A DNA stretch of 64,000 bases, taken from Rossellomorea sp. y25. GTDB lineage: Bacteria; Bacillota; Bacilli; Bacillales; Bacillaceae_B. The stretch covers positions 4,077,001-4,141,000 of the forward strand of contig NZ_CP145886.1 of the NCBI RefSeq assembly GCF_038049935.1, read 5' to 3'. The first letter of the stretch is position 1, and each line of letters begins with the position of its first letter. Shown in pieces: positions 1 through 64,000 of this stretch. The position numbers and the translations under genes were made by a program. Under the pieces are notes generated by a model. It had not been told where the DNA came from. It saw only the letters and a list, made by a program, of their open reading frames with translations, and ran no database searches.

Positions 1-202
1 CTTCAAGGACTTGGTTTACATAGATCATGTCGGAGCTCAGGTTATTCCAGCTCTTCAGGTTTGAAACAGATGTATCATATTTATAAGCAATCACCGAAAG
101 GGAATCCCCTGATTGTACGCGGTAAGAAGCCGCTTCCGATGAATTGACAGCAACGGACGAAAGTAATGCAGCAGTAGTGAAGGCAATAATGGTTTTCTTC
201 AA
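1..202 (-). CDS. LysM-domain secreted protein, N-terminal part (runs off the window)
   Basis: The reverse strand reads a TTG start at 202, eight bases after a GGAG (211-214), and stays open to base 1 (67 codons). The first 24 residues form a signal peptide (KK, hydrophobic core, SSEA-A). It is followed directly by a LysM fold beginning [16 protein letters not shown] and continuing through [16 protein letters not shown]. LysM binds N-acetylglucosamine in peptidoglycan, so the product is probably a wall-bound secreted protein. The catalytic part, if any, lies outside the window, so the enzyme type (NlpC/P60, amidase, 3D domain) cannot be named. Confidence 0.85.
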
Positions 203-692
203 AAAAATGTCTCCTTTATCGATAATGTCGAATTTTGTTGCTTGTCCATTATGGAGGAAGAAGACTGATATTTTAATAGGCTAAAATTCTTATATGAAGA
301 AAAATAAGGAAGAAACCCCAGTATAATAAGGTTTAGTAATTTATGGTTCTATTACCATAATCGGTAACTAGATGCCGATCCGTGGCTATTACATATGTTT
401 TTATAGGTGAATGTCCTTATTTCCCCAAATATCCGGTTCATCCCCTCCCTCACGCACTTTAGAAATTTATGGTTGCGCTTCCATCCTTGTAATGACCGCT
501 TTGTAGGTCTTTACTCGCGATTCTTTCCCATCTCATTCACCCTCTCACCTTTCCTATGGACCAGTCGATCCCAGGCAATCCCTCCCTATTACCCACTCCC
601 CGATTTCATCAAGAAAATTCTGAATGACAAGACGATTTTTATAGATTAAAATGAATAGAATTTATATTTATGTAAACAAGGGGCGGGTTGGA
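203..692. other. Intergenic region with two small inverted repeats
   Basis: This 490-base gap lies between the divergent LysM gene and the acyltransferase gene. It contains an inverted repeat, TTATGGT at 341-347 and ACCATAA at 354-360. It is followed at once by ATCGG/CCGAT around a 10-base loop (360-379). These could be operators or a short hairpin. The open frame at 407-649 has no ribosome site and a composition unlike protein. I see no convincing gene here. Confidence 0.4.
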
Positions 693-1739
693 TTGGCGGA
701 GAAAATTAGGCTGTCAAACTTTGAATCTCTCAGGGTACTGTCGATGGTCATGATCGTCTTGTTGCATTTCGGTACCTACGGATTTTCAAAATATATTTCG
801 ATATCAGAGTTAAGCATGGTGAATCAATATCTATTCCATTTCATAAAGGTGCTTTGTATCGTTGGGGTCAATGTGTATGTCTTGATTAGCGGGTATTTTT
901 TATGTAAGTCACAATTTAAGATGAGTAAAGCGTTCAGAGTCGTAAGGGAAACATTCATTTTCTCGGTTCTTATTTTTGCAGGACTGACCGTTTTACAATT
1001 AACGGATGGGTCCTATACCAGCTTCATCAGGTCGGTATTCCCGGTGTATCTGTCCACCTACTGGTTCATCACCGTGTACATCGTATTGTTCTTGCTTTCA
1101 CCTTATTTAAATATCTTGATCTATCAGCTCTCGAGGAAAGATTACGGAAAATTTCTCTTCTTATTATTTATGATCAATTGTGTATGGCAGTTCTTCCATC
1201 CGTTGGGAAGCTTCGGGGTGAACGGCGGCTATAGCATCGTGCATTTCATATTCCTATATTTTGTGGCAGGGTATTTACGGCAGCATGGACAGTTCCTGTC
1301 TTCCTTTAACAAGCACTATTATTTAAGCGTTTACATATTACTTGGGGCCGTTACGGCTTTGGTGATATTGCAAGCGTGGGAATTACCATTTAAGCTGTTG
1401 TCGTATAACTCACCTGTCATCGTGGCGATGTCACTTGCGCTATTCCTCTTCTTCTCGAAGCTTACGTTTGTATCAAGACCGATCAACTTCATATCGGGAT
1501 ATGTGTTGGGGGTTTACTTGATCCACGAGCATCCGTTGATCAGGCAGCGATTGTGGAATAACGTGATGGAATGGATGAGCACGGGGAATGAATCTTTATT
1601 GATTGTTCAATATCTTCTATTTGCAGTTGTAGTATTCGGAATTTGCCTGGGAATTTCGTACGGAGTTTATTCGATGATTAATTATAAGGCACTACTTAAG
1701 AAGAAGAAGCCAGTTGAAAAAGTGAAGATGGCCGGTTGA
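693..1739 (+). CDS. Acyltransferase 3 family integral membrane protein
   Basis: About 348 residues with roughly ten hydrophobic segments. Near the N terminus it has the family signature FESLRVLSMVMIVLLHFG (Arg and His about ten residues apart, the catalytic feature of acyltransferase-3 proteins). Such enzymes move acetyl or other acyl groups across the membrane onto exopolysaccharide or wall glycans; the substrate cannot be read from sequence. I chose TTG 693 because AAGGGG (678-683) lies nine bases before it. The upstream in-frame ATG at 651 has no ribosome site. The C terminus is lysine-rich and cytoplasmic-looking. A strong terminator follows at 1764. Confidence 0.8.
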   Translation: MAEKIRLSNFESLRVLSMVMIVLLHFGTYGFSKYISISELSMVNQYLFHFIKVLCIVGVNVYVLISGYFLCKSQFKMSKAFRVVRETFIFSVLIFAGLTVLQLTDGSYTSFIRSVFPVYLSTYWFITVYIVLFLLSPYLNILIYQLSRKDYGKFLFLLFMINCVWQFFHPLGSFGVNGGYSIVHFIFLYFVAGYLRQHGQFLSSFNKHYYLSVYILLGAVTALVILQAWELPFKLLSYNSPVIVAMSLALFLFFSKLTFVSRPINFISGYVLGVYLIHEHPLIRQRLWNNVMEWMSTGNESLLIVQYLLFAVVVFGICLGISYGVYSMINYKALLKKKKPVEKVKMAG

Positions 1740-1763
1740 TGGCATCCTTTAATATATGAAAGC

Positions 1764-1794
1764 ACGCCAGCTTGCAAACAGCTGGCGTTTTTTT
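1764..1794 (+). terminator. Rho-independent terminator after the acyltransferase gene
   Basis: The stem ACGCCAGC (1764-1771) pairs with GCTGGCGT (1781-1788) around a nine-base loop and is followed by seven T. Confidence 0.85.
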
Positions 1795-1887
1795 ATTGGA
1801 ATTACTGACGAATTGTCCCAAAGTGGTTTACACTTAGAAAAAACAGGTAAATTTACATATAAGTGTAAAATACTTAGGAGGGGTACT

Positions 1888-2139
1888 TTGGAAGCTTTAT
1901 TTTATTTGTTTAATATTCTTATTGCCGTTTATTTGTTTATCGACGCGAAAAAGCATAACAAAAATAAATGGTTATGGGCCATTTTGGGACTGATTTTCAG
2001 TTTCGTCACGCTTGGGATTTACTGGATCCTGACGGGAAAGAAGGTTTTAGGCTGGGTGCTCACCATCGCTGCTCTCATTTGGATGATATTAGGGGTAATC
2101 GGTGTGGTTGCGGTTGGTTTGTTTAAAGCTTTCAATTAA
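1888..2139 (+). CDS. Small membrane protein of unknown function (83 aa)
   Basis: The start is TTG 1888, placed by AGGAGGGG at 1876-1883. The longer in-frame extension to 1756 would run through the upstream terminator and is rejected. The product has three hydrophobic stretches (residues about 3-17, 29-46 and 52-77) with a short basic loop (KKHNKNK). I do not recognise a named family. It resembles small two- or three-helix Bacillus membrane proteins. It could share a transcript with the next gene, 60 bases downstream. Confidence 0.65.
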   Translation: MEALFYLFNILIAVYLFIDAKKHNKNKWLWAILGLIFSFVTLGIYWILTGKKVLGWVLTIAALIWMILGVIGVVAVGLFKAFN

Positions 2140-2199
2140 AAGCCATGGAGAGTCATGGGTCGTGCATTTGCGTTTCTTCATCTTGAAAGGAGGTTCGAT

Positions 2200-2442
2200 A
2201 TGTGGGAAGGATATACGGAGAAGGTCGACAAAGGTTTTGAACTGATTTATTTCAGGCTCAGTTATAGAAGGAAAATGATCCGAACCCTTTGGATGACCCT
2301 GCTTTTCCCTGTTTTGTATGTTCTACTAAGATTTTTGGGCCTGGACCTTTTTTATACGTGGATTTTTATGGCGGCCTTCTTGCTTGGTCATGTTGCACAA
2401 ATCGCTTATAACTATTATATGTGGAATAAGTATGAGAAATAG
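2200..2442 (+). CDS. Small membrane protein of unknown function (80 aa)
   Basis: ATG 2200 is preceded by GAAAGGAGG (2185-2193), an excellent ribosome site; this overrides the upstream in-frame GTG/ATG codons. The protein starts with a soluble stretch MWEGYTEKVDKGFELIYFRL. Two membrane helices follow (about 30-46 and 50-66) and then an aromatic tail, YNYYMWNKYEK. I do not recognise the family. The terminator at 2551 ends this unit. Confidence 0.65.
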   Translation: MWEGYTEKVDKGFELIYFRLSYRRKMIRTLWMTLLFPVLYVLLRFLGLDLFYTWIFMAAFLLGHVAQIAYNYYMWNKYEK

Positions 2443-2550
2443 TCTAATGAAATAGATACTTAATTCTTACTGAAAACTCCTGCCTTGTGGAATTTAAATA
2501 TAATACAATGAGGGAGTTTAGGTTAAAGGATATATGATGGAGTGCTGGGA

Positions 2551-2577
2551 AAGAGTCATTATTGGCTCTTTTTTTTG
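2551..2577 (+). terminator. Terminator after the two small membrane genes
   Basis: AAGAGTC (2551-2557) pairs with GGCTCTT (2564-2570) with one G-U pair and is followed by a run of eight T. It ends just before the stop codon of the convergent lipoprotein gene. Confidence 0.75.
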
Positions 2578-2580
2578 TCT

Positions 2581-2997
2581 TCACTTCACTCTATGTAATT
2601 CGATATTTTCAAATTTCCCGTTCCAACGCACCTTTACAATTAAGACCTCCTCCTTATTGGTTCTGTCTCTATTTTTCGATCCACCCTGAATAGTAAAACG
2701 TTTTGTGTTTAGTGGCTGATCAAATGTTGACGTAACACTAGCCTGATCGACGGTTGATTGAAAAGAGTAGGACAATAATTCGGTTGTTGCCAACTCTTCT
2801 ATCGGTCCTTTATACGTTACGATGAGTTCATCCTCAACTTTGTTGAAAGCAGCAGTTTCACCGGTCCCCCGCTCTTTGTACTCTGCTTCCCAATACTCAC
2901 TCTCACCAGTAAAAGTATATTCGTAATTGGTTGTTTCACTCGATGTGCACCCGGATAGAAAGATGCAAAATAAAACGCCACTCAACCATTTCTTCAA
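2581..2997 (-). CDS. Putative lipoprotein (138 aa)
   Basis: The N terminus MKKWLSGVLFCIFLSGCTSS is a type II signal peptide with lipobox LSGC, so the mature protein should be attached to the outer face of the membrane through Cys17. The start is a TTG with GAGGAG nine bases upstream. The rest is polar and beta-rich-looking (YEYTFTGESEYWEAEYK, RFTIQGGSKNRDR). I do not recognise a domain, and function is unknown. It is convergent with the small membrane genes and divergent from treP. Confidence 0.75.
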   Translation of the reverse strand: MKKWLSGVLFCIFLSGCTSSETTNYEYTFTGESEYWEAEYKERGTGETAAFNKVEDELIVTYKGPIEELATTELLSYSFQSTVDQASVTSTFDQPLNTKRFTIQGGSKNRDRTNKEEVLIVKVRWNGKFENIELHRVK

Positions 2998-3127
2998 TGC
3001 TCCATACTCCTCTTCTTCTATTAGTTCTTACATATATCTATTCAATTTTAAGTATCGCAAACCAATAGAGTTATTTCAATTCCCCCTCCCTCAAAATCAC
3101 ATAAATGAAAACGGCTACACTTTTCCA

Positions 3128-3156
3128 TTGACAACTTGTATATACATGAATACAAT
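3128..3156 (+). promoter_or_regulatory. SigA promoter of treP with TreR operator in its spacer
   Basis: TTGACA (3128-3133) and TACAAT (3151-3156) are separated by exactly 17 bases. The spacer holds TTGTATATACAT (3136-3147), one mismatch from the palindrome TTGTATATACAA seen downstream. TreR bound here would cover the RNA polymerase site. Confidence 0.85.
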
Positions 3157-3167
3157 AAAAGGAGATC

Positions 3168-3179
3168 TTGTATATACAA
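3168..3179 (+). promoter_or_regulatory. Second TreR operator downstream of the treP promoter
   Basis: TTGTATATACAA is a perfect 12-bp palindrome about 12 bases after the -10 box. Its centre is 32 bp from the centre of the operator in the promoter spacer, close to three helical turns. Two repressor dimers would therefore sit on the same face of the DNA. Confidence 0.8.
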
Positions 3180-3286
3180 CAAGACCCCCATTGGTTGAAA
3201 GCGTTTCGTTTTATCGGAAGTTTTTTACGAAAGCATAGGTAGAAGTGTTTTCCACATACTATTTAGGGGAATTCCATTAATAGAAA

Positions 3287-3300
3287 TGAAAGCGGGTTCA
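3287..3300 (+). promoter_or_regulatory. Probable cre (CcpA) site in the treP leader
   Basis: TGAAAGCGGGTTCA fits the catabolite-response consensus TGWAANCGNTNWCA with one mismatch. It lies 60 bases before the treP start, where bound CcpA would act as a roadblock. Carbon catabolite control of tre genes is known in B. subtilis; here it is inferred from the motif. Confidence 0.55.
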
Positions 3301-3359
3301 AGACAACTTTCGACATTTTATGAGAGTTGCCATGGACCATCACTAAGGGAGGGAATTTC

Positions 3360-4775
3360 ATGAGCGTGAAACGTGAAGACGTTCTGGAAATCATTGAAGC
3401 AATTGGCGGCAAGGATAATATCCGCACGGCTACTCATTGTGTGACTCGTCTTCGGCTGGTACTGAATGATGAGAAGAAAGTGGATAAAGAAAGATTAGAG
3501 GCGATTGATCTTGTGAAGGGTTCATTCTCTTCCAACGGTCAATTCCAAGTTGTCATCGGACAAGGTCTTGTAAATAAAGCGTATCAAATTTTAGCGGAGG
3601 AAACGGGGATTGAGCATGCATCCAAGCAGGATGTGAAGGATGCCGCTACTCAAAACCTGAATCCATTGCAGCGTGCGATCAAGGTGTTGGCGGATATCTT
3701 CATTCCGATCCTTCCGGCGATCGTAACAGCCGGTTTGTTGATGGGTCTGAATAATATTTTGACGGGTCCCGGGATTTTTTATGATGAGAAATCGGTCATC
3801 GATGTTCATAAACAGTGGGCTGATTTTGCATCGATCATCAACTTGATTGCCAACACGGCCTTTGTATTCTTGCCAGGGTTGATCGGTTGGTCAGCGGTCA
3901 AGCGTTTTGGCGGAAGTCCATTACTCGGTATTGTATTAGGTCTTATGCTCGTTCATCCGGACTTACTTAACGCATGGTCTTATGCAAGTGCAGAAAAGAT
4001 TCCTACGTGGAACTTATTCGGATTTGAAGTCGACAAGATTGGATATCAAGGACAAGTCCTGCCGATTTTATTCGCTTCCTATCTATTAGCGAAAATTGAA
4101 ATGTTCTTGGATAAGAGAGTTCATGATTCCATCAAGCTCTTGGTAGTAGCGCCAGTTGCACTCTTAATTACTGGATTTGCTTCATTTATCTTGATTGGAC
4201 CGGTTACGTTCTTTATCGGTAACCTATTAACAGACGGTGTGGTTTGGGTATTCGACTCTGCTTCCTGGTTAGGAGGATTGCTGTATGGTGGTCTGTATGC
4301 GGTGATGGTTATCACAGGTATGCACCATACCTTCCTTGCAGTAGACTTACAGCTGGTCGGAAGCCAAGGCGGAACATTCCTATGGCCAATCCTGGCACTA
4401 TCGAATATCGCACAGGGTTCAGCAGCCCTTGCCATGATGTTTGTAGCGAAGAAAGAAAACGAAAAGCTTCGCGGCCTGGCAGGTACGTCTGCCATCTCGG
4501 CATATTTAGGAATTACGGAACCTGCGATGTTCGGGGTTAACCTGCGCTACCGCTACCCATTCATCAGTGCCTTGATCGGATCTGCCATCGGTGGTGTACT
4601 GTTAGCGATGACAGGAACAAAAGCATTCTCCATCGGTGTCGGCGGTTTACCTGGATTCCTATCGATCATTCCTGAATACTGGCTATCCTTCTTCATTGGA
4701 ATGGCCATCTGTATCGTCGTACCATTCGTCCTGACAATCGTATGGTCAAAATTCAGCAAAAACGAAGCAGCCTAA
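3360..4775 (+). CDS. treP: PTS trehalose-specific enzyme IIBC
   Basis: This protein of 471 residues imports trehalose and phosphorylates it to trehalose 6-phosphate. An EIIB domain (about 1-85) holds the phosphorylated Cys27 in TATHCVTRLRL. A short linker leads to the EIIC permease (about 105-470) with about ten membrane segments and the conserved GITEPAMFGVNL motif. There is no EIIA domain, so phosphate must come from a shared EIIA(Glc), as in B. subtilis. ATG 3360 follows GGGAGGG at 3350-3356; the upstream in-frame ATG 3327 has no such site. Expression should be repressed by TreR and CcpA. The phosphotrehalase gene follows after 346 bases. Confidence 0.93.
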   Translation: MSVKREDVLEIIEAIGGKDNIRTATHCVTRLRLVLNDEKKVDKERLEAIDLVKGSFSSNGQFQVVIGQGLVNKAYQILAEETGIEHASKQDVKDAATQNLNPLQRAIKVLADIFIPILPAIVTAGLLMGLNNILTGPGIFYDEKSVIDVHKQWADFASIINLIANTAFVFLPGLIGWSAVKRFGGSPLLGIVLGLMLVHPDLLNAWSYASAEKIPTWNLFGFEVDKIGYQGQVLPILFASYLLAKIEMFLDKRVHDSIKLLVVAPVALLITGFASFILIGPVTFFIGNLLTDGVVWVFDSASWLGGLLYGGLYAVMVITGMHHTFLAVDLQLVGSQGGTFLWPILALSNIAQGSAALAMMFVAKKENEKLRGLAGTSAISAYLGITEPAMFGVNLRYRYPFISALIGSAIGGVLLAMTGTKAFSIGVGGLPGFLSIIPEYWLSFFIGMAICIVVPFVLTIVWSKFSKNEAA

Positions 4776-4795
4776 TAAATAGATAGAAAAAACAG

Positions 4796-4825
4796 TTGTA
4801 ACAACTTGTATATACAAGTTAAACT
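4796..4825 (+). promoter_or_regulatory. Third TreR operator, possibly inside a second promoter
   Basis: AACTTGTATATACAAGTT (4803-4820) is a perfect 18-bp palindrome and the best TreR site in the window. It lies between TTGTAA (4796-4801) and a weak TAAACT (4820-4825), an 18-base spacer. This copies the layout of the treP promoter, so it may be a second TreR-controlled promoter for treA. The -10 box is poor, so promoter activity is less certain than the operator. Confidence 0.65.
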
Positions 4826-4898
4826 AAGGGGGACAAATCAATTCTAACCACTCGCCTGTTCAGGTTGTGTGTGATGGATGCTTGTCTCCCTTTTGTTT
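4826..4898 (+). terminator. Long-loop hairpin after treP (terminator or attenuator)
   Basis: The 11-base arm at 4826-4836 pairs with 4882-4892 (one G-U pair), closes a 45-base loop and is followed by TTTTGTTT. It could reduce readthrough from treP into treA. The TreR operator lies directly upstream and the two inverted-repeat elements directly downstream. Confidence 0.5.
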
Positions 4899-5092
4899 AG
4901 GGACGGACCTCCTAAAACCCTCTAGTGGTGCGGGGTGGTCGGTCACGTTGGTCAGAAATCAAAGGAATATGTGTTGGAGGTCCGTCCCTCTTCCGTGATG
5001 CGGGGACGGACCTGATGATAACTAAATCGCAGAAGAGTCATGTTTGACGGCCATGATGGTGTATAAGTGAAATCGATTGAGGTCCGTCCCTC
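4899..5092. repeat. Two consecutive GGGACGGACCT inverted-repeat elements
   Basis: AGGGACGGACCTCC (4899-4912) is the exact reverse complement of 4976-4989. GGGACGGACCT (5003-5013) is the exact reverse complement of 5080-5090. Each pair encloses 63-66 bases of unrelated sequence. The same core forms the terminator stem at 52885, so it is a dispersed repeat. It fills nearly all of the treP-treA gap. Confidence 0.8.
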
Positions 5093-5121
5093 AAAATTTA
5101 ATCTAGGATGGTGTTTTAGAT

Positions 5122-6807
5122 ATGAAGCAGCCTTGGTGGAAGAAGTCGGTTGTGTATCAGATTTATCCGAAGAGTTTTTATGATACGTCGGGGAATGGCG
5201 TTGGGGATATTAAGGGGATTACGGCGAAGTTGGATTATTTGAAGGAGCTTGGGGTTGATGTGGTGTGGTTGACGCCAATTTACAAGAGTCCTCAGCGCGA
5301 CAACGGATATGACATTAGCGATTATTTCAATATTCATGATGAATACGGGACGATGGAGGATTTCGATGAGTTATTGGAACAGGCTCACGAGCGTGGGATC
5401 AAGATCATCATGGATATCGTGATCAACCATACGTCCACGGAGAATCAGTGGTTCGTCGAGTCCCGTAAGTCGAAGGATAACGAGTACCGTGATTTCTATA
5501 TTTGGAAGGATGCCAAGCCGGACGGTTCCGAGCCGACAAACTGGCAGTCCAAGTTCGGTGGCAACGCGTGGCAGTATGATGAGAAAACGGGTCAGTACTA
5601 CCTTCACCTCTTTGACGTGACGCAGGCCGACTTGAACTGGGAGAACGATGAGGTCCGCAAGAAGCTTTATGACATGATGCACTTTTGGCTGAAGAAAGGT
5701 GTCGACGGCTTCCGCCTGGACGTTATTAACCTGATATCGAAGGATCAGGATTTCCCTGATGATGACGGTTCAGTGGCACCTGGAGACGGCCGAAAGTTCT
5801 ACACAGACGGTCCCAAGGTCCATGACTATATGCAGGAGATGAACAAGGAAGTCTTCTCTCAGTACGACATCATGACAGTTGGTGAGATGTCTTCTACAAC
5901 GATCGATCACTGTATCAAATACTCACGACCTGACCGGAACGAGCTCAGCATGACGTTCAACTTCCACCATCTGAAAGTGGATTACCCTAATGGGGAGAAA
6001 TGGTCTGTCGCTGACTTTGATTTTCTTAAGCTGAAGGAAATCCTATCTACCTGGCAGCGTGAAATGAATAAAGGCGGCGGCTGGAATGCTTTGTTCTGGT
6101 GCAACCATGACCAGCCTCGTATCGTTTCCCGCTACGGCAATGACGATGAATACCGTAACGAATCGGCGAAGATGCTCGCGACGTCGATTCATATGATGCA
6201 GGGCACGCCTTATATCTATCAGGGTGAAGAGTTCGGGATGACGAATCCGAAATTCACAAGCATCGATGAATACCGTGACGTTGAGTCGATCAACATCTTC
6301 AATATTTTGAAAGAACAAGGGAAATCAGAGGAAGAAATCCTGGATATCCTGCGCCACAAGTCCCGTGACAACTCAAGAACGCCGGTTCAGTGGAATGGTG
6401 AAGAAAATGCCGGATTTACGAGCGGCACTCCTTGGATTCCGGTAGCTAAGAATTATAAAGAAATCAATGCTGAACAAGCATTGAACGACGAGAACTCTGT
6501 CTTCTATCACTATCAGAAGCTGAATCGCCTTCGTAAAGAATATACCATTATCGTGGATGGCGACTATCAATTGATTTTAGAAGATCACCGTGATATTTTC
6601 GCTTATGTCCGTAACGGCGATGGTGAAAAATTACTGGTAGTGAATAACTTCTATGGACATGAAACGAAATTTACTCTTCCTGATGAAGTCGATGTAGAAG
6701 GCTGGTCGAGTGAGGTATTGTTGTCGAACTACAGTGATACGGCGAATGTTTATAGGAATATTAGGTTACGCCCGTATGAATCAATTGTATTCCATTTTAC
6801 TAAATAA
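5122..6807 (+). CDS. treA: Alpha,alpha-phosphotrehalase (trehalose-6-phosphate hydrolase)
   Basis: This 561-residue cytoplasmic GH13 enzyme splits trehalose 6-phosphate into glucose and glucose 6-phosphate. It opens with WWKKSVVYQIYPKSFYD, typical of the oligo-1,6-glucosidase/TreC group. The catalytic triad is visible: the Asp in DGFRLDVIN (about residue 199), the Glu in VGEMSS (about 255) and the Asp in NHDQPR (about 330). DIVINHTS and QGEEFGM are the other conserved regions. Length is normal. The pairing with the trehalose EIIBC gene fixes the substrate as trehalose 6-phosphate and not isomaltose. Confidence 0.94.
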   Translation: MKQPWWKKSVVYQIYPKSFYDTSGNGVGDIKGITAKLDYLKELGVDVVWLTPIYKSPQRDNGYDISDYFNIHDEYGTMEDFDELLEQAHERGIKIIMDIVINHTSTENQWFVESRKSKDNEYRDFYIWKDAKPDGSEPTNWQSKFGGNAWQYDEKTGQYYLHLFDVTQADLNWENDEVRKKLYDMMHFWLKKGVDGFRLDVINLISKDQDFPDDDGSVAPGDGRKFYTDGPKVHDYMQEMNKEVFSQYDIMTVGEMSSTTIDHCIKYSRPDRNELSMTFNFHHLKVDYPNGEKWSVADFDFLKLKEILSTWQREMNKGGGWNALFWCNHDQPRIVSRYGNDDEYRNESAKMLATSIHMMQGTPYIYQGEEFGMTNPKFTSIDEYRDVESINIFNILKEQGKSEEEILDILRHKSRDNSRTPVQWNGEENAGFTSGTPWIPVAKNYKEINAEQALNDENSVFYHYQKLNRLRKEYTIIVDGDYQLILEDHRDIFAYVRNGDGEKLLVVNNFYGHETKFTLPDEVDVEGWSSEVLLSNYSDTANVYRNIRLRPYESIVFHFTK

Positions 6808-6814
6808 TGGTTGG

Positions 6815-6852
6815 AGAACCTGGCATCTACTTTAGATGTCAGGTTCTTTTTT
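6815..6852 (+). terminator. Terminator after treA
   Basis: AGAACCTG (6815-6822) pairs with CAGGTTCT (6840-6847), continues through a G-T wobble and CATCTA/TAGATG, and has a three-base loop and a T run. Confidence 0.9.
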
Positions 6853-6930
6853 ACTGATAATTCAAAAAATATATACGAGAGTGATGAGATGTGTCATAAT
6901 AATGGTAATTTATTTAAGGAGGATTCAGCG

Positions 6931-7098
6931 ATGCCCCAAATTATAGAAATTCAGCCTACTCTTCAAGTAATGGAACAAAAAAGAATCGAGCTTCAGGAAT
7001 ATGCTCTATTAAATGGGGTCTCAAATCCTACTACCATCCAGATGAGTCAAGAACTTGATAAACTGATTAATGAGTTTACTCAACAAAAAGCTACATAA
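6931..7098 (+). CDS. Spo0E-like sporulation regulator (55 aa)
   Basis: This is a small cytoplasmic protein of two predicted helices. It ends in the Spo0E-family signature SQELDKLINEF, the core by which these phosphatases dephosphorylate Spo0A~P and delay sporulation. ATG 6931 follows TTAAGGAGG, so the longer in-frame reading from 6811, which crosses the treA terminator, is rejected. Length (55 aa) is normal for the family. It stands between treA and treR with its own flanking terminators, so it is probably an independent unit. Confidence 0.8.
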   Translation: MPQIIEIQPTLQVMEQKRIELQEYALLNGVSNPTTIQMSQELDKLINEFTQQKAT

Positions 7099-7102
7099 CA
7101 AA

Positions 7103-7142
7103 AAGCCTGTGTGAGTCTGGAATGATTCGCACAGGCTTCTCC
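7103..7142. terminator. Bidirectional terminator between convergent genes
   Basis: AAGCCTGTG (7103-7111) pairs with CACAGGCTT (7130-7138), extended by three further pairs. A-rich sequence lies on the left and T-rich on the right, so it can serve both the Spo0E-like gene and the lipoprotein gene. Confidence 0.8.
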
Positions 7143-7149
7143 TTTATGA

Positions 7150-7761
7150 TTATTCTGCCGCTTCCGCTTCCTCTTCCCCTTCACTAGCTAAGAAGAAAAT
7201 CGCCGCAACCTTCCATCCATCTTCTTTCTTATGGAAGACGGTCACTTGCTTACCGGAACGAGTCACTTCTTTATCGCTGTTCGGGTCCTTCGTCGTCGCT
7301 TGAATTTCAGCATAAACGTCTGCTTTTTTACCAGCTGCGTAATTGATGATCTTCACGTTTTCCACCGTACGTTTCGAATCTACGGAGTCAAAGATCTGTT
7401 TGACATAGCGTTCTTCGTCCGCGTATTCGAAATTCACCGGTGTCTTCGAGATGACACTCATATATGATTCGAAGTCTTCTTCGTTAAATGCATTGATATA
7501 TTGATCAAAGGCTGCGTTGATCGCCGTTTTCTCTTCTTCCGGGATACCCTCTGCTTCTTTCAGCTCGCTCGCATCCTCAACGATTTGTGTCATCTGATTC
7601 AGAGATGCCGCTTCGTCTGTTGCCGGGTCTTCACTTGGCTTTACCTCTTCCGTACTGTTCGTGTTCTCTTCCTTCTTCTCTTCATCTGCACCACAAGCAC
7701 CCAATAGTAACGTACTCATGCCAATTCCCAACATAATTTTCTTCCAATGCTGTTTCGACAA
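7150..7761 (-). CDS. Putative lipoprotein with NTF2/SnoaL-like domain
   Basis: A protein of 203 residues. The N terminus ends in lipobox LLGAC (Cys at about 23). It is followed by an acidic Glu/Asp/Thr-rich linker (about 24-60). A compact domain follows (about 70-190) with the pattern INAAFDQYINAFNEEDFESYMSVI and VTVFHKKEDGWKVAAI, which recalls the NTF2-like fold. That assignment is tentative. The start codon is TTG with AAGGGTGA upstream. Function is unknown. It lies opposite to treA and treR, so it is not part of trehalose metabolism. Confidence 0.7.
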   Translation of the reverse strand: MSKQHWKKIMLGIGMSTLLLGACGADEEKKEENTNSTEEVKPSEDPATDEAASLNQMTQIVEDASELKEAEGIPEEEKTAINAAFDQYINAFNEEDFESYMSVISKTPVNFEYADEERYVKQIFDSVDSKRTVENVKIINYAAGKKADVYAEIQATTKDPNSDKEVTRSGKQVTVFHKKEDGWKVAAIFFLASEGEEEAEAAE

Positions 7762-7879
7762 TGCTCTTCACCCTTTTCTAAAATTTGCGCTATCTCCATT
7801 CTATTGAAAATATTCACAACACTCAAGTTCAATCTCATTTCTTCCAATTAATTATGGTAAAATAATAGCAGGTGATATT

Positions 7880-8602
7880 ATGACGCAAAGCAATAAATAC
7901 AAACAAATCTTCGAGGACCTCTCTGAAAAAATACAGGATGGCACCTATACAGCGAATTCGATCCTGCCATCAGAAAACGAGCTCTCGGTGATCTATGCCA
8001 CTTCACGTGAGACGATTCGTAAAGCGCTTACATTATTGGCTCAAAAAGGACTCATCCAGAAACTGCGTGGAAAAGGCTCCCTTGTACTCGATGTATCGCG
8101 GATGAGCTTTCCGATATCGGGGCTTGTCAGCTTTAAAGAGCTGCAGACATCGATGGGCCGGGATCAGATTGAGACATATGTTCATGACTTCGGCTTGATC
8201 GGTGCTGATGATCAGGTTGCATCACAACTCGAAGCCACTGCCAATGCTGAAGTATGGAAAGTCGTTCGCTCGCGTCGAATCGGCGGTGAGCGAATCATCC
8301 TCGACAAATCCTACTTCCTGAAGGAGCAGGTGCCGCTTCTGACAAAAGAAATATGCGAGAACTCCATATATGAATATTTAGAAGGCGAGCTTGAGCTCCC
8401 CATCGATTTTGCCAAAAAAGAGATTGTCGTCGAAGAGTGTACGGACGAGGACCGGAAGTACCTTGATTTACATGACTATGATCACGTGGTCGTCGTGAAG
8501 AACTATGTTCACTTGAAGGATGCGACTCTGTTTGAGTATACGGAATCACGCCACCGGTTGGATATGTTCCGGTTTGTTGATTTTGCGCGGAGAAAGCATT
8601 AA
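7880..8602 (+). CDS. treR: Trehalose operon repressor, GntR family
   Basis: A 240-residue regulator with an N-terminal GntR winged helix (about 5-75; SENELSVIYATSRETIRKALTLLAQKGLI) and a C-terminal UTRA ligand domain (about 95-235). In B. subtilis TreR is induced by trehalose 6-phosphate. The TTGTATATACAA palindromes at 3136, 3168 and 4806 are the expected targets. ATG 7880 follows AGGTGA. An extended -10 box (TG at 7855, TAAAAT at 7858-7863) with no TreR palindrome suggests an independent promoter. Unlike the contiguous B. subtilis operon, treR here is about 1.1 kb away from treA. Confidence 0.9.
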   Translation: MTQSNKYKQIFEDLSEKIQDGTYTANSILPSENELSVIYATSRETIRKALTLLAQKGLIQKLRGKGSLVLDVSRMSFPISGLVSFKELQTSMGRDQIETYVHDFGLIGADDQVASQLEATANAEVWKVVRSRRIGGERIILDKSYFLKEQVPLLTKEICENSIYEYLEGELELPIDFAKKEIVVEECTDEDRKYLDLHDYDHVVVVKNYVHLKDATLFEYTESRHRLDMFRFVDFARRKH

Positions 8603-8608
8603 GGTGGG

Positions 8609-8639
8609 TCCACTTCCTGGTTGGGGAGTGGATTTTTTT
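8609..8639 (+). terminator. Terminator after treR
   Basis: TCCACTTCC (8609-8617) pairs with 8624-8632 with one wobble and is followed by seven T. Confidence 0.85.
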
Positions 8640-8704
8640 GTTGAACCTTTGTCGTTGTTGCAGATTGAGAGTGGTAATGGACGGTCCTAACGCATGCCTA
8701 CTAG

Positions 8705-8960
8705 TAAAGAATATTGGACACGGAGGATCAATTATTAGCAAAGAGGATTAATAAATTTGATTCAGGATCAATAAACCCCGTCAAGGATTGATTATCCCCA
8801 TTCAGGATTGAAACCCCTTCAACAGGGATCAATTCCTTCGCGAGGGTATCCTTGATCAGGTATTTCACTCTTATTTCGGCCTTCAATCCCATCGAAAATC
8901 CCACTCCCGGCTAAAAAAAGACAATCTAAAGCCCTAAACCCATCCAAAACCCCTCCAAAC
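8705..8960 (-). repeat. Six-ATCC intergenic repeat, copy A
   Basis: Read on the minus strand, a conserved 5' block (CTTTAGATTGTC, T run, AGCCGGGAG; 8904-8932) is followed 83 bases later by six ATCC-centred motifs. They appear as GGAT on the plus strand, starting at 8826, 8805, 8785, 8765, 8745 and 8725. The spacings are therefore 21, 20, 20, 20 and 20. The end is the conserved GTGTCSAATWTTCTTT. There is no coding potential because the period is not a multiple of three. It lies between the treR and degU terminators. Confidence 0.85.
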
Positions 8961-8965
8961 AAACC

Positions 8966-9000
8966 AAAAAAACGGCCCTTCTCAAAGAAGGGCCGTTTTC
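8966..9000 (-). terminator. Terminator of the degS-degU unit
   Basis: A 14-bp perfect stem, 8969-8982 with 8986-8999 (core CGGCCCTTCT/AGAAGGGCCG) and a three-base loop. On the minus strand it is followed by T7. Confidence 0.92.
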
Positions 9001-9038
9001 TCAACAACAAATTAACAATACGCATGTCTCTCTAAACG

Positions 9039-9716
9039 TTATCGTACCTCTACCCAACCGTTCTTAATCGCAGTTACTACTGCCTGGGTACGGTCATTCA
9101 CGTTCATTTTTTGTAATATATTACTTACATGATTTTTAACAGTTTTTTCACTGATGTACAGTCCTTCACCAATACCGCGGTTGCTCTTACCGTCAGCCAG
9201 CATTTGCAGTACTTCACACTCGCGGCGCGTTAATAGGTGAAGCGGGCGGCGAACTTCGGATTGTTGGAATCCACCTGAGTTTTGGGCGTTTGCCAGGCGC
9301 TTGTATTCTGCTACCAGGTTATGGGTTACCTTCGGATGAACGTAGGAGCCGCCATCTGCGACGATCTTCACTGCATCAACCAGTGCTTCTGAGTCCATCT
9401 CTTTTAATAGATAACCGAGTGCTCCTGTTTTTAGCGCATGGTTTACATAGTTTTCGTCATCGTGAATGGATAGAATGATGACTTTAGTATCCGGGTATCT
9501 GTCCATTAGTTCACGAGTTGCTTCTACGCCGTTTGTTTCAGGCATATTGATATCCATCAGGACAACATCTGGTTCGTGTGCTTCTACTAGGTTCATGGCT
9601 TCTGAACCGTCATCGCCTTCTGCTACTACGTTGAAAGAAGGTTCGAATTCAAGGATTCGTTTTACTCCCTCTCTGAAAAGCTGATGATCATCAATGATAA
9701 CAATATTTGTTGCCAT
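9039..9716 (-). CDS. degU: Response regulator DegU
   Basis: This 225-residue regulator pairs with DegS to control exoenzymes, competence and motility. The receiver domain (about 4-120) has the acidic pair D9/D10, phospho-acceptor D55 in VVLMDINMP and the conserved Lys in LLKEMD. A LuxR-type helix-turn-helix (about 158-220) shows [36 protein letters not shown] split over the usual positions. It lies 30 bases after degS on the same strand and ends in a strong terminator. The many secreted proteases and hydrolases later in the window are the kind of genes DegU controls, but no DegU site was identified. Confidence 0.95.
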
Positions 9717-9746
9717 GTCTTTCGCCTCCCTAAACCTTGGAAAAAT

Positions 9747-10889
9747 TTACATATTAAGCGGGACTTGGATCAGGATCACCGTTCCTGTCCCTACTTTTGA
9801 GTCAATCGTGATGTCTCCTTCGAGAAGGTCGACACGTTCTTTCATCCCCATGATGCCAAAGGATCCAGTTTTCTGTTTATCTTTATCGAATCCTTTGCCG
9901 TTGTCTTTGACAACAACTGTTATTTGGTCTTTCTTTACTTCTACTTTAACTTGGACATGTGACGCTTCAGCGTGCTTAAGTGCGTTTTGAACACTTTCTT
10001 GTACTAATCGGAACAGAGCGACTTCGAATTTTGAAGGAAGTCTGATATCAAGCCCCATATTCACAAACTGAATGGAGGTCTTCTGGTTATACTCTTCGAT
10101 AGTACTCAAGTATTTTTTGAGGGTCGGAATCAACCCCAGGTCATCAAGTGCCATTGGTCTGAGGTCGTAAATGATGCGTCGGACCTCGTATAGGGCTGAG
10201 CGGACCATCCGTTTGAGGTCGCGGATTTCCTTGATGGCATCGTCTGTCCCTTTTTCACGGTAGACACGTTCGATCAAATCGGAACGCATCAAGACGTTGG
10301 CCATCATTTGTGCAGGTCCGTCGTGAATTTCACGGGATAAGCGTTTCCGCTCGTCCTCTTGTGCCTCGATGATTTGAAGGCCGAAATCCTGACGCTGCTT
10401 CGCGTCCTCCAGTGCCTCATTCACTTGCCTTAAGTCACTATTCAAATAATTGAGAACGACGGATATTTGCGAGCAAAGATTTTCTGCCCGTTCGATCGTG
10501 TCCCCGAGTGTGTGTAATCGCCTTTCGAGTTCATCGCGGCGATCTCTCAGCTGCTTTTCATGCTGTCTATTCATTGATAGTTTCATTTGCAGGTCATGAG
10601 CTTTCTCGTACGCTTCTCTAACCTGGTCTTCTGAATAGGTTTGAAAATGTTTGCTTACTTCGGAAAGTCTAAGCCGTGCAAACTTGGATTTCTGTTGGAG
10701 GTCATCTCCTTGATCAATCACCTTCAAGACCATTTCTTTTACATCCAGTAATTCTTTCATCAAATCTTCATAATCAGTTCGACATTGCTCGCCAATCTGG
10801 AAGATTTCATCCTTACTTTCGTCAACCGTATCGACCATCTTTTTCAGGATGCTATCTAACATCTTGGTGTTTATTTTTTTAAGTGACAC
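9747..10889 (-). CDS. degS: Sensor histidine kinase/phosphatase DegS
   Basis: A 380-residue cytoplasmic kinase without membrane segments, as expected for DegS. The N-terminal sensor part (about 1-175) is largely coiled coil. The HisKA_3 dimerisation region has the phospho-acceptor His189 in SREIHDGPAQMM. The ATPase domain follows with NALKHA and DNGKGF. The start is GTG 10889 with GAGGGGTG upstream. It is cotranscribed with degU. The divergent neighbour is the YvyE-family gene, an arrangement also found in B. subtilis. Confidence 0.95.
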   Translation of the reverse strand: MSLKKINTKMLDSILKKMVDTVDESKDEIFQIGEQCRTDYEDLMKELLDVKEMVLKVIDQGDDLQQKSKFARLRLSEVSKHFQTYSEDQVREAYEKAHDLQMKLSMNRQHEKQLRDRRDELERRLHTLGDTIERAENLCSQISVVLNYLNSDLRQVNEALEDAKQRQDFGLQIIEAQEDERKRLSREIHDGPAQMMANVLMRSDLIERVYREKGTDDAIKEIRDLKRMVRSALYEVRRIIYDLRPMALDDLGLIPTLKKYLSTIEEYNQKTSIQFVNMGLDIRLPSKFEVALFRLVQESVQNALKHAEASHVQVKVEVKKDQITVVVKDNGKGFDKDKQKTGSFGIMGMKERVDLLEGDITIDSKVGTGTVILIQVPLNM

Positions 10890-11428
10890 GGTACACCCCT
10901 CTTTTGTTCCACAATAGTAGTCAACCTAGCATAAAGCTTTATGAAAAACTATTCTTGCATAATAATAATTGATTTTTCAGCTTGCGTTCGTTATGTCCAT
11001 AGACCTACCACTCCGCTTTAAAATCGTACCTCTTATCATTTCAATGCAAAATCACAAAACTCCTTTATTCATCTAGGCATATTCCTATGTAATACCTCTA
11101 CCAAGGGATCATTCGCTCAAGGTTCGAAGAGAATGAATGGGAATTATCTAGACCATTCGACTTCCCTTTAAAGAGCTTTGGAACAACTGAAGTATTACTA
11201 TCAGCGTCCATTATACCATGTCATATATTGTCGGAGATTAAAGTTTGATTACATTGTATTACCATTATTTCATGTAGAACCAGTTTTTTCCGTAGGTAAT
11301 TGGAAATTGATATTTATTTATGTGCAATCCGTTCTACTTTTATATATAGTAGATATAGGATGCAAATAGAGATTAAACGCGTATTTCGCCATTATTCATA
11401 CATATGGAATTGGAAAGGAGAAACCGTA
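10890..11428. other. Divergent intergenic region of degS and the YvyE-family gene
   Basis: 539 bases, AT-rich, presumed to hold promoters for both directions. An ORF of 63 codons at 11178-11369 lacks a ribosome site and is not accepted. The in-frame upstream extension of the YvyE-family gene to 11300 is also not supported. I see no hairpin, repeat or recognisable operator. Confidence 0.4.
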
Positions 11429-12073
11429 TTGCTACATCACTATAATACCGTCAAGGGTTACGGAGAGCATGAAATTAATATAGAACGTTCCAGGTTCATC
11501 ACCTACGTCAATCGGGTGGAATCAGAAGAAGAAGCACAGGAATTCATCGCAGCCATTAAGAAAAAGCACTCGGATGCAAATCATAACTGTTCCGCCTATA
11601 TGATCGGTGAAAATAATCTGATCCAGAAAGCAAATGACGATGGTGAACCCAGTGGTACTGCGGGTGTACCTATGCTCGAGGTATTAAAAAAGAGGGATCT
11701 TAAAGACACCGTTGTCGTGGTCACCCGTTATTTCGGTGGGATCAAGCTTGGCGCCGGCGGACTGATCCGTGCATATGGACGTGCGACGTCAGAAGGCTTG
11801 AATGCTGCCGGTATTGTGGAAAGAAAGCTGATGCGCATCATGAAGTCTACGATTGATTATACATGGCTTGGAAAAGTGGAAAACGAAGTGAGGTCCTCCC
11901 ATTATCAACTGAAAGACATTCATTACCTGGAAGCCGTCGAGGTCGAGGTCTATGTCGAGGAAGCCAAAAAGTCCGCGTTCAACGAGTGGATGACGGAGCT
12001 CACAAATGGACAGGCTGACATAAGAGAAGGCGATGTGGAATACCTTGAAACACCTGTTGAAACCAACCCGTAA
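11429..12073 (+). CDS. yvyE: YigZ/YvyE family protein (IMPACT-like)
   Basis: A 214-residue protein of the UPF0029/Impact family. The N-terminal domain shows RSRFITYVNRVESEEEAQEFI, KKHSDANHNCSAY, DDGEPSGTAGVPML and VVVTRYFGGIKLGAGGLIRAYG, all classic family blocks. The C-terminal ferredoxin-like YigZ domain covers about 140-205. TTG 11429 is chosen because AAAGGAG (11414-11420) lies eight bases upstream; this gives the usual family length. The molecular role is not settled in bacteria. Its position next to degS and before tagO matches B. subtilis. Confidence 0.9.
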   Translation: MLHHYNTVKGYGEHEINIERSRFITYVNRVESEEEAQEFIAAIKKKHSDANHNCSAYMIGENNLIQKANDDGEPSGTAGVPMLEVLKKRDLKDTVVVVTRYFGGIKLGAGGLIRAYGRATSEGLNAAGIVERKLMRIMKSTIDYTWLGKVENEVRSSHYQLKDIHYLEAVEVEVYVEEAKKSAFNEWMTELTNGQADIREGDVEYLETPVETNP

Positions 12074-12274
12074 AAATCTTTACATTGGAAAAATCTTTTT
12101 TCTTACAAAGCCATCATTAAACTCATACTAATTGTATAGAAGTAACACGGAAAAATGACTCTTTAGACGGATAGAGAAATAACCTTTTTTCGCCTACAAT
12201 GGTGAAATTAATTGGACATCCTAACGTTTAGATTCATCTGGTTAATGGGTAGTAATAAATTAACTTGTTACTTT

Positions 12275-12301
12275 TGAAACTTTTCACTAAAATTCGACGT
12301 C
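12275..12301 (+). promoter_or_regulatory. ECF-sigma type promoter upstream of tagO
   Basis: TGAAAC (12275-12280), 17 bases, then CGTC (12298-12301). This is the consensus shared by SigM, SigX and SigW of Bacillus, which respond to cell-envelope stress. It lies 143 bases before the tagO start. The 370-base gap 12074-12443 otherwise shows only AT-rich sequence and a possible TTGACA (12326-12331) with a weak -10. Confidence 0.65.
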
Positions 12302-12443
12302 TAATGAAGAAAGCCTCTGCTTTTTTTGACAAAATAGCCACTACGCATTTTAGTAATTGTTCCCTTAAAAAAAATGTTGCACATCATTAAATATGTGGTA
12401 TTCTTACAATTGGAGTGCCCATTGAAGAAAAAGAGGTGAACGA

Positions 12444-13505
12444 ATGTACTCTCTAATCGATTTTGTAATTGCTTTTGCTATTTCTTTAGTTGTTTCTGTA
12501 GCAGTGACTCCATTCGTAATCAAATTCGCCAAGCGATTTGGCTTTGTCGATAAACCAGACCATCGAAAGGTCCACAAAGGACTAATGCCTCGTGTGGGCG
12601 GCTTGTCGATCGTCATAGGTGCATCAGCTGGCTTGCTGTATTTGAATGATCTGATCGCTCCACTTTGGCCGGTCATTCTCGGGGGTGGAATCATCCTGAT
12701 CGTAGGGATCCTTGATGATCGCTTTACCCTGTCACCAAAAGCTAAGCTTGTTGGACAAATCCTGGCAGCTTGTATCGTCGTGTTTGCCGACTTTAAAATT
12801 GACTTCATTACTTTGCCTTTCGTGGCAGAGCGTATATATTTAGGGAATTTCAGTTATGTGTTCGGTATTCTGTGGATCGTAGGGATCACCAATGCCATTA
12901 ACCTGATCGATGGACTGGATGGACTTGCAGGGGGAGTATCCGTCATTGCCATGACTTCCATTATGGCTCTTGCAGCCATGAATGGTCAGTATATGGTGGT
13001 TGCCCTTACCGTTATCCTGATCGGAGGGACAATCGGATTCCTGTTCTTCAACTTTAATCCTGCGAAGATCTTTATGGGTGATACGGGAGCATTGTTCCTT
13101 GGCTATTGTATTTCCATCATCTCGCTCCTTGGATTGTTTAAGAGTGTCACGATCTTCAGTTTAGTTGTTCCAATTATCATCCTGGCTATACCGATTTTTG
13201 ATACGTTCTTTGCGATTATCAGACGTATCCTGAATAAGCAAAAGATTTCAGCACCTGATAAGTCCCATTTACACCATCGCTTACTGGCAATGGGCTTCTC
13301 TCATAAAGAGACGGTCCTGATTATTTATGCGATTGGAGCATTTTTCGGACTATGCGCGATCCTATTCACTCGATCAACCCTTTGGGGAGCTATTCTCTTC
13401 TCCGCTGTCCTGGTGATTATCATTCAGTTGACGGCAGAAGTGGTTGGATTGATCGGTCAGCATAAGCCTTTGATCAATACGATGAAGAAATTACGCGAAA
13501 GATAA
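12444..13505 (+). CDS. tagO: Undecaprenyl-phosphate N-acetylglucosaminyl 1-phosphate transferase
   Basis: This 353-residue polytopic enzyme moves GlcNAc-1-phosphate from UDP-GlcNAc to undecaprenyl phosphate, the first step of wall teichoic acid and related glycopolymers. It has about eleven membrane segments and the polyprenyl-phosphate transferase motifs: ILDDRF, NLIDGLDGLAGGV, FMGDTGALFLG and the cytoplasmic HLHHRL loop. AGAGGTGA lies just upstream of ATG 12444. Besides teichoic acid it could start the glycopolymer made by the glycosyltransferase, flippase and polymerase genes further along. The ECF promoter suggests induction by wall stress. Confidence 0.93.
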   Translation: MYSLIDFVIAFAISLVVSVAVTPFVIKFAKRFGFVDKPDHRKVHKGLMPRVGGLSIVIGASAGLLYLNDLIAPLWPVILGGGIILIVGILDDRFTLSPKAKLVGQILAACIVVFADFKIDFITLPFVAERIYLGNFSYVFGILWIVGITNAINLIDGLDGLAGGVSVIAMTSIMALAAMNGQYMVVALTVILIGGTIGFLFFNFNPAKIFMGDTGALFLGYCISIISLLGLFKSVTIFSLVVPIIILAIPIFDTFFAIIRRILNKQKISAPDKSHLHHRLLAMGFSHKETVLIIYAIGAFFGLCAILFTRSTLWGAILFSAVLVIIIQLTAEVVGLIGQHKPLINTMKKLRER

Positions 13506-13546
13506 GCACACGCTCACGTTTATGCGTGGAAAATACTAGATTAGTA

Positions 13547-13581
13547 GAAAACCTTGGATGATTATCCAAGGTTTTCTTTTT
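13547..13581 (+). terminator. Terminator of tagO
   Basis: A 13-bp perfect stem, 13547-13559 with 13564-13576 (GAAAACCTTGGAT and its complement), loop GATT, then T5. Confidence 0.92.
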
Positions 13582-13623
13582 GTCTGATTGAGATCGATTA
13601 TGGCTCCAAATTGGCTGATTACA

Positions 13624-13857
13624 AGGATTTTCTTTAGATTGTCCTTTTTTAGCTGGGAATGTAGTTTAAAGCCAGCCTAAAGGCCGATTCTGGTGACGGA
13701 TCTGTAGGTTGAGATGGGCTTCGCGGGAGAATTGATCCGGTTTGGGATATAATTGATCCTGATATCCGATAATTGATCCTTATTGGGCTGTATTAATCCT
13801 GAATCTGATTAATTGATCCTCACTTCATTTTATTGATCCATCGTGTCGAATTTTCTT
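13624..13857 (+). repeat. Six-ATCC intergenic repeat, copy B
   Basis: The 5' block TTTCTTTAGATTGTCC, T6, AGCTGGGAATG (from 13629) is followed by GCCGATTC and CTTCGCGGGA. Six ATCC motifs start at 13735, 13756, 13776, 13796, 13816 and 13836. The end is GTGTCGAATTTTCTT. AGCTGGGAATG begins 84 bases before the first ATCC, as in copies E and F. Confidence 0.9.
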
Positions 13858-13926
13858 GATAAGCGTACGATACATCGAGGACCGTCCCCCTTATTGATTG
13901 ACCAAAGACAAGGAGTTGACTCTATT

Positions 13927-14394
13927 TTGCCCACCATTCGTCAAATCACGCATATAAACGCTCCTGTTTCTGTTTGTTTCGACTTAGCCCGCAATGTGGA
14001 TATTCATACTCAAACGACCTCTAAAACGAAAGAGAGGGCCATAGGAGGCGTCACAAGCGGTTTATTGGAGATTGGAGATACCGTGACATGGGAAGCCGTT
14101 CATTTTGGCGTTAAACAGCGACTGACGGCTCAAATTGTCGAAATGGACGCCCCCCATTCGTTCACGGACGTTATGGTGAAGGGTGCTTTTACATCCTTTA
14201 CTCATATCCATGAATTTAGCCAACAGGATAATGGCACACTAATGAAGGATACTTTCTCATATGAAGCTCCATTGGGCATAATCGGGACGCTTGCAGACAA
14301 ACTCTTTTTAAAAAGGTACATGCACACGTTCATCAAGATGAGAGCAAACGAATTGAAGAAGATCGCTGAACAAACAAACACTCCTACCTCATGA
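13927..14394 (+). CDS. SRPBCC (START-like) family protein
   Basis: 155 residues with the layout of small polyketide-cyclase/START-like proteins: an N-terminal strand and helix (IRQITHINAPVSVCFDLARN), a central beta sheet (GDTVTWEAVHFGVKQRLTAQIVEMDAPHSF) and a long C-terminal helix (RYMHTFIKMRANELKKIAEQ). This fold binds hydrophobic ligands; the ligand is unknown. The frame is open back to 13843, but that start lies in the end of repeat copy B. TTG 13927, with AAGGAG 11 bases upstream, gives the normal domain boundary. Confidence 0.75.
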   Translation: MPTIRQITHINAPVSVCFDLARNVDIHTQTTSKTKERAIGGVTSGLLEIGDTVTWEAVHFGVKQRLTAQIVEMDAPHSFTDVMVKGAFTSFTHIHEFSQQDNGTLMKDTFSYEAPLGIIGTLADKLFLKRYMHTFIKMRANELKKIAEQTNTPTS

Positions 14395-14404
14395 GATAGG
14401 AGTG
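14379..14404 (-). terminator. Hairpin between convergent SRPBCC and LtaS-like genes
   Basis: CACTCCTA (14379-14386) pairs with TAGGAGTG (14397-14404). On the minus strand it is followed by TTTGTTTG, so it mainly serves the LtaS-like gene. The SRPBCC stop codon lies in its loop. Confidence 0.65.
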
Positions 14405-14410
14405 CGAGCG

Positions 14411-16222
14411 TTATTCTTTTTCCTCAAAATAATTGCTTCTGATGATCAGATCCGATACTTGCTGAGCTTTCAATTCGAATTCCTTCTTATCGTCGGACAG
14501 TTCACGATCTGATCGAATCGTATTCTCGAGTGGGATGACGGCAAAACTGTCATCCGATGTAAGCATGTTTCTTCCCATTACCACATCTCCATACTTCTTT
14601 TCCTCAATGCCCATGACATAGGCCAGCGTAGGGAAGATATCGACTTGACCGTAGGCCTTGTCCAGTTCCATCGGTTCCATGCCAGGATTGTAGAGGATGA
14701 ACGGCACTCTGCCCTCTTCGTCGATCCCTTCAACCTTTGGATTTTCTTTCATCATTTGATCTTTGTAGCTGTTTTCGAAAGCGGCGTGATCACCGAAGAT
14801 CGCAATGATGGTGTCATCGAGCATATCGTTCGCTTCAAGATCTTCCATCAGCTTACCGACCGCCATATCCGTGTAGTGTATGGACTGCAGGTAATGAGCA
14901 GCGGATGTATCGCTGTATTGAGCTTCAAATTCAAGACCTCTGAATTGTTCCGGGATGACGAACGGCGTGTGACTTGTCAGCGTAATCAAATAGCCAAAGT
15001 AAGGCTGCTCCTTTTTACTCAAGAATTCAACCGATTGATGGAAAAACTCTTCATCACTCAGGCCCATCCCGATTTCTTCGCCTTCATGAAACTCCTCAAT
15101 GGCATGATATTCATCAATCCCGATATGCGGGTAAGCTTCACGTCTGTTCCAATACGTTCCCTCGTCCCCGTGGAAGGCATAGGTTGAATACCCTTCCTCT
15201 TTCAACAGTCCGGGAAGCGTCGTATAATCATTCGTCGGATAGCGGAAGAATGTGCTCCCCTCCATGACCGGAAGCAGGGATGTATTCACGACAAACTCTG
15301 CATCAGAGCTTCGTCCGCCCTTTGTCTGCGGATAGAAGTTGGACGCATAGATACTGTTCTTCAACAGTTTGTTCAGGTTGGGGGTTACTTCTTTCCCATT
15401 CACCTTTTTATTCAGCACCCAGTTTTCAAGTGATTCAAATTGAAGGATGAGCAGGTTTTTCCCTTCTCCGACTCCTTCGTACTTATTGTTTAAGTACAGC
15501 CTTTTTTCTCTATTTTCCTCTTTATTGTCAAACCATTCTTTTACGAGGGTTTCCTCTTCCTCGTTCAAGTCGATGTAGCGATTGTTTTGATAAAACAGGT
15601 ACATATCCAGCACACTGTATTGAAGCGGATTGAACTTCAATATGTAATCATAGCGATCGTAAATCTTGAAGATCTGGGCATATGGAGTGCCATCGATATA
15701 GTGATTCTTCAAAGGCTTCACGGCAAGGATGCTGAAACCTGCCAGGAAAATGATGATAAAGGTTTTCCATTGTACCTTGGGAATCGAAAAGGATTTCTTT
15801 TTCGTCAGGATGAGCAATAGGATGATATCCACTACAAACAGGACATCCAGCCCGTTGATCAGTTCCATGATGCTCGGTCCGAGTCCTGAAAGATTGGACG
15901 TCTGCAGTAAGGCAAAGAACGATAGTGGTGTTCCAAAGTAGCGGATATACCATAACTGGGACAGCAATAGGAAGGTCGCGACAATATTTAGACCGATGAT
16001 GGCCGTCTTTCTCGACCAGGTTTTAAACAGAAACACAAATGAAAATAACATCAAAATACTGCCCGGAAGCGTCACGAATAAGCTTTTCACTTCAAATAGG
16101 CCTTTTCCTAATAATAAATAGAATAATACGACTTTAATGGAAAGACCAACGGCAGAGATGAGCAGGAGTTTGTCCTGCCATATGGAAAGCAGTGCCTCTT
16201 TTAGCTTGTTTACTAGATTCAT
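14411..16222 (-). CDS. LTA synthase family membrane sulfatase-fold protein
   Basis: 603 residues: five N-terminal membrane segments (about 10-190), a linker, and an extracellular alkaline-phosphatase/sulfatase-fold domain (about 245-580). Metal and active-site blocks are visible: LQFESLENWV, FYPQTKGGRSSDAEF, FGDHAAF and the His in LTSHTPF. Relatives transfer glycerol phosphate from phosphatidylglycerol to lipid anchors or wall glycans. The nucleophile position reads GRSSD, so a Ser stands where LtaS has Thr (GKTSD, from memory). ATG 16222 with GAGGT upstream fits the family; the longer frame to 16336 adds a polar, unsupported N terminus. It stands alone between terminators. Confidence 0.85.
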   Translation of the reverse strand: MNLVNKLKEALLSIWQDKLLLISAVGLSIKVVLFYLLLGKGLFEVKSLFVTLPGSILMLFSFVFLFKTWSRKTAIIGLNIVATFLLLSQLWYIRYFGTPLSFFALLQTSNLSGLGPSIMELINGLDVLFVVDIILLLILTKKKSFSIPKVQWKTFIIIFLAGFSILAVKPLKNHYIDGTPYAQIFKIYDRYDYILKFNPLQYSVLDMYLFYQNNRYIDLNEEEETLVKEWFDNKEENREKRLYLNNKYEGVGEGKNLLILQFESLENWVLNKKVNGKEVTPNLNKLLKNSIYASNFYPQTKGGRSSDAEFVVNTSLLPVMEGSTFFRYPTNDYTTLPGLLKEEGYSTYAFHGDEGTYWNRREAYPHIGIDEYHAIEEFHEGEEIGMGLSDEEFFHQSVEFLSKKEQPYFGYLITLTSHTPFVIPEQFRGLEFEAQYSDTSAAHYLQSIHYTDMAVGKLMEDLEANDMLDDTIIAIFGDHAAFENSYKDQMMKENPKVEGIDEEGRVPFILYNPGMEPMELDKAYGQVDIFPTLAYVMGIEEKKYGDVVMGRNMLTSDDSFAVIPLENTIRSDRELSDDKKEFELKAQQVSDLIIRSNYFEEKE

Positions 16223-16352
16223 AATCTTAATACCTCGTTTACATAATTGTAATAAAATTTTAACACTTTTCCTTTTACTTATAAAGTCAGGGTTTGACAT
16301 TTTATTGTAGAAATCGACTTTATTAGGGATGGACACGACAAATAAAGTCGCG

Positions 16353-16387
16353 AAAAAACCCGATTTGAGAGGCTCAAACCGGGTTTC
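16353..16387 (-). terminator. Terminator of the gtaB-ugd-glycosyltransferase operon
   Basis: AAACCCG/CGGGTTT (16356-16362, 16380-16386) continues into TTTGAG/CTCAAA with a three-base loop. On the minus strand it is followed by T6. Confidence 0.88.
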
Positions 16388-16394
16388 GTTTCCA

Positions 16395-17531
16395 TTATCT
16401 ACTAGTCGGTGTCCATGTTGCCTGTCTCTTACCTGAGATCGCTCTCAGCGTACCAAGGAAGGCTGCATAGTTTACCAGGCAGAAGTAGTAAGGGATATAC
16501 GTGATTTTGTTGCTCGTCACTTTGCCTAAAAGTGCGAGGAGGTAGAATGCCAATTGTAAGCCGAACATGACTTGATAGAATGGCTGATCCAGTAAGAAAA
16601 GATTAATGATAAAAATGGCAATCATATAGTAAGGAACAAGCCATCTCAAGAATTTATGAGACATGTATTTATAGAAGAAATCGAAATTCCTGAACGGATT
16701 CAACACATGCTTGTAGCTCATGATCCCTGTGAAGCTTCGCGTTACGATACGGACTTTCCGGCCAAATTCTTCTGATGATTTTGGTGATGTCTCTTCCATC
16801 GTGATCGCATTCGGTTCATAGACGAATCGCTTTTGCTGGTTGATGATGATCAGCGGGTTCTGCATATCATCGCCGACGTTCGGATTCATCTCTTTGAATA
16901 ATTCTTTACGGAGCGCATAGATCGAACCATTTGCCACGATCGTCGTACCTGTTGCCGTTTCGAGCATTTTCAGGAGCTTCTCATACTTCCAGTAAGCACC
17001 CTCTGATTCTCCGATAGATGAGTTTGTTGGATTGGTTAATCTAAGCTCACCACAAACCCCACCGATTTCTTCATCTTTAAAGTGCTTCACTAAATGATGA
17101 ACAGCATCCTTATTGTAAAGCGAGTTCGCATCCGAGAATACAAGGACTTCACCAGTTGCCAACGGAACGGACTTGTTCAGTGCCGCTGTCTTCCCTTTTC
17201 TTCCTTTTACGACATTCAGCTTCACGTTCGGATATTTCGCCACGAACTCATTGACGATGTCGTTCGTTCTGTCGGATGAATCATCTGACACAACGATGAT
17301 TTCAAGCTTGTCCTGTGGATAATCAAGATCCACAGAATTTTGTACTTTTTCAGCGATGACTTTCTCTTCGTTGTATGCTGCGATAAAGAGCGTTACCTTT
17401 GGTTCATAGCCTGTATCCGTGATTTGATCCTTTTTGACAACTCCTGATATGAGCTTCAGCAGGATCGGATAACCGGCATAGATATAAACCGAAAGGAGGA
17501 TCAGCAGCCAAAAGATTATTTCCAGTATCAT
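16395..17531 (-). CDS. Glycosyltransferase family 2, membrane-bound
   Basis: 378 residues. An N-terminal membrane helix (about 3-22) precedes a GT-A domain (VTLFIAAYNEEKVIAEKVQNS, VVSDDSSDRT, LVFSDANSLY). Three membrane segments follow near the C terminus (about 280-370). The layout is that of processive or lipid-linked GT2 enzymes (hyaluronan/cellulose-synthase-like). The residues VRIVTRS stand where processive enzymes have QxxRW, so processivity is uncertain. ATG 17531 is preceded by GAGGAA; the in-frame codon at 17549 has none. It is the third gene after gtaB and UDP-glucose dehydrogenase, so a UDP-glucose or UDP-glucuronate donor is likely. Confidence 0.85.
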   Translation of the reverse strand: MILEIIFWLLILLSVYIYAGYPILLKLISGVVKKDQITDTGYEPKVTLFIAAYNEEKVIAEKVQNSVDLDYPQDKLEIIVVSDDSSDRTNDIVNEFVAKYPNVKLNVVKGRKGKTAALNKSVPLATGEVLVFSDANSLYNKDAVHHLVKHFKDEEIGGVCGELRLTNPTNSSIGESEGAYWKYEKLLKMLETATGTTIVANGSIYALRKELFKEMNPNVGDDMQNPLIIINQQKRFVYEPNAITMEETSPKSSEEFGRKVRIVTRSFTGIMSYKHVLNPFRNFDFFYKYMSHKFLRWLVPYYMIAIFIINLFLLDQPFYQVMFGLQLAFYLLALLGKVTSNKITYIPYYFCLVNYAAFLGTLRAISGKRQATWTPTSR

Positions 17532-17569
17532 ATCATGACTTCCTCTCATCTATCCTTATTACCAATTGA

Positions 17570-17596
17570 AGGTGGACCCTGATGAAGGATCCACCT
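17570..17596 (-). terminator. Intra-operon hairpin between ugd and the glycosyltransferase
   Basis: AGGTGGA (17570-17576) pairs with TCCACCT (17590-17596) plus two inner pairs. The minus strand then reads only TTCAATTGG, so it is a partial terminator or mRNA stabiliser and not a full stop. Confidence 0.4.
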
Positions 17597-17602
17597 ATCA
17601 TG

Positions 17603-18907
17603 TTATGCTTTGACCGTTTTTCTTCCGATTGACGCATAATAGAATCCGTTCTCTTCCATATGAGCAGGATCAAAGATATTACGTCCATCAACGATGACTT
17701 TGCTGTTTACTAGTGTAGCTACTTTTTCTAAATCCAGCTCTCTTACTTCATCCCACTCTGTCAGAATCAGGATGGCATCCGAGTTCTGGATGACTTCATA
17801 CAGGTCTTGTCCAGTACGAAGATTTGGAATGAGCGCTTTAGCGTTTTTCTCTGCAATGCGATCATAGGCGGTGATGTCCGCTCCCAGTTCTTGCAGTTTA
17901 GGAATGACATCAACAGAAGGTGCGTCCCTCATATCATCTGTATTCGGCTTAAATGCAAGACCAAGGACAGCAATTTTCTTGTTTGTCAGGTCGCCATCAA
18001 AGGCTTCTACCAGCTTGTTTACAACCTTAAAGCGCTGAAGACCATTCACCGCTTCAACGTCTTTGACGATTTTGAAGTCGTAGCCCACTTGATCGGCAAT
18101 CTTGACAAGGGCACTTGTATCTTTAGGGAAACAAGAACCTCCGTAGCCGATTCCAGCGTTCAGGAATTGAGGGCCGATACGCGGGTCATATCCCATTCCT
18201 TCTGCTACCTTCGTCACGTCCGCCCCAACAAGTTCACACACGTTCGCCACTTCATTGATGAAGCTGATTTTCGTTGCAAGGAACGCATTGGACGCATATT
18301 TGATCATTTCAGATGTTTCGATGTTTGTCACGACGATATTTTTGGTAAAAGGAGCATGTAATTCCTTCAGGATCGCCTCTGCTTTCTCTGATTCCACACC
18401 GATGACTGCTCTTTCCATATTCACTGTATCATAAATGGCCGACCCTTCACGAAGGAATTCAGGGTTTGATGCCACATCGAATTCTTCATGGCCGACTACT
18501 TCTTTGATGACACCTTTGATCATGGCACCTGTTCCCACTGGAACCGTACTCTTCGTCACGATCACTTTATAGTCATGAAGGTGCTCTGCAATCGAGCGGG
18601 CAGCCGCTTCAATATATTGCAGGTTCGCCTCACCATTCTCTTTTGGAGGAGTTCCAACCGCAATGATGACAAGATCTGCATCCTTCATCCCTTCAGCATA
18701 ATCCGTTGTGAAGGATAAGCGGCCTTCGCTGATGTTCTTTTCTACTAATTCGGTTAAGCCCGGCTCGTAAATAGGGATGATCCCATTTTTCAGGTTCTCT
18801 ACTTTTTGAGCGTCTATATCCAGGCATGTCACTTTGTTTCCGGCGTCACTGAAGCATACGCCTGAAACAAGTCCTACATAACCTGTACCAATTACACAAA
18901 TGTTCAT
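17603..18907 (-). CDS. tuaD: UDP-glucose 6-dehydrogenase
   Basis: This 434-residue NAD-dependent enzyme oxidises UDP-glucose to UDP-glucuronate for acidic glycopolymers (teichuronic acid in B. subtilis). The Rossmann motif is GTGYVGLVSGVCF. The catalytic Cys lies in GYGGSCFPKDT (about residue 259). The C-terminal UDP-binding domain shows LGLAFKPNTDDMRDAPS. Start ATG 18907 with AAGGAG. The upstream gtaB gene is only 16 bases away, and its product supplies UDP-glucose. The name tuaD is by analogy; ugd is equally apt because no other tua genes are visible. Confidence 0.93.
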   Translation of the reverse strand: MNICVIGTGYVGLVSGVCFSDAGNKVTCLDIDAQKVENLKNGIIPIYEPGLTELVEKNISEGRLSFTTDYAEGMKDADLVIIAVGTPPKENGEANLQYIEAAARSIAEHLHDYKVIVTKSTVPVGTGAMIKGVIKEVVGHEEFDVASNPEFLREGSAIYDTVNMERAVIGVESEKAEAILKELHAPFTKNIVVTNIETSEMIKYASNAFLATKISFINEVANVCELVGADVTKVAEGMGYDPRIGPQFLNAGIGYGGSCFPKDTSALVKIADQVGYDFKIVKDVEAVNGLQRFKVVNKLVEAFDGDLTNKKIAVLGLAFKPNTDDMRDAPSVDVIPKLQELGADITAYDRIAEKNAKALIPNLRTGQDLYEVIQNSDAILILTEWDEVRELDLEKVATLVNSKVIVDGRNIFDPAHMEENGFYYASIGRKTVKA

Positions 18908-18923
18908 CTTAATTTCTCCTTGT

Positions 18924-19796
18924 TCATTCTGAAATGATGTCTTTTAACCAGCTTTTCAATGGACCTTTAAGGTCATCTCTCATTAAAGCAAACTCTACTG
19001 TTGCTTGAACAAAGCCGTATTTGTTTCCAATATCATATCTTTTACCATTAAAAGAATATCCGTAAACATTTTGCTTCGTATTTAATTCTTGAAGAGCGTC
19101 TGTCAATTGAATTTCATTTCCTTGACCAGGCTCAAGGTTTCCTAGAATATCAAGGACATCCGGAGTTAGAACATAGCGCCCCATGATAGCCATGTTGGAA
19201 GGAGCATCCTCTAATTTCGGCTTTTCTACCAGTCCTTTGACTTTGAAAAGTGGACCATCGTTCGCAGGGTCTTCCACGTCGATGACACCATATTTGGATA
19301 CGTCCTCGTCAGGAACTTCCTGTACGCCGATGATGCTTGATTCTTTCTCTTCGAATTCATCGATCAGTTGTTTAAGACAAGGTTTCTCAGAGATGACGAT
19401 GTCGTCTCCAAGAAGGACTGCGAAAGGATCGTTCCCGATGAATTTTCTTGCACACCAGATGGCATGTCCGAGTCCTTTAGGCTCTTTTTGACGAATGTAG
19501 TGAATGTCCGCCAGATGAGAGATTTGTTTGATTTGCTCGAGCTCATCATATTTTTCTTTCATTGCAAGCATTTCTTCAAGCTCTAAAGACTTGTCAAAAT
19601 GGTCTTCGATGGCACGTTTTCCACGGCCTGTGACGATCAGGATATCCTCTATCCCGGAATTCACCGCTTCTTCGATAATATATTGGATTGTAGGTTTATC
19701 TACAATTGGTAACATTTCTTTCGGCTGTGCCTTTGTTGCTGGTAAGAATCTCGTACCTAAACCCGCAGCCGGGATAATCGCTTTTTTTACTCTCAA
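18924..19796 (-). CDS. gtaB: UTP-glucose-1-phosphate uridylyltransferase
   Basis: A 290-residue GalU-type enzyme that makes UDP-glucose from glucose 1-phosphate and UTP. The nucleotide-binding N terminus is [22 protein letters not shown], followed by [34 protein letters not shown] and FVEKP-like VEKPKLE. TTG 19796 is preferred over GTG 19805 because the ribosome site AGAGGTGA overlaps the GTG codon. It is the first gene of the operon with the dehydrogenase and a glycosyltransferase. The product also feeds glycolipid and teichoic acid glucosylation in Bacillus. Confidence 0.94.
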
Positions 19797-19872
19797 AGAA
19801 CTCACCTCTTAGTTTTGTGTAAATCATTTGTTCTTATTCTACTGATTCGAAGTCTTTTTAATAGTGTCTGCA

Positions 19873-20010
19873 GATTTTGGCTCATTTACGCCCTGTGGAG
19901 ACAAAACGCCTGAGCAAATTTCTTTGCTCTTTCGTTTTGTTTCCACAGGGCGTACTTTCAGCTGCGCTGAAAGCGATTGAAACGTTCGTTTCAATCGATG
20001 AGCCAAAATC
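19873..20010. repeat. Cloverleaf inverted repeat (four-way junction)
   Basis: An outer 13-bp perfect stem (19873-19885 with 19998-20010; GATTTTGGCTCAT) encloses three adjacent hairpins. Hairpin 1 has 22 pairs (19887-19908 with 19933-19954) plus an inner 7-bp stem. Hairpin 2 has 8 pairs (19955-19962 with 19966-19973). Hairpin 3 has 11 pairs (19974-19984 with 19987-19997). Only T19886 is unpaired at the junction. It lies between divergent gtaB and a glycosyltransferase gene. Confidence 0.9.
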
Positions 20011-20070
20011 ATTAATTTTCACGAGTATTATACCATATGTTGTTGATTTCTTAATCTCACAGGTTTATTG

Positions 20071-20079
20071 TGCTATAAT
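20071..20079 (+). promoter_or_regulatory. Extended -10 promoter of the glycosyltransferase gene
   Basis: TG at 20071-20072, one base, then a perfect TATAAT (20074-20079). The -35 region is weak. It lies directly downstream of the cloverleaf repeat. Confidence 0.6.
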
Positions 20080-20113
20080 ATAGCGAGTAATTTCAGATGT
20101 GAGGATGAAGAAA

Positions 20114-20914
20114 ATGATTAGTGTAATCGTACCAACTCTTGGAACGAAGCCAGAGGAATTGAAACGATTGTTTGAAAGTCTTAATAATCAATCATACAAA
20201 GACTTCGAAGTCATTATTGTATCACAAGACAATCACAATTATATTACATCCGTTTTAAAAGATGTTAACTTTAAATACAATCATATTGAAATTGACCGCA
20301 AAGGGTTGTCACTTGCCCGGAACGTTGGTATTGAGCATGCGAGTGGCAGCATTCTGACGTTTTCGGATGACGACTGCTGGTATAATGACGACTCGTTCCA
20401 GCTTGTTGTGGATTATTTCAACGAGAATCTCGAGACCGATGTCGCATGCTTCCAAATCTATGATCCGATCAAGGGCGTTTACTATAAAGAATATGACGAA
20501 GAAGAGCAGAAACAGGTTACAACCGGTAAGCTGTTGAAGAAGTCTTCTATTGAAATCTTTATTCAAACGGCGAATATCGAGCCCTCCCTGATTCGATTCG
20601 ACGAGAAGTTCGGCTTGGGTGCGATTTATCCATCTGGTGAAGAGAATGTCTTCTTATTCGATTTAGCCAGAAACCATAAGTCCATCAGCTATTATCCGAA
20701 GGTTGTCGTGAATCATGAGAAGCCTGAGATGCAGACCCGTTTATATGAAAAATCGTTTATCGGAAAAGGTCCTTTGTTTAAGAGGATGTACAATACCCCT
20801 ACAGCGGTGGTTCTATTGACCCTTTTTACGTTGAAAAAGTATCGTCATTTAGATGAGCCATTCAGCTATTACGGTAAAGCGTTTAGAGAGATTTTCAGGT
20901 ATGAGAAGAAGTAG
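20114..20914 (+). CDS. Glycosyltransferase family 2 (soluble)
   Basis: 266 residues forming a single GT-A domain: ISVIVPTLGTKPEELKRLFESL, FEVIIVSQDNHNYI, GLSLARNVGIEHASG, and the metal-binding acidic pair in LTFSDDDCWY. There are no membrane segments. The start could be ATG 20105 or ATG 20114; GAGG at 20100-20103 favours 20114. The sugar and acceptor cannot be read. It stands alone with its own promoter and terminator, opposite to gtaB. Confidence 0.85.
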   Translation: MISVIVPTLGTKPEELKRLFESLNNQSYKDFEVIIVSQDNHNYITSVLKDVNFKYNHIEIDRKGLSLARNVGIEHASGSILTFSDDDCWYNDDSFQLVVDYFNENLETDVACFQIYDPIKGVYYKEYDEEEQKQVTTGKLLKKSSIEIFIQTANIEPSLIRFDEKFGLGAIYPSGEENVFLFDLARNHKSISYYPKVVVNHEKPEMQTRLYEKSFIGKGPLFKRMYNTPTAVVLLTLFTLKKYRHLDEPFSYYGKAFREIFRYEKK

Positions 20915-20939
20915 TGTTTGATCGTTATGATTCGAGTTG

Positions 20940-20976
20940 CGGCAGGTGCCCGGTTGTGGGCGCCTGCCGTTTTTTT
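20940..20976 (+). terminator. Terminator of the GT2 gene
   Basis: A 12-bp stem, 20940-20951 with 20958-20969 (CGGCAGGTGCCC and complement, one wobble), then T7. Confidence 0.93.
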
Positions 20977-21049
20977 GGTATGTCGTAGATTTAAATTGTG
21001 AACTGATGGCGGTTTTGGTTTATAGGGAATCGATTTCTGTTTGTTTTGG

Positions 21050-21288
21050 ATGGGGATTTCTTTTAGATTGTCCATATTTGGGTGGGAATGTGCTGTTTGG
21101 GTAGGTTGCAGGCCGATTTGAGGATGTAATCTGTGGAGTTGGGTTACCTTCGCAGGATAATTCGGTCCTGTTTTGGAGGAAATTGATCCTGATCATCGAT
21201 CATTAATCCTCGATTGGCTTTTTCAATCCTGAAATTGATTTATTGATCCTCATTTCAATGAATTGATCCTCCGTGTCGAATTTTCTTT
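21050..21288 (+). repeat. Six-ATCC intergenic repeat, copy C
   Basis: The 5' block TTTAGATTGTCC...GGTGGGAATG is followed by GCCGATTTG and CTTCGCAGGA. The motifs start at 21165 (GTCC), 21186, 21206, 21226, 21246 and 21266. The end CCGTGTCGAATTTTCTTTA matches copies B and E. The first motif is degenerate, but the spacing (21, 20, 20, 20, 20) is intact. Confidence 0.9.
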
Positions 21289-21357
21289 ATCCCGCAGGTA
21301 CCAACCGTACCGTCTCCATCTACAGATATCGTTTGCACATCATGTGCCCAATGCAGA

Positions 21358-21393
21358 ATAAAAAAGGTGCACCCATCTCCAATGGGTGCACCT
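21358..21393 (-). terminator. Terminator of the Wzy-like three-gene unit
   Basis: AGGTGCACCCAT (21365-21376) pairs with ATGGGTGCACCT (21382-21393). On the minus strand it is followed by TTTTTTATT. Confidence 0.9.
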
Positions 21394-21400
21394 CAAGTAA

Positions 21401-22378
21401 TCACTTCTCTTTTAAAATGACTTCTGTAATCATGTCATTTTCTTTTGTTAATTTCAGCTCATTTTGTTCGAGATCGAGCTCATTTTCGAGATCGCCATGG
21501 ATCTTTTCGAATTCCGCTGCGGGAATGTTTACCGGGAACTTGATTTCCACAAGTCGCTTATCTTCGTTTAATCCAACAAAGGAGTTGAACTCTTTGTAGT
21601 AGTAGTAGAATTCAACTTCGCCTTGCCCTTCAAAGATGTAAACAGGATCTCCATATTTACGGAACAGATTCTTTTCCGAATATCCGATTGGAAGAGGCGT
21701 TTCTGGTAAGAGGCCTGCGTCCACGTATTGCAGGAATTCATCGGATAGGACTTTTCTGTTGTTCTTCTCGTAATCGATCCGGAAGCTCAGCGTACCGGAC
21801 TTTTCGAGAAGCTCTTCGTCCGTTAGCTCCAGGAACTCTTCCGTTGCCAGCTCTTCATTTAATGCACTTATTAATTCGACAATCGGAATTTCTTCTTGAG
21901 CCAGTAATATTTTTGTAATCTTGCCCTCTTCTACTTCGAACACAACGCTCTGTTTCTTGATGATCATATACACATACGATGTGGTCGCATTTTCATCTGC
22001 TTTGTATTCAAACATGTCCAGCTCTAAGTTGTTGTCAATGACCTTTTGGAGGTTATCTCCTACATTGATCGTGTCAGAAATCTTGAACTTTTTATTGGAT
22101 GTGATCAGGTAGTCTGCTTCTCCGCCAGTGAAGTGAACGCGAAGCTTCTGTTCTGAATCATCCAGTACTTTATCCTTGGATTCGGGATCTTTCATGACCT
22201 TAAATACTTCCTGATACCTTTCTCCTAAGCCGAAATTCAGGAGTGAATATTCGTTTCCGACCGATTTATATTCACTTTTTTGCACCTCTTTTGTTTTCAC
22301 GCCAACAATAATGCCAAACAAAAGAACCACAAAGATCAGATATGAAAGAAAGATTTTGTATGAACTCAACTGTATCAC
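21401..22378 (-). CDS. Membrane-anchored extracellular protein of unknown function (325 aa)
   Basis: One N-terminal membrane helix (about residues 8-26, no cleavage site) is followed by about 295 polar, acidic residues that should lie outside the cell. Two segments look alike: SLLNFGLGERYQEVFKVMKDP and PIGYSEKNLFRKYGDPVYIFEG. Each begins a probable alpha/beta domain in which a G-x-x-x-x-x-V/L pattern precedes DP; this hints at an internal duplication. I do not recognise a family. Its ATG overlaps the end of the Wzy-like gene by four bases (22375-22378), so the two are translationally coupled and probably work together. Confidence 0.8.
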   Translation of the reverse strand: MIQLSSYKIFLSYLIFVVLLFGIIVGVKTKEVQKSEYKSVGNEYSLLNFGLGERYQEVFKVMKDPESKDKVLDDSEQKLRVHFTGGEADYLITSNKKFKISDTINVGDNLQKVIDNNLELDMFEYKADENATTSYVYMIIKKQSVVFEVEEGKITKILLAQEEIPIVELISALNEELATEEFLELTDEELLEKSGTLSFRIDYEKNNRKVLSDEFLQYVDAGLLPETPLPIGYSEKNLFRKYGDPVYIFEGQGEVEFYYYYKEFNSFVGLNEDKRLVEIKFPVNIPAAEFEKIHGDLENELDLEQNELKLTKENDMITEVILKEK

Positions 22379-23748
22379 TCCGTTACATTTAGCTTATCTT
22401 TGTGTTTCATTTCACCGATTTTCACTAGCACGGCGATAACTAATAGAACTGCCCAGAATCGTGGTGTGACATAATCCGCTCTGTATAAGGATGTGACCAT
22501 CAGGTGAAAGTACTCGACTAATGCAATGAAGTAGTACATGTTCTTCATGCCGTTCTTCAATAGGAATACGGCGATGGAAATTAATCCTGTCAGTAAAAGA
22601 AGGAGTCCGATGACACCTTGCTCAAATAGCACATCGATAAACATATTGTTTGCCGAGATGGCCAGGCTCATCTGGGTATGAGGTACAATCTTGGTCCCCG
22701 CCAGGAACTCATAAGCTCCCGGTCCATATCCAAATAGTCCCGATATGATGGAATGATCGAACAGCCACTGGAATGGCATGACGTACATATAAATCCGGCT
22801 TGATTGTGTCGGATCGAAAAGGTTATCTCTTCTTCCCCAAATCGGAGAGAAGAATTTGGCCAGTAGATCCGGATTCACCAAATAAAGACCTGCAATCCCG
22901 ATGATCCCAACCAACGGAATCATCCACAGGATTTTCTTCGGGAATTTTGGATGGAACATTAAGTAAACCATTAAGAAGCCGATCACCAGTACCAGATTGA
23001 AATAGGCGCTCACGGAAAATGTAAAGGCCAGGATGAATAGCGTCGGAATAAGTACGGCGACCGCATACACCCATTTCCGTTTTACAAACAGGAATGCCAG
23101 GATAATCAAATCAATCAAGAACGGTCCCATATAGCTTGGTTCATTGGTGAATGAAGTGATCCGAAAATCGAACAGTGTCACTCCTTCCACACTATGAACA
23201 AAGGAACGGGTGTTTAGATTAAGGAATGGAATGTTGAACATGAAATAGGCAAGCTGCCAAAAGGCTACAGCCACTAATAACAATATCGACAACGGGTAGA
23301 CTTTGATGATGCTTGCATTATCCTTTGGCTCATTCACAAGCAAACGGTAGCCGAAGTACACAAACATGAAAAAGCTGAGATAATAGGCAAGTCGCGTGAT
23401 CATCGAGCTTTTCAAGTAGCTCATATACTCTACGCTATTCAATACCGTAGCCGTATAAAAAGCAGAAAGAATAGCCAGTGCCAATGAGATAAGGAAAAGA
23501 ATCAGGAAGCGTTTCAAGTATTTATCAAACTCTGAGGTTTGCGTTAAACGTTTTCGATTGAGTACGTAATACAGGAATAATAATGAGCCAACTCCCAATG
23601 TCAGCACCGCAGGAACGGGTACGGGGAGAAGCTTGATGTATTTAGCTTGAGTAGAGAACTGGGCGAAGAACAAATATCCGGCCACTAATATCAAGATGAT
23701 CTGTTTCACCCTCGGCTCATACTTGTTCATGAGTGTGGAAAAATTCAT
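22375..23748 (-). CDS. O-antigen ligase/Wzy-like polysaccharide polymerase
   Basis: 457 residues with about eleven to twelve membrane segments. A larger loop late in the chain contains GYGPGAYEFLAG and NMFIDVLFEQGVIGLLLLL, the pattern of the O-antigen ligase/Wzy family (PF04932 type). Such proteins join lipid-linked glycan units on the outer face of the membrane. ATG 23748 follows GAGGAG. It sits between a small lipoprotein and a coupled anchored protein of unknown function. A Wzx-like flippase gene is found at 31499. The polymer is unknown. Confidence 0.82.
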   Translation of the reverse strand: MNFSTLMNKYEPRVKQIILILVAGYLFFAQFSTQAKYIKLLPVPVPAVLTLGVGSLLFLYYVLNRKRLTQTSEFDKYLKRFLILFLISLALAILSAFYTATVLNSVEYMSYLKSSMITRLAYYLSFFMFVYFGYRLLVNEPKDNASIIKVYPLSILLLVAVAFWQLAYFMFNIPFLNLNTRSFVHSVEGVTLFDFRITSFTNEPSYMGPFLIDLIILAFLFVKRKWVYAVAVLIPTLFILAFTFSVSAYFNLVLVIGFLMVYLMFHPKFPKKILWMIPLVGIIGIAGLYLVNPDLLAKFFSPIWGRRDNLFDPTQSSRIYMYVMPFQWLFDHSIISGLFGYGPGAYEFLAGTKIVPHTQMSLAISANNMFIDVLFEQGVIGLLLLLTGLISIAVFLLKNGMKNMYYFIALVEYFHLMVTSLYRADYVTPRFWAVLLVIAVLVKIGEMKHKDKLNVTE

Positions 23749-23805
23749 ACTAAACTCCTCATTGTCTTTATAGTTTATGGAAGGCTTATTTGTTTCATAA
23801 GAGCC

Positions 23806-24159
23806 TTATTGAATATAGTCTATATCTTTCAGTAGAAGAATTCCGTCCTTCTTCTCCCATTCCGTCATATAAACCAATTCATTTTCTTTATTAAAACGAT
23901 AGAATTTATTGACAGCTTCGGTATGAAAATAACTTTTACGCTGAGATGTCAGTTTCTCTTTAAGATAGTTGAAGTCCGTTTCTGTCACTGTGTTGTCAGG
24001 ACTCAGCATATATTTAAAGGTATCCCAATCCGTGTTTTCAATATTATTGCGAATGTATTGATCAGCTTCCAGAAGGTTTCTGAATTTCAATGGCTGATCA
24101 CCGCAGCCGCTTAAGAATAAAGTGATCAAAATTAGTAGAACGGCAAACTGTCTTTTCAT
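23806..24159 (-). CDS. Small putative lipoprotein (117 aa)
   Basis: ATG 24159 follows AAAGGAG. The signal peptide MKRQFAVLLILITLFLSGCG ends in lipobox LSGC (Cys19). The mature part of about 98 residues is charged and contains EADQYIRNNIENTDWDTFKYMLSP and a C-terminal strand, VYMTEWEKKDGILLLKDIDYI. I do not recognise the family. It is the first gene of the unit with the Wzy-like polymerase (57-base gap), which suggests an accessory role in glycan assembly or export. Confidence 0.75.
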   Translation of the reverse strand: MKRQFAVLLILITLFLSGCGDQPLKFRNLLEADQYIRNNIENTDWDTFKYMLSPDNTVTETDFNYLKEKLTSQRKSYFHTEAVNKFYRFNKENELVYMTEWEKKDGILLLKDIDYIQ

Positions 24160-24438
24160 TACAAACTCCTTTCCTATGAGGACCATCGTCTCTTTCGAAT
24201 TCCTTGTTTCCTATGTAAAAAGGGACGCACCCTGTTAAGTCTTGATAATCAAACAACAATAAAAAATTATACATGAAAACCAACCATTTGAAAATGCTTT
24301 GTTCCCTGCCCCTATACGCTTTGTCACCCCTGTCAATACTGAAAAATGACGCAGATTCTCTATGATTCCGTTATGTTAAATATGTGTTACAAACATGTTT
24401 TATAGTCATAATTTTGGAAGATTGATCTATATGAGGGA

Positions 24439-24483
24439 AAGTTACGCTTTTTCAGCTACTCGTTAACTGCCTGTTGGCGGGGG
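24439..24483 (-). repeat. Shared tail module of the repeat family (minus-strand copy)
   Basis: The minus strand reads CCCCCGCCAACAGGCAG (24483-24467), a short gap, and then a 22-base block at 24460-24439 that begins AGTAGCTGAAAAAGCG. Both blocks recur without mismatch, in the same order, at 33460-33476 and 33483-33504 on the plus strand. In both places they lie downstream of a six-ATCC element. The gap 24187-24762 otherwise holds only repeat copy D and a terminator. Confidence 0.8.
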
Positions 24484-24520
24484 TGGGAGCTTGTATTGGA
24501 TGGGCAAATTGAGTGTGCAT

Positions 24521-24668
24521 TTAAAGAAAATTCGACCCGAGGATTAATTATCCCGCGAAGACCGCTTCAAGTCATCGATTCACCACTCGAATCGGCTTTC
24601 AATCCAGTCTAAAACCACCCTCCCAGCTATAAAGAGACTATCTGATGCCAAAAACCTTCCAGAAGTGA
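24521..24668 (-). repeat. Six-ATCC intergenic repeat, deletion derivative (copy D)
   Basis: On the minus strand, GGAAGG, CAGATAGTCTC, AGCTGGGAGGG, GCCGATTCGAGTGGTGAATCG and CTTCGCGGGATAATTAATCC lead straight into TCGGGTCGAATTTTCTTTAAA. Only one ATCC motif (GGAT at 24541) remains, so about 100 bp, five 20-bp units, are missing. Confidence 0.8.
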
Positions 24669-24717
24669 AAAAATAAGATCAATCCATCGTCACAACCCGA
24701 AGATCGGAAGTTTGTCC

Positions 24718-24748
24718 ATAAAAAAACTGCCATCCCTAAGAATGGCAG
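24718..24748 (-). terminator. Terminator of the amidase-lipoprotein-LytB operon
   Basis: CTGCCAT (24727-24733) pairs with ATGGCAG (24742-24748). On the minus strand it is followed by T7. Confidence 0.88.
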
Positions 24749-24762
24749 CTTCATGATTCATA

Positions 24763-27024
24763 TTAATTTGCTAAAGCCTGTTGGATATCTTGACGAACAG
24801 ATGCTGAAATGGCCCCTTTACCGCCTAAGAAGTACGTATCGGCCAGGACCGTACGCTCATCCAGCCATGTTGCCACATTATCCGGTAAGGCATCCTTACG
24901 CGTCAGGATTAATGGGGATTTCATCGCTGCTGCCAATGAAGACGCAGGCAGGGCATCGATGAAAATGTCTCCCCGTGCGAAGAATAATGTCTTTTCTTCA
25001 AACTCACTGCTGTATTTCTCTGCAATCGTCAGACTTGTTTGGTAACGGTCATCCCCGTATACCCTTGACACGTCTGAAGCAAGATTCATTAATTGGCGTT
25101 CTACTCCTGAAGAAACAGCAGACTGACCACCAATGATCGTTACTTTATTAATACTATTCTCTTTCATGTATGCTTCAACGCTCTCATGAAGGGAATCCTT
25201 TGTCGTATACAGAATCGGGATTTGCATCATGCTCGCATATGAAGCAATCGACAGGGCATCTGGGGATTTCTCGTCTTTTGTCACAACAAAGATTTCATCA
25301 TTGTTGTTGATTTCGTCTGCCACCTTCACTGCCGTCTCGTAACGCTCTTTTCCGCTGATGCGGGTAACATCAGATAAGCCTTTCAGCTGACTCTCTACAT
25401 TGCCGCTGATGGCATTCGTACCACCAAGTAAGTAGACTTTTTCAGGCTGAAGTCGCTTGATTTCAGCCAGTACTGTTTCTGGGAGTGAATTGGATGTGGT
25501 TAATAATAACGGTGAATCCATTTTCTTCGCCAGTACACTTCCTGTTAACGCATCGATCGATAAATCGCCGCGGCCGATGACTACTGCCTTCGATTTATTT
25601 TCCCAGCCATACTCTGATACACTGACGCTTGTTTCATAGCGGTCGATCCCTTCAAGCTCATGAGAATAGTCGTTTAAGTCCAATTCTCTATTCACGCTTG
25701 TTGTTGGATAGTAGTAGCCAAGGATCGTTCTGAAGTTGTTTCCGTCTTTCGACATCTGGTAAGCACCGTATTGGCTCATCCCGATTCCGTGGCCGAAACC
25801 GCCGCCGTTGATTGTAAATCGCTCATCCGTCTCGCCAAGACTCTTCACATAAGGACTCTTCATGATTGATGTCCCCAGCATAAAGCGAATGTTATAAGAG
25901 CGATCGTTAATCGTTTTGGTTTGCAGTTTGATGGTTTCGTCTTCATTTTTCACAAATCCACTATCTTTTTTCTCAAAATAAGTGAACGATACGGTTCCTT
26001 TCAACACATCTGTTGAAGTGAAAGATGAATCCGGGATATCAAAAGAGACATCCTTTATATCGACGATTTTAATTTCACTTTTATCATCAATATGGTTTTT
26101 ATTTTTCAACCATGATTTCATGTTCGAAATGACCGTTTGATCTTGTTCCTTCACGTCCGACCACCAGAATTCCGGTTTCTTTAGATCCAGCTTGCTATCA
26201 TCGAATTGAGATTTGGAGAGTGGGACTGCCCAATTTCCGTGTGGTGAGATTTTCGCATCATAGATGTCCGGCTTCGTCTCCAAGTAAGGAACTAATGGGG
26301 ATCCCCAAACATTTTGATTCGAGAATACTCTTCCCCCATTTGATGAAGAATAAAATGCTTCCGCATAGCTGTCGCCTTTTTTCAGAACTTCACCTTGAGT
26401 TTCATTGACCGCTTGCGTAGTATGAGGGTTCCAATCGTACCCTTTATAGACTTGATCACTTTGGCCATCATAAATCGTCCAGTTCCCTTTTTTCAATACA
26501 AAGGTTCTGGCTGCGACAGCTTGAGCCTTCAAAGCATCCAGTCCGCCGTTATCGCCCCAGGAAGCAGGCATTTCAGCAGGGACCACGCCTTTTAAGTAGT
26601 CTTCGAGATTGATATTGTTCACAGGTCTCACATATTTACTGGATTCAACGGTAAACTCGACTTCTCCTAAATATTGCTTGTCAACATTTCCTTTGATTGT
26701 CATGGAACGATCCATCGCTTCTGTAATCGTCGGGATGATCGTAGCGTTCCCATCGAACTTCTTCACGAGTGTGGAACCTTTATATAGAGATAGTTTCCCT
26801 GATTCCACCTTCATGGTGTAGGATGCACCCGGCTGGATGAAGATCGACGTTCCCTTCACTTGGTAATCACCGTTTGTCGTAAAAGGAAGTGAACTCTTAC
26901 TTCCGATATAATTTTGAAGTTTTACAGAAATAGGCTCACCCGCTGCACTTGTATCAATCGGTGCTGCCATCATTCCCGTAACCATTGTGGAAAGAACCAG
27001 CATAGATAGTAACTTCTTCTTCAA
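24763..27024 (-). CDS. SpoIID/LytB-like secreted protein with three CWB2 repeats
   Basis: 753 residues. Signal peptide 1-29 ends DTSAA-GEP. A SpoIID/LytB domain follows (LEDYLKGVVPAEMPASW, ALKAQAVAARTFVL, about 140-190, and GFGHGIGMSQYGAY near 425). SpoIID is a lytic transglycosylase that acts on stripped glycans, and LytB is the B. subtilis modifier of amidase LytC. Three CWB2 repeats (about 455-753; GIDRYETSVSVS, SGKERYETAVKVA, YGDDRYQTSLTIA) should hold it to the wall. TTG 27024 with AAGGAGG is chosen over the codon at 27066. It is the last gene of the operon behind the amidase. Confidence 0.9.
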   Translation of the reverse strand: MKKKLLSMLVLSTMVTGMMAAPIDTSAAGEPISVKLQNYIGSKSSLPFTTNGDYQVKGTSIFIQPGASYTMKVESGKLSLYKGSTLVKKFDGNATIIPTITEAMDRSMTIKGNVDKQYLGEVEFTVESSKYVRPVNNINLEDYLKGVVPAEMPASWGDNGGLDALKAQAVAARTFVLKKGNWTIYDGQSDQVYKGYDWNPHTTQAVNETQGEVLKKGDSYAEAFYSSSNGGRVFSNQNVWGSPLVPYLETKPDIYDAKISPHGNWAVPLSKSQFDDSKLDLKKPEFWWSDVKEQDQTVISNMKSWLKNKNHIDDKSEIKIVDIKDVSFDIPDSSFTSTDVLKGTVSFTYFEKKDSGFVKNEDETIKLQTKTINDRSYNIRFMLGTSIMKSPYVKSLGETDERFTINGGGFGHGIGMSQYGAYQMSKDGNNFRTILGYYYPTTSVNRELDLNDYSHELEGIDRYETSVSVSEYGWENKSKAVVIGRGDLSIDALTGSVLAKKMDSPLLLTTSNSLPETVLAEIKRLQPEKVYLLGGTNAISGNVESQLKGLSDVTRISGKERYETAVKVADEINNNDEIFVVTKDEKSPDALSIASYASMMQIPILYTTKDSLHESVEAYMKENSINKVTIIGGQSAVSSGVERQLMNLASDVSRVYGDDRYQTSLTIAEKYSSEFEEKTLFFARGDIFIDALPASSLAAAMKSPLILTRKDALPDNVATWLDERTVLADTYFLGGKGAISASVRQDIQQALAN

Positions 27025-27086
27025 TGTTTTTCCTCCTTGCAGTATGTATTGATGAAGGCGTTCCAAAACGGAACACCTTCAGGATT

Positions 27087-27896
27087 TTATAGCTCTTCTA
27101 CTTTTGTCAAAACGGATTCGATTTTATATCCGTTATCCCCGGTTTCTTCATATACTTCTTTGATCATGCCGATCCCGGGAGCATAGTACATGGTATTGAT
27201 GGTATTCACCTTTCCATTCTTCACCGTGCTTCGAACCGCGACGACATTTTCGTACGTGTCGTAAGGAACTTCGACCGTTTCATCTTCACTGATGATTTCC
27301 CATCGGGTTGTGTCACCTTTTCCTTTATGCTTGATGTCGGCCAGTGGTTTTGCTTCTTTATCCGGAGAAAAGCTGTCCAAAATGCTTTCTTTCACGTTCT
27401 TCGGATTACTTTCTTCATACACGACTTGAATGGCATCCTGATCCCATTTAAGGATTTGAAGAGTGACCATCTCTCCCACTTTGAATACACGCTGAACATG
27501 CGTTTCATTGTGATCGACTACCGTTTCCGTCAAGCTGAAATCCTTGTTTTCAAACGTTTTAACCATGTTTTTTTCAGGCTTCAGCTGTTGGAGTAACAGG
27601 TTCACTTCTTCTTTTTCTTTTTCCGTCGTTTCATTATTTTCTTCAGATGTGTCTTCTTCGGATGTTACTTCTTCAGAGCCTTCGGACGGCTCCTCTGCTT
27701 CCACTTCCTCTACTTCTTCCTGGTTATCCGACTCTTCATTTACAGAAGTATCTTCATTGGACGTTTCGCTTTCGGCTGTATCCGGTTCTTCCTTCGTTGT
27801 TTTCTCACTTGGAGAGGAAGCATTACATGCAGTAAAGACAGTCATAGACAAGATGAGCAGAGAGACTAGAAAGATATTTTTACGACTGTTCAACAC
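27087..27896 (-). CDS. Acidic lipoprotein in the amidase operon
   Basis: 269 residues. Lipobox FTAC (Cys24) ends a type II signal peptide. Residues about 25-95 are an extreme low-complexity Glu/Ser/Thr linker that would span the wall. The C-terminal domain (about 100-269) reads FSLTETVVDHNETHVQRVFKVG and continues through EDETVEVPYDTYENVVAVRS. I do not know its family. GTG 27896 follows AAGGAGG. It sits 12 bases after the amidase and 62 before the LytB-like gene. A lipoprotein (LytA) is also part of the B. subtilis lytABC operon, but no sequence similarity is claimed. Confidence 0.82.
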   Translation of the reverse strand: MLNSRKNIFLVSLLILSMTVFTACNASSPSEKTTKEEPDTAESETSNEDTSVNEESDNQEEVEEVEAEEPSEGSEEVTSEEDTSEENNETTEKEKEEVNLLLQQLKPEKNMVKTFENKDFSLTETVVDHNETHVQRVFKVGEMVTLQILKWDQDAIQVVYEESNPKNVKESILDSFSPDKEAKPLADIKHKGKGDTTRWEIISEDETVEVPYDTYENVVAVRSTVKNGKVNTINTMYYAPGIGMIKEVYEETGDNGYKIESVLTKVEEL

Positions 27897-27908
27897 GGGT
27901 TGTCCTCC

Positions 27909-29969
27909 TTAATACAAGACATTCTTCATTTTTGCAATGATGGCGTCATCAACTTTCCCGCCAACTTTAATGACTTCTTTTACGCCACCGGCAGGCTGAT
28001 ACTCGAGAATGAAATCTTCTAAGTGACCATCTAATGTGCCGCCTACCAATACGATTGGCGCCTTTGTTTTAACAGATAGGGCTGATGCGGTTAAAGCATC
28101 CGGGTAATTCGTTCCCGTGGAAACGATGAATTTGTCCGAGCCCATCACTGATTTAAATTCTGTCAGTACTTTTGCAAGTGTTTTATAACGGTCCGCTCCG
28201 GAGAGTCTTTCCACATTGGTTGAATAGCGTTTGATCGATTGTTCAACCGTTGATGAAATGGCACTTCCCCCACCGAGGACCTTCACTTGCTTTCCTTTTA
28301 CATACGATAGAGCGCTAGAATTGATGCTATCTTTACCTGTCAGCACAATCGCCCATTGATTGGCTGAAGCAATCGGTGCTGCTCCAAGGGCGTCGGCGTA
28401 ATTTTTGCCTGATGCCACGAACACGCCTTTTACATTCGTCAGCTTTTTATTAATAAGAAGATTCGTAGCATAGCGGTCAGCTCCACCGACTCTAGTAACG
28501 GTCAGTCCAAGCTTCGCCAATCGATCTTGAACCGCAGTTGAAACGGCTCCTTTACCACCGATCACGTATACTTCTTTCGCGTTCAATCTCGCAAGCTCAT
28601 TTTCTACTTCTGAAGGAAGCTGGTCCTTACTGGTTAATAGAATAGGAGCGTTATCCAGTTGAGCTGCCAGAGGCCCGACTGAAAGTGCGTCTGCGAAGTC
28701 ATATGCCGTTGCGAGTACGACGGCTTTTTTCGCTTTGGAGCTTGAGAAACCGCTAGGATAAAGGTCTTTAGAAACCTTGATCGCCGTTTCCATTCGATCG
28801 AGGCCGATCAGGTTTGTATCGTTAATGTAACGATTGATCTTAACTCCATCGATACTCGACCAAATGACTCCTTTGGAATCAATATCAACCACTTTTAATG
28901 GTGTTGCCTTCCATTTAGCGTAATCGATTGCACTCTTGACATCGTAATACGACCATAAACTTTTTCCTGCTTCTGTTTGAACACTGTATTTTTTGGGTAA
29001 ATAATTAGACCAAAGGATTTTTTCAGTGTGTTCATCCACTACTCTGGTATTCGTCAGAGTTCCTGCATATTGGATCGCGTCTTCCTTGATCGGGTATGTT
29101 TTAAGCTTGTCATTCCCTTTTTGATAGACACTGTATTCATTCAGATTCTCGTACACTTTTTTCTGCTGGTATTTATCGAATACATATGTATTGGATTGAG
29201 ACTTGGAATATTGAATGGCTTCCTCTTTCGTCTTATAGACTTTAAGTCTCTTATTCTCTGCGTTATACACTTCAAACACTTTGAAATAGGAAACGATTCC
29301 GTTCTTGATACCCTCTGCGGCATTATTTTGGAATGTCCATGTTTTGATCAGGGCTTCTTCTGTCGGATTCGACATATACCCCATCTCCAATAAGAGTGAT
29401 GGCATTTGCGTGTTACGGATCACATAAAACGCCTGATCATTTCTCATACCTTTGTCTGTCAGGCCGATGGCATTCACCGTACTCGGGTGAATCGTTTCTG
29501 CTAATCTCTTGGATTCACTTCCATACGCTACCTGAATGGGATCCGGCGGATATTCCGCTTCCCAGGCATATTTATTATCATAGTGATACGATTCGAATCC
29601 TCGTACATACGGGTTTGTAGGTGCCGCATTGTGATGGACCGAGACAAATACTGTTTGATCATTCTTTCCTTTGGCAAATGCATTCGCTAGATCTGTACGT
29701 TCTTGAAGACTCAAATACTTTGTACCATCATTATGAGTCATATACACGTTGAATCCCGCTGCTTTTAGCTTATCCCGTAATTTTTCAGAGATTGCCAGAT
29801 TGGCATGCTTTTCATAAAAACCAGTTGAACTCCCAGAATATCCTGTTGTACCTGAATCCCAACCTCCGTGACCTGGGTCAATGACTACATTCTTCTCAGC
29901 CGATGCCAGAATCGGTATGACTAGAAACATAGCCATTGTCACAACAAGCATCGCAATCTTTTTCTTCAT
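27909..29969 (-). CDS. N-acetylmuramoyl-L-alanine amidase with three CWB2 repeats (LytC-like)
   Basis: 686 residues. Signal peptide 1-24 (ILASA-EKN). An Amidase_3 domain (about 26-212) has zinc ligands His34 (DPGHGG), Glu53 and His112 (SVHHNA) and the catalytic Glu in LLLEMGYMSN. Three repeats of about 50 residues follow (230-380; LKVYKTKEEAIQYSKS, LKTYPIKEDAIQYAGT, LWSYYDVKSAIDYAKW), similar to SPOR-like modules. Three CWB2 repeats fill about 385-686. It cuts the amide bond between muramic acid and the stem peptide. B. subtilis LytC has the same enzyme and CWB2 modules with CWB2 at the N terminus; here it is C-terminal. First gene of the operon, behind a SigD-type promoter. Confidence 0.93.
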   Translation of the reverse strand: MKKKIAMLVVTMAMFLVIPILASAEKNVVIDPGHGGWDSGTTGYSGSSTGFYEKHANLAISEKLRDKLKAAGFNVYMTHNDGTKYLSLQERTDLANAFAKGKNDQTVFVSVHHNAAPTNPYVRGFESYHYDNKYAWEAEYPPDPIQVAYGSESKRLAETIHPSTVNAIGLTDKGMRNDQAFYVIRNTQMPSLLLEMGYMSNPTEEALIKTWTFQNNAAEGIKNGIVSYFKVFEVYNAENKRLKVYKTKEEAIQYSKSQSNTYVFDKYQQKKVYENLNEYSVYQKGNDKLKTYPIKEDAIQYAGTLTNTRVVDEHTEKILWSNYLPKKYSVQTEAGKSLWSYYDVKSAIDYAKWKATPLKVVDIDSKGVIWSSIDGVKINRYINDTNLIGLDRMETAIKVSKDLYPSGFSSSKAKKAVVLATAYDFADALSVGPLAAQLDNAPILLTSKDQLPSEVENELARLNAKEVYVIGGKGAVSTAVQDRLAKLGLTVTRVGGADRYATNLLINKKLTNVKGVFVASGKNYADALGAAPIASANQWAIVLTGKDSINSSALSYVKGKQVKVLGGGSAISSTVEQSIKRYSTNVERLSGADRYKTLAKVLTEFKSVMGSDKFIVSTGTNYPDALTASALSVKTKAPIVLVGGTLDGHLEDFILEYQPAGGVKEVIKVGGKVDDAIIAKMKNVLY

Positions 29970-30020
29970 TATTCTGCATTCTCCTCCATTATATTAAAAT
30001 TTTCCTTTATTCTACCATTA

Positions 30021-30047
30021 ATATCGACAACAGTTGACATACTTTTG
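30021..30047 (-). promoter_or_regulatory. SigD-type promoter of the amidase operon
   Basis: The minus strand reads CAAA (30047-30044), 15 bases, then GTCGATAT (30028-30021). The SigD consensus is TAAA-N15-GCCGATAT, so each element has one mismatch. In B. subtilis the lytABC amidase operon also depends on SigD. The start codon at 29969 is about 45 bases below the expected transcription start. Confidence 0.65.
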
Positions 30048-30075
30048 ACATGTTTTCGTAAACTTTTACATAATT

Positions 30076-30124
30076 ATAAAAAAAGACACTCCATTCTCCT
30101 TTAACAGGATCTTTGAGTGTCTTT
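30076..30124 (-). terminator. Terminator of the GT4 glycosyltransferase gene
   Basis: AAAGACACTC (30082-30091) pairs with GAGTGTCTTT (30115-30124). On the minus strand it is followed by T7. Confidence 0.82.
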
Positions 30125-30171
30125 GATATTTATAGGTTTGGAAAAACGCAGCTTCTTGAAAATAGCGACGT

Positions 30172-31269
30172 TTATCTCTCACCTTTTACTATTTTATTAT
30201 AAAGATCAATCATTCTCTTAGAATTCTCTTCCCAATCGTAATGATTGATGACGTGGTCCCTGCCGTTTCTCCCCAACTTCTCTCGTTCTAAGGAATCCTT
30301 ATAGAGATATAGTAGTTTGTCGGCCAGTGCTGCCGGATCTTTAGATGGGATCAGATAGCCTGTTTCCCCGTCCAGCACGACTTCCGGCAGACCGCCGACA
30401 TTGGTTGCCACAACCGGTACACCACAAGCCTGGGCCTCTACAGCTGAAACCCCGAAGCTTTCAATCAAGGAAGAAATGACAAATATATGAAGAGACGAGA
30501 TAAAATCAGGAACATCCTCATGAGCGATTCTTCCTAAAAAATCTACATTCTCATTAATGCCCAGGTCTTCTGTCAGTTTCATATATTTCGTCATATAAGG
30601 TCCGTCCCCTGCCAGTTGCAGGCGAACGTACTGGCGCTCAGGTCCCAGGGTATCCAGAAATAGTTTAAATCCCTTCAGGAGATACTCTATCCCATACTTC
30701 GGCTCCATCCCTTTAGCAATCCCGATTCTGAATTGACCTTCGACCTTTTCCGTCAGGTTCGGTTTGAATTGTGTCGTATCCACACCGAATGGGGTGATGG
30801 CCAATGGCTTATTTTCATCTATATATTTTTTTGTTTCCTGTTCCAGTGCAGGACTGGTCGAACAAATATAATCTGCCCTCTTTAATGCGTATTGGAGGAT
30901 GATCCGATTCATCACATTCCGCTTAGGGAAGTCGTAGATATCCGATCCCCATACCGATAGAATATAAGGACTGAATCCTGTCAGCGCCCCGATCAGCCCG
31001 TAGCTCGAAGCATAATGGGAATGGATCAGATCAGGTTTATAGTTTCGAATGATTTTCTTCAATCTGGAAACCGTAAATAAATAAGAAATCTTGTGATTCA
31101 ATTTCAGATTTAAATAGACTCTGCTTACATTCTCCCAAGGGATGTGTTCAGTAGAGTCTTTGTGGTTCTCTAAGCTAATATTCATGACCTCGATACCAAT
31201 CGAATTATAGTAATCAAGCCATTTCTTCGTATGTACATTATTCGCTGGTGCTAATAATAAAACTTTCAT
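30172..31269 (-). CDS. Glycosyltransferase family 4
   Basis: 365 residues with the GT-B fold. The N-terminal acceptor domain begins MKVLLLAPANNVHTKKWLDYY and includes DLIHSHYASSYG. The C-terminal donor domain has FRIGIAKGMEPKYGIEYLLKGF, LAGDGPYM, VDFLGRI and the EX7E motif in SLIESFGVSAVEAQ, then GGLPEVVLDGETGYL. It transfers a nucleotide-activated sugar with retention; donor and acceptor are unknown. It is divergent from the flippase gene across a 229-base promoter region. A role in the same lipid-linked glycan pathway as the flippase is likely but inferred. Confidence 0.9.
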   Translation of the reverse strand: MKVLLLAPANNVHTKKWLDYYNSIGIEVMNISLENHKDSTEHIPWENVSRVYLNLKLNHKISYLFTVSRLKKIIRNYKPDLIHSHYASSYGLIGALTGFSPYILSVWGSDIYDFPKRNVMNRIILQYALKRADYICSTSPALEQETKKYIDENKPLAITPFGVDTTQFKPNLTEKVEGQFRIGIAKGMEPKYGIEYLLKGFKLFLDTLGPERQYVRLQLAGDGPYMTKYMKLTEDLGINENVDFLGRIAHEDVPDFISSLHIFVISSLIESFGVSAVEAQACGVPVVATNVGGLPEVVLDGETGYLIPSKDPAALADKLLYLYKDSLEREKLGRNGRDHVINHYDWEENSKRMIDLYNKIVKGER

Positions 31270-31357
31270 AACTCGGGTACCACACTCTCTTTTTTACTAC
31301 TGACTTGCTGCTATGCCGGTTAACATACTTGTTATGAACAGCCTGACAAAAGAAATA

Positions 31358-31385
31358 TATTCAACAATATCGTTTGTGATATAAT
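31358..31385 (+). promoter_or_regulatory. Extended -10 promoter of the flippase gene
   Basis: TG (31377-31378), one base, then perfect TATAAT (31380-31385), with a weak TATTCA (31358-31363) 16 bases upstream of the -10. Confidence 0.6.
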
Positions 31386-31498
31386 ATACTAATTGATTTG
31401 ATACTTCTTATCATAATATAAAAAGCGGTTAAATTGAATTTATTTGTAAAAACTATATAAATTTTGTTAATAAAATGGATCAACAGAGAGGTATTTTC

Positions 31499-32932
31499 AT
31501 GTTTAAACATACGTTCATTTATTTTCTATCAAAAGGTGTCCCGGGGATCATCAATTTTGTTGCGATCGCCTTATATACACGCCTTTTATCGCCAAGTGAA
31601 TACGGTGAATACGCCCTGGTCATTGCGGCGGTCACCTTTGTGAATACAACCTTATTCCACTGGCTCCGACTGGGACTGCTTCGCTACAATCCTAAATACG
31701 AAGGCAACCAGAAAGCCATGTTCATCAGCTCCATCACGGCAACCTTTATATCCATGACGATCTTGACGGTCTTCCTGGGTACCGGAGCTTTCATTGTCTA
31801 TACTCCTTTCCATTCGATGGCTCTCTTATGGTTCCTGGGTATTGGATTACTCACCATGCAAAGTATGTTCGACCTGTTCACTGAATACTTACGTTCTGAG
31901 CTTTCGTCTAAACTTTTTGGTGTAGTGACAGCCTTAAAAGTGGTATTGTCCCTTATCGTAGCTGTTGTCCTGATTAAATTCTTCGGATTCGGTGCAGAAG
32001 GAATCATCCTTGGGTTGATCATCGGAATCTTCTTATCCATCGTCTTCTTTATTCCGAAGTATCTGCATTTGATCAATATGAAGTTGATCGATCGTGACAT
32101 GATAAAAGAAGTCGTGAAGTATTCCATTCCGTTCATTGCGGCCCTTTCAATGGAAGCCATCATCCTGAATACGGACCGTTACTTGATTGGCTGGTTAATG
32201 GACAAGGCATCTGTCGGGATCTATGCCGTTTCATACGACCTGGCCAAACAAATCCTGTTTCTCCTGATGATGATCATCAATCTGGCCGCTTATCCATTAG
32301 TGGTCAAAGCACTTGAAACAGGCGGGATCAAAGAATGCCAGAAACAATTGAATGAAAACACGTCCCTGCTATTACTTGTATCGGTACCGGCGACAACGGG
32401 AATGATCTTGTTAAGCGACTCCTTTACTGGGATCTTCCTGGGGGAATCCTATCAAGGGAAGGCAGCGACGATCTTTTCACTGATTGCCCTCGCGATCTTT
32501 ATCCAAGGCTTTAAAATGTATTATTTCGATCTGGCCTTCCAGCTCGGGAAAAATACGAAGCTTCAGATCTGGCCTGTGCTGGTCGCTGCTATACTGAATG
32601 TGATCCTGAACTTACTCCTAATCCCGGAGTACGGAATATTCGGATCGGCTTACGCAACCATCATTTCCTATGTCGTATCGGTTCTGATGAGTGCCTTAAT
32701 CGGCAAGAAGATTTTCCCGCTCACCTTCCCGTTCAAAGAAGTCGGAAAGATCTTTATCGCGACCGGTGTCATGGCGCTTCTTGTATGGCCGGCCCTTGCC
32801 ATTGACGGCATCTTCGGATTTATTGTACAAATTGCAGTCGGAATTATTGCTTATGGGTCTGTAGTATTGGCTCTGAATATTAATGGAATACGTCAGCTTG
32901 TGATGCGACGATTGAAGAAATCTCCTCAGTGA
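31499..32932 (+). CDS. Wzx-like lipid-linked oligosaccharide flippase
   Basis: 477 residues with about fourteen membrane segments, opening FIYFLSKGVPGIINFVAIALYTRLLSPSEYGEYALV. This is the hallmark start of the polysaccharide biosynthesis protein family in the MOP superfamily. Such proteins turn undecaprenyl-linked glycan units to the outer face for Wzy-type polymerisation. ATG 31499 follows GAGAGGT; the earlier in-frame ATG at 31475 has no ribosome site. A Wzy-like polymerase lies at 22375-23748 and an LCP ligase at 33894, so flipping, polymerisation and attachment genes occur within 13 kb. Confidence 0.9.
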   Translation: MFKHTFIYFLSKGVPGIINFVAIALYTRLLSPSEYGEYALVIAAVTFVNTTLFHWLRLGLLRYNPKYEGNQKAMFISSITATFISMTILTVFLGTGAFIVYTPFHSMALLWFLGIGLLTMQSMFDLFTEYLRSELSSKLFGVVTALKVVLSLIVAVVLIKFFGFGAEGIILGLIIGIFLSIVFFIPKYLHLINMKLIDRDMIKEVVKYSIPFIAALSMEAIILNTDRYLIGWLMDKASVGIYAVSYDLAKQILFLLMMIINLAAYPLVVKALETGGIKECQKQLNENTSLLLLVSVPATTGMILLSDSFTGIFLGESYQGKAATIFSLIALAIFIQGFKMYYFDLAFQLGKNTKLQIWPVLVAAILNVILNLLLIPEYGIFGSAYATIISYVVSVLMSALIGKKIFPLTFPFKEVGKIFIATGVMALLVWPALAIDGIFGFIVQIAVGIIAYGSVVLALNINGIRQLVMRRLKKSPQ

Positions 32933-32948
32933 TTGGGGGGATTTTTTT
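32918..32948 (+). terminator. Terminator of the flippase gene
   Basis: AAATCTCCTC (32918-32927) pairs with 32935-32944 with two wobbles, followed by T7. It overlaps the stop codon of the gene. Confidence 0.7.
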
Positions 32949-33000
32949 ATTTTTGGGTTTGGTGTTTGGTATTGGGGAGGTGGATTGGGTGGTTTGTTTT

Positions 33001-33092
33001 TGTACCTGGTCCAATTGGGGGTTGTTTGTACCTGGTACATTTCGGGGTTGTTGTACTTGGTACACTTCGGGGCTGTTGTACCTGGTACACGG
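33001..33092. repeat. Tandem TGTACCTGGTACA repeat, four units
   Basis: Units start at 33001, 33027, 33052 and 33077 (periods 26, 25, 25; the last is partial). Each has TGTACCTGGTAC or a near copy, itself a palindrome around TACCWGGTA, then TTCGGGGYTGT. The spacers do not vary as CRISPR spacers would. It fills the start of the 961-base gap after the flippase gene. Confidence 0.85.
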
Positions 33093-33118
33093 ATATCAAA
33101 GCAATTTAAAGCTAGAGA

Positions 33119-33134
33119 CCCCGCCAACAGGCAG
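33119..33134 (+). repeat. Isolated CCCCGCCAACAGGCAG module
   Basis: An exact 16-base copy of the module found at 33460-33476 and 24467-24483. Here the AGTAGCTGAAAAAGCG part does not follow, so it is a partial copy. Confidence 0.7.
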
Positions 33135-33186
33135 ACCATCTATAGAATAGCGACCGTTTTTGCAGTTTTCATTCACTCCTGGAATG

Positions 33187-33422
33187 TTTTTGGCTTAAGA
33201 TTGTCCTTTTTTAGCTGGGAATGTGCCATTTGATTGGCATGCTGGCCGATCCAGGGGTTGAATATAGGATGAGGAGTGGTCGTCGCGGGGGAATCGATCC
33301 TGATAGGGAGGGGATTGATCCCGATTCATGATAATTGAACCGGTTTTGGTTTTTTCAATCCTCGATATGATTATTCGATCCGCATTTCCATTAATTGATC
33401 CTCCGTGTCGAATTTTCTTTAA
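33187..33422 (+). repeat. Six-ATCC intergenic repeat, copy E
   Basis: The 5' block TTAAGATTGTCC, T6, AGCTGGGAATG (from 33213) precedes the first ATCC by 84 bases. Motifs start at 33297, 33318, 33338 (AACC), 33358, 33378 and 33398. The end is CCGTGTCGAATTTTCTTTAAA. From GCTGGCCGATCC (33241) to about 33404 it is identical to copy F. Confidence 0.9.
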
Positions 33423-33459
33423 ATTGGTACACTTTATACCCATCCGGCTCAAGCTCACT

Positions 33460-33504
33460 CCCCCGCCAACAGGCAGACAAACAGTAGCTGAAAAAGCGTA
33501 ACTT
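33460..33504 (+). repeat. Shared tail module of the repeat family (plus-strand copy)
   Basis: CCCCCGCCAACAGGCAG (33460-33476), then the 22-base block 33483-33504 beginning AGTAGCTGAAAAAGCG, in the same order as the minus-strand copy at 24439-24483. It lies between repeat copies E and F. Confidence 0.8.
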
Positions 33505-33566
33505 CCGCACTTCAGATTCTTCTTTCAATCGGTGAACGTTTGATAATATTTCTTCACTTTTGGAAG

Positions 33567-33800
33567 GGTTTCTCTTTAAGATTATCCTTTTTCAGCTGAG
33601 AATGTGCCATTTAAGTGGCTAGCTGGCCGATCCAGGGGTTGAATATAGGATGAGGAGTGGTCGTCGCGGGGGAATCGATCCTGATAGGGAGGGGATTGAT
33701 CCCGATTCATGATAATTGAACCGGTTTTGGTTTTTTCAATCCTCGATATGATTATTCGATCCGCATTTCCATTAATTGATCCTCCTTGTCGAATTTCCCT
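33567..33800 (+). repeat. Six-ATCC intergenic repeat, copy F
   Basis: The 5' block CTTTAAGATTATCC, T5, CAGCTGAGAATG is followed by motifs at 33678, 33699, 33719 (AACC), 33739, 33759 and 33779. The end CTTGTCGAATTTCCCTTA is slightly diverged. About 160 bases are identical to copy E, while the flanks differ. Confidence 0.9.
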
Positions 33801-33844
33801 TACCGATACCCGCACCAAGCTCCAACCCAGCCATTTCACAACAA

Positions 33845-33882
33845 CAAAAAACCCACAGAGCATCACTTCACTCCATGGGTTC
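33845..33882 (-). terminator. Terminator of the LCP gene
   Basis: AACCCA (33850-33855) pairs with TGGGTT (33876-33881). On the minus strand it is followed by TTTTTTG. Confidence 0.6.
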
Positions 33883-33893
33883 GATCTATCATT

Positions 33894-35003
33894 CTATTCC
33901 TCATAACTACTTGAATCCTCGATTTCAGACGATTCCTCATAGACACCTGCGTCCTCTGTTTCATCATAACTGCCGTTATCCTCAACACCAGTCGAATCCT
34001 CGACCACGGCATCGTCACTCAACGTTTCTTCCTCTACATATTCCGCATATGACTTAGGTTCTTCACCATTCAAAAAGTCTTTTAACGCTTCGGTATTCGC
34101 ATCGAGGTCTACGTCTAACACGGCACCCGCGCCTTCATATCGGGCATTTTCGAACGAATTGTCGATGGGTAATCTCATGGTTTCGATCTTATCGACCGGA
34201 TTCAGGACAAATTCTTTTGCAAGACTGATGCGGTCCATGGACCCGATATTCGTTTCGATGTAGGGTGAGACTGTCCCCATCAGTTTAGGGATCTTGGATA
34301 CTCCGTTTAATGACAGCATTTCGTCTTTCAGGGCATTGATGACTTCCTGCTGGCGCTTGACGCGGCCGAAGTCTCCCTCTGCGTCATGGCGGAAACGGGC
34401 ATAGCCCAATAATTCCTTACCGTTCAATTTTTGCAAGCCGGGTTCCAGTGTCACATTAATGTTTGTGGACATTTCTTTTTCTACATTCATTTCAATTCCA
34501 TCTGGTGCCAGTGCGTCCACAACCTTCTGGAATCCTTTAAAGTCCATTAACGCATAATATTGGACATCTATATCAAAGTTCTCTTTTAACGTTTGACGAA
34601 GGAGTTCAGGTCCACCAAGAAAATAGGAAGTATTCAATTTATACTTTCCGTATTCCGGAACGTCTACATACATATCTCTCATTAATGAAACCAATCTGGC
34701 CTCACCTTTTTCGGGATCGTATTGGGCAATCATGATCGTATCCGTACGGGATTTTTCCTCTCCCCTTGTATCGGATCCGAGAAGTAGAATATTCACTTTT
34801 CCGTGCTCATCTTTTTTACCATTGAATTCAGGAATTTCTTCAGATGCCGCCTGGGTTTTACCGGCATTCATTTTTCCAGTTTGATACTGGTAGAGAAAAT
34901 ACGCCGTTCCAATGCTTAATCCCAAGAAAGAAAGTGCAAGAAAAATCCGGAAGAATCTCTTCCTTCTTCTCATCCGCTGTCTATAGTCATTTCGAGTATT
35001 CAT
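33894..35003 (-). CDS. LytR-CpsA-Psr (LCP) family cell-wall glycopolymer ligase
   Basis: 369 residues. A basic cytoplasmic start (RQRMRRRKRFFR) and one membrane helix (about 17-39) precede an extracellular LCP domain (about 70-300). The domain has VNILLLGSDTRGEEKSRTDT, VSLMRDMYVDVP, YKLNTSYFLGG and RFRHDAEGDFGRVKRQQ, the Arg/Asp residues that hold the polyprenyl pyrophosphate. LCP enzymes attach glycopolymers to peptidoglycan. The last 55 residues form a very acidic tail rich in Glu, Ser and Tyr, unusual for the family and possibly wall-spanning. It lies directly beside the CWB2 protein cluster, so it may attach the polymer to which CWB2 modules bind. Confidence 0.92.
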   Translation of the reverse strand: MNTRNDYRQRMRRRKRFFRIFLALSFLGLSIGTAYFLYQYQTGKMNAGKTQAASEEIPEFNGKKDEHGKVNILLLGSDTRGEEKSRTDTIMIAQYDPEKGEARLVSLMRDMYVDVPEYGKYKLNTSYFLGGPELLRQTLKENFDIDVQYYALMDFKGFQKVVDALAPDGIEMNVEKEMSTNINVTLEPGLQKLNGKELLGYARFRHDAEGDFGRVKRQQEVINALKDEMLSLNGVSKIPKLMGTVSPYIETNIGSMDRISLAKEFVLNPVDKIETMRLPIDNSFENARYEGAGAVLDVDLDANTEALKDFLNGEEPKSYAEYVEEETLSDDAVVEDSTGVEDNGSYDETEDAGVYEESSEIEDSSSYEE

Positions 35004-35115
35004 GTATGTTTTTCACCTTTCAAATCGAAGATCAATACGAAGAATAATTTTATCATGAAATAGATTAAAAAAATAGAATCTTACATAAATGTAATCTCTG
35101 TTTAATAATCCTATC

Positions 35116-35149
35116 AAAAAAAGACTCTACCTTTGATCGATAGAGTCTT
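35116..35149 (-). terminator. Terminator of the transglycosylase-CWB2 gene
   Basis: AAGACTCTA (35121-35129) pairs with TAGAGTCTT (35141-35149). The minus strand then reads T7. Confidence 0.85.
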
Positions 35150-35160
35150 AGTTTTCTATA

Positions 35161-36996
35161 TTAATAATACAACTTTTTATAAAGATCTCCAAGCTCGTCT
35201 TCCACATTCATGGCACTTGGTCCTCCGAGCAGGAAGAACTCTTTAAATTCTTTAGCAGCGATGAAATTGTTGACACTTGTAGGCAGCTCTTCCGGGTTGG
35301 ATAGAAGAAGTGGTGCCTTTTGCTTTGCTGCGAGTACAGATCCCGATAATGCATCCGGGTAGTTCTTCCCGCTCGCAAGAAGTGATTTCTCATCCGGGTT
35401 GGCAAGCGGCAGCTTCTTCGCAATTTCAAGGGAGGTTTCATAACGATCCACTCCGCTTACTCTCTGCTCGCCTTTTACCTTTTTCATGACACCATCGCTG
35501 ATGACGCCCGCTCCACCGACAACGATCGTGCTGTCCACTCCGGTAAGGGCTTGACTCGTATAGGAAGAAACGGCGTTAGCCGCTGTTAGAAGGATCGGAT
35601 ATCCTTTTACAGATGCATATGGGGCCACGGAAAGAGCATCTGGGAAGTTCTTTCCTGACGCGATGATGGCTTTATCAGGATTCGGATTCACTTGCTCTGA
35701 AATAAGCTGGGCTGTTTCGTAGCGATCGATTCCACCGATCCGTTCGGCATCCAATCCCATTCCTTCAAGAGCATCCTTGACTCCCTTGCTGACTGCCCCT
35801 TCTCCACCTAAAATGATGACCTTGGAAGCTTTCAAGCGTTTGATTTCAGCTTTCGTTGCTTCAGTCAGTTTGTTTTTTTCCGTCAATAGAAGCGGAGCAT
35901 TGTTTTTATAAGCAAGAGGGCCACCCGTCAGCGCATCTGGGAAGTTATACCCTTGGGCCAAAACGACCGTATCCGCCTGATTCCAACCGGCCTGGGAAAT
36001 GTCAACAGCCGTCTTGATCCGGTCGGTTCCGGATAGTCGCTCACCGATCTTGTTCAGTTCGCTTGAAGCGACGTATGCCTCTTGTTTATTGTCTTCACGT
36101 TCGGCGTTGTACCAGACGAAGTGATTCGGATTCTTGGATTGATCATATTCAAATCCTTTAAGGATCTCAAGGACTTCGGTTTCACCGCTTGGAAGTTTCG
36201 CAGACACTTCCTTGGAATCAGAAGTTGGCCGTTCTCTAAAACGTGATCCATCCGCAGAAATCACTAAATCCCCCGGTTGATACGAATGTTTTGTTGTATG
36301 GGCAAGACCATTCACCTCATACTTCTTCTTATCGAATAATAAATAATAGTTTGGCTCTCCTGTATAGGTAAAATCCTCTTTGGCAAAAGAAAGCTCGACT
36401 CTATCATTCTTGAAGATGCCCGGGTTTCCACTTGAGAGCTCAGCATATACCCGATCCTGGTAGCTTCCGAAGTTTCTTTCACCCGTCGCCATTTTGATCG
36501 GACTATTTTCCTGCACCTGTCCATTATAAGCTAAAAGGGCAAAATACCAGTTCTCGATGATGTCACGCTCATTGTCCCCAACCGTTGGGATGCTGGTGGA
36601 GCGATCCCAGTTTGATAGACCCTTCTCACCAAGCTTCCACTTTTCGTTCAGGATTTTGATACCTGCTTCAATATTGAAGGCGATGTCACTTTTCAAACGT
36701 TCAACATCGTATCCGGCTGTATCGGTCACCTGCATGATCCCGATCCCGCCATCACCCGAAATATTCGGTTCTCCATCTGCCGTGAATTGCTTCCAACCGC
36801 TCTCTTCAGCTGCTAAAGCCTTCACGATTTCGGCGGGAACATCATACTTCATTGCTGCTTCCGTCAACAGTTTATTGATTTCATATTTAGACGGGTTTTC
36901 ATACCCCGCTGCCTTCGAAGTGATTGGACTCACCAGTGTCGCGCTAAGTGCCACCGCGGCTATTCCTGATACAAGTTTCTTCATTTTAGGATTCAT
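35161..36996 (-). CDS. Lytic transglycosylase-like (SLT) protein with SH3-type and three CWB2 repeats
   Basis: 611 residues. Signal peptide 1-30. An SLT/goose-lysozyme-like domain (about 38-175) has catalytic Glu65 in LAAEESGW, GIGIMQVT and FALLAYNG. A probable SH3-type domain (about 240-310) contains GDLVISADGSRFRERPTSDS. Three CWB2 repeats span about 315-611 (SGTDRIKTAVDIS, GGIDRYETAQLIS, SGVDRYETSLEIA). It would cut glycan strands to anhydromuramic ends. ATG 36996 follows AAAGGGGA. The third CWB2 repeat ends in SAMNVEDELGDLY, more diverged than in the others. Monocistronic. Confidence 0.88.
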   Translation of the reverse strand: MNPKMKKLVSGIAAVALSATLVSPITSKAAGYENPSKYEINKLLTEAAMKYDVPAEIVKALAAEESGWKQFTADGEPNISGDGGIGIMQVTDTAGYDVERLKSDIAFNIEAGIKILNEKWKLGEKGLSNWDRSTSIPTVGDNERDIIENWYFALLAYNGQVQENSPIKMATGERNFGSYQDRVYAELSSGNPGIFKNDRVELSFAKEDFTYTGEPNYYLLFDKKKYEVNGLAHTTKHSYQPGDLVISADGSRFRERPTSDSKEVSAKLPSGETEVLEILKGFEYDQSKNPNHFVWYNAEREDNKQEAYVASSELNKIGERLSGTDRIKTAVDISQAGWNQADTVVLAQGYNFPDALTGGPLAYKNNAPLLLTEKNKLTEATKAEIKRLKASKVIILGGEGAVSKGVKDALEGMGLDAERIGGIDRYETAQLISEQVNPNPDKAIIASGKNFPDALSVAPYASVKGYPILLTAANAVSSYTSQALTGVDSTIVVGGAGVISDGVMKKVKGEQRVSGVDRYETSLEIAKKLPLANPDEKSLLASGKNYPDALSGSVLAAKQKAPLLLSNPEELPTSVNNFIAAKEFKEFFLLGGPSAMNVEDELGDLYKKLYY

Positions 36997-37068
36997 TGTA
37001 TTCCCCTTTTAAATGTTATTTTATTCCATCTTAACATAGTATCTAGTAAACTATAACCCTTCTTTATC

Positions 37069-37100
37069 AAAAAAAGATAGAGAGGCAATCTCCCTATCTT
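37069..37100 (-). terminator. Terminator of the smaller subtilase gene
   Basis: AAGATAG (37074-37080) pairs with CTATCTT (37094-37100), with an inner GAG/CTC. On the minus strand it is followed by T7. Confidence 0.82.
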
Positions 37101-37102
37101 AC

Positions 37103-39154
37103 TTATTTCATCATATACTGATCGATTTCCCATGCTTTTTCAACGGATAAAGCTCCTGGTCCACCAAGAATGCGATAGTTGTTGCGATTGGTTATCAAAT
37201 GGATTGATTTCTTCAGGTTCACGTTATCGTTCCTATCTACCAGAACCACTGGGCTTTCTTTTCTTGCAGCCAGCGGGCTTATGCTAAGGGCATCGGGGAA
37301 TTTAGCGCCTGTGGCAAAATAAAGGGAATCGGAATCTGCAGAAGCAAATGTCTGATGGACCTTATAATTGGTTTCGTAACGATCCACGCCATATATACGG
37401 AAATCCCCAGGCAGACTATCTACCACTTTATTAGAAAGGATTCCCTGACCACCGATGACATACGTCTTGGAAATTTCATTCTCTTTCATATAGGTACTCA
37501 CCGACTGTGGAACCTTCTCTTTTTGAACAAAAAGTACAGGATATTGCATGCTACCGCTATAGGAAGCAACCGAGAGAGCATCAGGATAGTTTTGACCTGA
37601 GACGACAAAGGCCTTGTTGGTTGTGTAGGGAATCACGCTATTGATCGCTACGGCCGTTTCATAACGGTCCACGCCAAATAGTCGCTTGGTCTCAATTGAT
37701 AGATTCTTAATCTCATTTTCTACATCCTGAGAGACGGCATTCCCCCCTCCGATCATCAAAACATGAGAGGGATTCAATCTTTTCAGCTCTTCCTTAACGG
37801 ACTCACTCAATCGATTGTTCTTGACTAGTAGAATCGGGCTATCCAAATGAGAGGCCAATGGAGAAGCAGCTAAGCTATCAGGGAATGAAGCACCGCTTGC
37901 TAAAATAACAAACGATCCAGTCAATTTGGTGCCACCGATCGTCAACTCTTTTTCCTCTAATGAGGACCATCCATTTTTAGATATCTCTACGGCTGTTTCT
38001 ACAGAATTCAGGCCGTAGATACGATTTTTGGTTTGGACAAAGTTCAGAGCTTCTTCCGCATTGATTAACCCTGTTCCAAGCCTATCGACTTCTGGTAAGG
38101 GAGTGGTTGAGTTTTCAAGCACATCCTTTACCTGCAGTCCTTTTAAAAAGGGGTACTGCTGTTTGACCATGGATGAAACCGAGCTTACAATGGCCGTTGA
38201 CATACTGGTACCATCCAGTGCTTGATAGCCGTCCATCCATGTGCTGAAAATGTTCGTTCCCGGGGCAGATATGTCCACTGTCTCCCCAAAGTTCGAGAAC
38301 GTAGATTTTGTCAATGTAGTAGAATCCACACTGCCTACAGCCAGGACTTCCGGGTAGGTTGCCGGGTAAAGGACGGCGTGCTCATCATCGTTACCTGCCG
38401 CTCCTACCACCAGGGCGCCTTTATCCACAGCGTAATCAATCGCATCTTCCAGCGCTTTCATATTGCTATAGCTGCCCAGACTCAAATTGATGATATCCGC
38501 TCCGTTGTCTGCTGCATAACGGATGCCTTGAATAACCGTGGACATATAGGTGGTCTTCCCTTCAAACACTTTGACGGGCATGAGTTTCACCTTTTCGGCA
38601 GCAGAAGCAATACCCATCTTGTTATTAGTCACAGCTCCTACCAGACCCGCTACATGGGTGCCATGCCCAGACCTGTCGACTGGTGGCTCTTCTTCATTTA
38701 TGAAGTTCTTTCCTTCTACTAATCTACTGCGCAGCTCGGGATGTTTCAGATCAATACCTGAATCGACAATCGCCACGGTCACTTCTTCAATGGGATTATA
38801 GTTTTCCCAGGCTTCCAGTACCTTCATTACCTGAAAGTCTTGGGATTGATTATTAAAATATGTATCATTGGGCGCGGCAGCTTGTGTGTATACGAGCTGA
38901 TCGACCTCAGCATATTCTATGTTTTCGTTATTATTTAATTTGGATAGAGTGCTGGAAACGTCTTTTCGAGGTACCGACAACACTTCAAATTTTCCTTCAT
39001 CCTCATCTGAAGACTGTGTCGACACTTCACCTTCTTGATCCTTGTGAACCACTAATAATTGAACCTTCTTCCCATCATCCGCTTGCACTACTCCGTTCGG
39101 AAGCAGGGTACAACCCAATAAGAACACAATAGAAGCGATTATTCTCATTTTCAT
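37103..39154 (-). CDS. S8 family serine protease (subtilase) with three CWB2 repeats
   Basis: 683 residues. The hydrophobic signal segment (2-26) contains VFLLGC, a possible but atypical lipobox. A propeptide (about 30-95) ends NIEYAEVDQLVY. The subtilisin domain has catalytic Asp (VAIVDSGIDLKHPEL, about 131), His (RSGHGTHVAGL, about 165) and Ser (LDGTSMSTAIVS, about 316), plus oxyanion Asn in AAGND. CWB2 repeats cover about 385-683. It is probably a wall-held exoprotease. ATG 39154 is seven bases after GAGGAG; the TTG one codon upstream is too close. It has its own promoter (39202-39230) and terminator. Confidence 0.9.
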   Translation of the reverse strand: MKMRIIASIVFLLGCTLLPNGVVQADDGKKVQLLVVHKDQEGEVSTQSSDEDEGKFEVLSVPRKDVSSTLSKLNNNENIEYAEVDQLVYTQAAAPNDTYFNNQSQDFQVMKVLEAWENYNPIEEVTVAIVDSGIDLKHPELRSRLVEGKNFINEEEPPVDRSGHGTHVAGLVGAVTNNKMGIASAAEKVKLMPVKVFEGKTTYMSTVIQGIRYAADNGADIINLSLGSYSNMKALEDAIDYAVDKGALVVGAAGNDDEHAVLYPATYPEVLAVGSVDSTTLTKSTFSNFGETVDISAPGTNIFSTWMDGYQALDGTSMSTAIVSSVSSMVKQQYPFLKGLQVKDVLENSTTPLPEVDRLGTGLINAEEALNFVQTKNRIYGLNSVETAVEISKNGWSSLEEKELTIGGTKLTGSFVILASGASFPDSLAASPLASHLDSPILLVKNNRLSESVKEELKRLNPSHVLMIGGGNAVSQDVENEIKNLSIETKRLFGVDRYETAVAINSVIPYTTNKAFVVSGQNYPDALSVASYSGSMQYPVLFVQKEKVPQSVSTYMKENEISKTYVIGGQGILSNKVVDSLPGDFRIYGVDRYETNYKVHQTFASADSDSLYFATGAKFPDALSISPLAARKESPVVLVDRNDNVNLKKSIHLITNRNNYRILGGPGALSVEKAWEIDQYMMK

Positions 39155-39201
39155 CAAGCCACTCCTCTCTCAGTTGAATGTCATTTACATCATCTGTAAA
39201 A

Positions 39202-39230
39202 AGTATATAAGATGGTGGAAGGCCTGTCCA
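39202..39230 (-). promoter_or_regulatory. SigA-type promoter of the smaller subtilase gene
   Basis: The minus strand reads TGGACA (39230-39225), 17 bases, then TATACT (39207-39202). It lies about 50 bases before the start codon. Confidence 0.6.
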
Positions 39231-39275
39231 TGAATTCAAGAAATTTTCAGAATGATAGTCCGAAAGTCTTTAAAA

Positions 39276-39309
39276 GGAAAAAAGACTGCCCGCTGTAATA
39301 GCAGGCAGC
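39276..39309 (-). terminator. Terminator of the large subtilase gene
   Basis: CTGCC (39286-39290) pairs with GGCAG (39304-39308), one mismatch, then GCT/AGC. On the minus strand it is followed by T6. Confidence 0.8.
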
Positions 39310-39327
39310 CAATTCACACATATTCTA

Positions 39328-42300
39328 TTAGTTTGAAACCTTTTCTTGAAGGTCTTCTCTAGCACCTTCACCTACTGCACCTTTACCACCAAGTACAGTG
39401 ACAGAAGAGATTTTGTTCTGGTACAGATATTTCGTTAAGAACGCATCTACTTCTTTCGGTAATCCATTTGGATCAGTCAGTAATAATAATCCTGCGTTAT
39501 CTGTTACAAGTGGAGCAGCAGATAATGCATCCGGGAAGTTCTTACCGCTGGCAACATATAACTTGTCTGTGCTAGAAGCGAACTCTCCAAGGATTGCTGC
39601 CAGTGTACCATAACGGTTCACACCAGAAAGGACTTTCACATCGACAGCTACTTTCTTAGCTTCAGCTACCACATTTTCAGGAACAGCTGATTTACCACCA
39701 AGCACATAGACTTTCTCGTCTTCAAGGATGGTTTTCGCTTCATCGGATAAATCTTTACCGTCTGTTAAAACGATCGGCATGTCGTTGGCACCGGCGATTG
39801 CTGCAGCACTTAGTGCATCGGCAAAGTTCTTACCAGTTGCAACGAATACACCATTTCCTTTGAATCCAAGCTCTTGAAGCTTCGAAACGATGGCAAGGTT
39901 TGTACCGTAACGGTTTGGCATTCCATCTGTTTCTAAACGTTCGATATCAGAAGAATCGATCGAGATACTGTTTAATTGAGTAAATACATCGGCAGAAACG
40001 ACACCTTCTCCACCAAGGATGTACACATTTTCAGCGCCAAGACGCTCAATTTCAGCAAGAACTTCCTTAGAAAGCTTCCCATTGCTGCCTACAGGCAGGA
40101 TTGGAGCATCAATAGCAGATGCTAATGGACCTGCAGATAATGAATCCGGGAAGTTATATCCAGTTGAAAGGATAACCGTTTTGTACTCATGATCATCGGC
40201 AAAGCCATCTTTATGGAGCTTCTTGGATACTTCGATCGCTGTTCCGACACGATCTTGACCGGAAACTTCAGTAATGATGTCCCCGTCTACCTTGATTGGA
40301 AGGAGAGATAACACTTCATCTGTTTTCGCATCAAGTAAATATACCGCCCCGATTGAGCTCATTGACTCAGATGGAGTTGTAATGTTTACATCCGTCGTTA
40401 ATGATTTTCCTACTTTAAGGTTTTGTGAAGCTTTAACATCTACTTTACCTTCACCTTTTTCACCAGGAGACAGTACACCGAACTCATTGATTGATAGATC
40501 AAGAGTCGTCGTTGGATCCATTGTTGCGTATCCTTCAATTGCAATTGTGTACGTATCATCCGGTAATGAAGTCAGGGAAACTTTTTCGTCAGATGTAGCA
40601 CCTGCAGAATATGCTACCATGTTCCCTTTGGAATCATAGATATATAAATCGACATCATCAGTAGCATGTGATGGATTTGACGTTTGAACTTCTAAAGATA
40701 CATTGTTCTTCACTTTGATATCTTGATAGTAGAATTCATTGTTACCAGGTACCTCTACCTTCTCAGAAGACAGCTTAGGCATGCTGAAAGGTGCACCGAC
40801 AACCTTCACTTCTCTTGCTTCAGATAAGTAGTTTGAGAATGTAACAGATTTGGTCGTTTCAGTTTCAGGTGCAACATGACCTAAATCAATTTCACCTGGT
40901 TGAGCAACTACATCCTGAACAACAGCCTCTAATTGATATTTATTTACTTCCTTACCTGCTTGTGGTCCGGAAGTTCCATATACATGTACTTCCCATACCC
41001 CTGGTTTAGGAGACTTGAAGACATGATCTTCAACGCCTAATCCACCGGCACCGTATCCAGCATATCCTTGGAATTCACTTACTTCCACTCCGTCAGGATT
41101 GAAGACGATCGCGCGTACGCGGCCTTTATAATCGTCATTTTCACTGATTGCATTCAGTGAGAAACGAACTTCACTCACGCCAGGTTTTACGTCAAATGTA
41201 TAACCTTTTGTTTGAGAAGATTGAACTTCACCTTCTTCGCGGAAGCGGAAACGATTTTCCTGGTTAAACTCATGACCCGTAATAATTGTTTGAGCTGATC
41301 TAGCTTCTACATAAGGAGTCGATGCATCATCAAATACTAGAGTCTCAGCATTTACGCCTGTCTCTAATTTCGACTCGTCATACTTCACTGTAATCGTTTT
41401 ACTTTCTCCAGCCTTAAGATCTAACTTTGATACAGATGGGCTAATCCAATCGCCAGTCGGAGATACATCCAGGCTCTTGGCTTCATCTGTCTTGTTCTCT
41501 ACTAATACTTCAACCGTTTCAGGAATTTCTTTATTTCTTACATATAGACCCGGACCGCCGGAGATTTTCTCTCCATGGTAGACCGTAACGTCCACGTCTT
41601 TAATGTCTGTGATGAAGTTTTTGCGCAGATACTCATAAGCTGCCGGAACATCGATCAGTCCGCCACCTTCTTGAGCACGGTTGTATCCATCTAAGTGATT
41701 GGCCGTTGCAATCAACGCTTCACGGGCAATTTCGTAGTTAAATGGAATACGATCTTTCTCCGCTGCCGATTTAAGTAACGCCACCGCTCCAGCTACGTAT
41801 GGTGAAGACATACTTGTACCCTGCATGACTACATAAGGTCCGTTTTGTACCGGATGAGCAGCATAAGCAGATCCTGGTCCAACGATATCAGGCTTTTGAT
41901 TCCCTACTTCGTTCGGCCCTACAGAAGAGAAGTACCATAAACCTTGTCCTTCTTTCGGAGTACCGTCTGCGTTTTTACCGTATGGATAAGAATTGTACTC
42001 TTTTGCCCACATGTCAGCCGTAATATGTGCCCCAACAGAAATGATAGGTGCTACGTCACCAGGTGAACCGACTGTGTCTGCACCAGGACCGGCATTACCG
42101 GCAGATGTAACGAATACGATGTCTGTATCTTCACTTAATACCGTCATTAATTCTCCATAGGATCCTAAACCATCGTTCAGATCCGGGGAAGAACCTAAGC
42201 TCAAGTTTGCAACATCGACGCCGAATCCACCTTCGGATTCAGGAAGCGCAGCATCAACCATGGCCTTCTGGATACTGAATGTAGGAGCTCCTCCTGCCGC

Positions 42301-43551
42301 TTTGAACACACGCATACCGACAAGCTCTGCTCCAGGGGCAACCCCTTCACCCGCAACGGCTCCGAATGCATTCGCTTTTGCCGGTCCGTTAGCCGCAGAG
42401 ATACCTGAGACGTGAGAACCATGGCCGTTGAAATCAGTGAATAAGTTGATTTTCTTCAGACCTGCACCAAACCAGTTCAATTCCATATCATTGACACGGA
42501 AGTTCGCTCCAAGCATGTCATCATCCACATTTACATCGAATGTGCCTGTTTCATTGTTTGCATAAGCTGTTTCATCCGTGAAGTCATTATCCATATCTGT
42601 ATCGATATAGACTTTATCCCCTACCAATAGAACAGCGAAATTATCAGAATTACCATTCACTCCATCCGCATTTAAATCCTGATTCGTCCAGTTAGAATTC
42701 GTTTTCGGATATGGGTTAGATTCAAATGCTGTTTTCCCGAAGAAAAACTTGTCATCGGAAGCGTCAAGTCCTGCTGTATTATATGTAGTTTCCCCTACTG
42801 TAATAGAGTCACCCTCAGCATGTCCACCATCAAAAAATACATCGCCCTCTGAAAGGTAGTTGATTCCATCACCGAGATATTTTTTATAACGCTCTTCGAT
42901 ACCGTAAGCAAGTTGACGGTTTGAAATCGTGTAGTCTCTTACTGCAACAATTTTTGAATCCCCGTATTTACGCGTTCCTTCTTCAAGGCCTTCTGTAAAG
43001 GATTCGTGACCCGGATCTGGACCTGAGTCAATGATCCCGATACGTGTACCAGTGCCATCAAACTTATCGTGGAAGTCATCCACTCCGGTTGGAGCATGGG
43101 TTTCAGCCTGATTAGGTTTTACTACCGCATCTTCATCGACTTTATTTTGATCTTTCACTTCAAGCTCAGGGTCATTCACTTCCCCTAATTGGATTTCAGC
43201 ATTCTTACCTATCGTACGGACACTCTTAAGATCAAGAACTTCCATCACCTTGCGTGTTGGTACATCCGCTAAGTAAACATAGTTCTTATAATTTTGTTTT
43301 ACTTTAACGCCAAGCTTCTCTAATTGACCAGTCGCATCCACTTTACCGTTACCTACGATAACAAGCTCTTGTACAGCTTGATCACTCATAGACAATGCCA
43401 CAACTTCTGAGAAATTCGAAACCTTGAACTTTTTCGTTTCCTGTAAAGCGGCTTCCGCTTTATCAGGATTGAAAGCTGTTACTCCAGCGAACGAGGAAGC
43501 TACTAAAGCTGCACTTGCCATGACCGAAAATACCTTTTTCTTAAACGTCAA
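39328..43551 (-). CDS. Large S8 family protease (Vpr-like) with three CWB2 repeats
   Basis: 1407 residues. Signal peptide about 1-35. An inhibitor-type propeptide (about 40-125) contains EVVALSMSDQAVQELVIVG. The subtilase domain (about 160-640) has Asp172 (IGIIDSGPDPGHESF), His near 378 (FNGHGSHVSGISA) and Ser near 580 (QGTSMSSPYVAGA), with a long insertion between Asp and His that includes a DxDxDxD-rich stretch (YIDTDMDNDF) likely to bind calcium. Beta-sandwich regions follow, including a PPC-like segment (DVDLYIYDSKGN, about 960-1040). CWB2 repeats cover about 1098-1407. The head resembles B. subtilis Vpr, which lacks CWB2. Start TTG 43551. Confidence 0.9.
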   Translation of the reverse strand: MTFKKKVFSVMASAALVASSFAGVTAFNPDKAEAALQETKKFKVSNFSEVVALSMSDQAVQELVIVGNGKVDATGQLEKLGVKVKQNYKNYVYLADVPTRKVMEVLDLKSVRTIGKNAEIQLGEVNDPELEVKDQNKVDEDAVVKPNQAETHAPTGVDDFHDKFDGTGTRIGIIDSGPDPGHESFTEGLEEGTRKYGDSKIVAVRDYTISNRQLAYGIEERYKKYLGDGINYLSEGDVFFDGGHAEGDSITVGETTYNTAGLDASDDKFFFGKTAFESNPYPKTNSNWTNQDLNADGVNGNSDNFAVLLVGDKVYIDTDMDNDFTDETAYANNETGTFDVNVDDDMLGANFRVNDMELNWFGAGLKKINLFTDFNGHGSHVSGISAANGPAKANAFGAVAGEGVAPGAELVGMRVFKAAGGAPTFSIQKAMVDAALPESEGGFGVDVANLSLGSSPDLNDGLGSYGELMTVLSEDTDIVFVTSAGNAGPGADTVGSPGDVAPIISVGAHITADMWAKEYNSYPYGKNADGTPKEGQGLWYFSSVGPNEVGNQKPDIVGPGSAYAAHPVQNGPYVVMQGTSMSSPYVAGAVALLKSAAEKDRIPFNYEIAREALIATANHLDGYNRAQEGGGLIDVPAAYEYLRKNFITDIKDVDVTVYHGEKISGGPGLYVRNKEIPETVEVLVENKTDEAKSLDVSPTGDWISPSVSKLDLKAGESKTITVKYDESKLETGVNAETLVFDDASTPYVEARSAQTIITGHEFNQENRFRFREEGEVQSSQTKGYTFDVKPGVSEVRFSLNAISENDDYKGRVRAIVFNPDGVEVSEFQGYAGYGAGGLGVEDHVFKSPKPGVWEVHVYGTSGPQAGKEVNKYQLEAVVQDVVAQPGEIDLGHVAPETETTKSVTFSNYLSEAREVKVVGAPFSMPKLSSEKVEVPGNNEFYYQDIKVKNNVSLEVQTSNPSHATDDVDLYIYDSKGNMVAYSAGATSDEKVSLTSLPDDTYTIAIEGYATMDPTTTLDLSINEFGVLSPGEKGEGKVDVKASQNLKVGKSLTTDVNITTPSESMSSIGAVYLLDAKTDEVLSLLPIKVDGDIITEVSGQDRVGTAIEVSKKLHKDGFADDHEYKTVILSTGYNFPDSLSAGPLASAIDAPILPVGSNGKLSKEVLAEIERLGAENVYILGGEGVVSADVFTQLNSISIDSSDIERLETDGMPNRYGTNLAIVSKLQELGFKGNGVFVATGKNFADALSAAAIAGANDMPIVLTDGKDLSDEAKTILEDEKVYVLGGKSAVPENVVAEAKKVAVDVKVLSGVNRYGTLAAILGEFASSTDKLYVASGKNFPDALSAAPLVTDNAGLLLLTDPNGLPKEVDAFLTKYLYQNKISSVTVLGGKGAVGEGAREDLQEKVSN

Positions 43552-43647
43552 TCCCTTTTCCCCCTTGATAGATTAATAGTAATGGTCCGAAATACTCCGC
43601 ATCTTCCAAAATAATATAATTATGGAAAAATTCGAACTCTATTTTCC

Positions 43648-43676
43648 ATTTTAATCTCAGTTAGTTCTTTAGTCAA
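43648..43676 (-). promoter_or_regulatory. SigA-type promoter of the large subtilase gene
   Basis: The minus strand reads TTGACT (43676-43671), exactly 17 bases, then TAAAAT (43653-43648). It is 97 bases before the start codon. Confidence 0.7.
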
Positions 43677-43787
43677 CAAAAGGAGATGTTATTTTCAGAA
43701 AAAATAATATATTTTTACTATTGCGTTTTTCGGATTTGTTTAATTTTATAAACTGTATTTGTAAACATTGTCTCTTAGCGAGTGGTG

Positions 43788-43913
43788 GTTGATTTCCGCT
43801 CCAGGTGCTCGCTTTCCGCGGGGCGTGTGTTGAGCCTCCTCGGGCTTTGCCCTGTAGGGTCTCAACTTTCCCGCTATTCCCGCAGGAGTCGAGCACCTTC
43901 CGCTTCAATCAAC
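43788..43913. repeat. Multibranch inverted repeat element
   Basis: GTTGATT (43788-43794) pairs with AATCAAC (43907-43913), and AGGTGCTCG (43803-43811) with CGAGCACCT (43890-43898). An internal loop of CCGCT-type sequence lies on both sides. Inside is a hairpin with GTTGAG/CTCAAC (43829-43834, 43861-43866) and GGGC/GCCC. The GAGCACCTTCCGCTTCAATC wording recalls a repeat common in Bacillaceae genomes (from memory). The remaining gap 43552-44050 holds only the promoter and a terminator. Confidence 0.8.
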
Positions 43914-44005
43914 ATCATGGGAGATATTTCACCTATTACAAATCACAATTAAAATCCAACTATCAAAAAAGAACATGTTTAAGGACTATTGATTCGGGTA
44001 AATAG

Positions 44006-44039
44006 AAAAAAACTGCTTGCCATGTGACAAACAGTTTTT
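44006..44039 (-). terminator. Terminator of the NlpC/P60-CWB2 gene
   Basis: AAACTG (44010-44015) pairs with CAGTTT (44032-44037), with TTG/CAA inside. On the minus strand it is followed by a T run. Confidence 0.65.
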
Positions 44040-44050
44040 CTATCATTCTA

Positions 44051-45364
44051 TTAATTTACAACCTTCACTGCGCCTAGATAACGAGGCTTCCAGTATACGT
44101 TACTCATACTTGTAATTTCTACTCCATCATTTCCGGCATGGATGAACTGGTTGTTTCCAATATAGATCCCTCCATGTGACGGGCCTGGTTTGTATGTTTC
44201 AAACATAACGATATCGCCGACTGCCGGTGAGCTTGAGCGGCTACCGAAGTTCCAGATATCTGATGTCGTTCTAGGGAGATCAATCCCATATTTATCGTAT
44301 ACATAGTTTAAATATCCACTGCAGTCAAAACCGCTTGGCGTCGTTCCACCCCACTTATAAGGTGTTCCTATATACTGTTTCGCCGTCTGGATCAGACCAG
44401 CTGTATCAAAGCCAAATAGACTTTGGGCTTTCTCGGAAATAACGGACGTTCCACCAATGATCGTAAACTGATTGATACCCAATTTATCCACCGTCGACTT
44501 AACGGAAGTAGGGACATTATTTGATTGAATCAACATAACAGGTGAGCCTTTTTTGGCTGCCAGAACGGACCCGGTCAATGCATCTGCATAACTTTCTCCC
44601 GTAGCGATGACTGTACTATTTGAAGCGGAATAATATTTCTCGGCGACTTTTGTTGCCGTATCATATCGATCTTTCCCGGAAATACGGGTGGCTCTTGGCA
44701 ATTGATTCTTGACGCCGTCACTTACCACGCCTGTACCTCCTACAAGAATGGAAGAGCTATATTTACTTAACGCTTTTTTTGTCTCTTCAGGGACATGGTT
44801 TTTTTCTGTTAATAGGATCGGCATTGATTTACTGGCAGCAACAGGTGCAATCGCCAGACTATCCGGGAAATCCCTTCCATATGTAACGATGGCTTGAGAC
44901 CCTCCTACCAATGCAGCGATCTTAGCCGCTGTTTCGTATCTGTTTTCCCCTGCCACTCTTGTACTGGTAATCCCTAAACTCTTAAGTTGGGTTTCTACTG
45001 AAGATGAAATAACGGAACTTCCACCTAATATGTATGCTTTACTTGGCTTTAATCGTTTTAACTCTTGTTTCACACTATAAGGAACACTATCTTTGGTTAC
45101 CAATAGGATTGGAGCGTTATACTTATCCGCTAACGGTGCACCTGCCAGAGCATCCGGAAAGTTATTTCCCACTGCAATGACAACGGTATTGGCACTGGTC
45201 CATCCTTCTCTGGAAACTTTCACTGCCGTTTCATACCGGTCAACACCACTTACTCGATCTATCTGTGTACCTGCAGCTGATGCAGGGTTTTGGAAAAATA
45301 ATAGGAACATGAAGCTTAATACCGTGACGAAAGTAATAGATACAGGTTTGCGATCATTTAACAT
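44051..45364 (-). CDS. Three CWB2 repeats followed by NlpC/P60 endopeptidase
   Basis: 437 residues. Signal peptide 1-30 (NPASAAG). CWB2 repeats come first (about 33-320; SGVDRYETAVKVS, AGENRYETAAKIA, SGKDRYDTATKVA). A C-terminal NlpC/P60 domain follows (about 325-437) with catalytic Cys348 in GFDCSGYLNYVY, His397 in PSHGGIYIG and a third polar residue in FIHAGNDG. These enzymes cut between D-Glu and diaminopimelate in stem peptides. It is the only protein of the ten with the binding module before the enzyme. ATG 45364 follows AAGGGG. Monocistronic. Confidence 0.92.
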   Translation of the reverse strand: MLNDRKPVSITFVTVLSFMFLLFFQNPASAAGTQIDRVSGVDRYETAVKVSREGWTSANTVVIAVGNNFPDALAGAPLADKYNAPILLVTKDSVPYSVKQELKRLKPSKAYILGGSSVISSSVETQLKSLGITSTRVAGENRYETAAKIAALVGGSQAIVTYGRDFPDSLAIAPVAASKSMPILLTEKNHVPEETKKALSKYSSSILVGGTGVVSDGVKNQLPRATRISGKDRYDTATKVAEKYYSASNSTVIATGESYADALTGSVLAAKKGSPVMLIQSNNVPTSVKSTVDKLGINQFTIIGGTSVISEKAQSLFGFDTAGLIQTAKQYIGTPYKWGGTTPSGFDCSGYLNYVYDKYGIDLPRTTSDIWNFGSRSSSPAVGDIVMFETYKPGPSHGGIYIGNNQFIHAGNDGVEITSMSNVYWKPRYLGAVKVVN

Positions 45365-45604
45365 TTCTCAATTCCCCTTCTCTATAAATCTACAAAAACT
45401 ATCTTATCATTAAAATTTTCAAAATAATTTTACAGTTATGTAACAAAATTCGTCATATTTACCCCTTTTTTTGTAATATTCCTCCCTCTAAACGACATAA
45501 AAGGCCTCTTACTGTAGTAATAAAGGATGTGTTTTGAGTTACTTGAACTACACCCTAGAGACATAGTTACACACTTTTCGGCACTCTAACTAACACGATA
45601 ATAG

Positions 45605-45640
45605 AAAAAAGACTCATCGAGTTGATGAGTCTTTTTTTAT
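45605..45640. terminator. Orphan bidirectional terminator in a divergent gap
   Basis: A 14-bp stem, 45605-45618 with 45624-45637 (core GACTCATC/GATGAGTC), five-base loop, A6 on the left and T7 on the right. The flanking genes diverge from the 425-base gap 45365-45789, so neither should end here. No ORF is supported in the gap. Confidence 0.8.
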
Positions 45641-45789
45641 TATCGCTCTATGTTATCACTGGTCTATTTACGAAATTTTAATACAAACTTACAACTATTT
45701 AATTACCCGTTCATTAGAGAATAACACTCCCTCAATATTCTTGAATTAACCTTAATAAGGATTCAATACCAATATAATCAAGGAGATGA

Positions 45790-47634
45790 ATGATCAAAAT
45801 GAAAGTAATCCTAAAAGCTGTAAAGATAGGGATTGTTGGCTCCATTACGTTATCGTTATTTGCATTTTCACCTTCAGTTTTTCACGCAAATAACAAACCA
45901 GAAAATTCTCATGATATCACAGAATCAATTGTTGCAGATTGGAAGTTTCAAAAAGAGTATGTAAAATCTGGTTCTATTAATGAAGCAAATCTTATTATTG
46001 AAGATGCAAGCGGTAATGAAAACAACCTTCAACTCACCTCCGCCACAAAAGATGGCACTATCAGTGGCAACCCCTTTATTCAATGGTCAGAAGAAGATTA
46101 CTACAATGAAGATGCGGTAGAAAGTTTAGAGTTTAAGAATAAAAAAAGTTATTCGGAAGGGCAATATTTTCATACAGTTGATGACGCCCCGATTAACGGT
46201 GAGACGTTTGAAAATGGTTTCACAATTGAAGCCGTTTTGAAACTACCAGCGAATTTCTCGCCTGAAGAACATAGCTGGATGGGGATATTAACTCGAAAAG
46301 GACAAGCGGCTGATATTAACAAAACGGGTGGAGAAAAAGAAATCCTTAGTACTTTATCCGTTTCGAGTTTAAGAGAAATCCAATGGACTAGCCATCCTAC
46401 AAATCTCGATCATAATGAAACAAATTGGTCTTTTTCTCTAGACAGTAAAGATGACTGGTATCATATTGCAGTAGTAAATAACGGGAAAAATTCAACATTG
46501 TACATTAACGGTGTGACTGATTTTCGAAATACAGACTCTGAAATGATCGGAATTGATTTAGTAGAAGGTAAAGGTTGGAATATTGGAGCATCAGAATGGG
46601 CGAATGAACTCGATACCTTATTTGCTGGGAATATTCAAGAAATACGGATCGCCGATCAACCTCTACCTCAAGAAAATTGGTTGATTTCAAACGCTGTTGA
46701 AGTTGAAGGACACGTGGAAAACGGCTCAAATGAAAAACAAGCATTATTAACAAACAAGGAGAACTATAACTTCTTATTTGTTCCAGATCCTCAAAAAACC
46801 GTTCGTTATATGCCTGAATTATTTTATGAACAGGTAAAATGGATTTCAAAAAAAGAGCAGAACTTAAACATTTCCATGACAGCTTTCTTAGGTGATATGG
46901 TTGATCAGAGTCATTCATTGGAAGAATGGAATAACTCGTCATCAAGCGTAGACATTCTAGATAAGCATAAGACCCCTTATGTTACAATTGCAGGGAACCA
47001 TGACTATGGTGAAGGAGATCCTTATTTAGATTATTACGGGCCGGAACGTTTTGCAGACAAACCTTATTACAAAGGTGCCTCACCAACGGGATATAGTTCT
47101 TATTCTGTTATTAAAGCCGGGAATTACGAATACTTATTCTTATCTCTCGATATGCAACATATAGTGGAAGATATCCCCTGGGCAAAACAGGTATTGAAAA
47201 ACCATCCCAGTACACCTACCATTCTTCTTTCTCACCAAATTATCAACATTGGTGGAGATGGTGAAACTATGATTGATACTTGGAGAGGTTCTCTAATTTG
47301 GGATGAATTAGTTAACGATCATAATCAGGTATTTATGACAGTTAACGGTCATCATCATGGGGCTGGTCATAGAATCAAAGAAAATGCGCATGGCAACGAA
47401 GTTATTCAAATGCTGGTTGATTATCAATCAAGCTATCACGGAGGCAATGGTTGGATGAGATTTGCAGAATTTAGCGAGTCAGATGATAAAATATCTTTTA
47501 AAACCTTCTCCCCTTGGGTAGAAAAGCTCTCGAAGTCACAGATGACATATTTCGATGTAACGCATTTAACTGGAACTGCTGATCAATTTGAAATCCCATT
47601 TCATTTTGAAAAACGATTCGATTTTTCTAATTAA
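45790..47634 (+). CDS. Secreted LamG-type lectin domain plus calcineurin-like phosphoesterase
   Basis: 614 residues. Signal peptide about 1-34. A concanavalin/LamG-type domain (about 45-295) shows GFTIEAVLKLP, WYHIAVVNNGKNSTLYING and GNIQEIRIADQPL. A metallophosphoesterase domain (about 325-600) has VPDPQ, LGDMVDQ (GDxxD), AGNHDYG, LLSHQ and VNGHHHG. The first motif is DPQ instead of DxH, as in some secreted relatives. The substrate is unknown; phosphate esters in teichoic acid or nucleotides are possible. It has no CWB2 repeats although CWB2 genes lie around it, and it is visibly more AT-rich than its neighbours. Start ATG 45790 after AAGGAG, only four bases away. Confidence 0.85.
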   Translation: MIKMKVILKAVKIGIVGSITLSLFAFSPSVFHANNKPENSHDITESIVADWKFQKEYVKSGSINEANLIIEDASGNENNLQLTSATKDGTISGNPFIQWSEEDYYNEDAVESLEFKNKKSYSEGQYFHTVDDAPINGETFENGFTIEAVLKLPANFSPEEHSWMGILTRKGQAADINKTGGEKEILSTLSVSSLREIQWTSHPTNLDHNETNWSFSLDSKDDWYHIAVVNNGKNSTLYINGVTDFRNTDSEMIGIDLVEGKGWNIGASEWANELDTLFAGNIQEIRIADQPLPQENWLISNAVEVEGHVENGSNEKQALLTNKENYNFLFVPDPQKTVRYMPELFYEQVKWISKKEQNLNISMTAFLGDMVDQSHSLEEWNNSSSSVDILDKHKTPYVTIAGNHDYGEGDPYLDYYGPERFADKPYYKGASPTGYSSYSVIKAGNYEYLFLSLDMQHIVEDIPWAKQVLKNHPSTPTILLSHQIINIGGDGETMIDTWRGSLIWDELVNDHNQVFMTVNGHHHGAGHRIKENAHGNEVIQMLVDYQSSYHGGNGWMRFAEFSESDDKISFKTFSPWVEKLSKSQMTYFDVTHLTGTADQFEIPFHFEKRFDFSN

Positions 47635-47693
47635 CCATTTTTACGCTTACATTAATAGTATTTATTATATTGCAAGCGAATAGACGCGCCAAT

Positions 47694-47722
47694 AATGCTC
47701 AGAGGACCTCTGGGCATTTTTT
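47694..47722 (+). terminator. Terminator of the phosphoesterase gene
   Basis: AATGCTCAGAG (47694-47704) pairs with CTCTGGGCATT (47708-47718) with one wobble, then T5. Between it and the next hairpin (47723-47934) I see only AT-rich sequence. Confidence 0.85.
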
Positions 47723-47934
47723 ATTATGCCTTTCTTCTGTTGAAGCTGCCTTTTAATTGATAAAGGAAAAGTTGAAGACCCATAATAAATCTCCTTCTAT
47801 TTCCCCGTTTATTAACAAGAAATATCGTTAATGGAAAAACTCCATATCTATTATTTCCCCCTTATCGTATTCCAATCTATCTTTTAATTTACCTGTAATG
47901 AACTTACATATTGGTTAGTTGATATACTTTAATA

Positions 47935-47978
47935 CCAAAAGAAACTGACCAATGCCATTTCATTGGTCAGTTTCTTTG
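47935..47978 (-). terminator. Terminator of the epimerase gene
   Basis: A 14-bp perfect stem, 47941-47954 with 47961-47974 (GAAACTGACCAATG and complement), flanked by A4 and T3. Confidence 0.88.
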
Positions 47979-48041
47979 TCATTTGTGCAAATAGTACCCG
48001 AAAACGGAACGATTCACTGTTAAATAAACAGGCACTTTCCA

Positions 48042-48989
48042 CTATTCGTTTTCTTTATTCCAATACTCCAAAAGTCCTTCTCTCATAGAGAACTTTGGAT
48101 CGAACCCTAAGGATTTAAGCTCAGATATATCAGAGTAGGATTCTTTAATATCTCCCGACCGTTCTTCCAGCTGTTCGATAGGAAGTTTCGTATTTGTTAT
48201 CTCTTCATACATTCCGATCAGTTCGTTCAAGCTTGTCGAGTCGCCTGTACCGACATTAAATACTTTACCGATGGCTGCCGGGTCTTCCGACACGAGAAGA
48301 TTCGCTTGAACGACATCTTTCACGTAGATGAAATCTCTCGTTTGTTCTCCATCACCATAAAGAGTAAAGGATGTATCTTCATTGTTTACCAGCTGTTTGA
48401 ATTTATCCGTCAGGATCGATACCACACCTGAGTATGGTGATGATGGATTTTGCCTGTTCCCAAAGACGTTGAAGAAGCGAACGGCCGTCGTCGGGATATC
48501 ATACAACCGGCTGAATGCCAGCACATATTGCTCAGAGGCAAATTTATCGATGGCATATGGCGTCAATGGTCTGATCGTTGACGTTTCTTTCTTCGGAAGC
48601 GTTGGCTCATCCCCGTACACCGCTGCAGAAGAAGCAAAGACAAAGCGCTCCAATCCGCCTTGTTTACGTGTTTCCTCCAATAAGTATAAAGTCGCTTCCA
48701 AATTGGTTTGATGGGTATGGAGGGGATCTTCTACTGAAGCCGCTACACTGGCAATCGCACCTAAATGAAAGATTTTCTTGAATCGATGTTGCTGAAATAA
48801 CTTTTCAATGGTTTCTTTAGAAGAGATATCCCCTTCTACAACGGTTAACTTATCGTCCTTCGGCAGGTTATCCATTGAACCCATCGAGAAATTATCTATC
48901 ACTACCACTTGTTCGTTTTTATTTAATAATTCTTCTACAATATGGGAGCCGATAAATCCGGCACCGCCTGTGACAAGGATCTTGCTCAT
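48042..48989 (-). CDS. NAD-dependent nucleotide-sugar epimerase (GalE-like)
   Basis: 315 residues, extended short-chain dehydrogenase fold. NAD motif TGGAGFIGSHIVEEL, catalytic Ser in FASSAAVYG and the YxxxK pair in TPYAIDKFASEQ. RFFNVFGNRQNPSSPYSGV and GDGEQTRDFIYVKDV are typical of UDP-glucose or UDP-GlcNAc 4-epimerases. It probably supplies UDP-galactose or UDP-GalNAc for a glycopolymer; substrate choice cannot be read. It is single, with its own terminator, inside the run of CWB2 genes. Confidence 0.88.
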   Translation of the reverse strand: MSKILVTGGAGFIGSHIVEELLNKNEQVVVIDNFSMGSMDNLPKDDKLTVVEGDISSKETIEKLFQQHRFKKIFHLGAIASVAASVEDPLHTHQTNLEATLYLLEETRKQGGLERFVFASSAAVYGDEPTLPKKETSTIRPLTPYAIDKFASEQYVLAFSRLYDIPTTAVRFFNVFGNRQNPSSPYSGVVSILTDKFKQLVNNEDTSFTLYGDGEQTRDFIYVKDVVQANLLVSEDPAAIGKVFNVGTGDSTSLNELIGMYEEITNTKLPIEQLEERSGDIKESYSDISELKSLGFDPKFSMREGLLEYWNKENE

Positions 48990-49293
48990 TTATGTTGTTC
49001 CCCTTTCAGTTTGGAGAGTTATACTTTTAATTTTTCACTGATGTAAGTATAGCAAAAATCACAATCGGATTCTATTCGGTCATTAAAATGTAAAACACCC
49101 TTAATTTTACCCTATTCACTCTTTCTAAAAACGTTTCTATTCCTGTCAAAAAAAGGCGAAAAATATTTAATTGAAACTATCTATGCAAACGTTTAAAACG
49201 CGATTATACTATTCTAGATGTTATGAAAGATTGGTACGGGATTGCCAAGGACATCAGCAAAAAACAAGATTATTACTATCGGGGGAAAGAAAG
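48990..49293. other. Intergenic region before the first PPC-CWB2 gene
   Basis: 304 bases between the divergent epimerase and PPC-CWB2 genes. It contains ATGCAAACGTTTAAA (49190-49204), an imperfect cre-like palindrome, just upstream of TATACT (49205-49210). The in-frame extension of the next gene to 49171 lacks a ribosome site. Confidence 0.35.
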
Positions 49294-50670
49294 ATGAAAA
49301 AGTGGTTCCTTGCTTCAGTTGGTTCAGCACTACTTGCATCAAGTGTATTCAGCACATCTGTATTAGCGGAAAGTCCTTCTCAAGAAAAGATGGAGCTTTT
49401 AGGCTACGATCGCGAGGGCTTCTTCGTTGAAGAAGAGCCGAATAATACGTTTACGAATTCCAATGAAGTTCTTCTTGAGGATGCCGTAAAAGGGACATTC
49501 ACGAAAGATGATGTCGATATGTATAAGATTCAAGTGGACAATGAAGATCCATTGGTTATATACGGAGGATCATGGGAGGAAAACCCTGGGATTCTATTAG
49601 ATATTACTCTATACGATGAAAACAAGAATGTTATAGAAGCAAATGAAATCAGCTCAGATGTGACAGATGGATTTATGGCCGATTACACTGTTACCCCAGG
49701 CACCTATTATATGTCTGTAAAGGATAAAAAGAATCTCGCAACTGGTGAAGAGTATGTAGTGTTCCCGTCTCAATTCACAATTGAGCCTTATGTAGACAGA
49801 ATATTCGGTGCAGACCGCTATGAAACCGCTCTTGAAATCGCTTTACAAGGCTGGGGATACGGAACAGACGAAATCATCCTTGCTACAGGAAGCAATTTCC
49901 CGGACGCATTGGCCGGCGCACCGCTTGCGTACCATAAAGACGCTCCTATTCTATTAACTACGAAGGGTTCCCTTCACCCATCAGTCGAGGAAGCCATTTA
50001 TGAATTGGGTGTCAATAAGGTGACGATCCTTGGAGGGCCAGGTGTCATTTCTGATAAAGTTGTTCAGGAATTAAGGGCACTGGATGTATCTGTTACACGC
50101 ATAAGCGGTAAAGATCGTTATGAGACTGCAGTGGCCATCTCTAAAAAGCTGCCAAACAATGACGCAGCCGTAGTCGTCAGCGGAAAGAATTATCCAGATG
50201 CCCTATCCATTGCATCCATCGCTGCACAATACGGATATCCTATTCTACTATCTGACAAAGAAAGCATCCCGGCAACAACGCTGACACAGGCGAAAACATA
50301 CGAGATGAACTATGTTATCGGCGGGACCGGCGTCATCAGTAATACAGTTACCAAGAAGCTTAACGATCCGATGAGGATTGCAGGTGCAAATCGCTATGAA
50401 ACGAATGCAAATATCATCCGTGACTTTAACGTTCCTACTACCTTCGTCTTCGTTGCGACCGGCACTCATTTCGCCGATGCGTTAACAGGTTCCGTTCTTG
50501 CAGCCAACTGGGGAGAGCCTTTGTTGCTTACCACTCCAAATGAGTTACATCCTGAGATCAGAGACCTGATGATGGATTACACATTCGGTGTGACGATCCT
50601 TGGTGGAGAGAAAGCGATCCAACCGAAGGTAGCGGAAGACATCTGGTCGATTATTGAAGGAAACGAATAA
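49294..50670 (+). CDS. Secreted PPC-type domain protein with three CWB2 repeats (paralog 1)
   Basis: 458 residues. Signal peptide 1-25 (MKKWFLASVG...VLA-ES). An N-terminal beta-sandwich of the bacterial pre-peptidase C-terminal type (about 40-160) shows EEEPNNTFTNSNEV, DVDMYKIQVD and PGTYYMSVKDK. CWB2 repeats cover about 165-458 (GADRYETALEIA, SGKDRYETAVAIS, AGANRYETNANII). There is no catalytic domain, so it may be structural or adhesive. ATG 49294 follows GGGGGAAAG. The next gene is a clear tandem paralog with the same layout. Confidence 0.88.
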   Translation: MKKWFLASVGSALLASSVFSTSVLAESPSQEKMELLGYDREGFFVEEEPNNTFTNSNEVLLEDAVKGTFTKDDVDMYKIQVDNEDPLVIYGGSWEENPGILLDITLYDENKNVIEANEISSDVTDGFMADYTVTPGTYYMSVKDKKNLATGEEYVVFPSQFTIEPYVDRIFGADRYETALEIALQGWGYGTDEIILATGSNFPDALAGAPLAYHKDAPILLTTKGSLHPSVEEAIYELGVNKVTILGGPGVISDKVVQELRALDVSVTRISGKDRYETAVAISKKLPNNDAAVVVSGKNYPDALSIASIAAQYGYPILLSDKESIPATTLTQAKTYEMNYVIGGTGVISNTVTKKLNDPMRIAGANRYETNANIIRDFNVPTTFVFVATGTHFADALTGSVLAANWGEPLLLTTPNELHPEIRDLMMDYTFGVTILGGEKAIQPKVAEDIWSIIEGNE

Positions 50671-50675
50671 TACTG

Positions 50676-50705
50676 AACGCGCTCTTTAGTGGAGCGCGTT
50701 TTTTT
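50676..50705 (+). terminator. Terminator of PPC-CWB2 paralog 1
   Basis: AACGCGCTC (50676-50684) pairs with GAGCGCGTT (50692-50700), then T5. A further inverted repeat TTTCACT/AGTGAAA at 50710-50728 lies before the next gene and could be an operator. Confidence 0.9.
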
Positions 50706-50798
50706 CATGTTTCACTGAAATAGTGAAAATCATTGTGATAAAATGGTATTATACAAGATTTCACAAAAATAGAGAGAATATCAAAATGGGGGGAAAAA

Positions 50799-52199
50799 AT
50801 GAAAAAGTGGTTTATTACTTCGGTTGGATCTACCTTATTGGCATCCAGCTTATTTAGTGCGTCTGCATTCGCAGAAAATCCGGCAGCTACACTACAACAA
50901 AAAGTGGAGCTTTTAGGTGATGAAGAGGAAGAATTATTAACAGAAGAAGAACCAAATAATACGTTTGAAGCTGCAAATGATATCGCAGCAGGTGACCTTG
51001 TCAAGCCGACATATGTAAAAGGAACGCTTCCAGCAGAGGATGTCGACCTGTATAAAGTAGAGTTAGATTCCGACATCCCGTTGTATTTATACGGCTGGTT
51101 TTGGCAGGAAACGACCAGTATCCCATTGGAAATCACCTTATATGATGAGCACAAAAATGCCGTTGAACCAAACGAATTCTTTGTTCATGAAGAAAATGGA
51201 TATGGGGCCCTTTACCCTTCTACGCCTGGTACTTACTTCGTATCTGTTAAGAATAAAAGTGATTTAGGAGTGGATAAAGAATATGTGTTGATGGTCTCCC
51301 AGTTCTATTTCCAGCCTAATGTAGAACGGATCTACGGTGCGGATCGATATGAAACGGCTCTTCAAGTTGCATTGCAGGGTTGGGGATCCGGTAGTGATGA
51401 AATGATATTGGCTACAGGAGCCAATTACCCTGATGCCCTGGCCGGAGCACCACTGGCTTACCATAAGGATGCTCCTATTCTATTAACCTCCAAACATACC
51501 CTGCATCCTTCAGTTGAAAAGGGAATGGAAGAATTGGATGTCAAAAAGGTAACCATCCTGGGCGGACCAGGCGTGATATCTGATAACGTAGTGGAAGAGA
51601 TTGAGGATTTAGGGGTTTCTGTTACCCGTATCAGCGGAAAAGATCGTTATGAAACAGCTGTTGCCATTTCTAAGTCTCTTCCCAACCATGATGCAGCGGT
51701 TGTCGTGAGTGGAAAGAACTACCCTGATGCCCTTTCCATTGCTTCGATAGCTGCACAAGAGGGCTATCCGATTCTGTTATCTGAGAAGGACACAATCCCT
51801 GCTTCTACCCTTGCTCAAGCGAACACATATAAGGAAAACTACGTCATTGGGGGAACAGGTGTCATCAGCCAGTCAGTCCTGACAAAATTAAACCATCCAA
51901 CAAGAATTTACGGTGTGAACCGGTATGAAACGAATGCAAGCATCATTCAGAAGTTCAATGTCCATACTGGTTCTGTGTTCTTTGCAACCGGGACTCAATT
52001 TGCCGATGCGTTAACAGGCTCCTCCCTTGCAGCATATAAAGGTGAGCCTTTATTATTGACTCCCCCGGACAGATTACATCCAGCAATCAAAGATCTGATG
52101 ATCGATCACACTTATGATGTTAAGATCCTTGGCGGAATGAAAGCCATTCAACCTAATGTAGAGAAGGACATTTGGGCAGTCCTGGAAGGCAACCAATAA
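50799..52199 (+). CDS. Secreted PPC-type domain protein with three CWB2 repeats (paralog 2)
   Basis: 466 residues, same architecture as the preceding gene: signal peptide 1-25 (MKKWFITSVG...AFA-EN), PPC-like domain (EEEPNNTFEAANDI, DVDLYKVELD, PGTYFVSVKNK), then CWB2 repeats (about 172-466; GADRYETALQVA, SGKDRYETAVAIS, YGVNRYETNASII). The middle repeat is almost identical in the two proteins, while the PPC part and the third repeat differ more. ATG 50799 follows GGGGGGA. Own terminator. The pair arose by tandem duplication. Confidence 0.88.
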   Translation: MKKWFITSVGSTLLASSLFSASAFAENPAATLQQKVELLGDEEEELLTEEEPNNTFEAANDIAAGDLVKPTYVKGTLPAEDVDLYKVELDSDIPLYLYGWFWQETTSIPLEITLYDEHKNAVEPNEFFVHEENGYGALYPSTPGTYFVSVKNKSDLGVDKEYVLMVSQFYFQPNVERIYGADRYETALQVALQGWGSGSDEMILATGANYPDALAGAPLAYHKDAPILLTSKHTLHPSVEKGMEELDVKKVTILGGPGVISDNVVEEIEDLGVSVTRISGKDRYETAVAISKSLPNHDAAVVVSGKNYPDALSIASIAAQEGYPILLSEKDTIPASTLAQANTYKENYVIGGTGVISQSVLTKLNHPTRIYGVNRYETNASIIQKFNVHTGSVFFATGTQFADALTGSSLAAYKGEPLLLTPPDRLHPAIKDLMIDHTYDVKILGGMKAIQPNVEKDIWAVLEGNQ

Positions 52200-52205
52200 T
52201 CCGCA

Positions 52206-52237
52206 GAAAACGCGTTCTATTCAGAACGCGTTTTTTT
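52206..52237 (+). terminator. Terminator of PPC-CWB2 paralog 2
   Basis: AAAACGCGTTC (52207-52217) pairs with GAACGCGTTTT (52224-52234), followed by further T. It resembles the terminator of paralog 1, as expected of a duplicate. Confidence 0.9.
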
Positions 52238-52323
52238 ACATAGAATATATAGAATTTTCTGTATATTGATGGTAAAATAGTAGCATATTCCAAACCTTAC
52301 ATAAGAAAGAAGGCATACTACCC

Positions 52324-52881
52324 ATGGAGTCTCTCACACAATCCGTCGCAACCATTTATAAAAAACTGGTCATACACCTTGATAAGGACGAGCTTCGTGA
52401 AGAGGTAAATAATCAATTACTTCAAACGATGAAAAGCTCTTCAACAGAGGAAGAATACACAAAACATTTGGTGAGGGCCATTGTATTACATGTTGAATCA
52501 ACCAAAGCTCTTCATGGAATTCTTCAGCCACTTCTGTTAAATGAAAAATTCCCTAACCTGGATGGCGTTTCGCAGCTTATGAATCGCGCACATGCACGCA
52601 TTGAAAATGACATGGAAGGACTGGTCTCCCTTTATCTCAAACGGGTTGAAAGTGAAGAATCCGATAATGACATCGTCACCCAGTTGGAAATTTACTTTAC
52701 GACAACCTTCACCGAACTTCGATTAACGTACCGTTTTGTCGACGCATTCGGTACAGAGAGCAATAAAGAGCTGTTCCAACCTTTATTTGATTTTCCGGCT
52801 GAAGAGGTTGGAGAAACCATTCTGAAATACACAAGAACCTATGCCAGCCTTATATTTGAAAAGACTTTGAACCAGAAATAG
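52324..52881 (+). CDS. Cytoplasmic all-helical protein of unknown function (185 aa)
   Basis: 185 residues, no signal or membrane segment, strongly helical in appearance (DELREEVNNQLLQTMKSS, EEEYTKHLVRAIVLHVESTKALHGIL, DIVTQLEIYFTTTFTELRLTYRF). The later helices recall the ligand-binding part of TetR-type regulators, but a helix-turn-helix is not visible. I do not assign a family. ATG 52324 has AGAAGG upstream. It ends in a terminator made of the dispersed GGGACGGACCT repeat. Confidence 0.65.
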   Translation: MESLTQSVATIYKKLVIHLDKDELREEVNNQLLQTMKSSSTEEEYTKHLVRAIVLHVESTKALHGILQPLLLNEKFPNLDGVSQLMNRAHARIENDMEGLVSLYLKRVESEESDNDIVTQLEIYFTTTFTELRLTYRFVDAFGTESNKELFQPLFDFPAEEVGETILKYTRTYASLIFEKTLNQK

Positions 52882-52884
52882 AAT

Positions 52885-52920
52885 AGGTCCGTCCCTCAGA
52901 GTAAGGGACGGACCTTCTTT
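52885..52920 (+). terminator. Terminator built from the GGGACGGACCT repeat
   Basis: AGGTCCGTCCCT (52885-52896) and AGGGACGGACCT (52904-52915) form a 12-bp perfect stem with a seven-base loop, then TCTTTCTTTT. The stem is the same sequence as the inverted repeats at 4899-5092. Confidence 0.88.
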
Positions 52921-52923
52921 CTT

Positions 52924-54069
52924 TTATACTTTCAAATACCACTTCTTTTTATGACAGACAAAGGCAACGACTGTCCAGAAAATCAGGTTCAATAAGCCGT
53001 AAGCCAGCTGCGGATGAGGGGCAAACGTTGCCACCCATTCATTTATCACTCTGGACAACGATTTTTCAATGCCATCATCTGTCACCGAAAGATGGATCAG
53101 CACGGAACCGAGCATGAATTTACCGAAATAGATTAAAAAGCTGTTGCGGCCATAGGCTTCCAGAAACCAAACTACCGGCTTCAGCGCTGTCTCTTTGGCA
53201 TCTCCTTTTCGTTTATCAAAAATCAGATAAAGAATCGATAGCATACCAGCTGCGAATCCTGCTGCCAATAGAGCAAACGCTGGCGTCCATAAGCGTTTGT
53301 TATATGGGAGGAAATGATCCCAAACGAGAGAGGCGGCAATCAATAGAACACCTAACCCCAATAGTTCCCGCCATGCCCCCGTCTCTTTACGGGTCAGGAT
53401 CAATCGTCCAAAGGCATATCCGAAAAGGACATTTGATAAGGCGGACAAACTGGTGACCAGTCCTTCAGGGTCATAGCCACGCTCCCCATGATGGTATAAA
53501 TGCTTTTCGCCGAAGACTGCGGTATCAATTGCGTGAGAAGGATTACATTCCGGCTGAGGCAATCCGCCTTCGCAGGATTGACCTGTATAGAGGATCAGCC
53601 CCCCATATACCGATGACACCAACAAGGCAATCATCATCAACTTCAAAGGAGATTGCACAAACTTGGTGATCGCTACTGTCACAATTCCCAGAAGTGCAAA
53701 CATCTGTAGTACACCGGTCAGTCGAATCGTCGGGAAATCCAACGTCCATTCCACAATGATCGTAAAAATGATGCCGTACACGATCAAGCGAACGGTCCTC
53801 TTTAAAATCTTCTCCCATTTCACCCCGCGCTGATAGGCAATCGCCATACTCACACCAAAAATGGTGATGAACGTAGGTAAAATGATATCAATCAACGTGA
53901 CCCCATACCATTCCGCATGACGGAAATAGGGATAGTCCACCTTCCCATAAGGAATCGTACTCAAAAACACGGATAATGCTACAATAATCCCTCTCAGCAT
54001 ATCGAGGGAATACACTCTTTTTTTCTTTTTCACTTGTACCTGTTTCTCTGTTGGTTGAACTTGTTCCAT
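52924..54069 (-). CDS. HGSNAT-like / DUF5009 family membrane acyltransferase
   Basis: 381 residues with about ten membrane segments. The family start SLDMLRGIIVALSVFLS and the late motif KRLWTPAFALLAAG are typical of heparan-alpha-glucosaminide N-acetyltransferase-like proteins. These are thought to carry acetyl groups across the membrane to sugars. A cysteine pair in an outer loop (GQSCEGGLPQPECNP) could form a disulfide. The substrate could be a wall sugar. The gene is convergent with the helical protein gene and divergent from the PIG-L gene. Confidence 0.82.
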   Translation of the reverse strand: MEQVQPTEKQVQVKKKKRVYSLDMLRGIIVALSVFLSTIPYGKVDYPYFRHAEWYGVTLIDIILPTFITIFGVSMAIAYQRGVKWEKILKRTVRLIVYGIIFTIIVEWTLDFPTIRLTGVLQMFALLGIVTVAITKFVQSPLKLMMIALLVSSVYGGLILYTGQSCEGGLPQPECNPSHAIDTAVFGEKHLYHHGERGYDPEGLVTSLSALSNVLFGYAFGRLILTRKETGAWRELLGLGVLLIAASLVWDHFLPYNKRLWTPAFALLAAGFAAGMLSILYLIFDKRKGDAKETALKPVVWFLEAYGRNSFLIYFGKFMLGSVLIHLSVTDDGIEKSLSRVINEWVATFAPHPQLAYGLLNLIFWTVVAFVCHKKKWYLKV

Positions 54070-54189
54070 ACTCCGTTCCTTTCAATTCACGTTCTATACT
54101 TTCCTACTATGAAAGTATACACCAGCCCCTAAAACTTTGATAGAATCAATTAGTAAAGATTTAACTATTTTTCTCACTTGGAGGTCCAC

Positions 54190-54924
54190 ATGCGAGTTGT
54201 CTATCTATCTCTCATTTTATTATTATTCACGTTACTAAGCGCCTGTACCCTTTTTGAAAAAGAACCTGAAACCTCTGTCTTTTATGCACCACACGCGGAC
54301 GACGAAACACTCAGTTTAGGTCCTTCCATCCTGCGTCAAATCGACAAGGGAAATGAAGTAGCCGTGGTGCTCCTCTCACATGGTGAAGCCAGCCAGTCAA
54401 TCAACAAAGTCAATGAGAACTTACAAGAAAAGAATCTGCCACCCATTTCAAAGGAAGAGTTCGGTGACTCACGGGTAAAGGAATTTAAGAAGTCCGTTGA
54501 AGAATTGGGAGTCAAACCAGAGAATGTTTTCGTATATGACCTTTCCGATGGAGATATCAAAGAAGATGAAGTCATGACGATCATGAAGGAAATGAACAAA
54601 CGCTATCCTGAAGCAAGACATCATGCCTTATCCTATCATGACCCTCACAGAGACCATGCCGCATCAGGAGCAGCCTTAAAAAAACTGGTTGAGGACGGGA
54701 CCATTCAATCGGCACTTTACTATCTCCCGGTTCAAGAATTTGAGAATTTGGAGTATGACGACACTTATCCTGTGCCTGATGATCTTAGTGATGAGTATAA
54801 GAACAGTTTGGATGCTTATCGGATTTGGAAGCCTGATGAAGGATTTTATCGGATTGGGTATACCTCGGTGAAGTCTTATTTTGTGGACGCTGGGAAGTAT
54901 GGGGAGAGTCGTTGGCATAGGTAG
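54190..54924 (+). CDS. PIG-L family deacetylase, lipoprotein
   Basis: 244 residues. Signal peptide with lipobox LLSAC (Cys19), so the enzyme sits outside the membrane. The PIG-L/LmbE motif APHADDETLSLG supplies metal ligands (His and the Asp pair), and DPHRDHAASG supplies the later His. The family removes N-acetyl groups from GlcNAc-containing glycans or lipids. ATG 54190 follows TTGGAGG (the TTG at 54178 is part of that site). An extended -10 (TG 54138, TAGAAT 54141-54146) is nearby. It may modify wall glycans, with an acetyltransferase-like gene next door in the opposite direction. Confidence 0.85.
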   Translation: MRVVYLSLILLLFTLLSACTLFEKEPETSVFYAPHADDETLSLGPSILRQIDKGNEVAVVLLSHGEASQSINKVNENLQEKNLPPISKEEFGDSRVKEFKKSVEELGVKPENVFVYDLSDGDIKEDEVMTIMKEMNKRYPEARHHALSYHDPHRDHAASGAALKKLVEDGTIQSALYYLPVQEFENLEYDDTYPVPDDLSDEYKNSLDAYRIWKPDEGFYRIGYTSVKSYFVDAGKYGESRWHR

Positions 54925-55050
54925 GAAGAACAACTTTGATCATAAGTTCCTTCCTTCTTTACATTTCTTGTGGGTTCCTGCCACCCAATGTTTGAGAAGA
55001 ACAAATTATGAATAAAATTTATGGTAATCCTCCAGACACCTAATCACTCT

Positions 55051-55077
55051 AGCCTTGATCATCCAGGGCTTTTTTTA
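55051..55077 (+). terminator. Terminator of the PIG-L gene
   Basis: AGCCTTG (55051-55057) pairs with CAGGGCT (55064-55070) with one wobble, then T7. Confidence 0.75.
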
Positions 55078-55090
55078 AATCATATTAAAT

Positions 55091-55124
55091 AAGAAAAAGC
55101 CATCAAAAGAATTCAATGGCTTTT
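55091..55124 (-). terminator. Terminator of the 5'-nucleotidase-CWB2 gene
   Basis: AAAAGCCAT (55095-55103) pairs with ATGGCTTTT (55116-55124). The minus strand continues with TTCTT. Confidence 0.75.
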
Positions 55125-55138
55125 CTCTTTATTAAAAA

Positions 55139-57592
55139 TTATTTCATTAATTTTTCTACCACAGTCTCACTTACAGCATTCTCTCCGCCAAGAATTTGGA
55201 AATCCTTCGCTTTCATCTCTTCAATGGCATCAGAAGTGACATCCGGAAGATCATTAGGCTGTACTAGAAGCATAGAAGCATTTTCTTTAGCTGCAAGGAC
55301 AGAACCTGCCAATGCATCGGCAAAATTCTTTCCAGTCGCTAAGTATACCTTAGTTGATGGATTAAGTTCAGTCGCGATCTCTGCTGCTGTGCCGTAACGA
55401 TCTTGACCGAAGTAACGAGTCGCTTCAGGAAGTGATTTCATCACGTCCTTGCTTACTACAGCTTCTCCACCGACTACAATCGTACTGTCGATTCCTTTTA
55501 AAGCTTTCTTTGTTTCAGTTGGAAGTATATCAGAATCCGTTAACAAGATCGGGTATCCATTGCTCGCTGCATAAGAAGCGATGGCAAGGGCATCAGGGAA
55601 GTTTTTACCGTTTGCCACTACTGCTTTCTCCGGGGATCCCCCAAGACTCGCTGCGATGTTCACGGCTGTTTCCCAGCGATCATCTCCGCCAATACGGTCT
55701 ACATCCAGACCCATTCCTTCAAGCTGATACTTCACATAGTTACTTACAGCCCCTTTTCCACCAAGAATAATGACATTCTTAGCACCAAGGCGCTTGATTT
55801 CTGCTTTTGCTGCTGCATTTAATGTACCTTTTTCCGTTAACAGGATCGGTGCATCATGTTTGTATGCAAGAGGAGCTCCTGCAAGGGCATCAGGGAACGA
55901 ATCTCCGCGGGCAAGGATCACTGTATCCGCCGATTCCCAACCTTCTTTCGAAATTTCAACGGCTGTCTCATAACGAGTATTACCAGTCAGGCGTGTCACT
56001 TCTGGTGCTTCTTCTTGAACGATTCGATCTTCAACCTCCGGGGAAACAGGGTTGTTCTTTTCAAGGTAAGAAGTGAACACCTCGAAATCGACAACGAATA
56101 ATTCTGTCATTCGTCCTTCTTCTTTCGCGTCCTTGAACATTGTATACCCGTCTCCGCCATCGGCAGTGAACGCGTTAGTAGCGACAGAGTACATCATGTC
56201 TAAGTCAATTTCTTCAAACCCGTCCTCAGTCATGACTTCTACATGCCACACACGTTCTCCGGCAGGTTTGGTCACATCATACTTATAGTTAATGCCGGAT
56301 ACTTGAAGGAATTCACCCGGTGCGTCTTCTCCTTCTACTCTCTTCACACTGTGCTCAAGGGCAGCTACGATTTCTTCGCCGGTTAGGTCAAGTGTCACAA
56401 GATTGTTTCCGAATGGCATCGTCGTCAGAACTTCTCCAAGAGTGATTTCACCTGCATCGATTGACGCACGGATTCCCCCACCGTTTTGAAGGCCGATATA
56501 GGTTTCCACGAATTCATTTGCTTTCGCAACCATACCGTCAGCAATCAAGTTTCCTAGGTTTGTTTCTTTCCGGCGTACATCGGCACGTTCTCCATCAAGA
56601 GCTACCTCTGTGTTTCCAACCACTTCTTTCTTCATATCATCAAGAGGCTTTTTGAACTCTTCTACCTTCGCAAGAGCCTCAGCATCTTGTTCATAACCTT
56701 CAAGGTCCAGCACTTCTCCGTTATGGCTTGTTACGACACCTTCATCATCGAAGGTTACATCCAATAATCCAAGCAGGTTCAAGTATTCACCAGCTTGAAC
56801 AATCAATGTCGGTTCTTCTTTGTCAATGACTACAGGCTCGTCAAGGACCGTATGGGAATGACCACCTACGATGATATCAAGTCCATCCACTTTTTCAGCC
56901 AATTCTAAGTCATTTGAATATCCAAGGTGAGAAAGGGCGATGATTTTGTTGACGCCTTTTTCTTTAAGCATCGCGATCGTGGCCTTCGATTTTTCAACAG
57001 CATCTTCAAAGACAACATTTTCTCCCGGATTAGCGATGAATTCTGTATCTGGAGTCGTTAATCCGTAGATTCCCACTTTCTCTCCGTCTACTTCTTTGAT
57101 CATGGCAGGGTAGACGTTGCCGCCGTCACCTGGTTGTCCGATTTCATTTTTGAAAAGGGGCTCCAAATCCGTATCACCTGTAACAGTAACATTTGATGAC
57201 ACCATCGGGAAATTCATATTTTTAATGAAGTCTGCAAGGGTTTTAGAATCTTTATCGAATTCATGATTACCAAGAGTCATGGCATCGTAGCCAAGCTCGT
57301 TCATAAAATGTAGGTCCGCTTGTCCAAGATATTGACGGAAGTAAAGGGTACCCGAGAATACGTCACCGGCGTCTACCAGTAAAGAGTTCGCTTTTTCAGT
57401 GCGCAGCTCGTTTACTGCTGTTACTAAACGGGGATAGCCTTCAACATGAGCATGGGTATCGTTGGTATGCATGATCGTTAAATCAAACTCTTCCCCTTCT
57501 GCTGAAGCTGAAGTTGCAGGGGTTAATGCAAAAATCGCAGCAGCCAGAGCTGCAGTTGATAATACACCGTATAAAGGTTTTTTAATATTCAT
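55139..57592 (-). CDS. 5'-nucleotidase/metallophosphatase (UshA-like) with three CWB2 repeats
   Basis: 817 residues. Signal peptide 1-31. A calcineurin-like metallophosphatase domain (about 36-255) has LTIMHTNDTHAHV (Asp45, His47), VDAGDVFSG, LGNHEFDKD and GGHSHT. A 5'-nucleotidase C-terminal domain (about 325-500) has ETNLGNLIADGM, QNGGGIRASIDAGEIT and ATNAFTADGGDGYTMF. CWB2 repeats cover about 515-817. It should release nucleosides and phosphate from extracellular nucleotides. It follows a CWB2-linked nuclease (172 bases apart, same strand), so the two form a nucleic-acid salvage pair at the wall. Confidence 0.93.
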   Translation of the reverse strand: MNIKKPLYGVLSTAALAAAIFALTPATSASAEGEEFDLTIMHTNDTHAHVEGYPRLVTAVNELRTEKANSLLVDAGDVFSGTLYFRQYLGQADLHFMNELGYDAMTLGNHEFDKDSKTLADFIKNMNFPMVSSNVTVTGDTDLEPLFKNEIGQPGDGGNVYPAMIKEVDGEKVGIYGLTTPDTEFIANPGENVVFEDAVEKSKATIAMLKEKGVNKIIALSHLGYSNDLELAEKVDGLDIIVGGHSHTVLDEPVVIDKEEPTLIVQAGEYLNLLGLLDVTFDDEGVVTSHNGEVLDLEGYEQDAEALAKVEEFKKPLDDMKKEVVGNTEVALDGERADVRRKETNLGNLIADGMVAKANEFVETYIGLQNGGGIRASIDAGEITLGEVLTTMPFGNNLVTLDLTGEEIVAALEHSVKRVEGEDAPGEFLQVSGINYKYDVTKPAGERVWHVEVMTEDGFEEIDLDMMYSVATNAFTADGGDGYTMFKDAKEEGRMTELFVVDFEVFTSYLEKNNPVSPEVEDRIVQEEAPEVTRLTGNTRYETAVEISKEGWESADTVILARGDSFPDALAGAPLAYKHDAPILLTEKGTLNAAAKAEIKRLGAKNVIILGGKGAVSNYVKYQLEGMGLDVDRIGGDDRWETAVNIAASLGGSPEKAVVANGKNFPDALAIASYAASNGYPILLTDSDILPTETKKALKGIDSTIVVGGEAVVSKDVMKSLPEATRYFGQDRYGTAAEIATELNPSTKVYLATGKNFADALAGSVLAAKENASMLLVQPNDLPDVTSDAIEEMKAKDFQILGGENAVSETVVEKLMK

Positions 57593-57727
57593 TTGGTTAA
57601 TCCCTTCCCTTTCTTATGTAGGTTTTTGTCGGAACTTCATCCACAAAACCCATTATATAGTAATTTTATGGCAAAATGTGATTATTTTACTAAATATTAA
57701 AACAAATCTGGTTCTTTTTACATATCA

Positions 57728-57757
57728 GGGCAGGGGAGGTATCCCCCCTGCCTTTTT
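57728..57757 (+). terminator. GC-rich hairpin after the nuclease gene, T tract on the other strand
   Basis: GGCAGGGG (57729-57736) pairs with CCCCTGCC (57745-57752), followed on the plus strand by TTTTT. The gene that ends here is on the minus strand, where CTGATATG follows the stem. It may be a stabilising hairpin for the nuclease transcript, or a terminator for plus-strand transcripts. Confidence 0.45.
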
Positions 57758-57764
57758 CTACAAT

Positions 57765-60700
57765 CTATTTCTTTAGTTGCTTCACAACTTCTTCACTAAC
57801 GGCATTTTCCCCACCAATAACACGAAAGTTAGAAATATCATCCATATCAATTGCTTCCATAATATCCTCTGGTACTTCCTCTTTCTTCACAAGGAGGATT
57901 TCAGCACCCTCTTTTGCTGCAAGGACCGAACCTGCCAGTGCATCGGCAAAATTAGTCCCTGTTGCCACAATCGCATTGTTAGTTTGAGGAGTTAAATGTT
58001 TCGCAATTTCGGCTGATGTTTCGTAACGGTTCAAGCCACTATAGCGAGTCGCTTCTTCAAAGCTGTCGAAAATTTCAGTGCTGATCGCATTTTCGCCACC
58101 AACGACGATTTTTTCATCAATTTCTATTAATACTTTATTTGAGGCTTTTGACAATTTGTCTTGAGCAGATAGTACAATCGGATATCCATTCTGTGCTGCA
58201 TAAGAAGCAACAGAAAGGGCATCAGCGAATTGATAGGCATTTGCCACGATCGCCTTTTCGGGATCCCCATCCAATTTAGCAGCGATATTGGCCGCTGTTT
58301 CAAATCGATCGTCACCTGAAATACGGTCTGTTTTCAAACCTAATCCTTTAAGCTGATATTGAACATACTTGGATACCGCACCTTCACCACCAAGGATGAT
58401 CGCTTTCTTCGCACCTAAACGCTTGATTTCATCTTGTACTTCAGCGTTCAAACTGCCTTGCTGTGTCAATAAGATCGGTGCATCATGTTTGTATGCAAGT
58501 GGAGCTCCTGCAAGGGCATCAGGGAATTTATCGCCTCTGGCAATGACCACTGTGTCAGTGGACTCCCAGCCTTTTTTAGAAATCTCAATGGCCGTTTGGT
58601 AACGATCGTCACCAGAAATACGTTCTACCTTATTTTCAAACTGAATCTTAGCCAGGACAGGATCATGGTCACTCGCACGTCCATCTTCTTCACTAAAATC
58701 AGAGTTGATGTTGATACTATCGATCATCGTTGACTTTGCCAGATTATTCGTCACTAGAATATGATCAAGAACTTGAGAGTTCCCTTGATAAATATACGTG
58801 TAGCGTTCCTCTACAGGGAGCTTTTCCATCATATTGGTCAAGATGTCCCCTTCGAGAGTATTGATTGGAGCAGAAAATTCGAAGTCGTTAAGGTCACCAA
58901 GAACCACAACATTTGCATCTTCGACCTTTTCGTTCACATCATTCACAAAGTCATTTAGTACCTCGGCTTGTTTCAGTCGCTGTACCTCACTACCAAGCAC
59001 AACCGGATGATCTGCACCGAATAAAGCTCCGTCTCCACCTTTGGAGTTAAAGTGGTTTGCTACGACGATGACTTTTTCACCGTTAAACATGAATTCAGCT
59101 GCAAGGGCTTTACGGGAATCGTCAAATGCTTCGTTTGTTGGATCGATGCGTCCCGGGTTATGAGTAAGTCCATTTTCATCAACACCCACGGAAGTCACCG
59201 CATCCCCGGCTTCTTTTTCTGTTAATTGGACACGCTCAGGGTTGTAGATGAAACCTACACGGATGTTTCCACCAGGCTGCCCGCCATCTGTTTTATCAAC
59301 AGGAGCGATATCGGTGAATTCATAAGTAGGTCCGCCAGCTTCCTCAATGGCCTTGATGATTGTCTGATAGGACGCACTTGCATCTGTCGTACCATCATCT
59401 GTTGGTCCATTATTATCTTGAACCTCGACCAGGCCAATGATATCCGGCGTTTTCATATTCGAAACGATTGAATCAGCAATCTTTTCTACTTTGCTTTCTT
59501 CAATTCCAGCATAGAAGTTTTCAATATTATAAGAAGCAATCGTTAGATCTTCTTCTTCAGGAGTGATCGACGTTACTTCCTGTGCTGTTCCCCCATCAAC
59601 TACTGTAGGGAAAGTTCCTGTTGGACGGATCTTAAAGTTGCTATAATCATAGCTTACGTTTCCAATAACGGAACCATCCAGCATATCACCTGTTTTCACA
59701 TTGATATTCATGCCGTCCACGTCGATCAGCATGCGCTCAGGGTTATAATCTTCAGGAGATATCAATACTCCCCCTGCTCTTGTGCGAAGTTGATCTTCGC
59801 TTGTATTCACTACTACAGGAAGTTCATCATATTTTACCGGACCTGTAATCGTGGCATCAGGGATTTCAATCAGCATCCCTTCAAGACTTTCATAAAAGTC
59901 CAGGCCATCTGTTTCGGGATCGAATGAGGTCATTTCATCATCTTCAATGATTTCAGTCGGTGGTACTCGGTCTTCCCCCATCACGATAGCTGCAGGCACA
60001 GTGTTGCCTGAAGATTCTACTGTAACGGCCGATGCCGTGATTTGAGTTGTCAGAAGGTCTTTGGCATCAGCGTAGCCATCTTCTCTCCACTCTTTTACCT
60101 GACCTGCCACATTTACTTTGTCTCCGACTTTGACAGAATTGCCCTTTGCATAAACATAAATTCCTTCAGAAGTCGCCAGACTATCGTCCGGGGTCTCTTC
60201 CTGCATATAAAATGCATTGGAACCTGCCTTCGCTGTCACTATTCCTTGAACGTTAGAGACGGTCATATTTTCGTAAGGAGAGGTATGGGAATCTCCTTGA
60301 ATATCATGAATGCTTAAACCATCAGCTGATTTAAGGATTTTGTAAGTAAAAGTGGAAACATCGCTTGTGTTGCCCTCTTTTACAACAACTGCTTTAACCG
60401 TTACATCAGCAGTAAGTTCGATCGGTGTTGTATATTCTGGACTGGAATCTGTCGGATCAGTTCCATCCAATGTGTAATGAATGGCTCCACCTTCAGATGC
60501 CGTTTGAAGTGTAACCTTCGTTCCTTCTACAACAGATCCTGAAGCTGGATCAGCGGTTACAGAGAAGGCTGTTTCAATGACATCTGACGTATTACGCGGG
60601 ACTAGTTTATATTCGTCAAAGTTATAATCAACCACGCCACGTAGAATGTCGTACGTTTTGCCAACTTCAAGCATCGTACTATCAGTTGGTTTGATGACGA

Positions 60701-61736
60701 ACTCCCCGGAGCTGTCTGTTGCAGTGAAATTACCGTTGCTGTCTTTTGATTCCACTGTCACATTCGTAAATTCAACAAACATTCCTTCGTGATCTTCACC
60801 ATTTTCAGCTGAAAGGTCTGTAGAGATAAGAGAGGCTGGTGAAGGAACTCCCTTGTCTACTTCTGTAATTTCAACGTTAGAAGCAGTCGCTTCGATTTGC
60901 TGCATTCCATAATAATCGCTAAGTTTTCCTTCAGCTACTACTTCGTCCCCTGGCTCAGCAGTAAGACCGCTGGCACGGACGATGACACCGGCTGTTCCAT
61001 CCTGGATGAATAGGTTCGTCTGTCCGCCTGCTTCAAAAGATGCTGTCGCAATACCTTGTACTTTAACAACCGTGCCTTTAGGGGCAGTGCGAGCTTCAGC
61101 GATGGTGGATAGTTCGACTGGTGTCGGTTCAGGAGCCGGTTCATCTGATAGATGTGTTCCAAGATCACTGAATACATCTTTGCCTAAATTCGTCCATTCT
61201 GCAGATGGATCAAATGCATCGGTTACATCTATATCCCCTGTCATCACGGAATCCTTACGGACGATGGAGACGTCACTTGCGAAGGAGGCTTCTGAGCCAA
61301 CTTGTCCGATCGAATCAATCACAGTCCCGTTTTTCTTTAAGGTAATGGGATCATTTCCATTGAAATTGATGATGAAGCTGTCTTGAATATCCGCTTTTTC
61401 AAGGATGGCTGGATCTGCCTGTTTGTGAGCAAGCACCAAGGTTTCCCCTGCATTGAGAGTGCCTGATAAAGGAAAGGTCTTATCCGTGGTTGTTGCACCA
61501 TTTGTATGTAATTCTAAGGAGTAAGTCGATAAATCAATTGCTTCACCAGTACCGTTATAAAGTTCAATTGCTTTATTGTAACTGGATCCTTCGATATATT
61601 CAGAAATGATTAAGTCCTGAAATGCCTCATCTGCAGCAGATACGTGCTGAGATAGAGGAGGCGCAAACAAGCTTAAGGCCATACTGGAGGCAACTGTTAC
61701 ACTTAACAATTGACGCTTCATTGTTTTTCCGTTCAT
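57765..61736 (-). CDS. Multidomain extracellular nuclease (ExeM/YhcR-like) with three CWB2 repeats
   Basis: 1323 residues. Signal peptide about 1-34. Lamin-tail-type domain (about 36-165; IISEYIEGSSYNKAIELYNGTG). OB-fold region 1 (about 205-385; GTVVKVQGIATASF). Chitobiase C-terminal-like sandwich (about 395-465; GGAIHYTLDGTDPT). OB-fold region 2 (about 475-720). Endonuclease/exonuclease/phosphatase domain (about 728-1025) with IASYNIENFYAG, GLVEVQDN, VVVLGDLNDF and ASDHDPV. CWB2 repeats about 1030-1323. It probably degrades extracellular DNA. ATG 61736 follows AGGGGGAAG. A perfect cre match lies upstream. Confidence 0.9.
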   Translation of the reverse strand: MNGKTMKRQLLSVTVASSMALSLFAPPLSQHVSAADEAFQDLIISEYIEGSSYNKAIELYNGTGEAIDLSTYSLELHTNGATTTDKTFPLSGTLNAGETLVLAHKQADPAILEKADIQDSFIINFNGNDPITLKKNGTVIDSIGQVGSEASFASDVSIVRKDSVMTGDIDVTDAFDPSAEWTNLGKDVFSDLGTHLSDEPAPEPTPVELSTIAEARTAPKGTVVKVQGIATASFEAGGQTNLFIQDGTAGVIVRASGLTAEPGDEVVAEGKLSDYYGMQQIEATASNVEITEVDKGVPSPASLISTDLSAENGEDHEGMFVEFTNVTVESKDSNGNFTATDSSGEFVIKPTDSTMLEVGKTYDILRGVVDYNFDEYKLVPRNTSDVIETAFSVTADPASGSVVEGTKVTLQTASEGGAIHYTLDGTDPTDSSPEYTTPIELTADVTVKAVVVKEGNTSDVSTFTYKILKSADGLSIHDIQGDSHTSPYENMTVSNVQGIVTAKAGSNAFYMQEETPDDSLATSEGIYVYAKGNSVKVGDKVNVAGQVKEWREDGYADAKDLLTTQITASAVTVESSGNTVPAAIVMGEDRVPPTEIIEDDEMTSFDPETDGLDFYESLEGMLIEIPDATITGPVKYDELPVVVNTSEDQLRTRAGGVLISPEDYNPERMLIDVDGMNINVKTGDMLDGSVIGNVSYDYSNFKIRPTGTFPTVVDGGTAQEVTSITPEEEDLTIASYNIENFYAGIEESKVEKIADSIVSNMKTPDIIGLVEVQDNNGPTDDGTTDASASYQTIIKAIEEAGGPTYEFTDIAPVDKTDGGQPGGNIRVGFIYNPERVQLTEKEAGDAVTSVGVDENGLTHNPGRIDPTNEAFDDSRKALAAEFMFNGEKVIVVANHFNSKGGDGALFGADHPVVLGSEVQRLKQAEVLNDFVNDVNEKVEDANVVVLGDLNDFEFSAPINTLEGDILTNMMEKLPVEERYTYIYQGNSQVLDHILVTNNLAKSTMIDSININSDFSEEDGRASDHDPVLAKIQFENKVERISGDDRYQTAIEISKKGWESTDTVVIARGDKFPDALAGAPLAYKHDAPILLTQQGSLNAEVQDEIKRLGAKKAIILGGEGAVSKYVQYQLKGLGLKTDRISGDDRFETAANIAAKLDGDPEKAIVANAYQFADALSVASYAAQNGYPIVLSAQDKLSKASNKVLIEIDEKIVVGGENAISTEIFDSFEEATRYSGLNRYETSAEIAKHLTPQTNNAIVATGTNFADALAGSVLAAKEGAEILLVKKEEVPEDIMEAIDMDDISNFRVIGGENAVSEEVVKQLKK

Positions 61737-61845
61737 TTTCTTCCCCCTGTTCGTAGTTTAGTAAAGTGGTAGATTCGCCACCATCTACCAGTATACAACA
61801 GGATTTGTCATAATAGTGTAAAAATAGGGTAAATTAACTGAAATT

Positions 61846-61859
61846 TGTTAACGCTTACA
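61846..61859 (-). promoter_or_regulatory. cre (CcpA) site upstream of the nuclease gene
   Basis: The minus strand reads TGTAAGCGTTAACA, a full match to TGWAANCGNTNWCA. It lies 110 bases before the nuclease start and between that gene and the AbgT terminator. Position relative to a promoter is not clear, so it could mediate activation or repression. Confidence 0.65.
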
Positions 61860-61893
61860 TTACTATTAAGTAAATTCGAACTATAAAAATTGA

Positions 61894-61940
61894 CAAAGCC
61901 CGGTTCGGGAGCGAATTAACAGCTCCCGAACCGGGCTTAT
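61894..61940 (-). terminator. Terminator of the AbgT gene
   Basis: A perfect 17-bp stem, 61896-61912 with 61922-61938 (AAGCCCGGTTCGGGAGC and complement). On the minus strand it continues TTGTCAATTTTT. Confidence 0.9.
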
Positions 61941-61975
61941 GATTATTTTCTAGTTAAATGGTAATAATTCCGCTT

Positions 61976-63505
61976 TTACAGATAGACTCCTACCCCTGGA
62001 CCAAATGGAATGCCTAATATCGCAAAAGTCAGGAGTAATACAATCCATACAGATAAGAAAGCAATCGTATAAGGAAGCATTAGTGAGATCAAGGTTCCGA
62101 GTCCCGCTTTCTTATCATACTCCTTCATAAAAGCAAGGATCACGATGATATACGGGTTCATCGGTGTGATGATGTTTGTGGATGAATCCGCAATACGATA
62201 GGCGGCTTGTACAAACGCCGGGTTATACCCAAGTGTCGCAAACATCGGGATAAAGATCGGTGCTTCCAATGCCCATTGAGCGGAGCCACTAAAGATCAAT
62301 AGATTCAATAATGCTGTCAACAGGACAAATCCGATGATGGCTGCGAGCCCCGTCATATTGATCGATTCGAGGAAATTCGCTCCGCTGACCGCTACCCAAG
62401 TCCCTAGATTTGTCCAATCAAAGTAAGCGATAAATTGCGCGGCTGCAAAGATTAATACGATATAACCCCCCATGTCTTTCATGGCTTCTGTCATATACTT
62501 AGGTACGTCCCTTGACGACTGAATCTTCTTCACCGTCACCCCGTAAACAACACCGATCACGATAAAGAAGAATAGCGTGATGGGAATGATCCCGGATAAG
62601 AAGGTAGACGGAATAAGTCCCCCATCTTCATTTCTCATCGGAGAGTTCGGCCAGGCAATCGAAACGACTAACAGGACGATGAATGCTAATCCTGCCAGGG
62701 TTGCATTTCGGAGTCCTTTTCCTTCTAATAGACTTTCTTCTTCTAAGGTTTTATCTACTTTCCCTTTATATGTCCCTAAACGGGGTTCAACAATTTTTTC
62801 TGTGACAAAAGCTCCTACAGCTGTAAGAAGGACAACAGAAGCAATCATGAAGTACCAGTTATCCACCGGTGTGACCGTCACTTCAAATGCTTTGGCAGCT
62901 TCGGTTGATATCCCGGCTAGTAACGCATCGGTACCGGTAATGATAAAGTTTGCCGTAAATCCTGCCCCTACTCCGGAGAATCCGGCAGCGAGTCCCGCCA
63001 GAGGATGTCTTCCCACCGTATAGAAAATCATGGCGGCAAGTGGAGGAATGATAACGAAGGCTGCGTCTGACGCCAGGTTCCCCATGATCCCTACCATAAT
63101 AACAGCGTATGTAATCAATCCTTTCGGAGCGTTCAACACCGTTTTCTTGATCGCTGTCTCAAGGAGTCCAACCTTTTCGGCCAAACCGATCCCAAGCATC
63201 ATCGCTAATACCAGGCCGAGTGGAGCGAAGCCGGTAAAGTTATCGAGCATGGAGGTCAGGATGTATTGGAGACCTTCTCCGGATACGAGGCTCTTGATGG
63301 CTAACTCTTCTCCGTTTTTCGGGTGAATCACCGTCACACCCAGACTTGAAATGAACCAGGAAAACAAGATAATAAAGAAAGATAAGTACACAAACAACAT
63401 GAATGGGTCAGGGAGTTTATTCCCTACCTTTTCGATTCCACCTAAAATTCGAAGATATCCCTTCTCCTTTTTAGGTGAATTCGGCTCTAAATTGGGATTT
63501 GTCAT
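61976..63505 (-). CDS. AbgT family transporter
   Basis: 509 residues, about twelve membrane segments. Family features include KLPDPFMLFVYLS near the N terminus, GIMGNLASDAAFVIIPPLAAMIF, GFSGVGAGFTANFIITGTD and ADSSTNIITPMNPY. AbgT proteins take up p-aminobenzoyl-glutamate, a folate breakdown product; several homologues export sulfonamides instead. The substrate here is open. AAGGAG precedes ATG 63505. The partial regulator gene just upstream on the same strand may control it. Confidence 0.92.
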   Translation of the reverse strand: MTNPNLEPNSPKKEKGYLRILGGIEKVGNKLPDPFMLFVYLSFFIILFSWFISSLGVTVIHPKNGEELAIKSLVSGEGLQYILTSMLDNFTGFAPLGLVLAMMLGIGLAEKVGLLETAIKKTVLNAPKGLITYAVIMVGIMGNLASDAAFVIIPPLAAMIFYTVGRHPLAGLAAGFSGVGAGFTANFIITGTDALLAGISTEAAKAFEVTVTPVDNWYFMIASVVLLTAVGAFVTEKIVEPRLGTYKGKVDKTLEEESLLEGKGLRNATLAGLAFIVLLVVSIAWPNSPMRNEDGGLIPSTFLSGIIPITLFFFIVIGVVYGVTVKKIQSSRDVPKYMTEAMKDMGGYIVLIFAAAQFIAYFDWTNLGTWVAVSGANFLESINMTGLAAIIGFVLLTALLNLLIFSGSAQWALEAPIFIPMFATLGYNPAFVQAAYRIADSSTNIITPMNPYIIVILAFMKEYDKKAGLGTLISLMLPYTIAFLSVWIVLLLTFAILGIPFGPGVGVYL

Positions 63506-63652
63506 GAGGTCACTCCTTCAAATAATGTTTTAAGGAATAATTCCTTTTTACTTCCGTTAATAAGTATTTCGATATCGATTGTATAAATCCTCTTTATTTT
63601 TTAATATTTATGAGAAAATTTTAAATTTACGGATTACTGACTCGGCGAATAT

Positions 63653-63689
63653 AAAAAATCCCCTACTCATAGATAGAGAAAGGGATTTT
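63653..63689 (-). terminator. Terminator after the partial regulator gene
   Basis: AAAATCCC (63655-63662) pairs with GGGATTTT (63682-63689). The minus strand then reads TTTATATTC. Confidence 0.7.
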
Positions 63690-63698
63690 AAGATACAG

Positions 63699-64000
63699 TT
63701 ATTTAAGTTGAAAGCGATATAACTTCCTTGGTCTTCCTCTTCCGCCGCTTTGTTCTTCGCCGCTGATTTCCACAATCCCGATCCGTTCCATTTCAGTGAG
63801 AATTCTGCGCCCGTTCCGTTCGGTGCTTTTCAGCCAGCGGGAAAGGTCTTGGGATGTGATTTCCGCTTTGTCGTAATGGCGGGAAAGAGAAAGGATTTTT
63901 GAGACGATGGCAGAACTGACCGAGGCCTCTTTAAAGACTTCCTTCCATTCATTGCCCAAGTTGTTGAGAGCGTATGTAATGGACTCTGACGATGGAAGAA
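63699..64000 (-). CDS. C-terminal end of a winged-helix DNA-binding regulator (runs off the window)
   Basis: The frame stays open from the window edge to the stop at 63699 (about 100 residues visible), so the TTG at 63959 is not the true start. The visible part has a probable winged helix: EVFKEASVSSAIVSKIL, ITSQDLSRWLKSTERNGRRILTEMERIGIVEI, then a wing with GGRGRPRKLYRF. The pattern is that of transcriptional regulators whose C terminus binds DNA. The family and N-terminal domain lie outside the window. It is the neighbour of abgT, separated by 193 bases and a terminator. Confidence 0.7.
   Translation of the reverse strand, partial: LPSSESITYALNNLGNEWKEVFKEASVSSAIVSKILSLSRHYDKAEITSQDLSRWLKSTERNGRRILTEMERIGIVEISGEEQSGGRGRPRKLYRFQLK

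Follow-up and report, generated by a model that had tools for sequence, protein, structure and literature searches.

What kind of intergenic element carries a row of short motifs in 20-bp phase, and what would preserve the spacing while the motifs themselves change? This question is raised by a 64,000-nt stretch of the Rossellomorea sp. y25 chromosome (contig NZ_CP145886.1, positions 4,077,001 to 4,141,000), hereafter the window, in which a first-pass annotation had noted five copies of a repeat with motif starts 21-20-20-20-20 bp apart. All five are present at their positions with this spacing. Copy D (24522-24646, minus strand, one motif) had been overlooked, bringing the window total to six (A, B, C, D, E1 and E2), compared with approximately 25 loci in the host genome. 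The copies at 33187 and 33567 are both real, but they are tandem duplicates (93% over 250 nt) and not independent. The features are as follows:

8705 to 8930, minus strand: copy A; head block from 8930, six-motif array 8725-8832, tail TGTCCAATATTCTTTA 8705-8720.
13633 to 13859, plus strand: copy B; head block, six-motif array 13732-13839, tail 13844-13859.
21062 to 21289, plus strand: copy C; head block, six-motif array 21162-21269 with GTCC as motif 1, tail 21274-21289.
24522 to 24646, minus strand: copy D; head, single motif 24541-24547, tail 24522-24537.
33195 to 33421, plus strand: copy E1; head, six-motif array 33294-33401, tail 33406-33421.
33576 to 33802, plus strand: copy E2, the tandem duplicate of E1; array 33675-33782, tail 33787-33802.
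33404 to 33504, plus strand: 3' extension of 101 nt, 80% complementary to 24439-24539 and common to E1 and D.

The element limits first proposed were too short, as approximately 85 bp of 3' extension is common to copies D and E1. The 5' block, previously placed 83-85 bp before the first motif, is likewise corrected: TTTAGATTGTC starts 98-100 bp, and AGCTGGG or a variant of it 80-82 bp, before that motif.

The phasing was assessed by a motif-blind scan, in which an 8-mer had to recur with at most two mismatches at no fewer than five of the six following 20-bp steps, each ±1 bp. Eight positions of the window qualified, in copies A, B, E1 and E2, with copy C falling below threshold; none qualified in any of 20 first-order Markov shuffles or at any of 14 other periods between 13 and 27. 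The chain finder permits only steps near 20 bp, and its step counts are partly given by construction; the 20-bp phase was shown independently of it by alignment and by a fixed 20-bp print.

Six motifs proved to be the mode and not, as first asserted, the exact rule: copies with 1, 2 (L016 and L041), 5, 7, 8 and 19 motifs were found. Variable number and spacing had been named as what would refute the first observation, and this applies in part: number does vary, but by whole 20-bp units, and the step is nearly constant, with a single 18-bp step seen in L012. The site of copy D, with one motif here, carries a 19-motif array in the relative G035. Among the beta arrays, which were anchored on the tail (41 loci scanned), 25 of 34 have six units, 17 of those 25 are spaced exactly 21-20-20-20-20, and the last word lies 4 bp before the tail in all 34. 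The epsilon genome G012 (word TATGAKCC) has six units in 16 of 18 arrays and a 21-bp first step in 15 of 18. The earlier statement that spacing is kept over sequence is borne out, and to a greater extent than was visible in the window, with the same pattern persisting in beta and epsilon arrays as the motif word changes. Some G081 arrays were read twice out of phase in one listing; the corrected set holds one entry per array and under-counts units where the chain breaks in some arrays.

The words themselves form dialects within a constant architecture. The alpha word of this genome is ATYRATCC, and other Rossellomorea have a different word (ATCRTGCG, TATGAKCC and others) in the same six-unit spacing and with a TGTCGAA box at the end. 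In some cases the site is shared: A, B and C carry alpha arrays in G000 and beta arrays in G025. Alpha and beta spacers at one site resemble each other no more than spacers from different sites do, so the arrays may have been replaced rather than changed in place. Dialects also coexist within one genome: G010 has both alpha and epsilon, and G004 both beta and epsilon.

The end box was found in 12 of 14 rows of the copy alignment, and TGTCGA lies within 30 nt after the array in 18 of 18 G012 epsilon arrays, whose stretches were picked by matches to a model lacking the tail. For 13 G290 and 15 G081 arrays, a search of the 30 nt on the 3' side and the 60 nt on the 5' side found no TGTCGA. Among 60 loci printed, at least seven (L228, L232, L253, L254, L258, L259 and L281) have no array and are chance tail matches. 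TGTCGAA is the core of the Spo0A box (PMC3485338). Judged by its letters, the box is a candidate 0A box core; it begins 11 bp downstream of the first letter of the last 7-letter word.

Comparison of the same sites between species demonstrated that the word is conserved in place in most copies compared. Sixteen arrays supplied 22 alpha pairs, each array having six words that scored 5/7 or better (unit-shortened and beta arrays were excluded). In these pairs, the core ATCC changed at 21 of 528 positions and the first T at 0 of 132, compared with 74 of 264 for YR and 476 of 1452 for the spacers. Four non-overlapping alpha pairs gave 4 of 96 core changes versus 87 of 264 in spacers (Fisher p 1e-9), and six further pairs, a sum omitting L046/L068 since L068 was already used, gave 10 of 140 versus 80 of 380. 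Passive decay, which the first-pass annotation had also argued against, is rejected for most copies because the core changes far less than the spacers at one site, but the degraded copies L036 and L034 showed no word conservation (core changes 3 of 23 and 4 of 21).

The most likely reading is that the arrays are binding arrays for a putative protein acting on chromosomal DNA. That they serve as docking arrays at the DNA level, with a geometry that stays constant while the words change with their binder, is in our judgment an evenly balanced proposition. A putative sequence-specific protein would occupy each 8-bp word as a single protomer or dimer, and since the words lie two helical turns apart, six subunits would be aligned, perhaps cooperatively, on one face of approximately 120 bp of DNA, with the TGTCGAA box, a possible link to Spo0A, placed after the last word. 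Lying beyond gene terminators and probably untranscribed, the array would act on the chromosome, by positioning, anchoring or condensing a domain, and not on one gene. Were the binder's specificity to shift, the words would shift genome-wide while the geometry stayed. In its favor are the in-place conservation of the word, the architecture shared across dialects, the lack of RNA structure and, in five Rossellomorea genomes, a shortage of loci toward the terminus that recalls Noc and SlmA sites. The coexistence of several dialects in one genome counts against this docking model, as several binders would be needed, and no strong candidate for a binder emerged. Also against it are the limited reach of origin clustering, the opposite orientations of Rossellomorea and G290 loci, the degraded copies L036 and L034, the G290 and G081 arrays with no TGTCGA found nearby, and the dissimilar alpha and beta spacers at one site.

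The main rival is a selfish, non-autonomous mobile repeat, whose array would be the recognition end for a mobilizing enzyme encoded elsewhere and whose dialects would be families tracking different enzymes; we regard it as possible, though rather doubtful. Consistent with mobility, G000 holds a dispersed duplicate on opposite strands (L025 at 0.70 Mb and L041 at 0.88 Mb), a bounded unit of approximately 324 bp in which stretches of 211 bp and 43 bp flanking a deletion are 91% and 95% identical, respectively, the blastn match ending on both sides. Tandem copies in relatives, recurring at 195-420 bp intervals, and the coexisting dialects fit as well. However, the L025/L041 boundaries show no clear target duplication by eye, and once inserted, the words are still conserved at their sites from species to species. 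Insertion boundaries cannot be fixed from the "empty" sites, as several of these retain part of the head or tail and resemble deletions. One alpha query had no matches in plasmids and phages, and viral contigs gave one epsilon and no alpha match. In five complete Rossellomorea genomes, moreover, none of 81 loci lies beyond 0.575 of the origin-to-terminus distance, a terminus-proximal absence not expected from gene dosage alone. Origin-proximal placement does not extend as a rule beyond those five genomes: loci reach approximately 0.9 of the arm in G290, among the loci displayed, and some in G012 lie close to the terminus.

MITEs, BOX and bcr repeats are short, dispersed and non-coding, as are the present repeats. 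Here, unlike in MITEs, no inverted repeat of at least 10 bp was found at the ends of the four regions tested (three in the window, and that of L025; four of approximately 25 loci), the L025 region having one internal inverted pair away from its ends, and the word is conserved in place.

A roadblock or insulator at gene ends, where an array-bound protein would stop RNA polymerase or replication forks that pass the terminator, is improbable, although gene context offers it some footing. Copy A lies between terminator-like sites at 8963-9005 (minus) and 8606-8635 (plus), copy C between 20939-20970 (plus) and 21364-21394 (minus), and E1 and E2 between 32913-32949 (plus) and 33849-33882 (minus); copy B follows one at 13546-13577 (plus), with the next facing one at 14378-14405 (minus). 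All of these copies come after a terminator-like site. A co-directional gene precedes the array in 13 of 13 cases in G290, where each of the 13 loci displayed is oriented away from the origin; in G000 only 2 of 25 loci are divergent, and the 3' end of the next gene faces the tail at 18 of 25. Against a roadblock, 10 of the 25 G000 loci lie between two genes both reading opposite to the element, and the divergent context recurs in 4 of 24 G081 chains, some arrays being counted twice. Orientation in Rossellomorea is also mostly the reverse of that in G290, with 58 of 81 loci, partly orthologous, pointing toward the origin, a bias significant alone only in G000. Orientation toward the origin is not universal, being reversed in G290 and G081; for these genomes and G012 only part of the total matches (66 in G290, 121 in G081 and 41 in G012) was displayed for position and orientation. 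Location between convergent genes, as suggested by the window, holds for just 8 of 25 loci genome-wide.

It is highly improbable that the arrays are tandem repeats in decay, functionless and maintained by slippage. In G290, whose 13 arrays have 7-28 units, several do consist of near-perfect 20-bp tandem units, and the one versus 19 units at the copy D site, with 40-bp dimers in the 19-unit array of G035, point the same way, but slippage accounts poorly for a conserved word with free spacers at most orthologous sites and for the six units and 21-bp first step maintained across dialects.

A ring-like RNA-binding protein could sit on single-stranded repeats, yet a small RNA or protein sponge transcribed from either strand is the least credible alternative and very nearly dismissed, given that consensus folding returned no RNA fold for epsilon and five weak pairs for alpha, copies B and C, each folded singly on either strand, had z of -0.4 to -1.9, promoter-like sites stood at shuffle level (39 vs 36.3; 5 vs 5.2 in the E1/E2 region), terminator-like sites surround copies A-C and E, and an Rfam covariance-model search of the window gave no match at gathering score (a permissive search gave three unrelated sub-threshold matches, at 45.6 kb only).

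The binding-array reading invites comparison with known systems. Plasmid iterons and partition centromeres are cooperatively bound direct repeats approximately two helical turns apart, with words differing between relatives. The present arrays resemble them in spacing and in word divergence; however, those occupy one plasmid locus beside their own gene, whereas here there are tens of chromosomal loci, and no cognate gene such as one for Rep or ParR was found beside the window copies. Mouse rDNA Sal-box/TTF-I terminators form oriented arrays beyond gene 3' ends, with co-evolving recognition. The arrays here share that oriented placement, but the Sal-box system is confined to eukaryotic rDNA, and a role of the present arrays in termination would be conjecture. 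CRISPR repeats are approximately 23-47 bp long with unique spacers; here 8-bp words alternate with alignable 12-bp spacers, unlike a CRISPR array in repeat length and spacer type.

STAR elements of Staphylococcus are GC-rich 14-bp repeats, T(G/A/T)TGTTG(G/T)GGCCC(C/A), at least 40 bp apart (PMC3532100). They too are interspersed intergenic direct repeats whose loci expand and contract, with locus- and lineage-specific sequences (PMC3532100). The present units, 8-bp words at 20-bp steps in a usual six-unit form with head, tail and dialects, do not belong to that family as so described. Sites bound by Noc and SlmA are under-represented in the terminus region, and Noc-type sites follow a palindromic 14-bp consensus (PMC4726725). 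The likeness lies in dispersal over the chromosome and, for the five Rossellomorea genomes, in the scarcity of sites toward the terminus. On that description, those are palindromes of one consensus, whereas the words here are asymmetric and stand in direct repeats, and not every genome shows the terminus gap; the word is not a Noc-type site.

Of 397 genomes of the order, 49 have phased TATGAKC words at 20-bp steps, in arrays whose unit number varies; ten of the 49 have one match only. A reversed control was positive in five genomes, one with 15. Nine of 47 families of the order include a genome with at least 10 matches. Elsewhere in the class, 6 of 140 genomes had one match each, the control being positive in two. 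A search of open-licence papers found no description of the element, and no identity to a catalogued repeat emerged from Rfam or that literature, in agreement with the first-pass annotation, which did not recognize it as a described family.

A wider proposal, which we consider unlikely and advance tentatively, is a Bacillales-wide chromosomal address system: fixed-geometry arrays at tens of conserved sites, whose 8-bp word a rapidly evolving cognate binder would switch in concert, one lineage at a time. In Rossellomorea, a Spo0A-type box would cap the arrays, origin-proximal in alpha and beta lineages, and would tie chromosome organization to sporulation.

Arrays at the same site with the same spacing and different words look like a natural record of co-change in protein and site specificity. 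The binder, if it exists, is probably an undescribed chromosomal DNA-binding protein across many families of one order, and the dialects would then be ready-made tests of how specificity shifts. Through the TGTCGAA cap and the origin-proximal placement in Rossellomorea, a link to replication or sporulation can be tested directly.

Of the ten genes flanking the window copies, two carry no Pfam domain and eight do, the domains being GntR/UTRA, response regulator, glycosyltransferases, sulfatase, SpoIID/CWB2, polysaccharide export and LytR_cpsA_psr.

All five copies of the intergenic repeat reported in the first-pass annotation were confirmed in the window, and a sixth was found (copy D):

8705..8930, minus strand: copy A
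13633..13859, plus strand: copy B
21062..21289, plus strand: copy C
24522..24646, minus strand: copy D, with a single motif (word)
33195..33421, plus strand: copy E1
33576..33802, plus strand: copy E2, tandem duplicate of E1

Each of the original five opens with a head block consisting of TTTAGATTGTC or a variant, a T run, and AGCTGGGAATG or a variant, continues with six words of the ATYRATCC type (alpha) whose starts lie 21-20-20-20-20 bp apart, and closes with a tail resembling TGTCGAATTTTCTTTA. The proposed 20-bp phasing was recovered by a motif-blind scan, which returned 8 positions, all inside four of the five copies; no position was returned for any of the 20 shuffles or any of the 14 alternative periods. 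The claim of exactly six motifs held for most intact arrays, while arrays of 2, 5, 7, 8 and 19 units also exist. The 19-unit array, in genome G035, occupies a site where the window has 1 unit and is mostly one 40-bp dimer, repeated, indicating that unit number changes by whole units. Immediately 5' of copy E1 lies a separate tandem repeat (32996-33090; 3.8 copies of the 25-bp unit GTTGTTGTACCTGGTACACTTCGGG).

In the host genome (G000, 4.63 Mb), blastn yielded 17 matches, and a sequence-only array-plus-tail profile made from 14 copies yielded 26, at about 25 loci, copy D being absent from the latter. Among 61 genomes searched, the profile matched 25 of 36 same-genus genomes versus 0 of 25 others. 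The exact last-word-plus-tail pattern matched 33 stretches among 84,980 species genomes; 32 carry the names Rossellomorea or Bacillus sp., and the single Sphingobacterium match is probably due to chance.

The same geometry occurs with other words. Sixty short loci were fetched, picked by tail search except for nine G025 loci picked by profile, and at least 7 of the 60 lack an array. At sites A, B and C, genome G025 has the word ATCRTGCG (beta) in an otherwise retained layout, with six-unit phasing and tail at all three sites and the head visible at A and C. Among the fetched loci, beta words were found in G003, G004, G013, G015, G025 and part of G032, alpha-like words in G007 and one G032 locus (L282), and words of the TACGTGCC and TTGCGCC types in G001 and G020; one G013 array (L278) is a hybrid, with alpha and beta words in one row. 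Scanning 41 loci gave 34 tail-anchored beta arrays, in all of which the last word lies 4 bp before the tail; 25 have six units, 17 of these spaced exactly 21-20-20-20-20. In G012 the word is TATGAKCC (epsilon). There, 18 arrays on 13 stretches were sampled from 41 matches to a five-unit model without tail, one array's start and another's end being trimmed by hand; six units were present in 16/18, a 21-bp first step in 15/18, and TGTCGA within 30 nt 3' in 18/18. At one intergenic site, the G012 and G000 arrays (L066 and L031) lie on opposite strands with different words.

Comparison of orthologous sites across species demonstrated that word cores changed at 21/528 positions versus 476/1452 in spacers (non-overlapping pairs only, 4/96 versus 87/264). 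Six further pairs gave 10/140 versus 80/380, including two with degraded copies that lack the contrast (3/23 versus 5/66; 4/21 versus 11/51). Spacers differed by 33% between orthologues versus 40% between sites, which is evidence against recent homogenisation. Alpha and beta spacers at one site were no more similar than those of different sites, so either in-place word change or element replacement may have occurred.

Taken together, because the geometry is constant while words change, the words are conserved in place and RNA structure was undetected, the arrays are best explained as binding sites, on a single face of the DNA helix, for a putative protein. Facing terminator-like sites flank copies A, C and E1/E2 on both sides, and those around the E copies support this reading. 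Copy B has one such site before it and another 0.5 kb further on; none was listed around copy D. By mechanical ORF calls, neighbour genes at 25 G000 loci were convergent at 8, both opposite to the element at 10, both co-directional at 5 and divergent at 2. STAR elements, as described in PMC3532100, are the nearest in kind among the described repeats that we met.

Chromosomal position was assessed relative to origins set by parS (taken as coordinate 0 in G000 and G032). Across five complete Rossellomorea genomes, 0/81 loci lay beyond 0.575 of the arm and 58/81 pointed toward the origin, these loci being often orthologous and inclusive of weak matches, hence not 81 independent tests; orientation was significant alone only in G000 (20/24, p 0.002). 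The terminus gap resembles that of Noc and SlmA sites, as presented in PMC4726725. Among the matches listed for other genomes, several G012 loci lie close to the terminus; G290 (one parS site, 0.105 Mb) has 13/13 loci pointing away from the origin and extending to about 0.9 of the arm; and a G081 contig (parS 0.34-0.48 Mb) has 6 minus loci below 0.40 Mb, 14 plus loci above 0.48 Mb and one of each between.

The unit can spread, as shown by a single bounded duplication (about 324 bp) shared by two G000 loci and by tandem copies. The ends of the four regions tested showed no inverted repeats of at least 10 bp, and one alpha query had no match in plasmid and phage records. Viral contigs gave 1 stretch with three TATGAKC words and 0 with the alpha tail pattern.

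A search for three TATGAKC words with successive starts 20 bp apart, allowing up to 2 mismatches, was positive in 49/397 genomes of the order, in 23/135 genera, with a maximum of 570 matches per genome and a single match in 10 of the 49; the reversed control was positive in 5/397, 15 times in one of these. In the rest of the class, 6/140 genomes had one match apiece, and the control was positive in 2. Arrays in G290 and G081 have more numerous, variable units, those of G290 often being near-perfect tandem repeats, and no TGTCGA was found in the 30 nt 3' and the 60 nt 5' of the arrays (0/13 and 0/15, respectively). Directly 5' of several G290 arrays (L321, L325, L326, L330) is an inverted repeat of the array's own word (e.g. 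GCTCGTTCAGCGG...CGCTGAACGAGC).

TGTCGAA is given as the core of the Spo0A box in PMC3485338, and judged by sequence the TGTCGAA cap suggests a possible link to sporulation. At L300-L302 (family f11), TATGAGC/TACGAGC arrays terminate with TTCGACAAA or TCGACAAA, which is the Spo0A-box-like cap in reverse complement.

Elsewhere in the window, 24763-27066 encodes one protein with a SpoIID domain and three CW_binding_2 stretches, and coding repeats D3, D5, D6 and D9 (25-61 kb) may be further instances of this wall-binding domain, carried by other genes. At 45598-45678, each strand has Rfam hits below threshold, which suggests a palindrome. The neighbouring ORFs 49171-50670 and 50799-52199 appear paralogous (70% over 300 nt plus two more repeats; D4, D8, D10).
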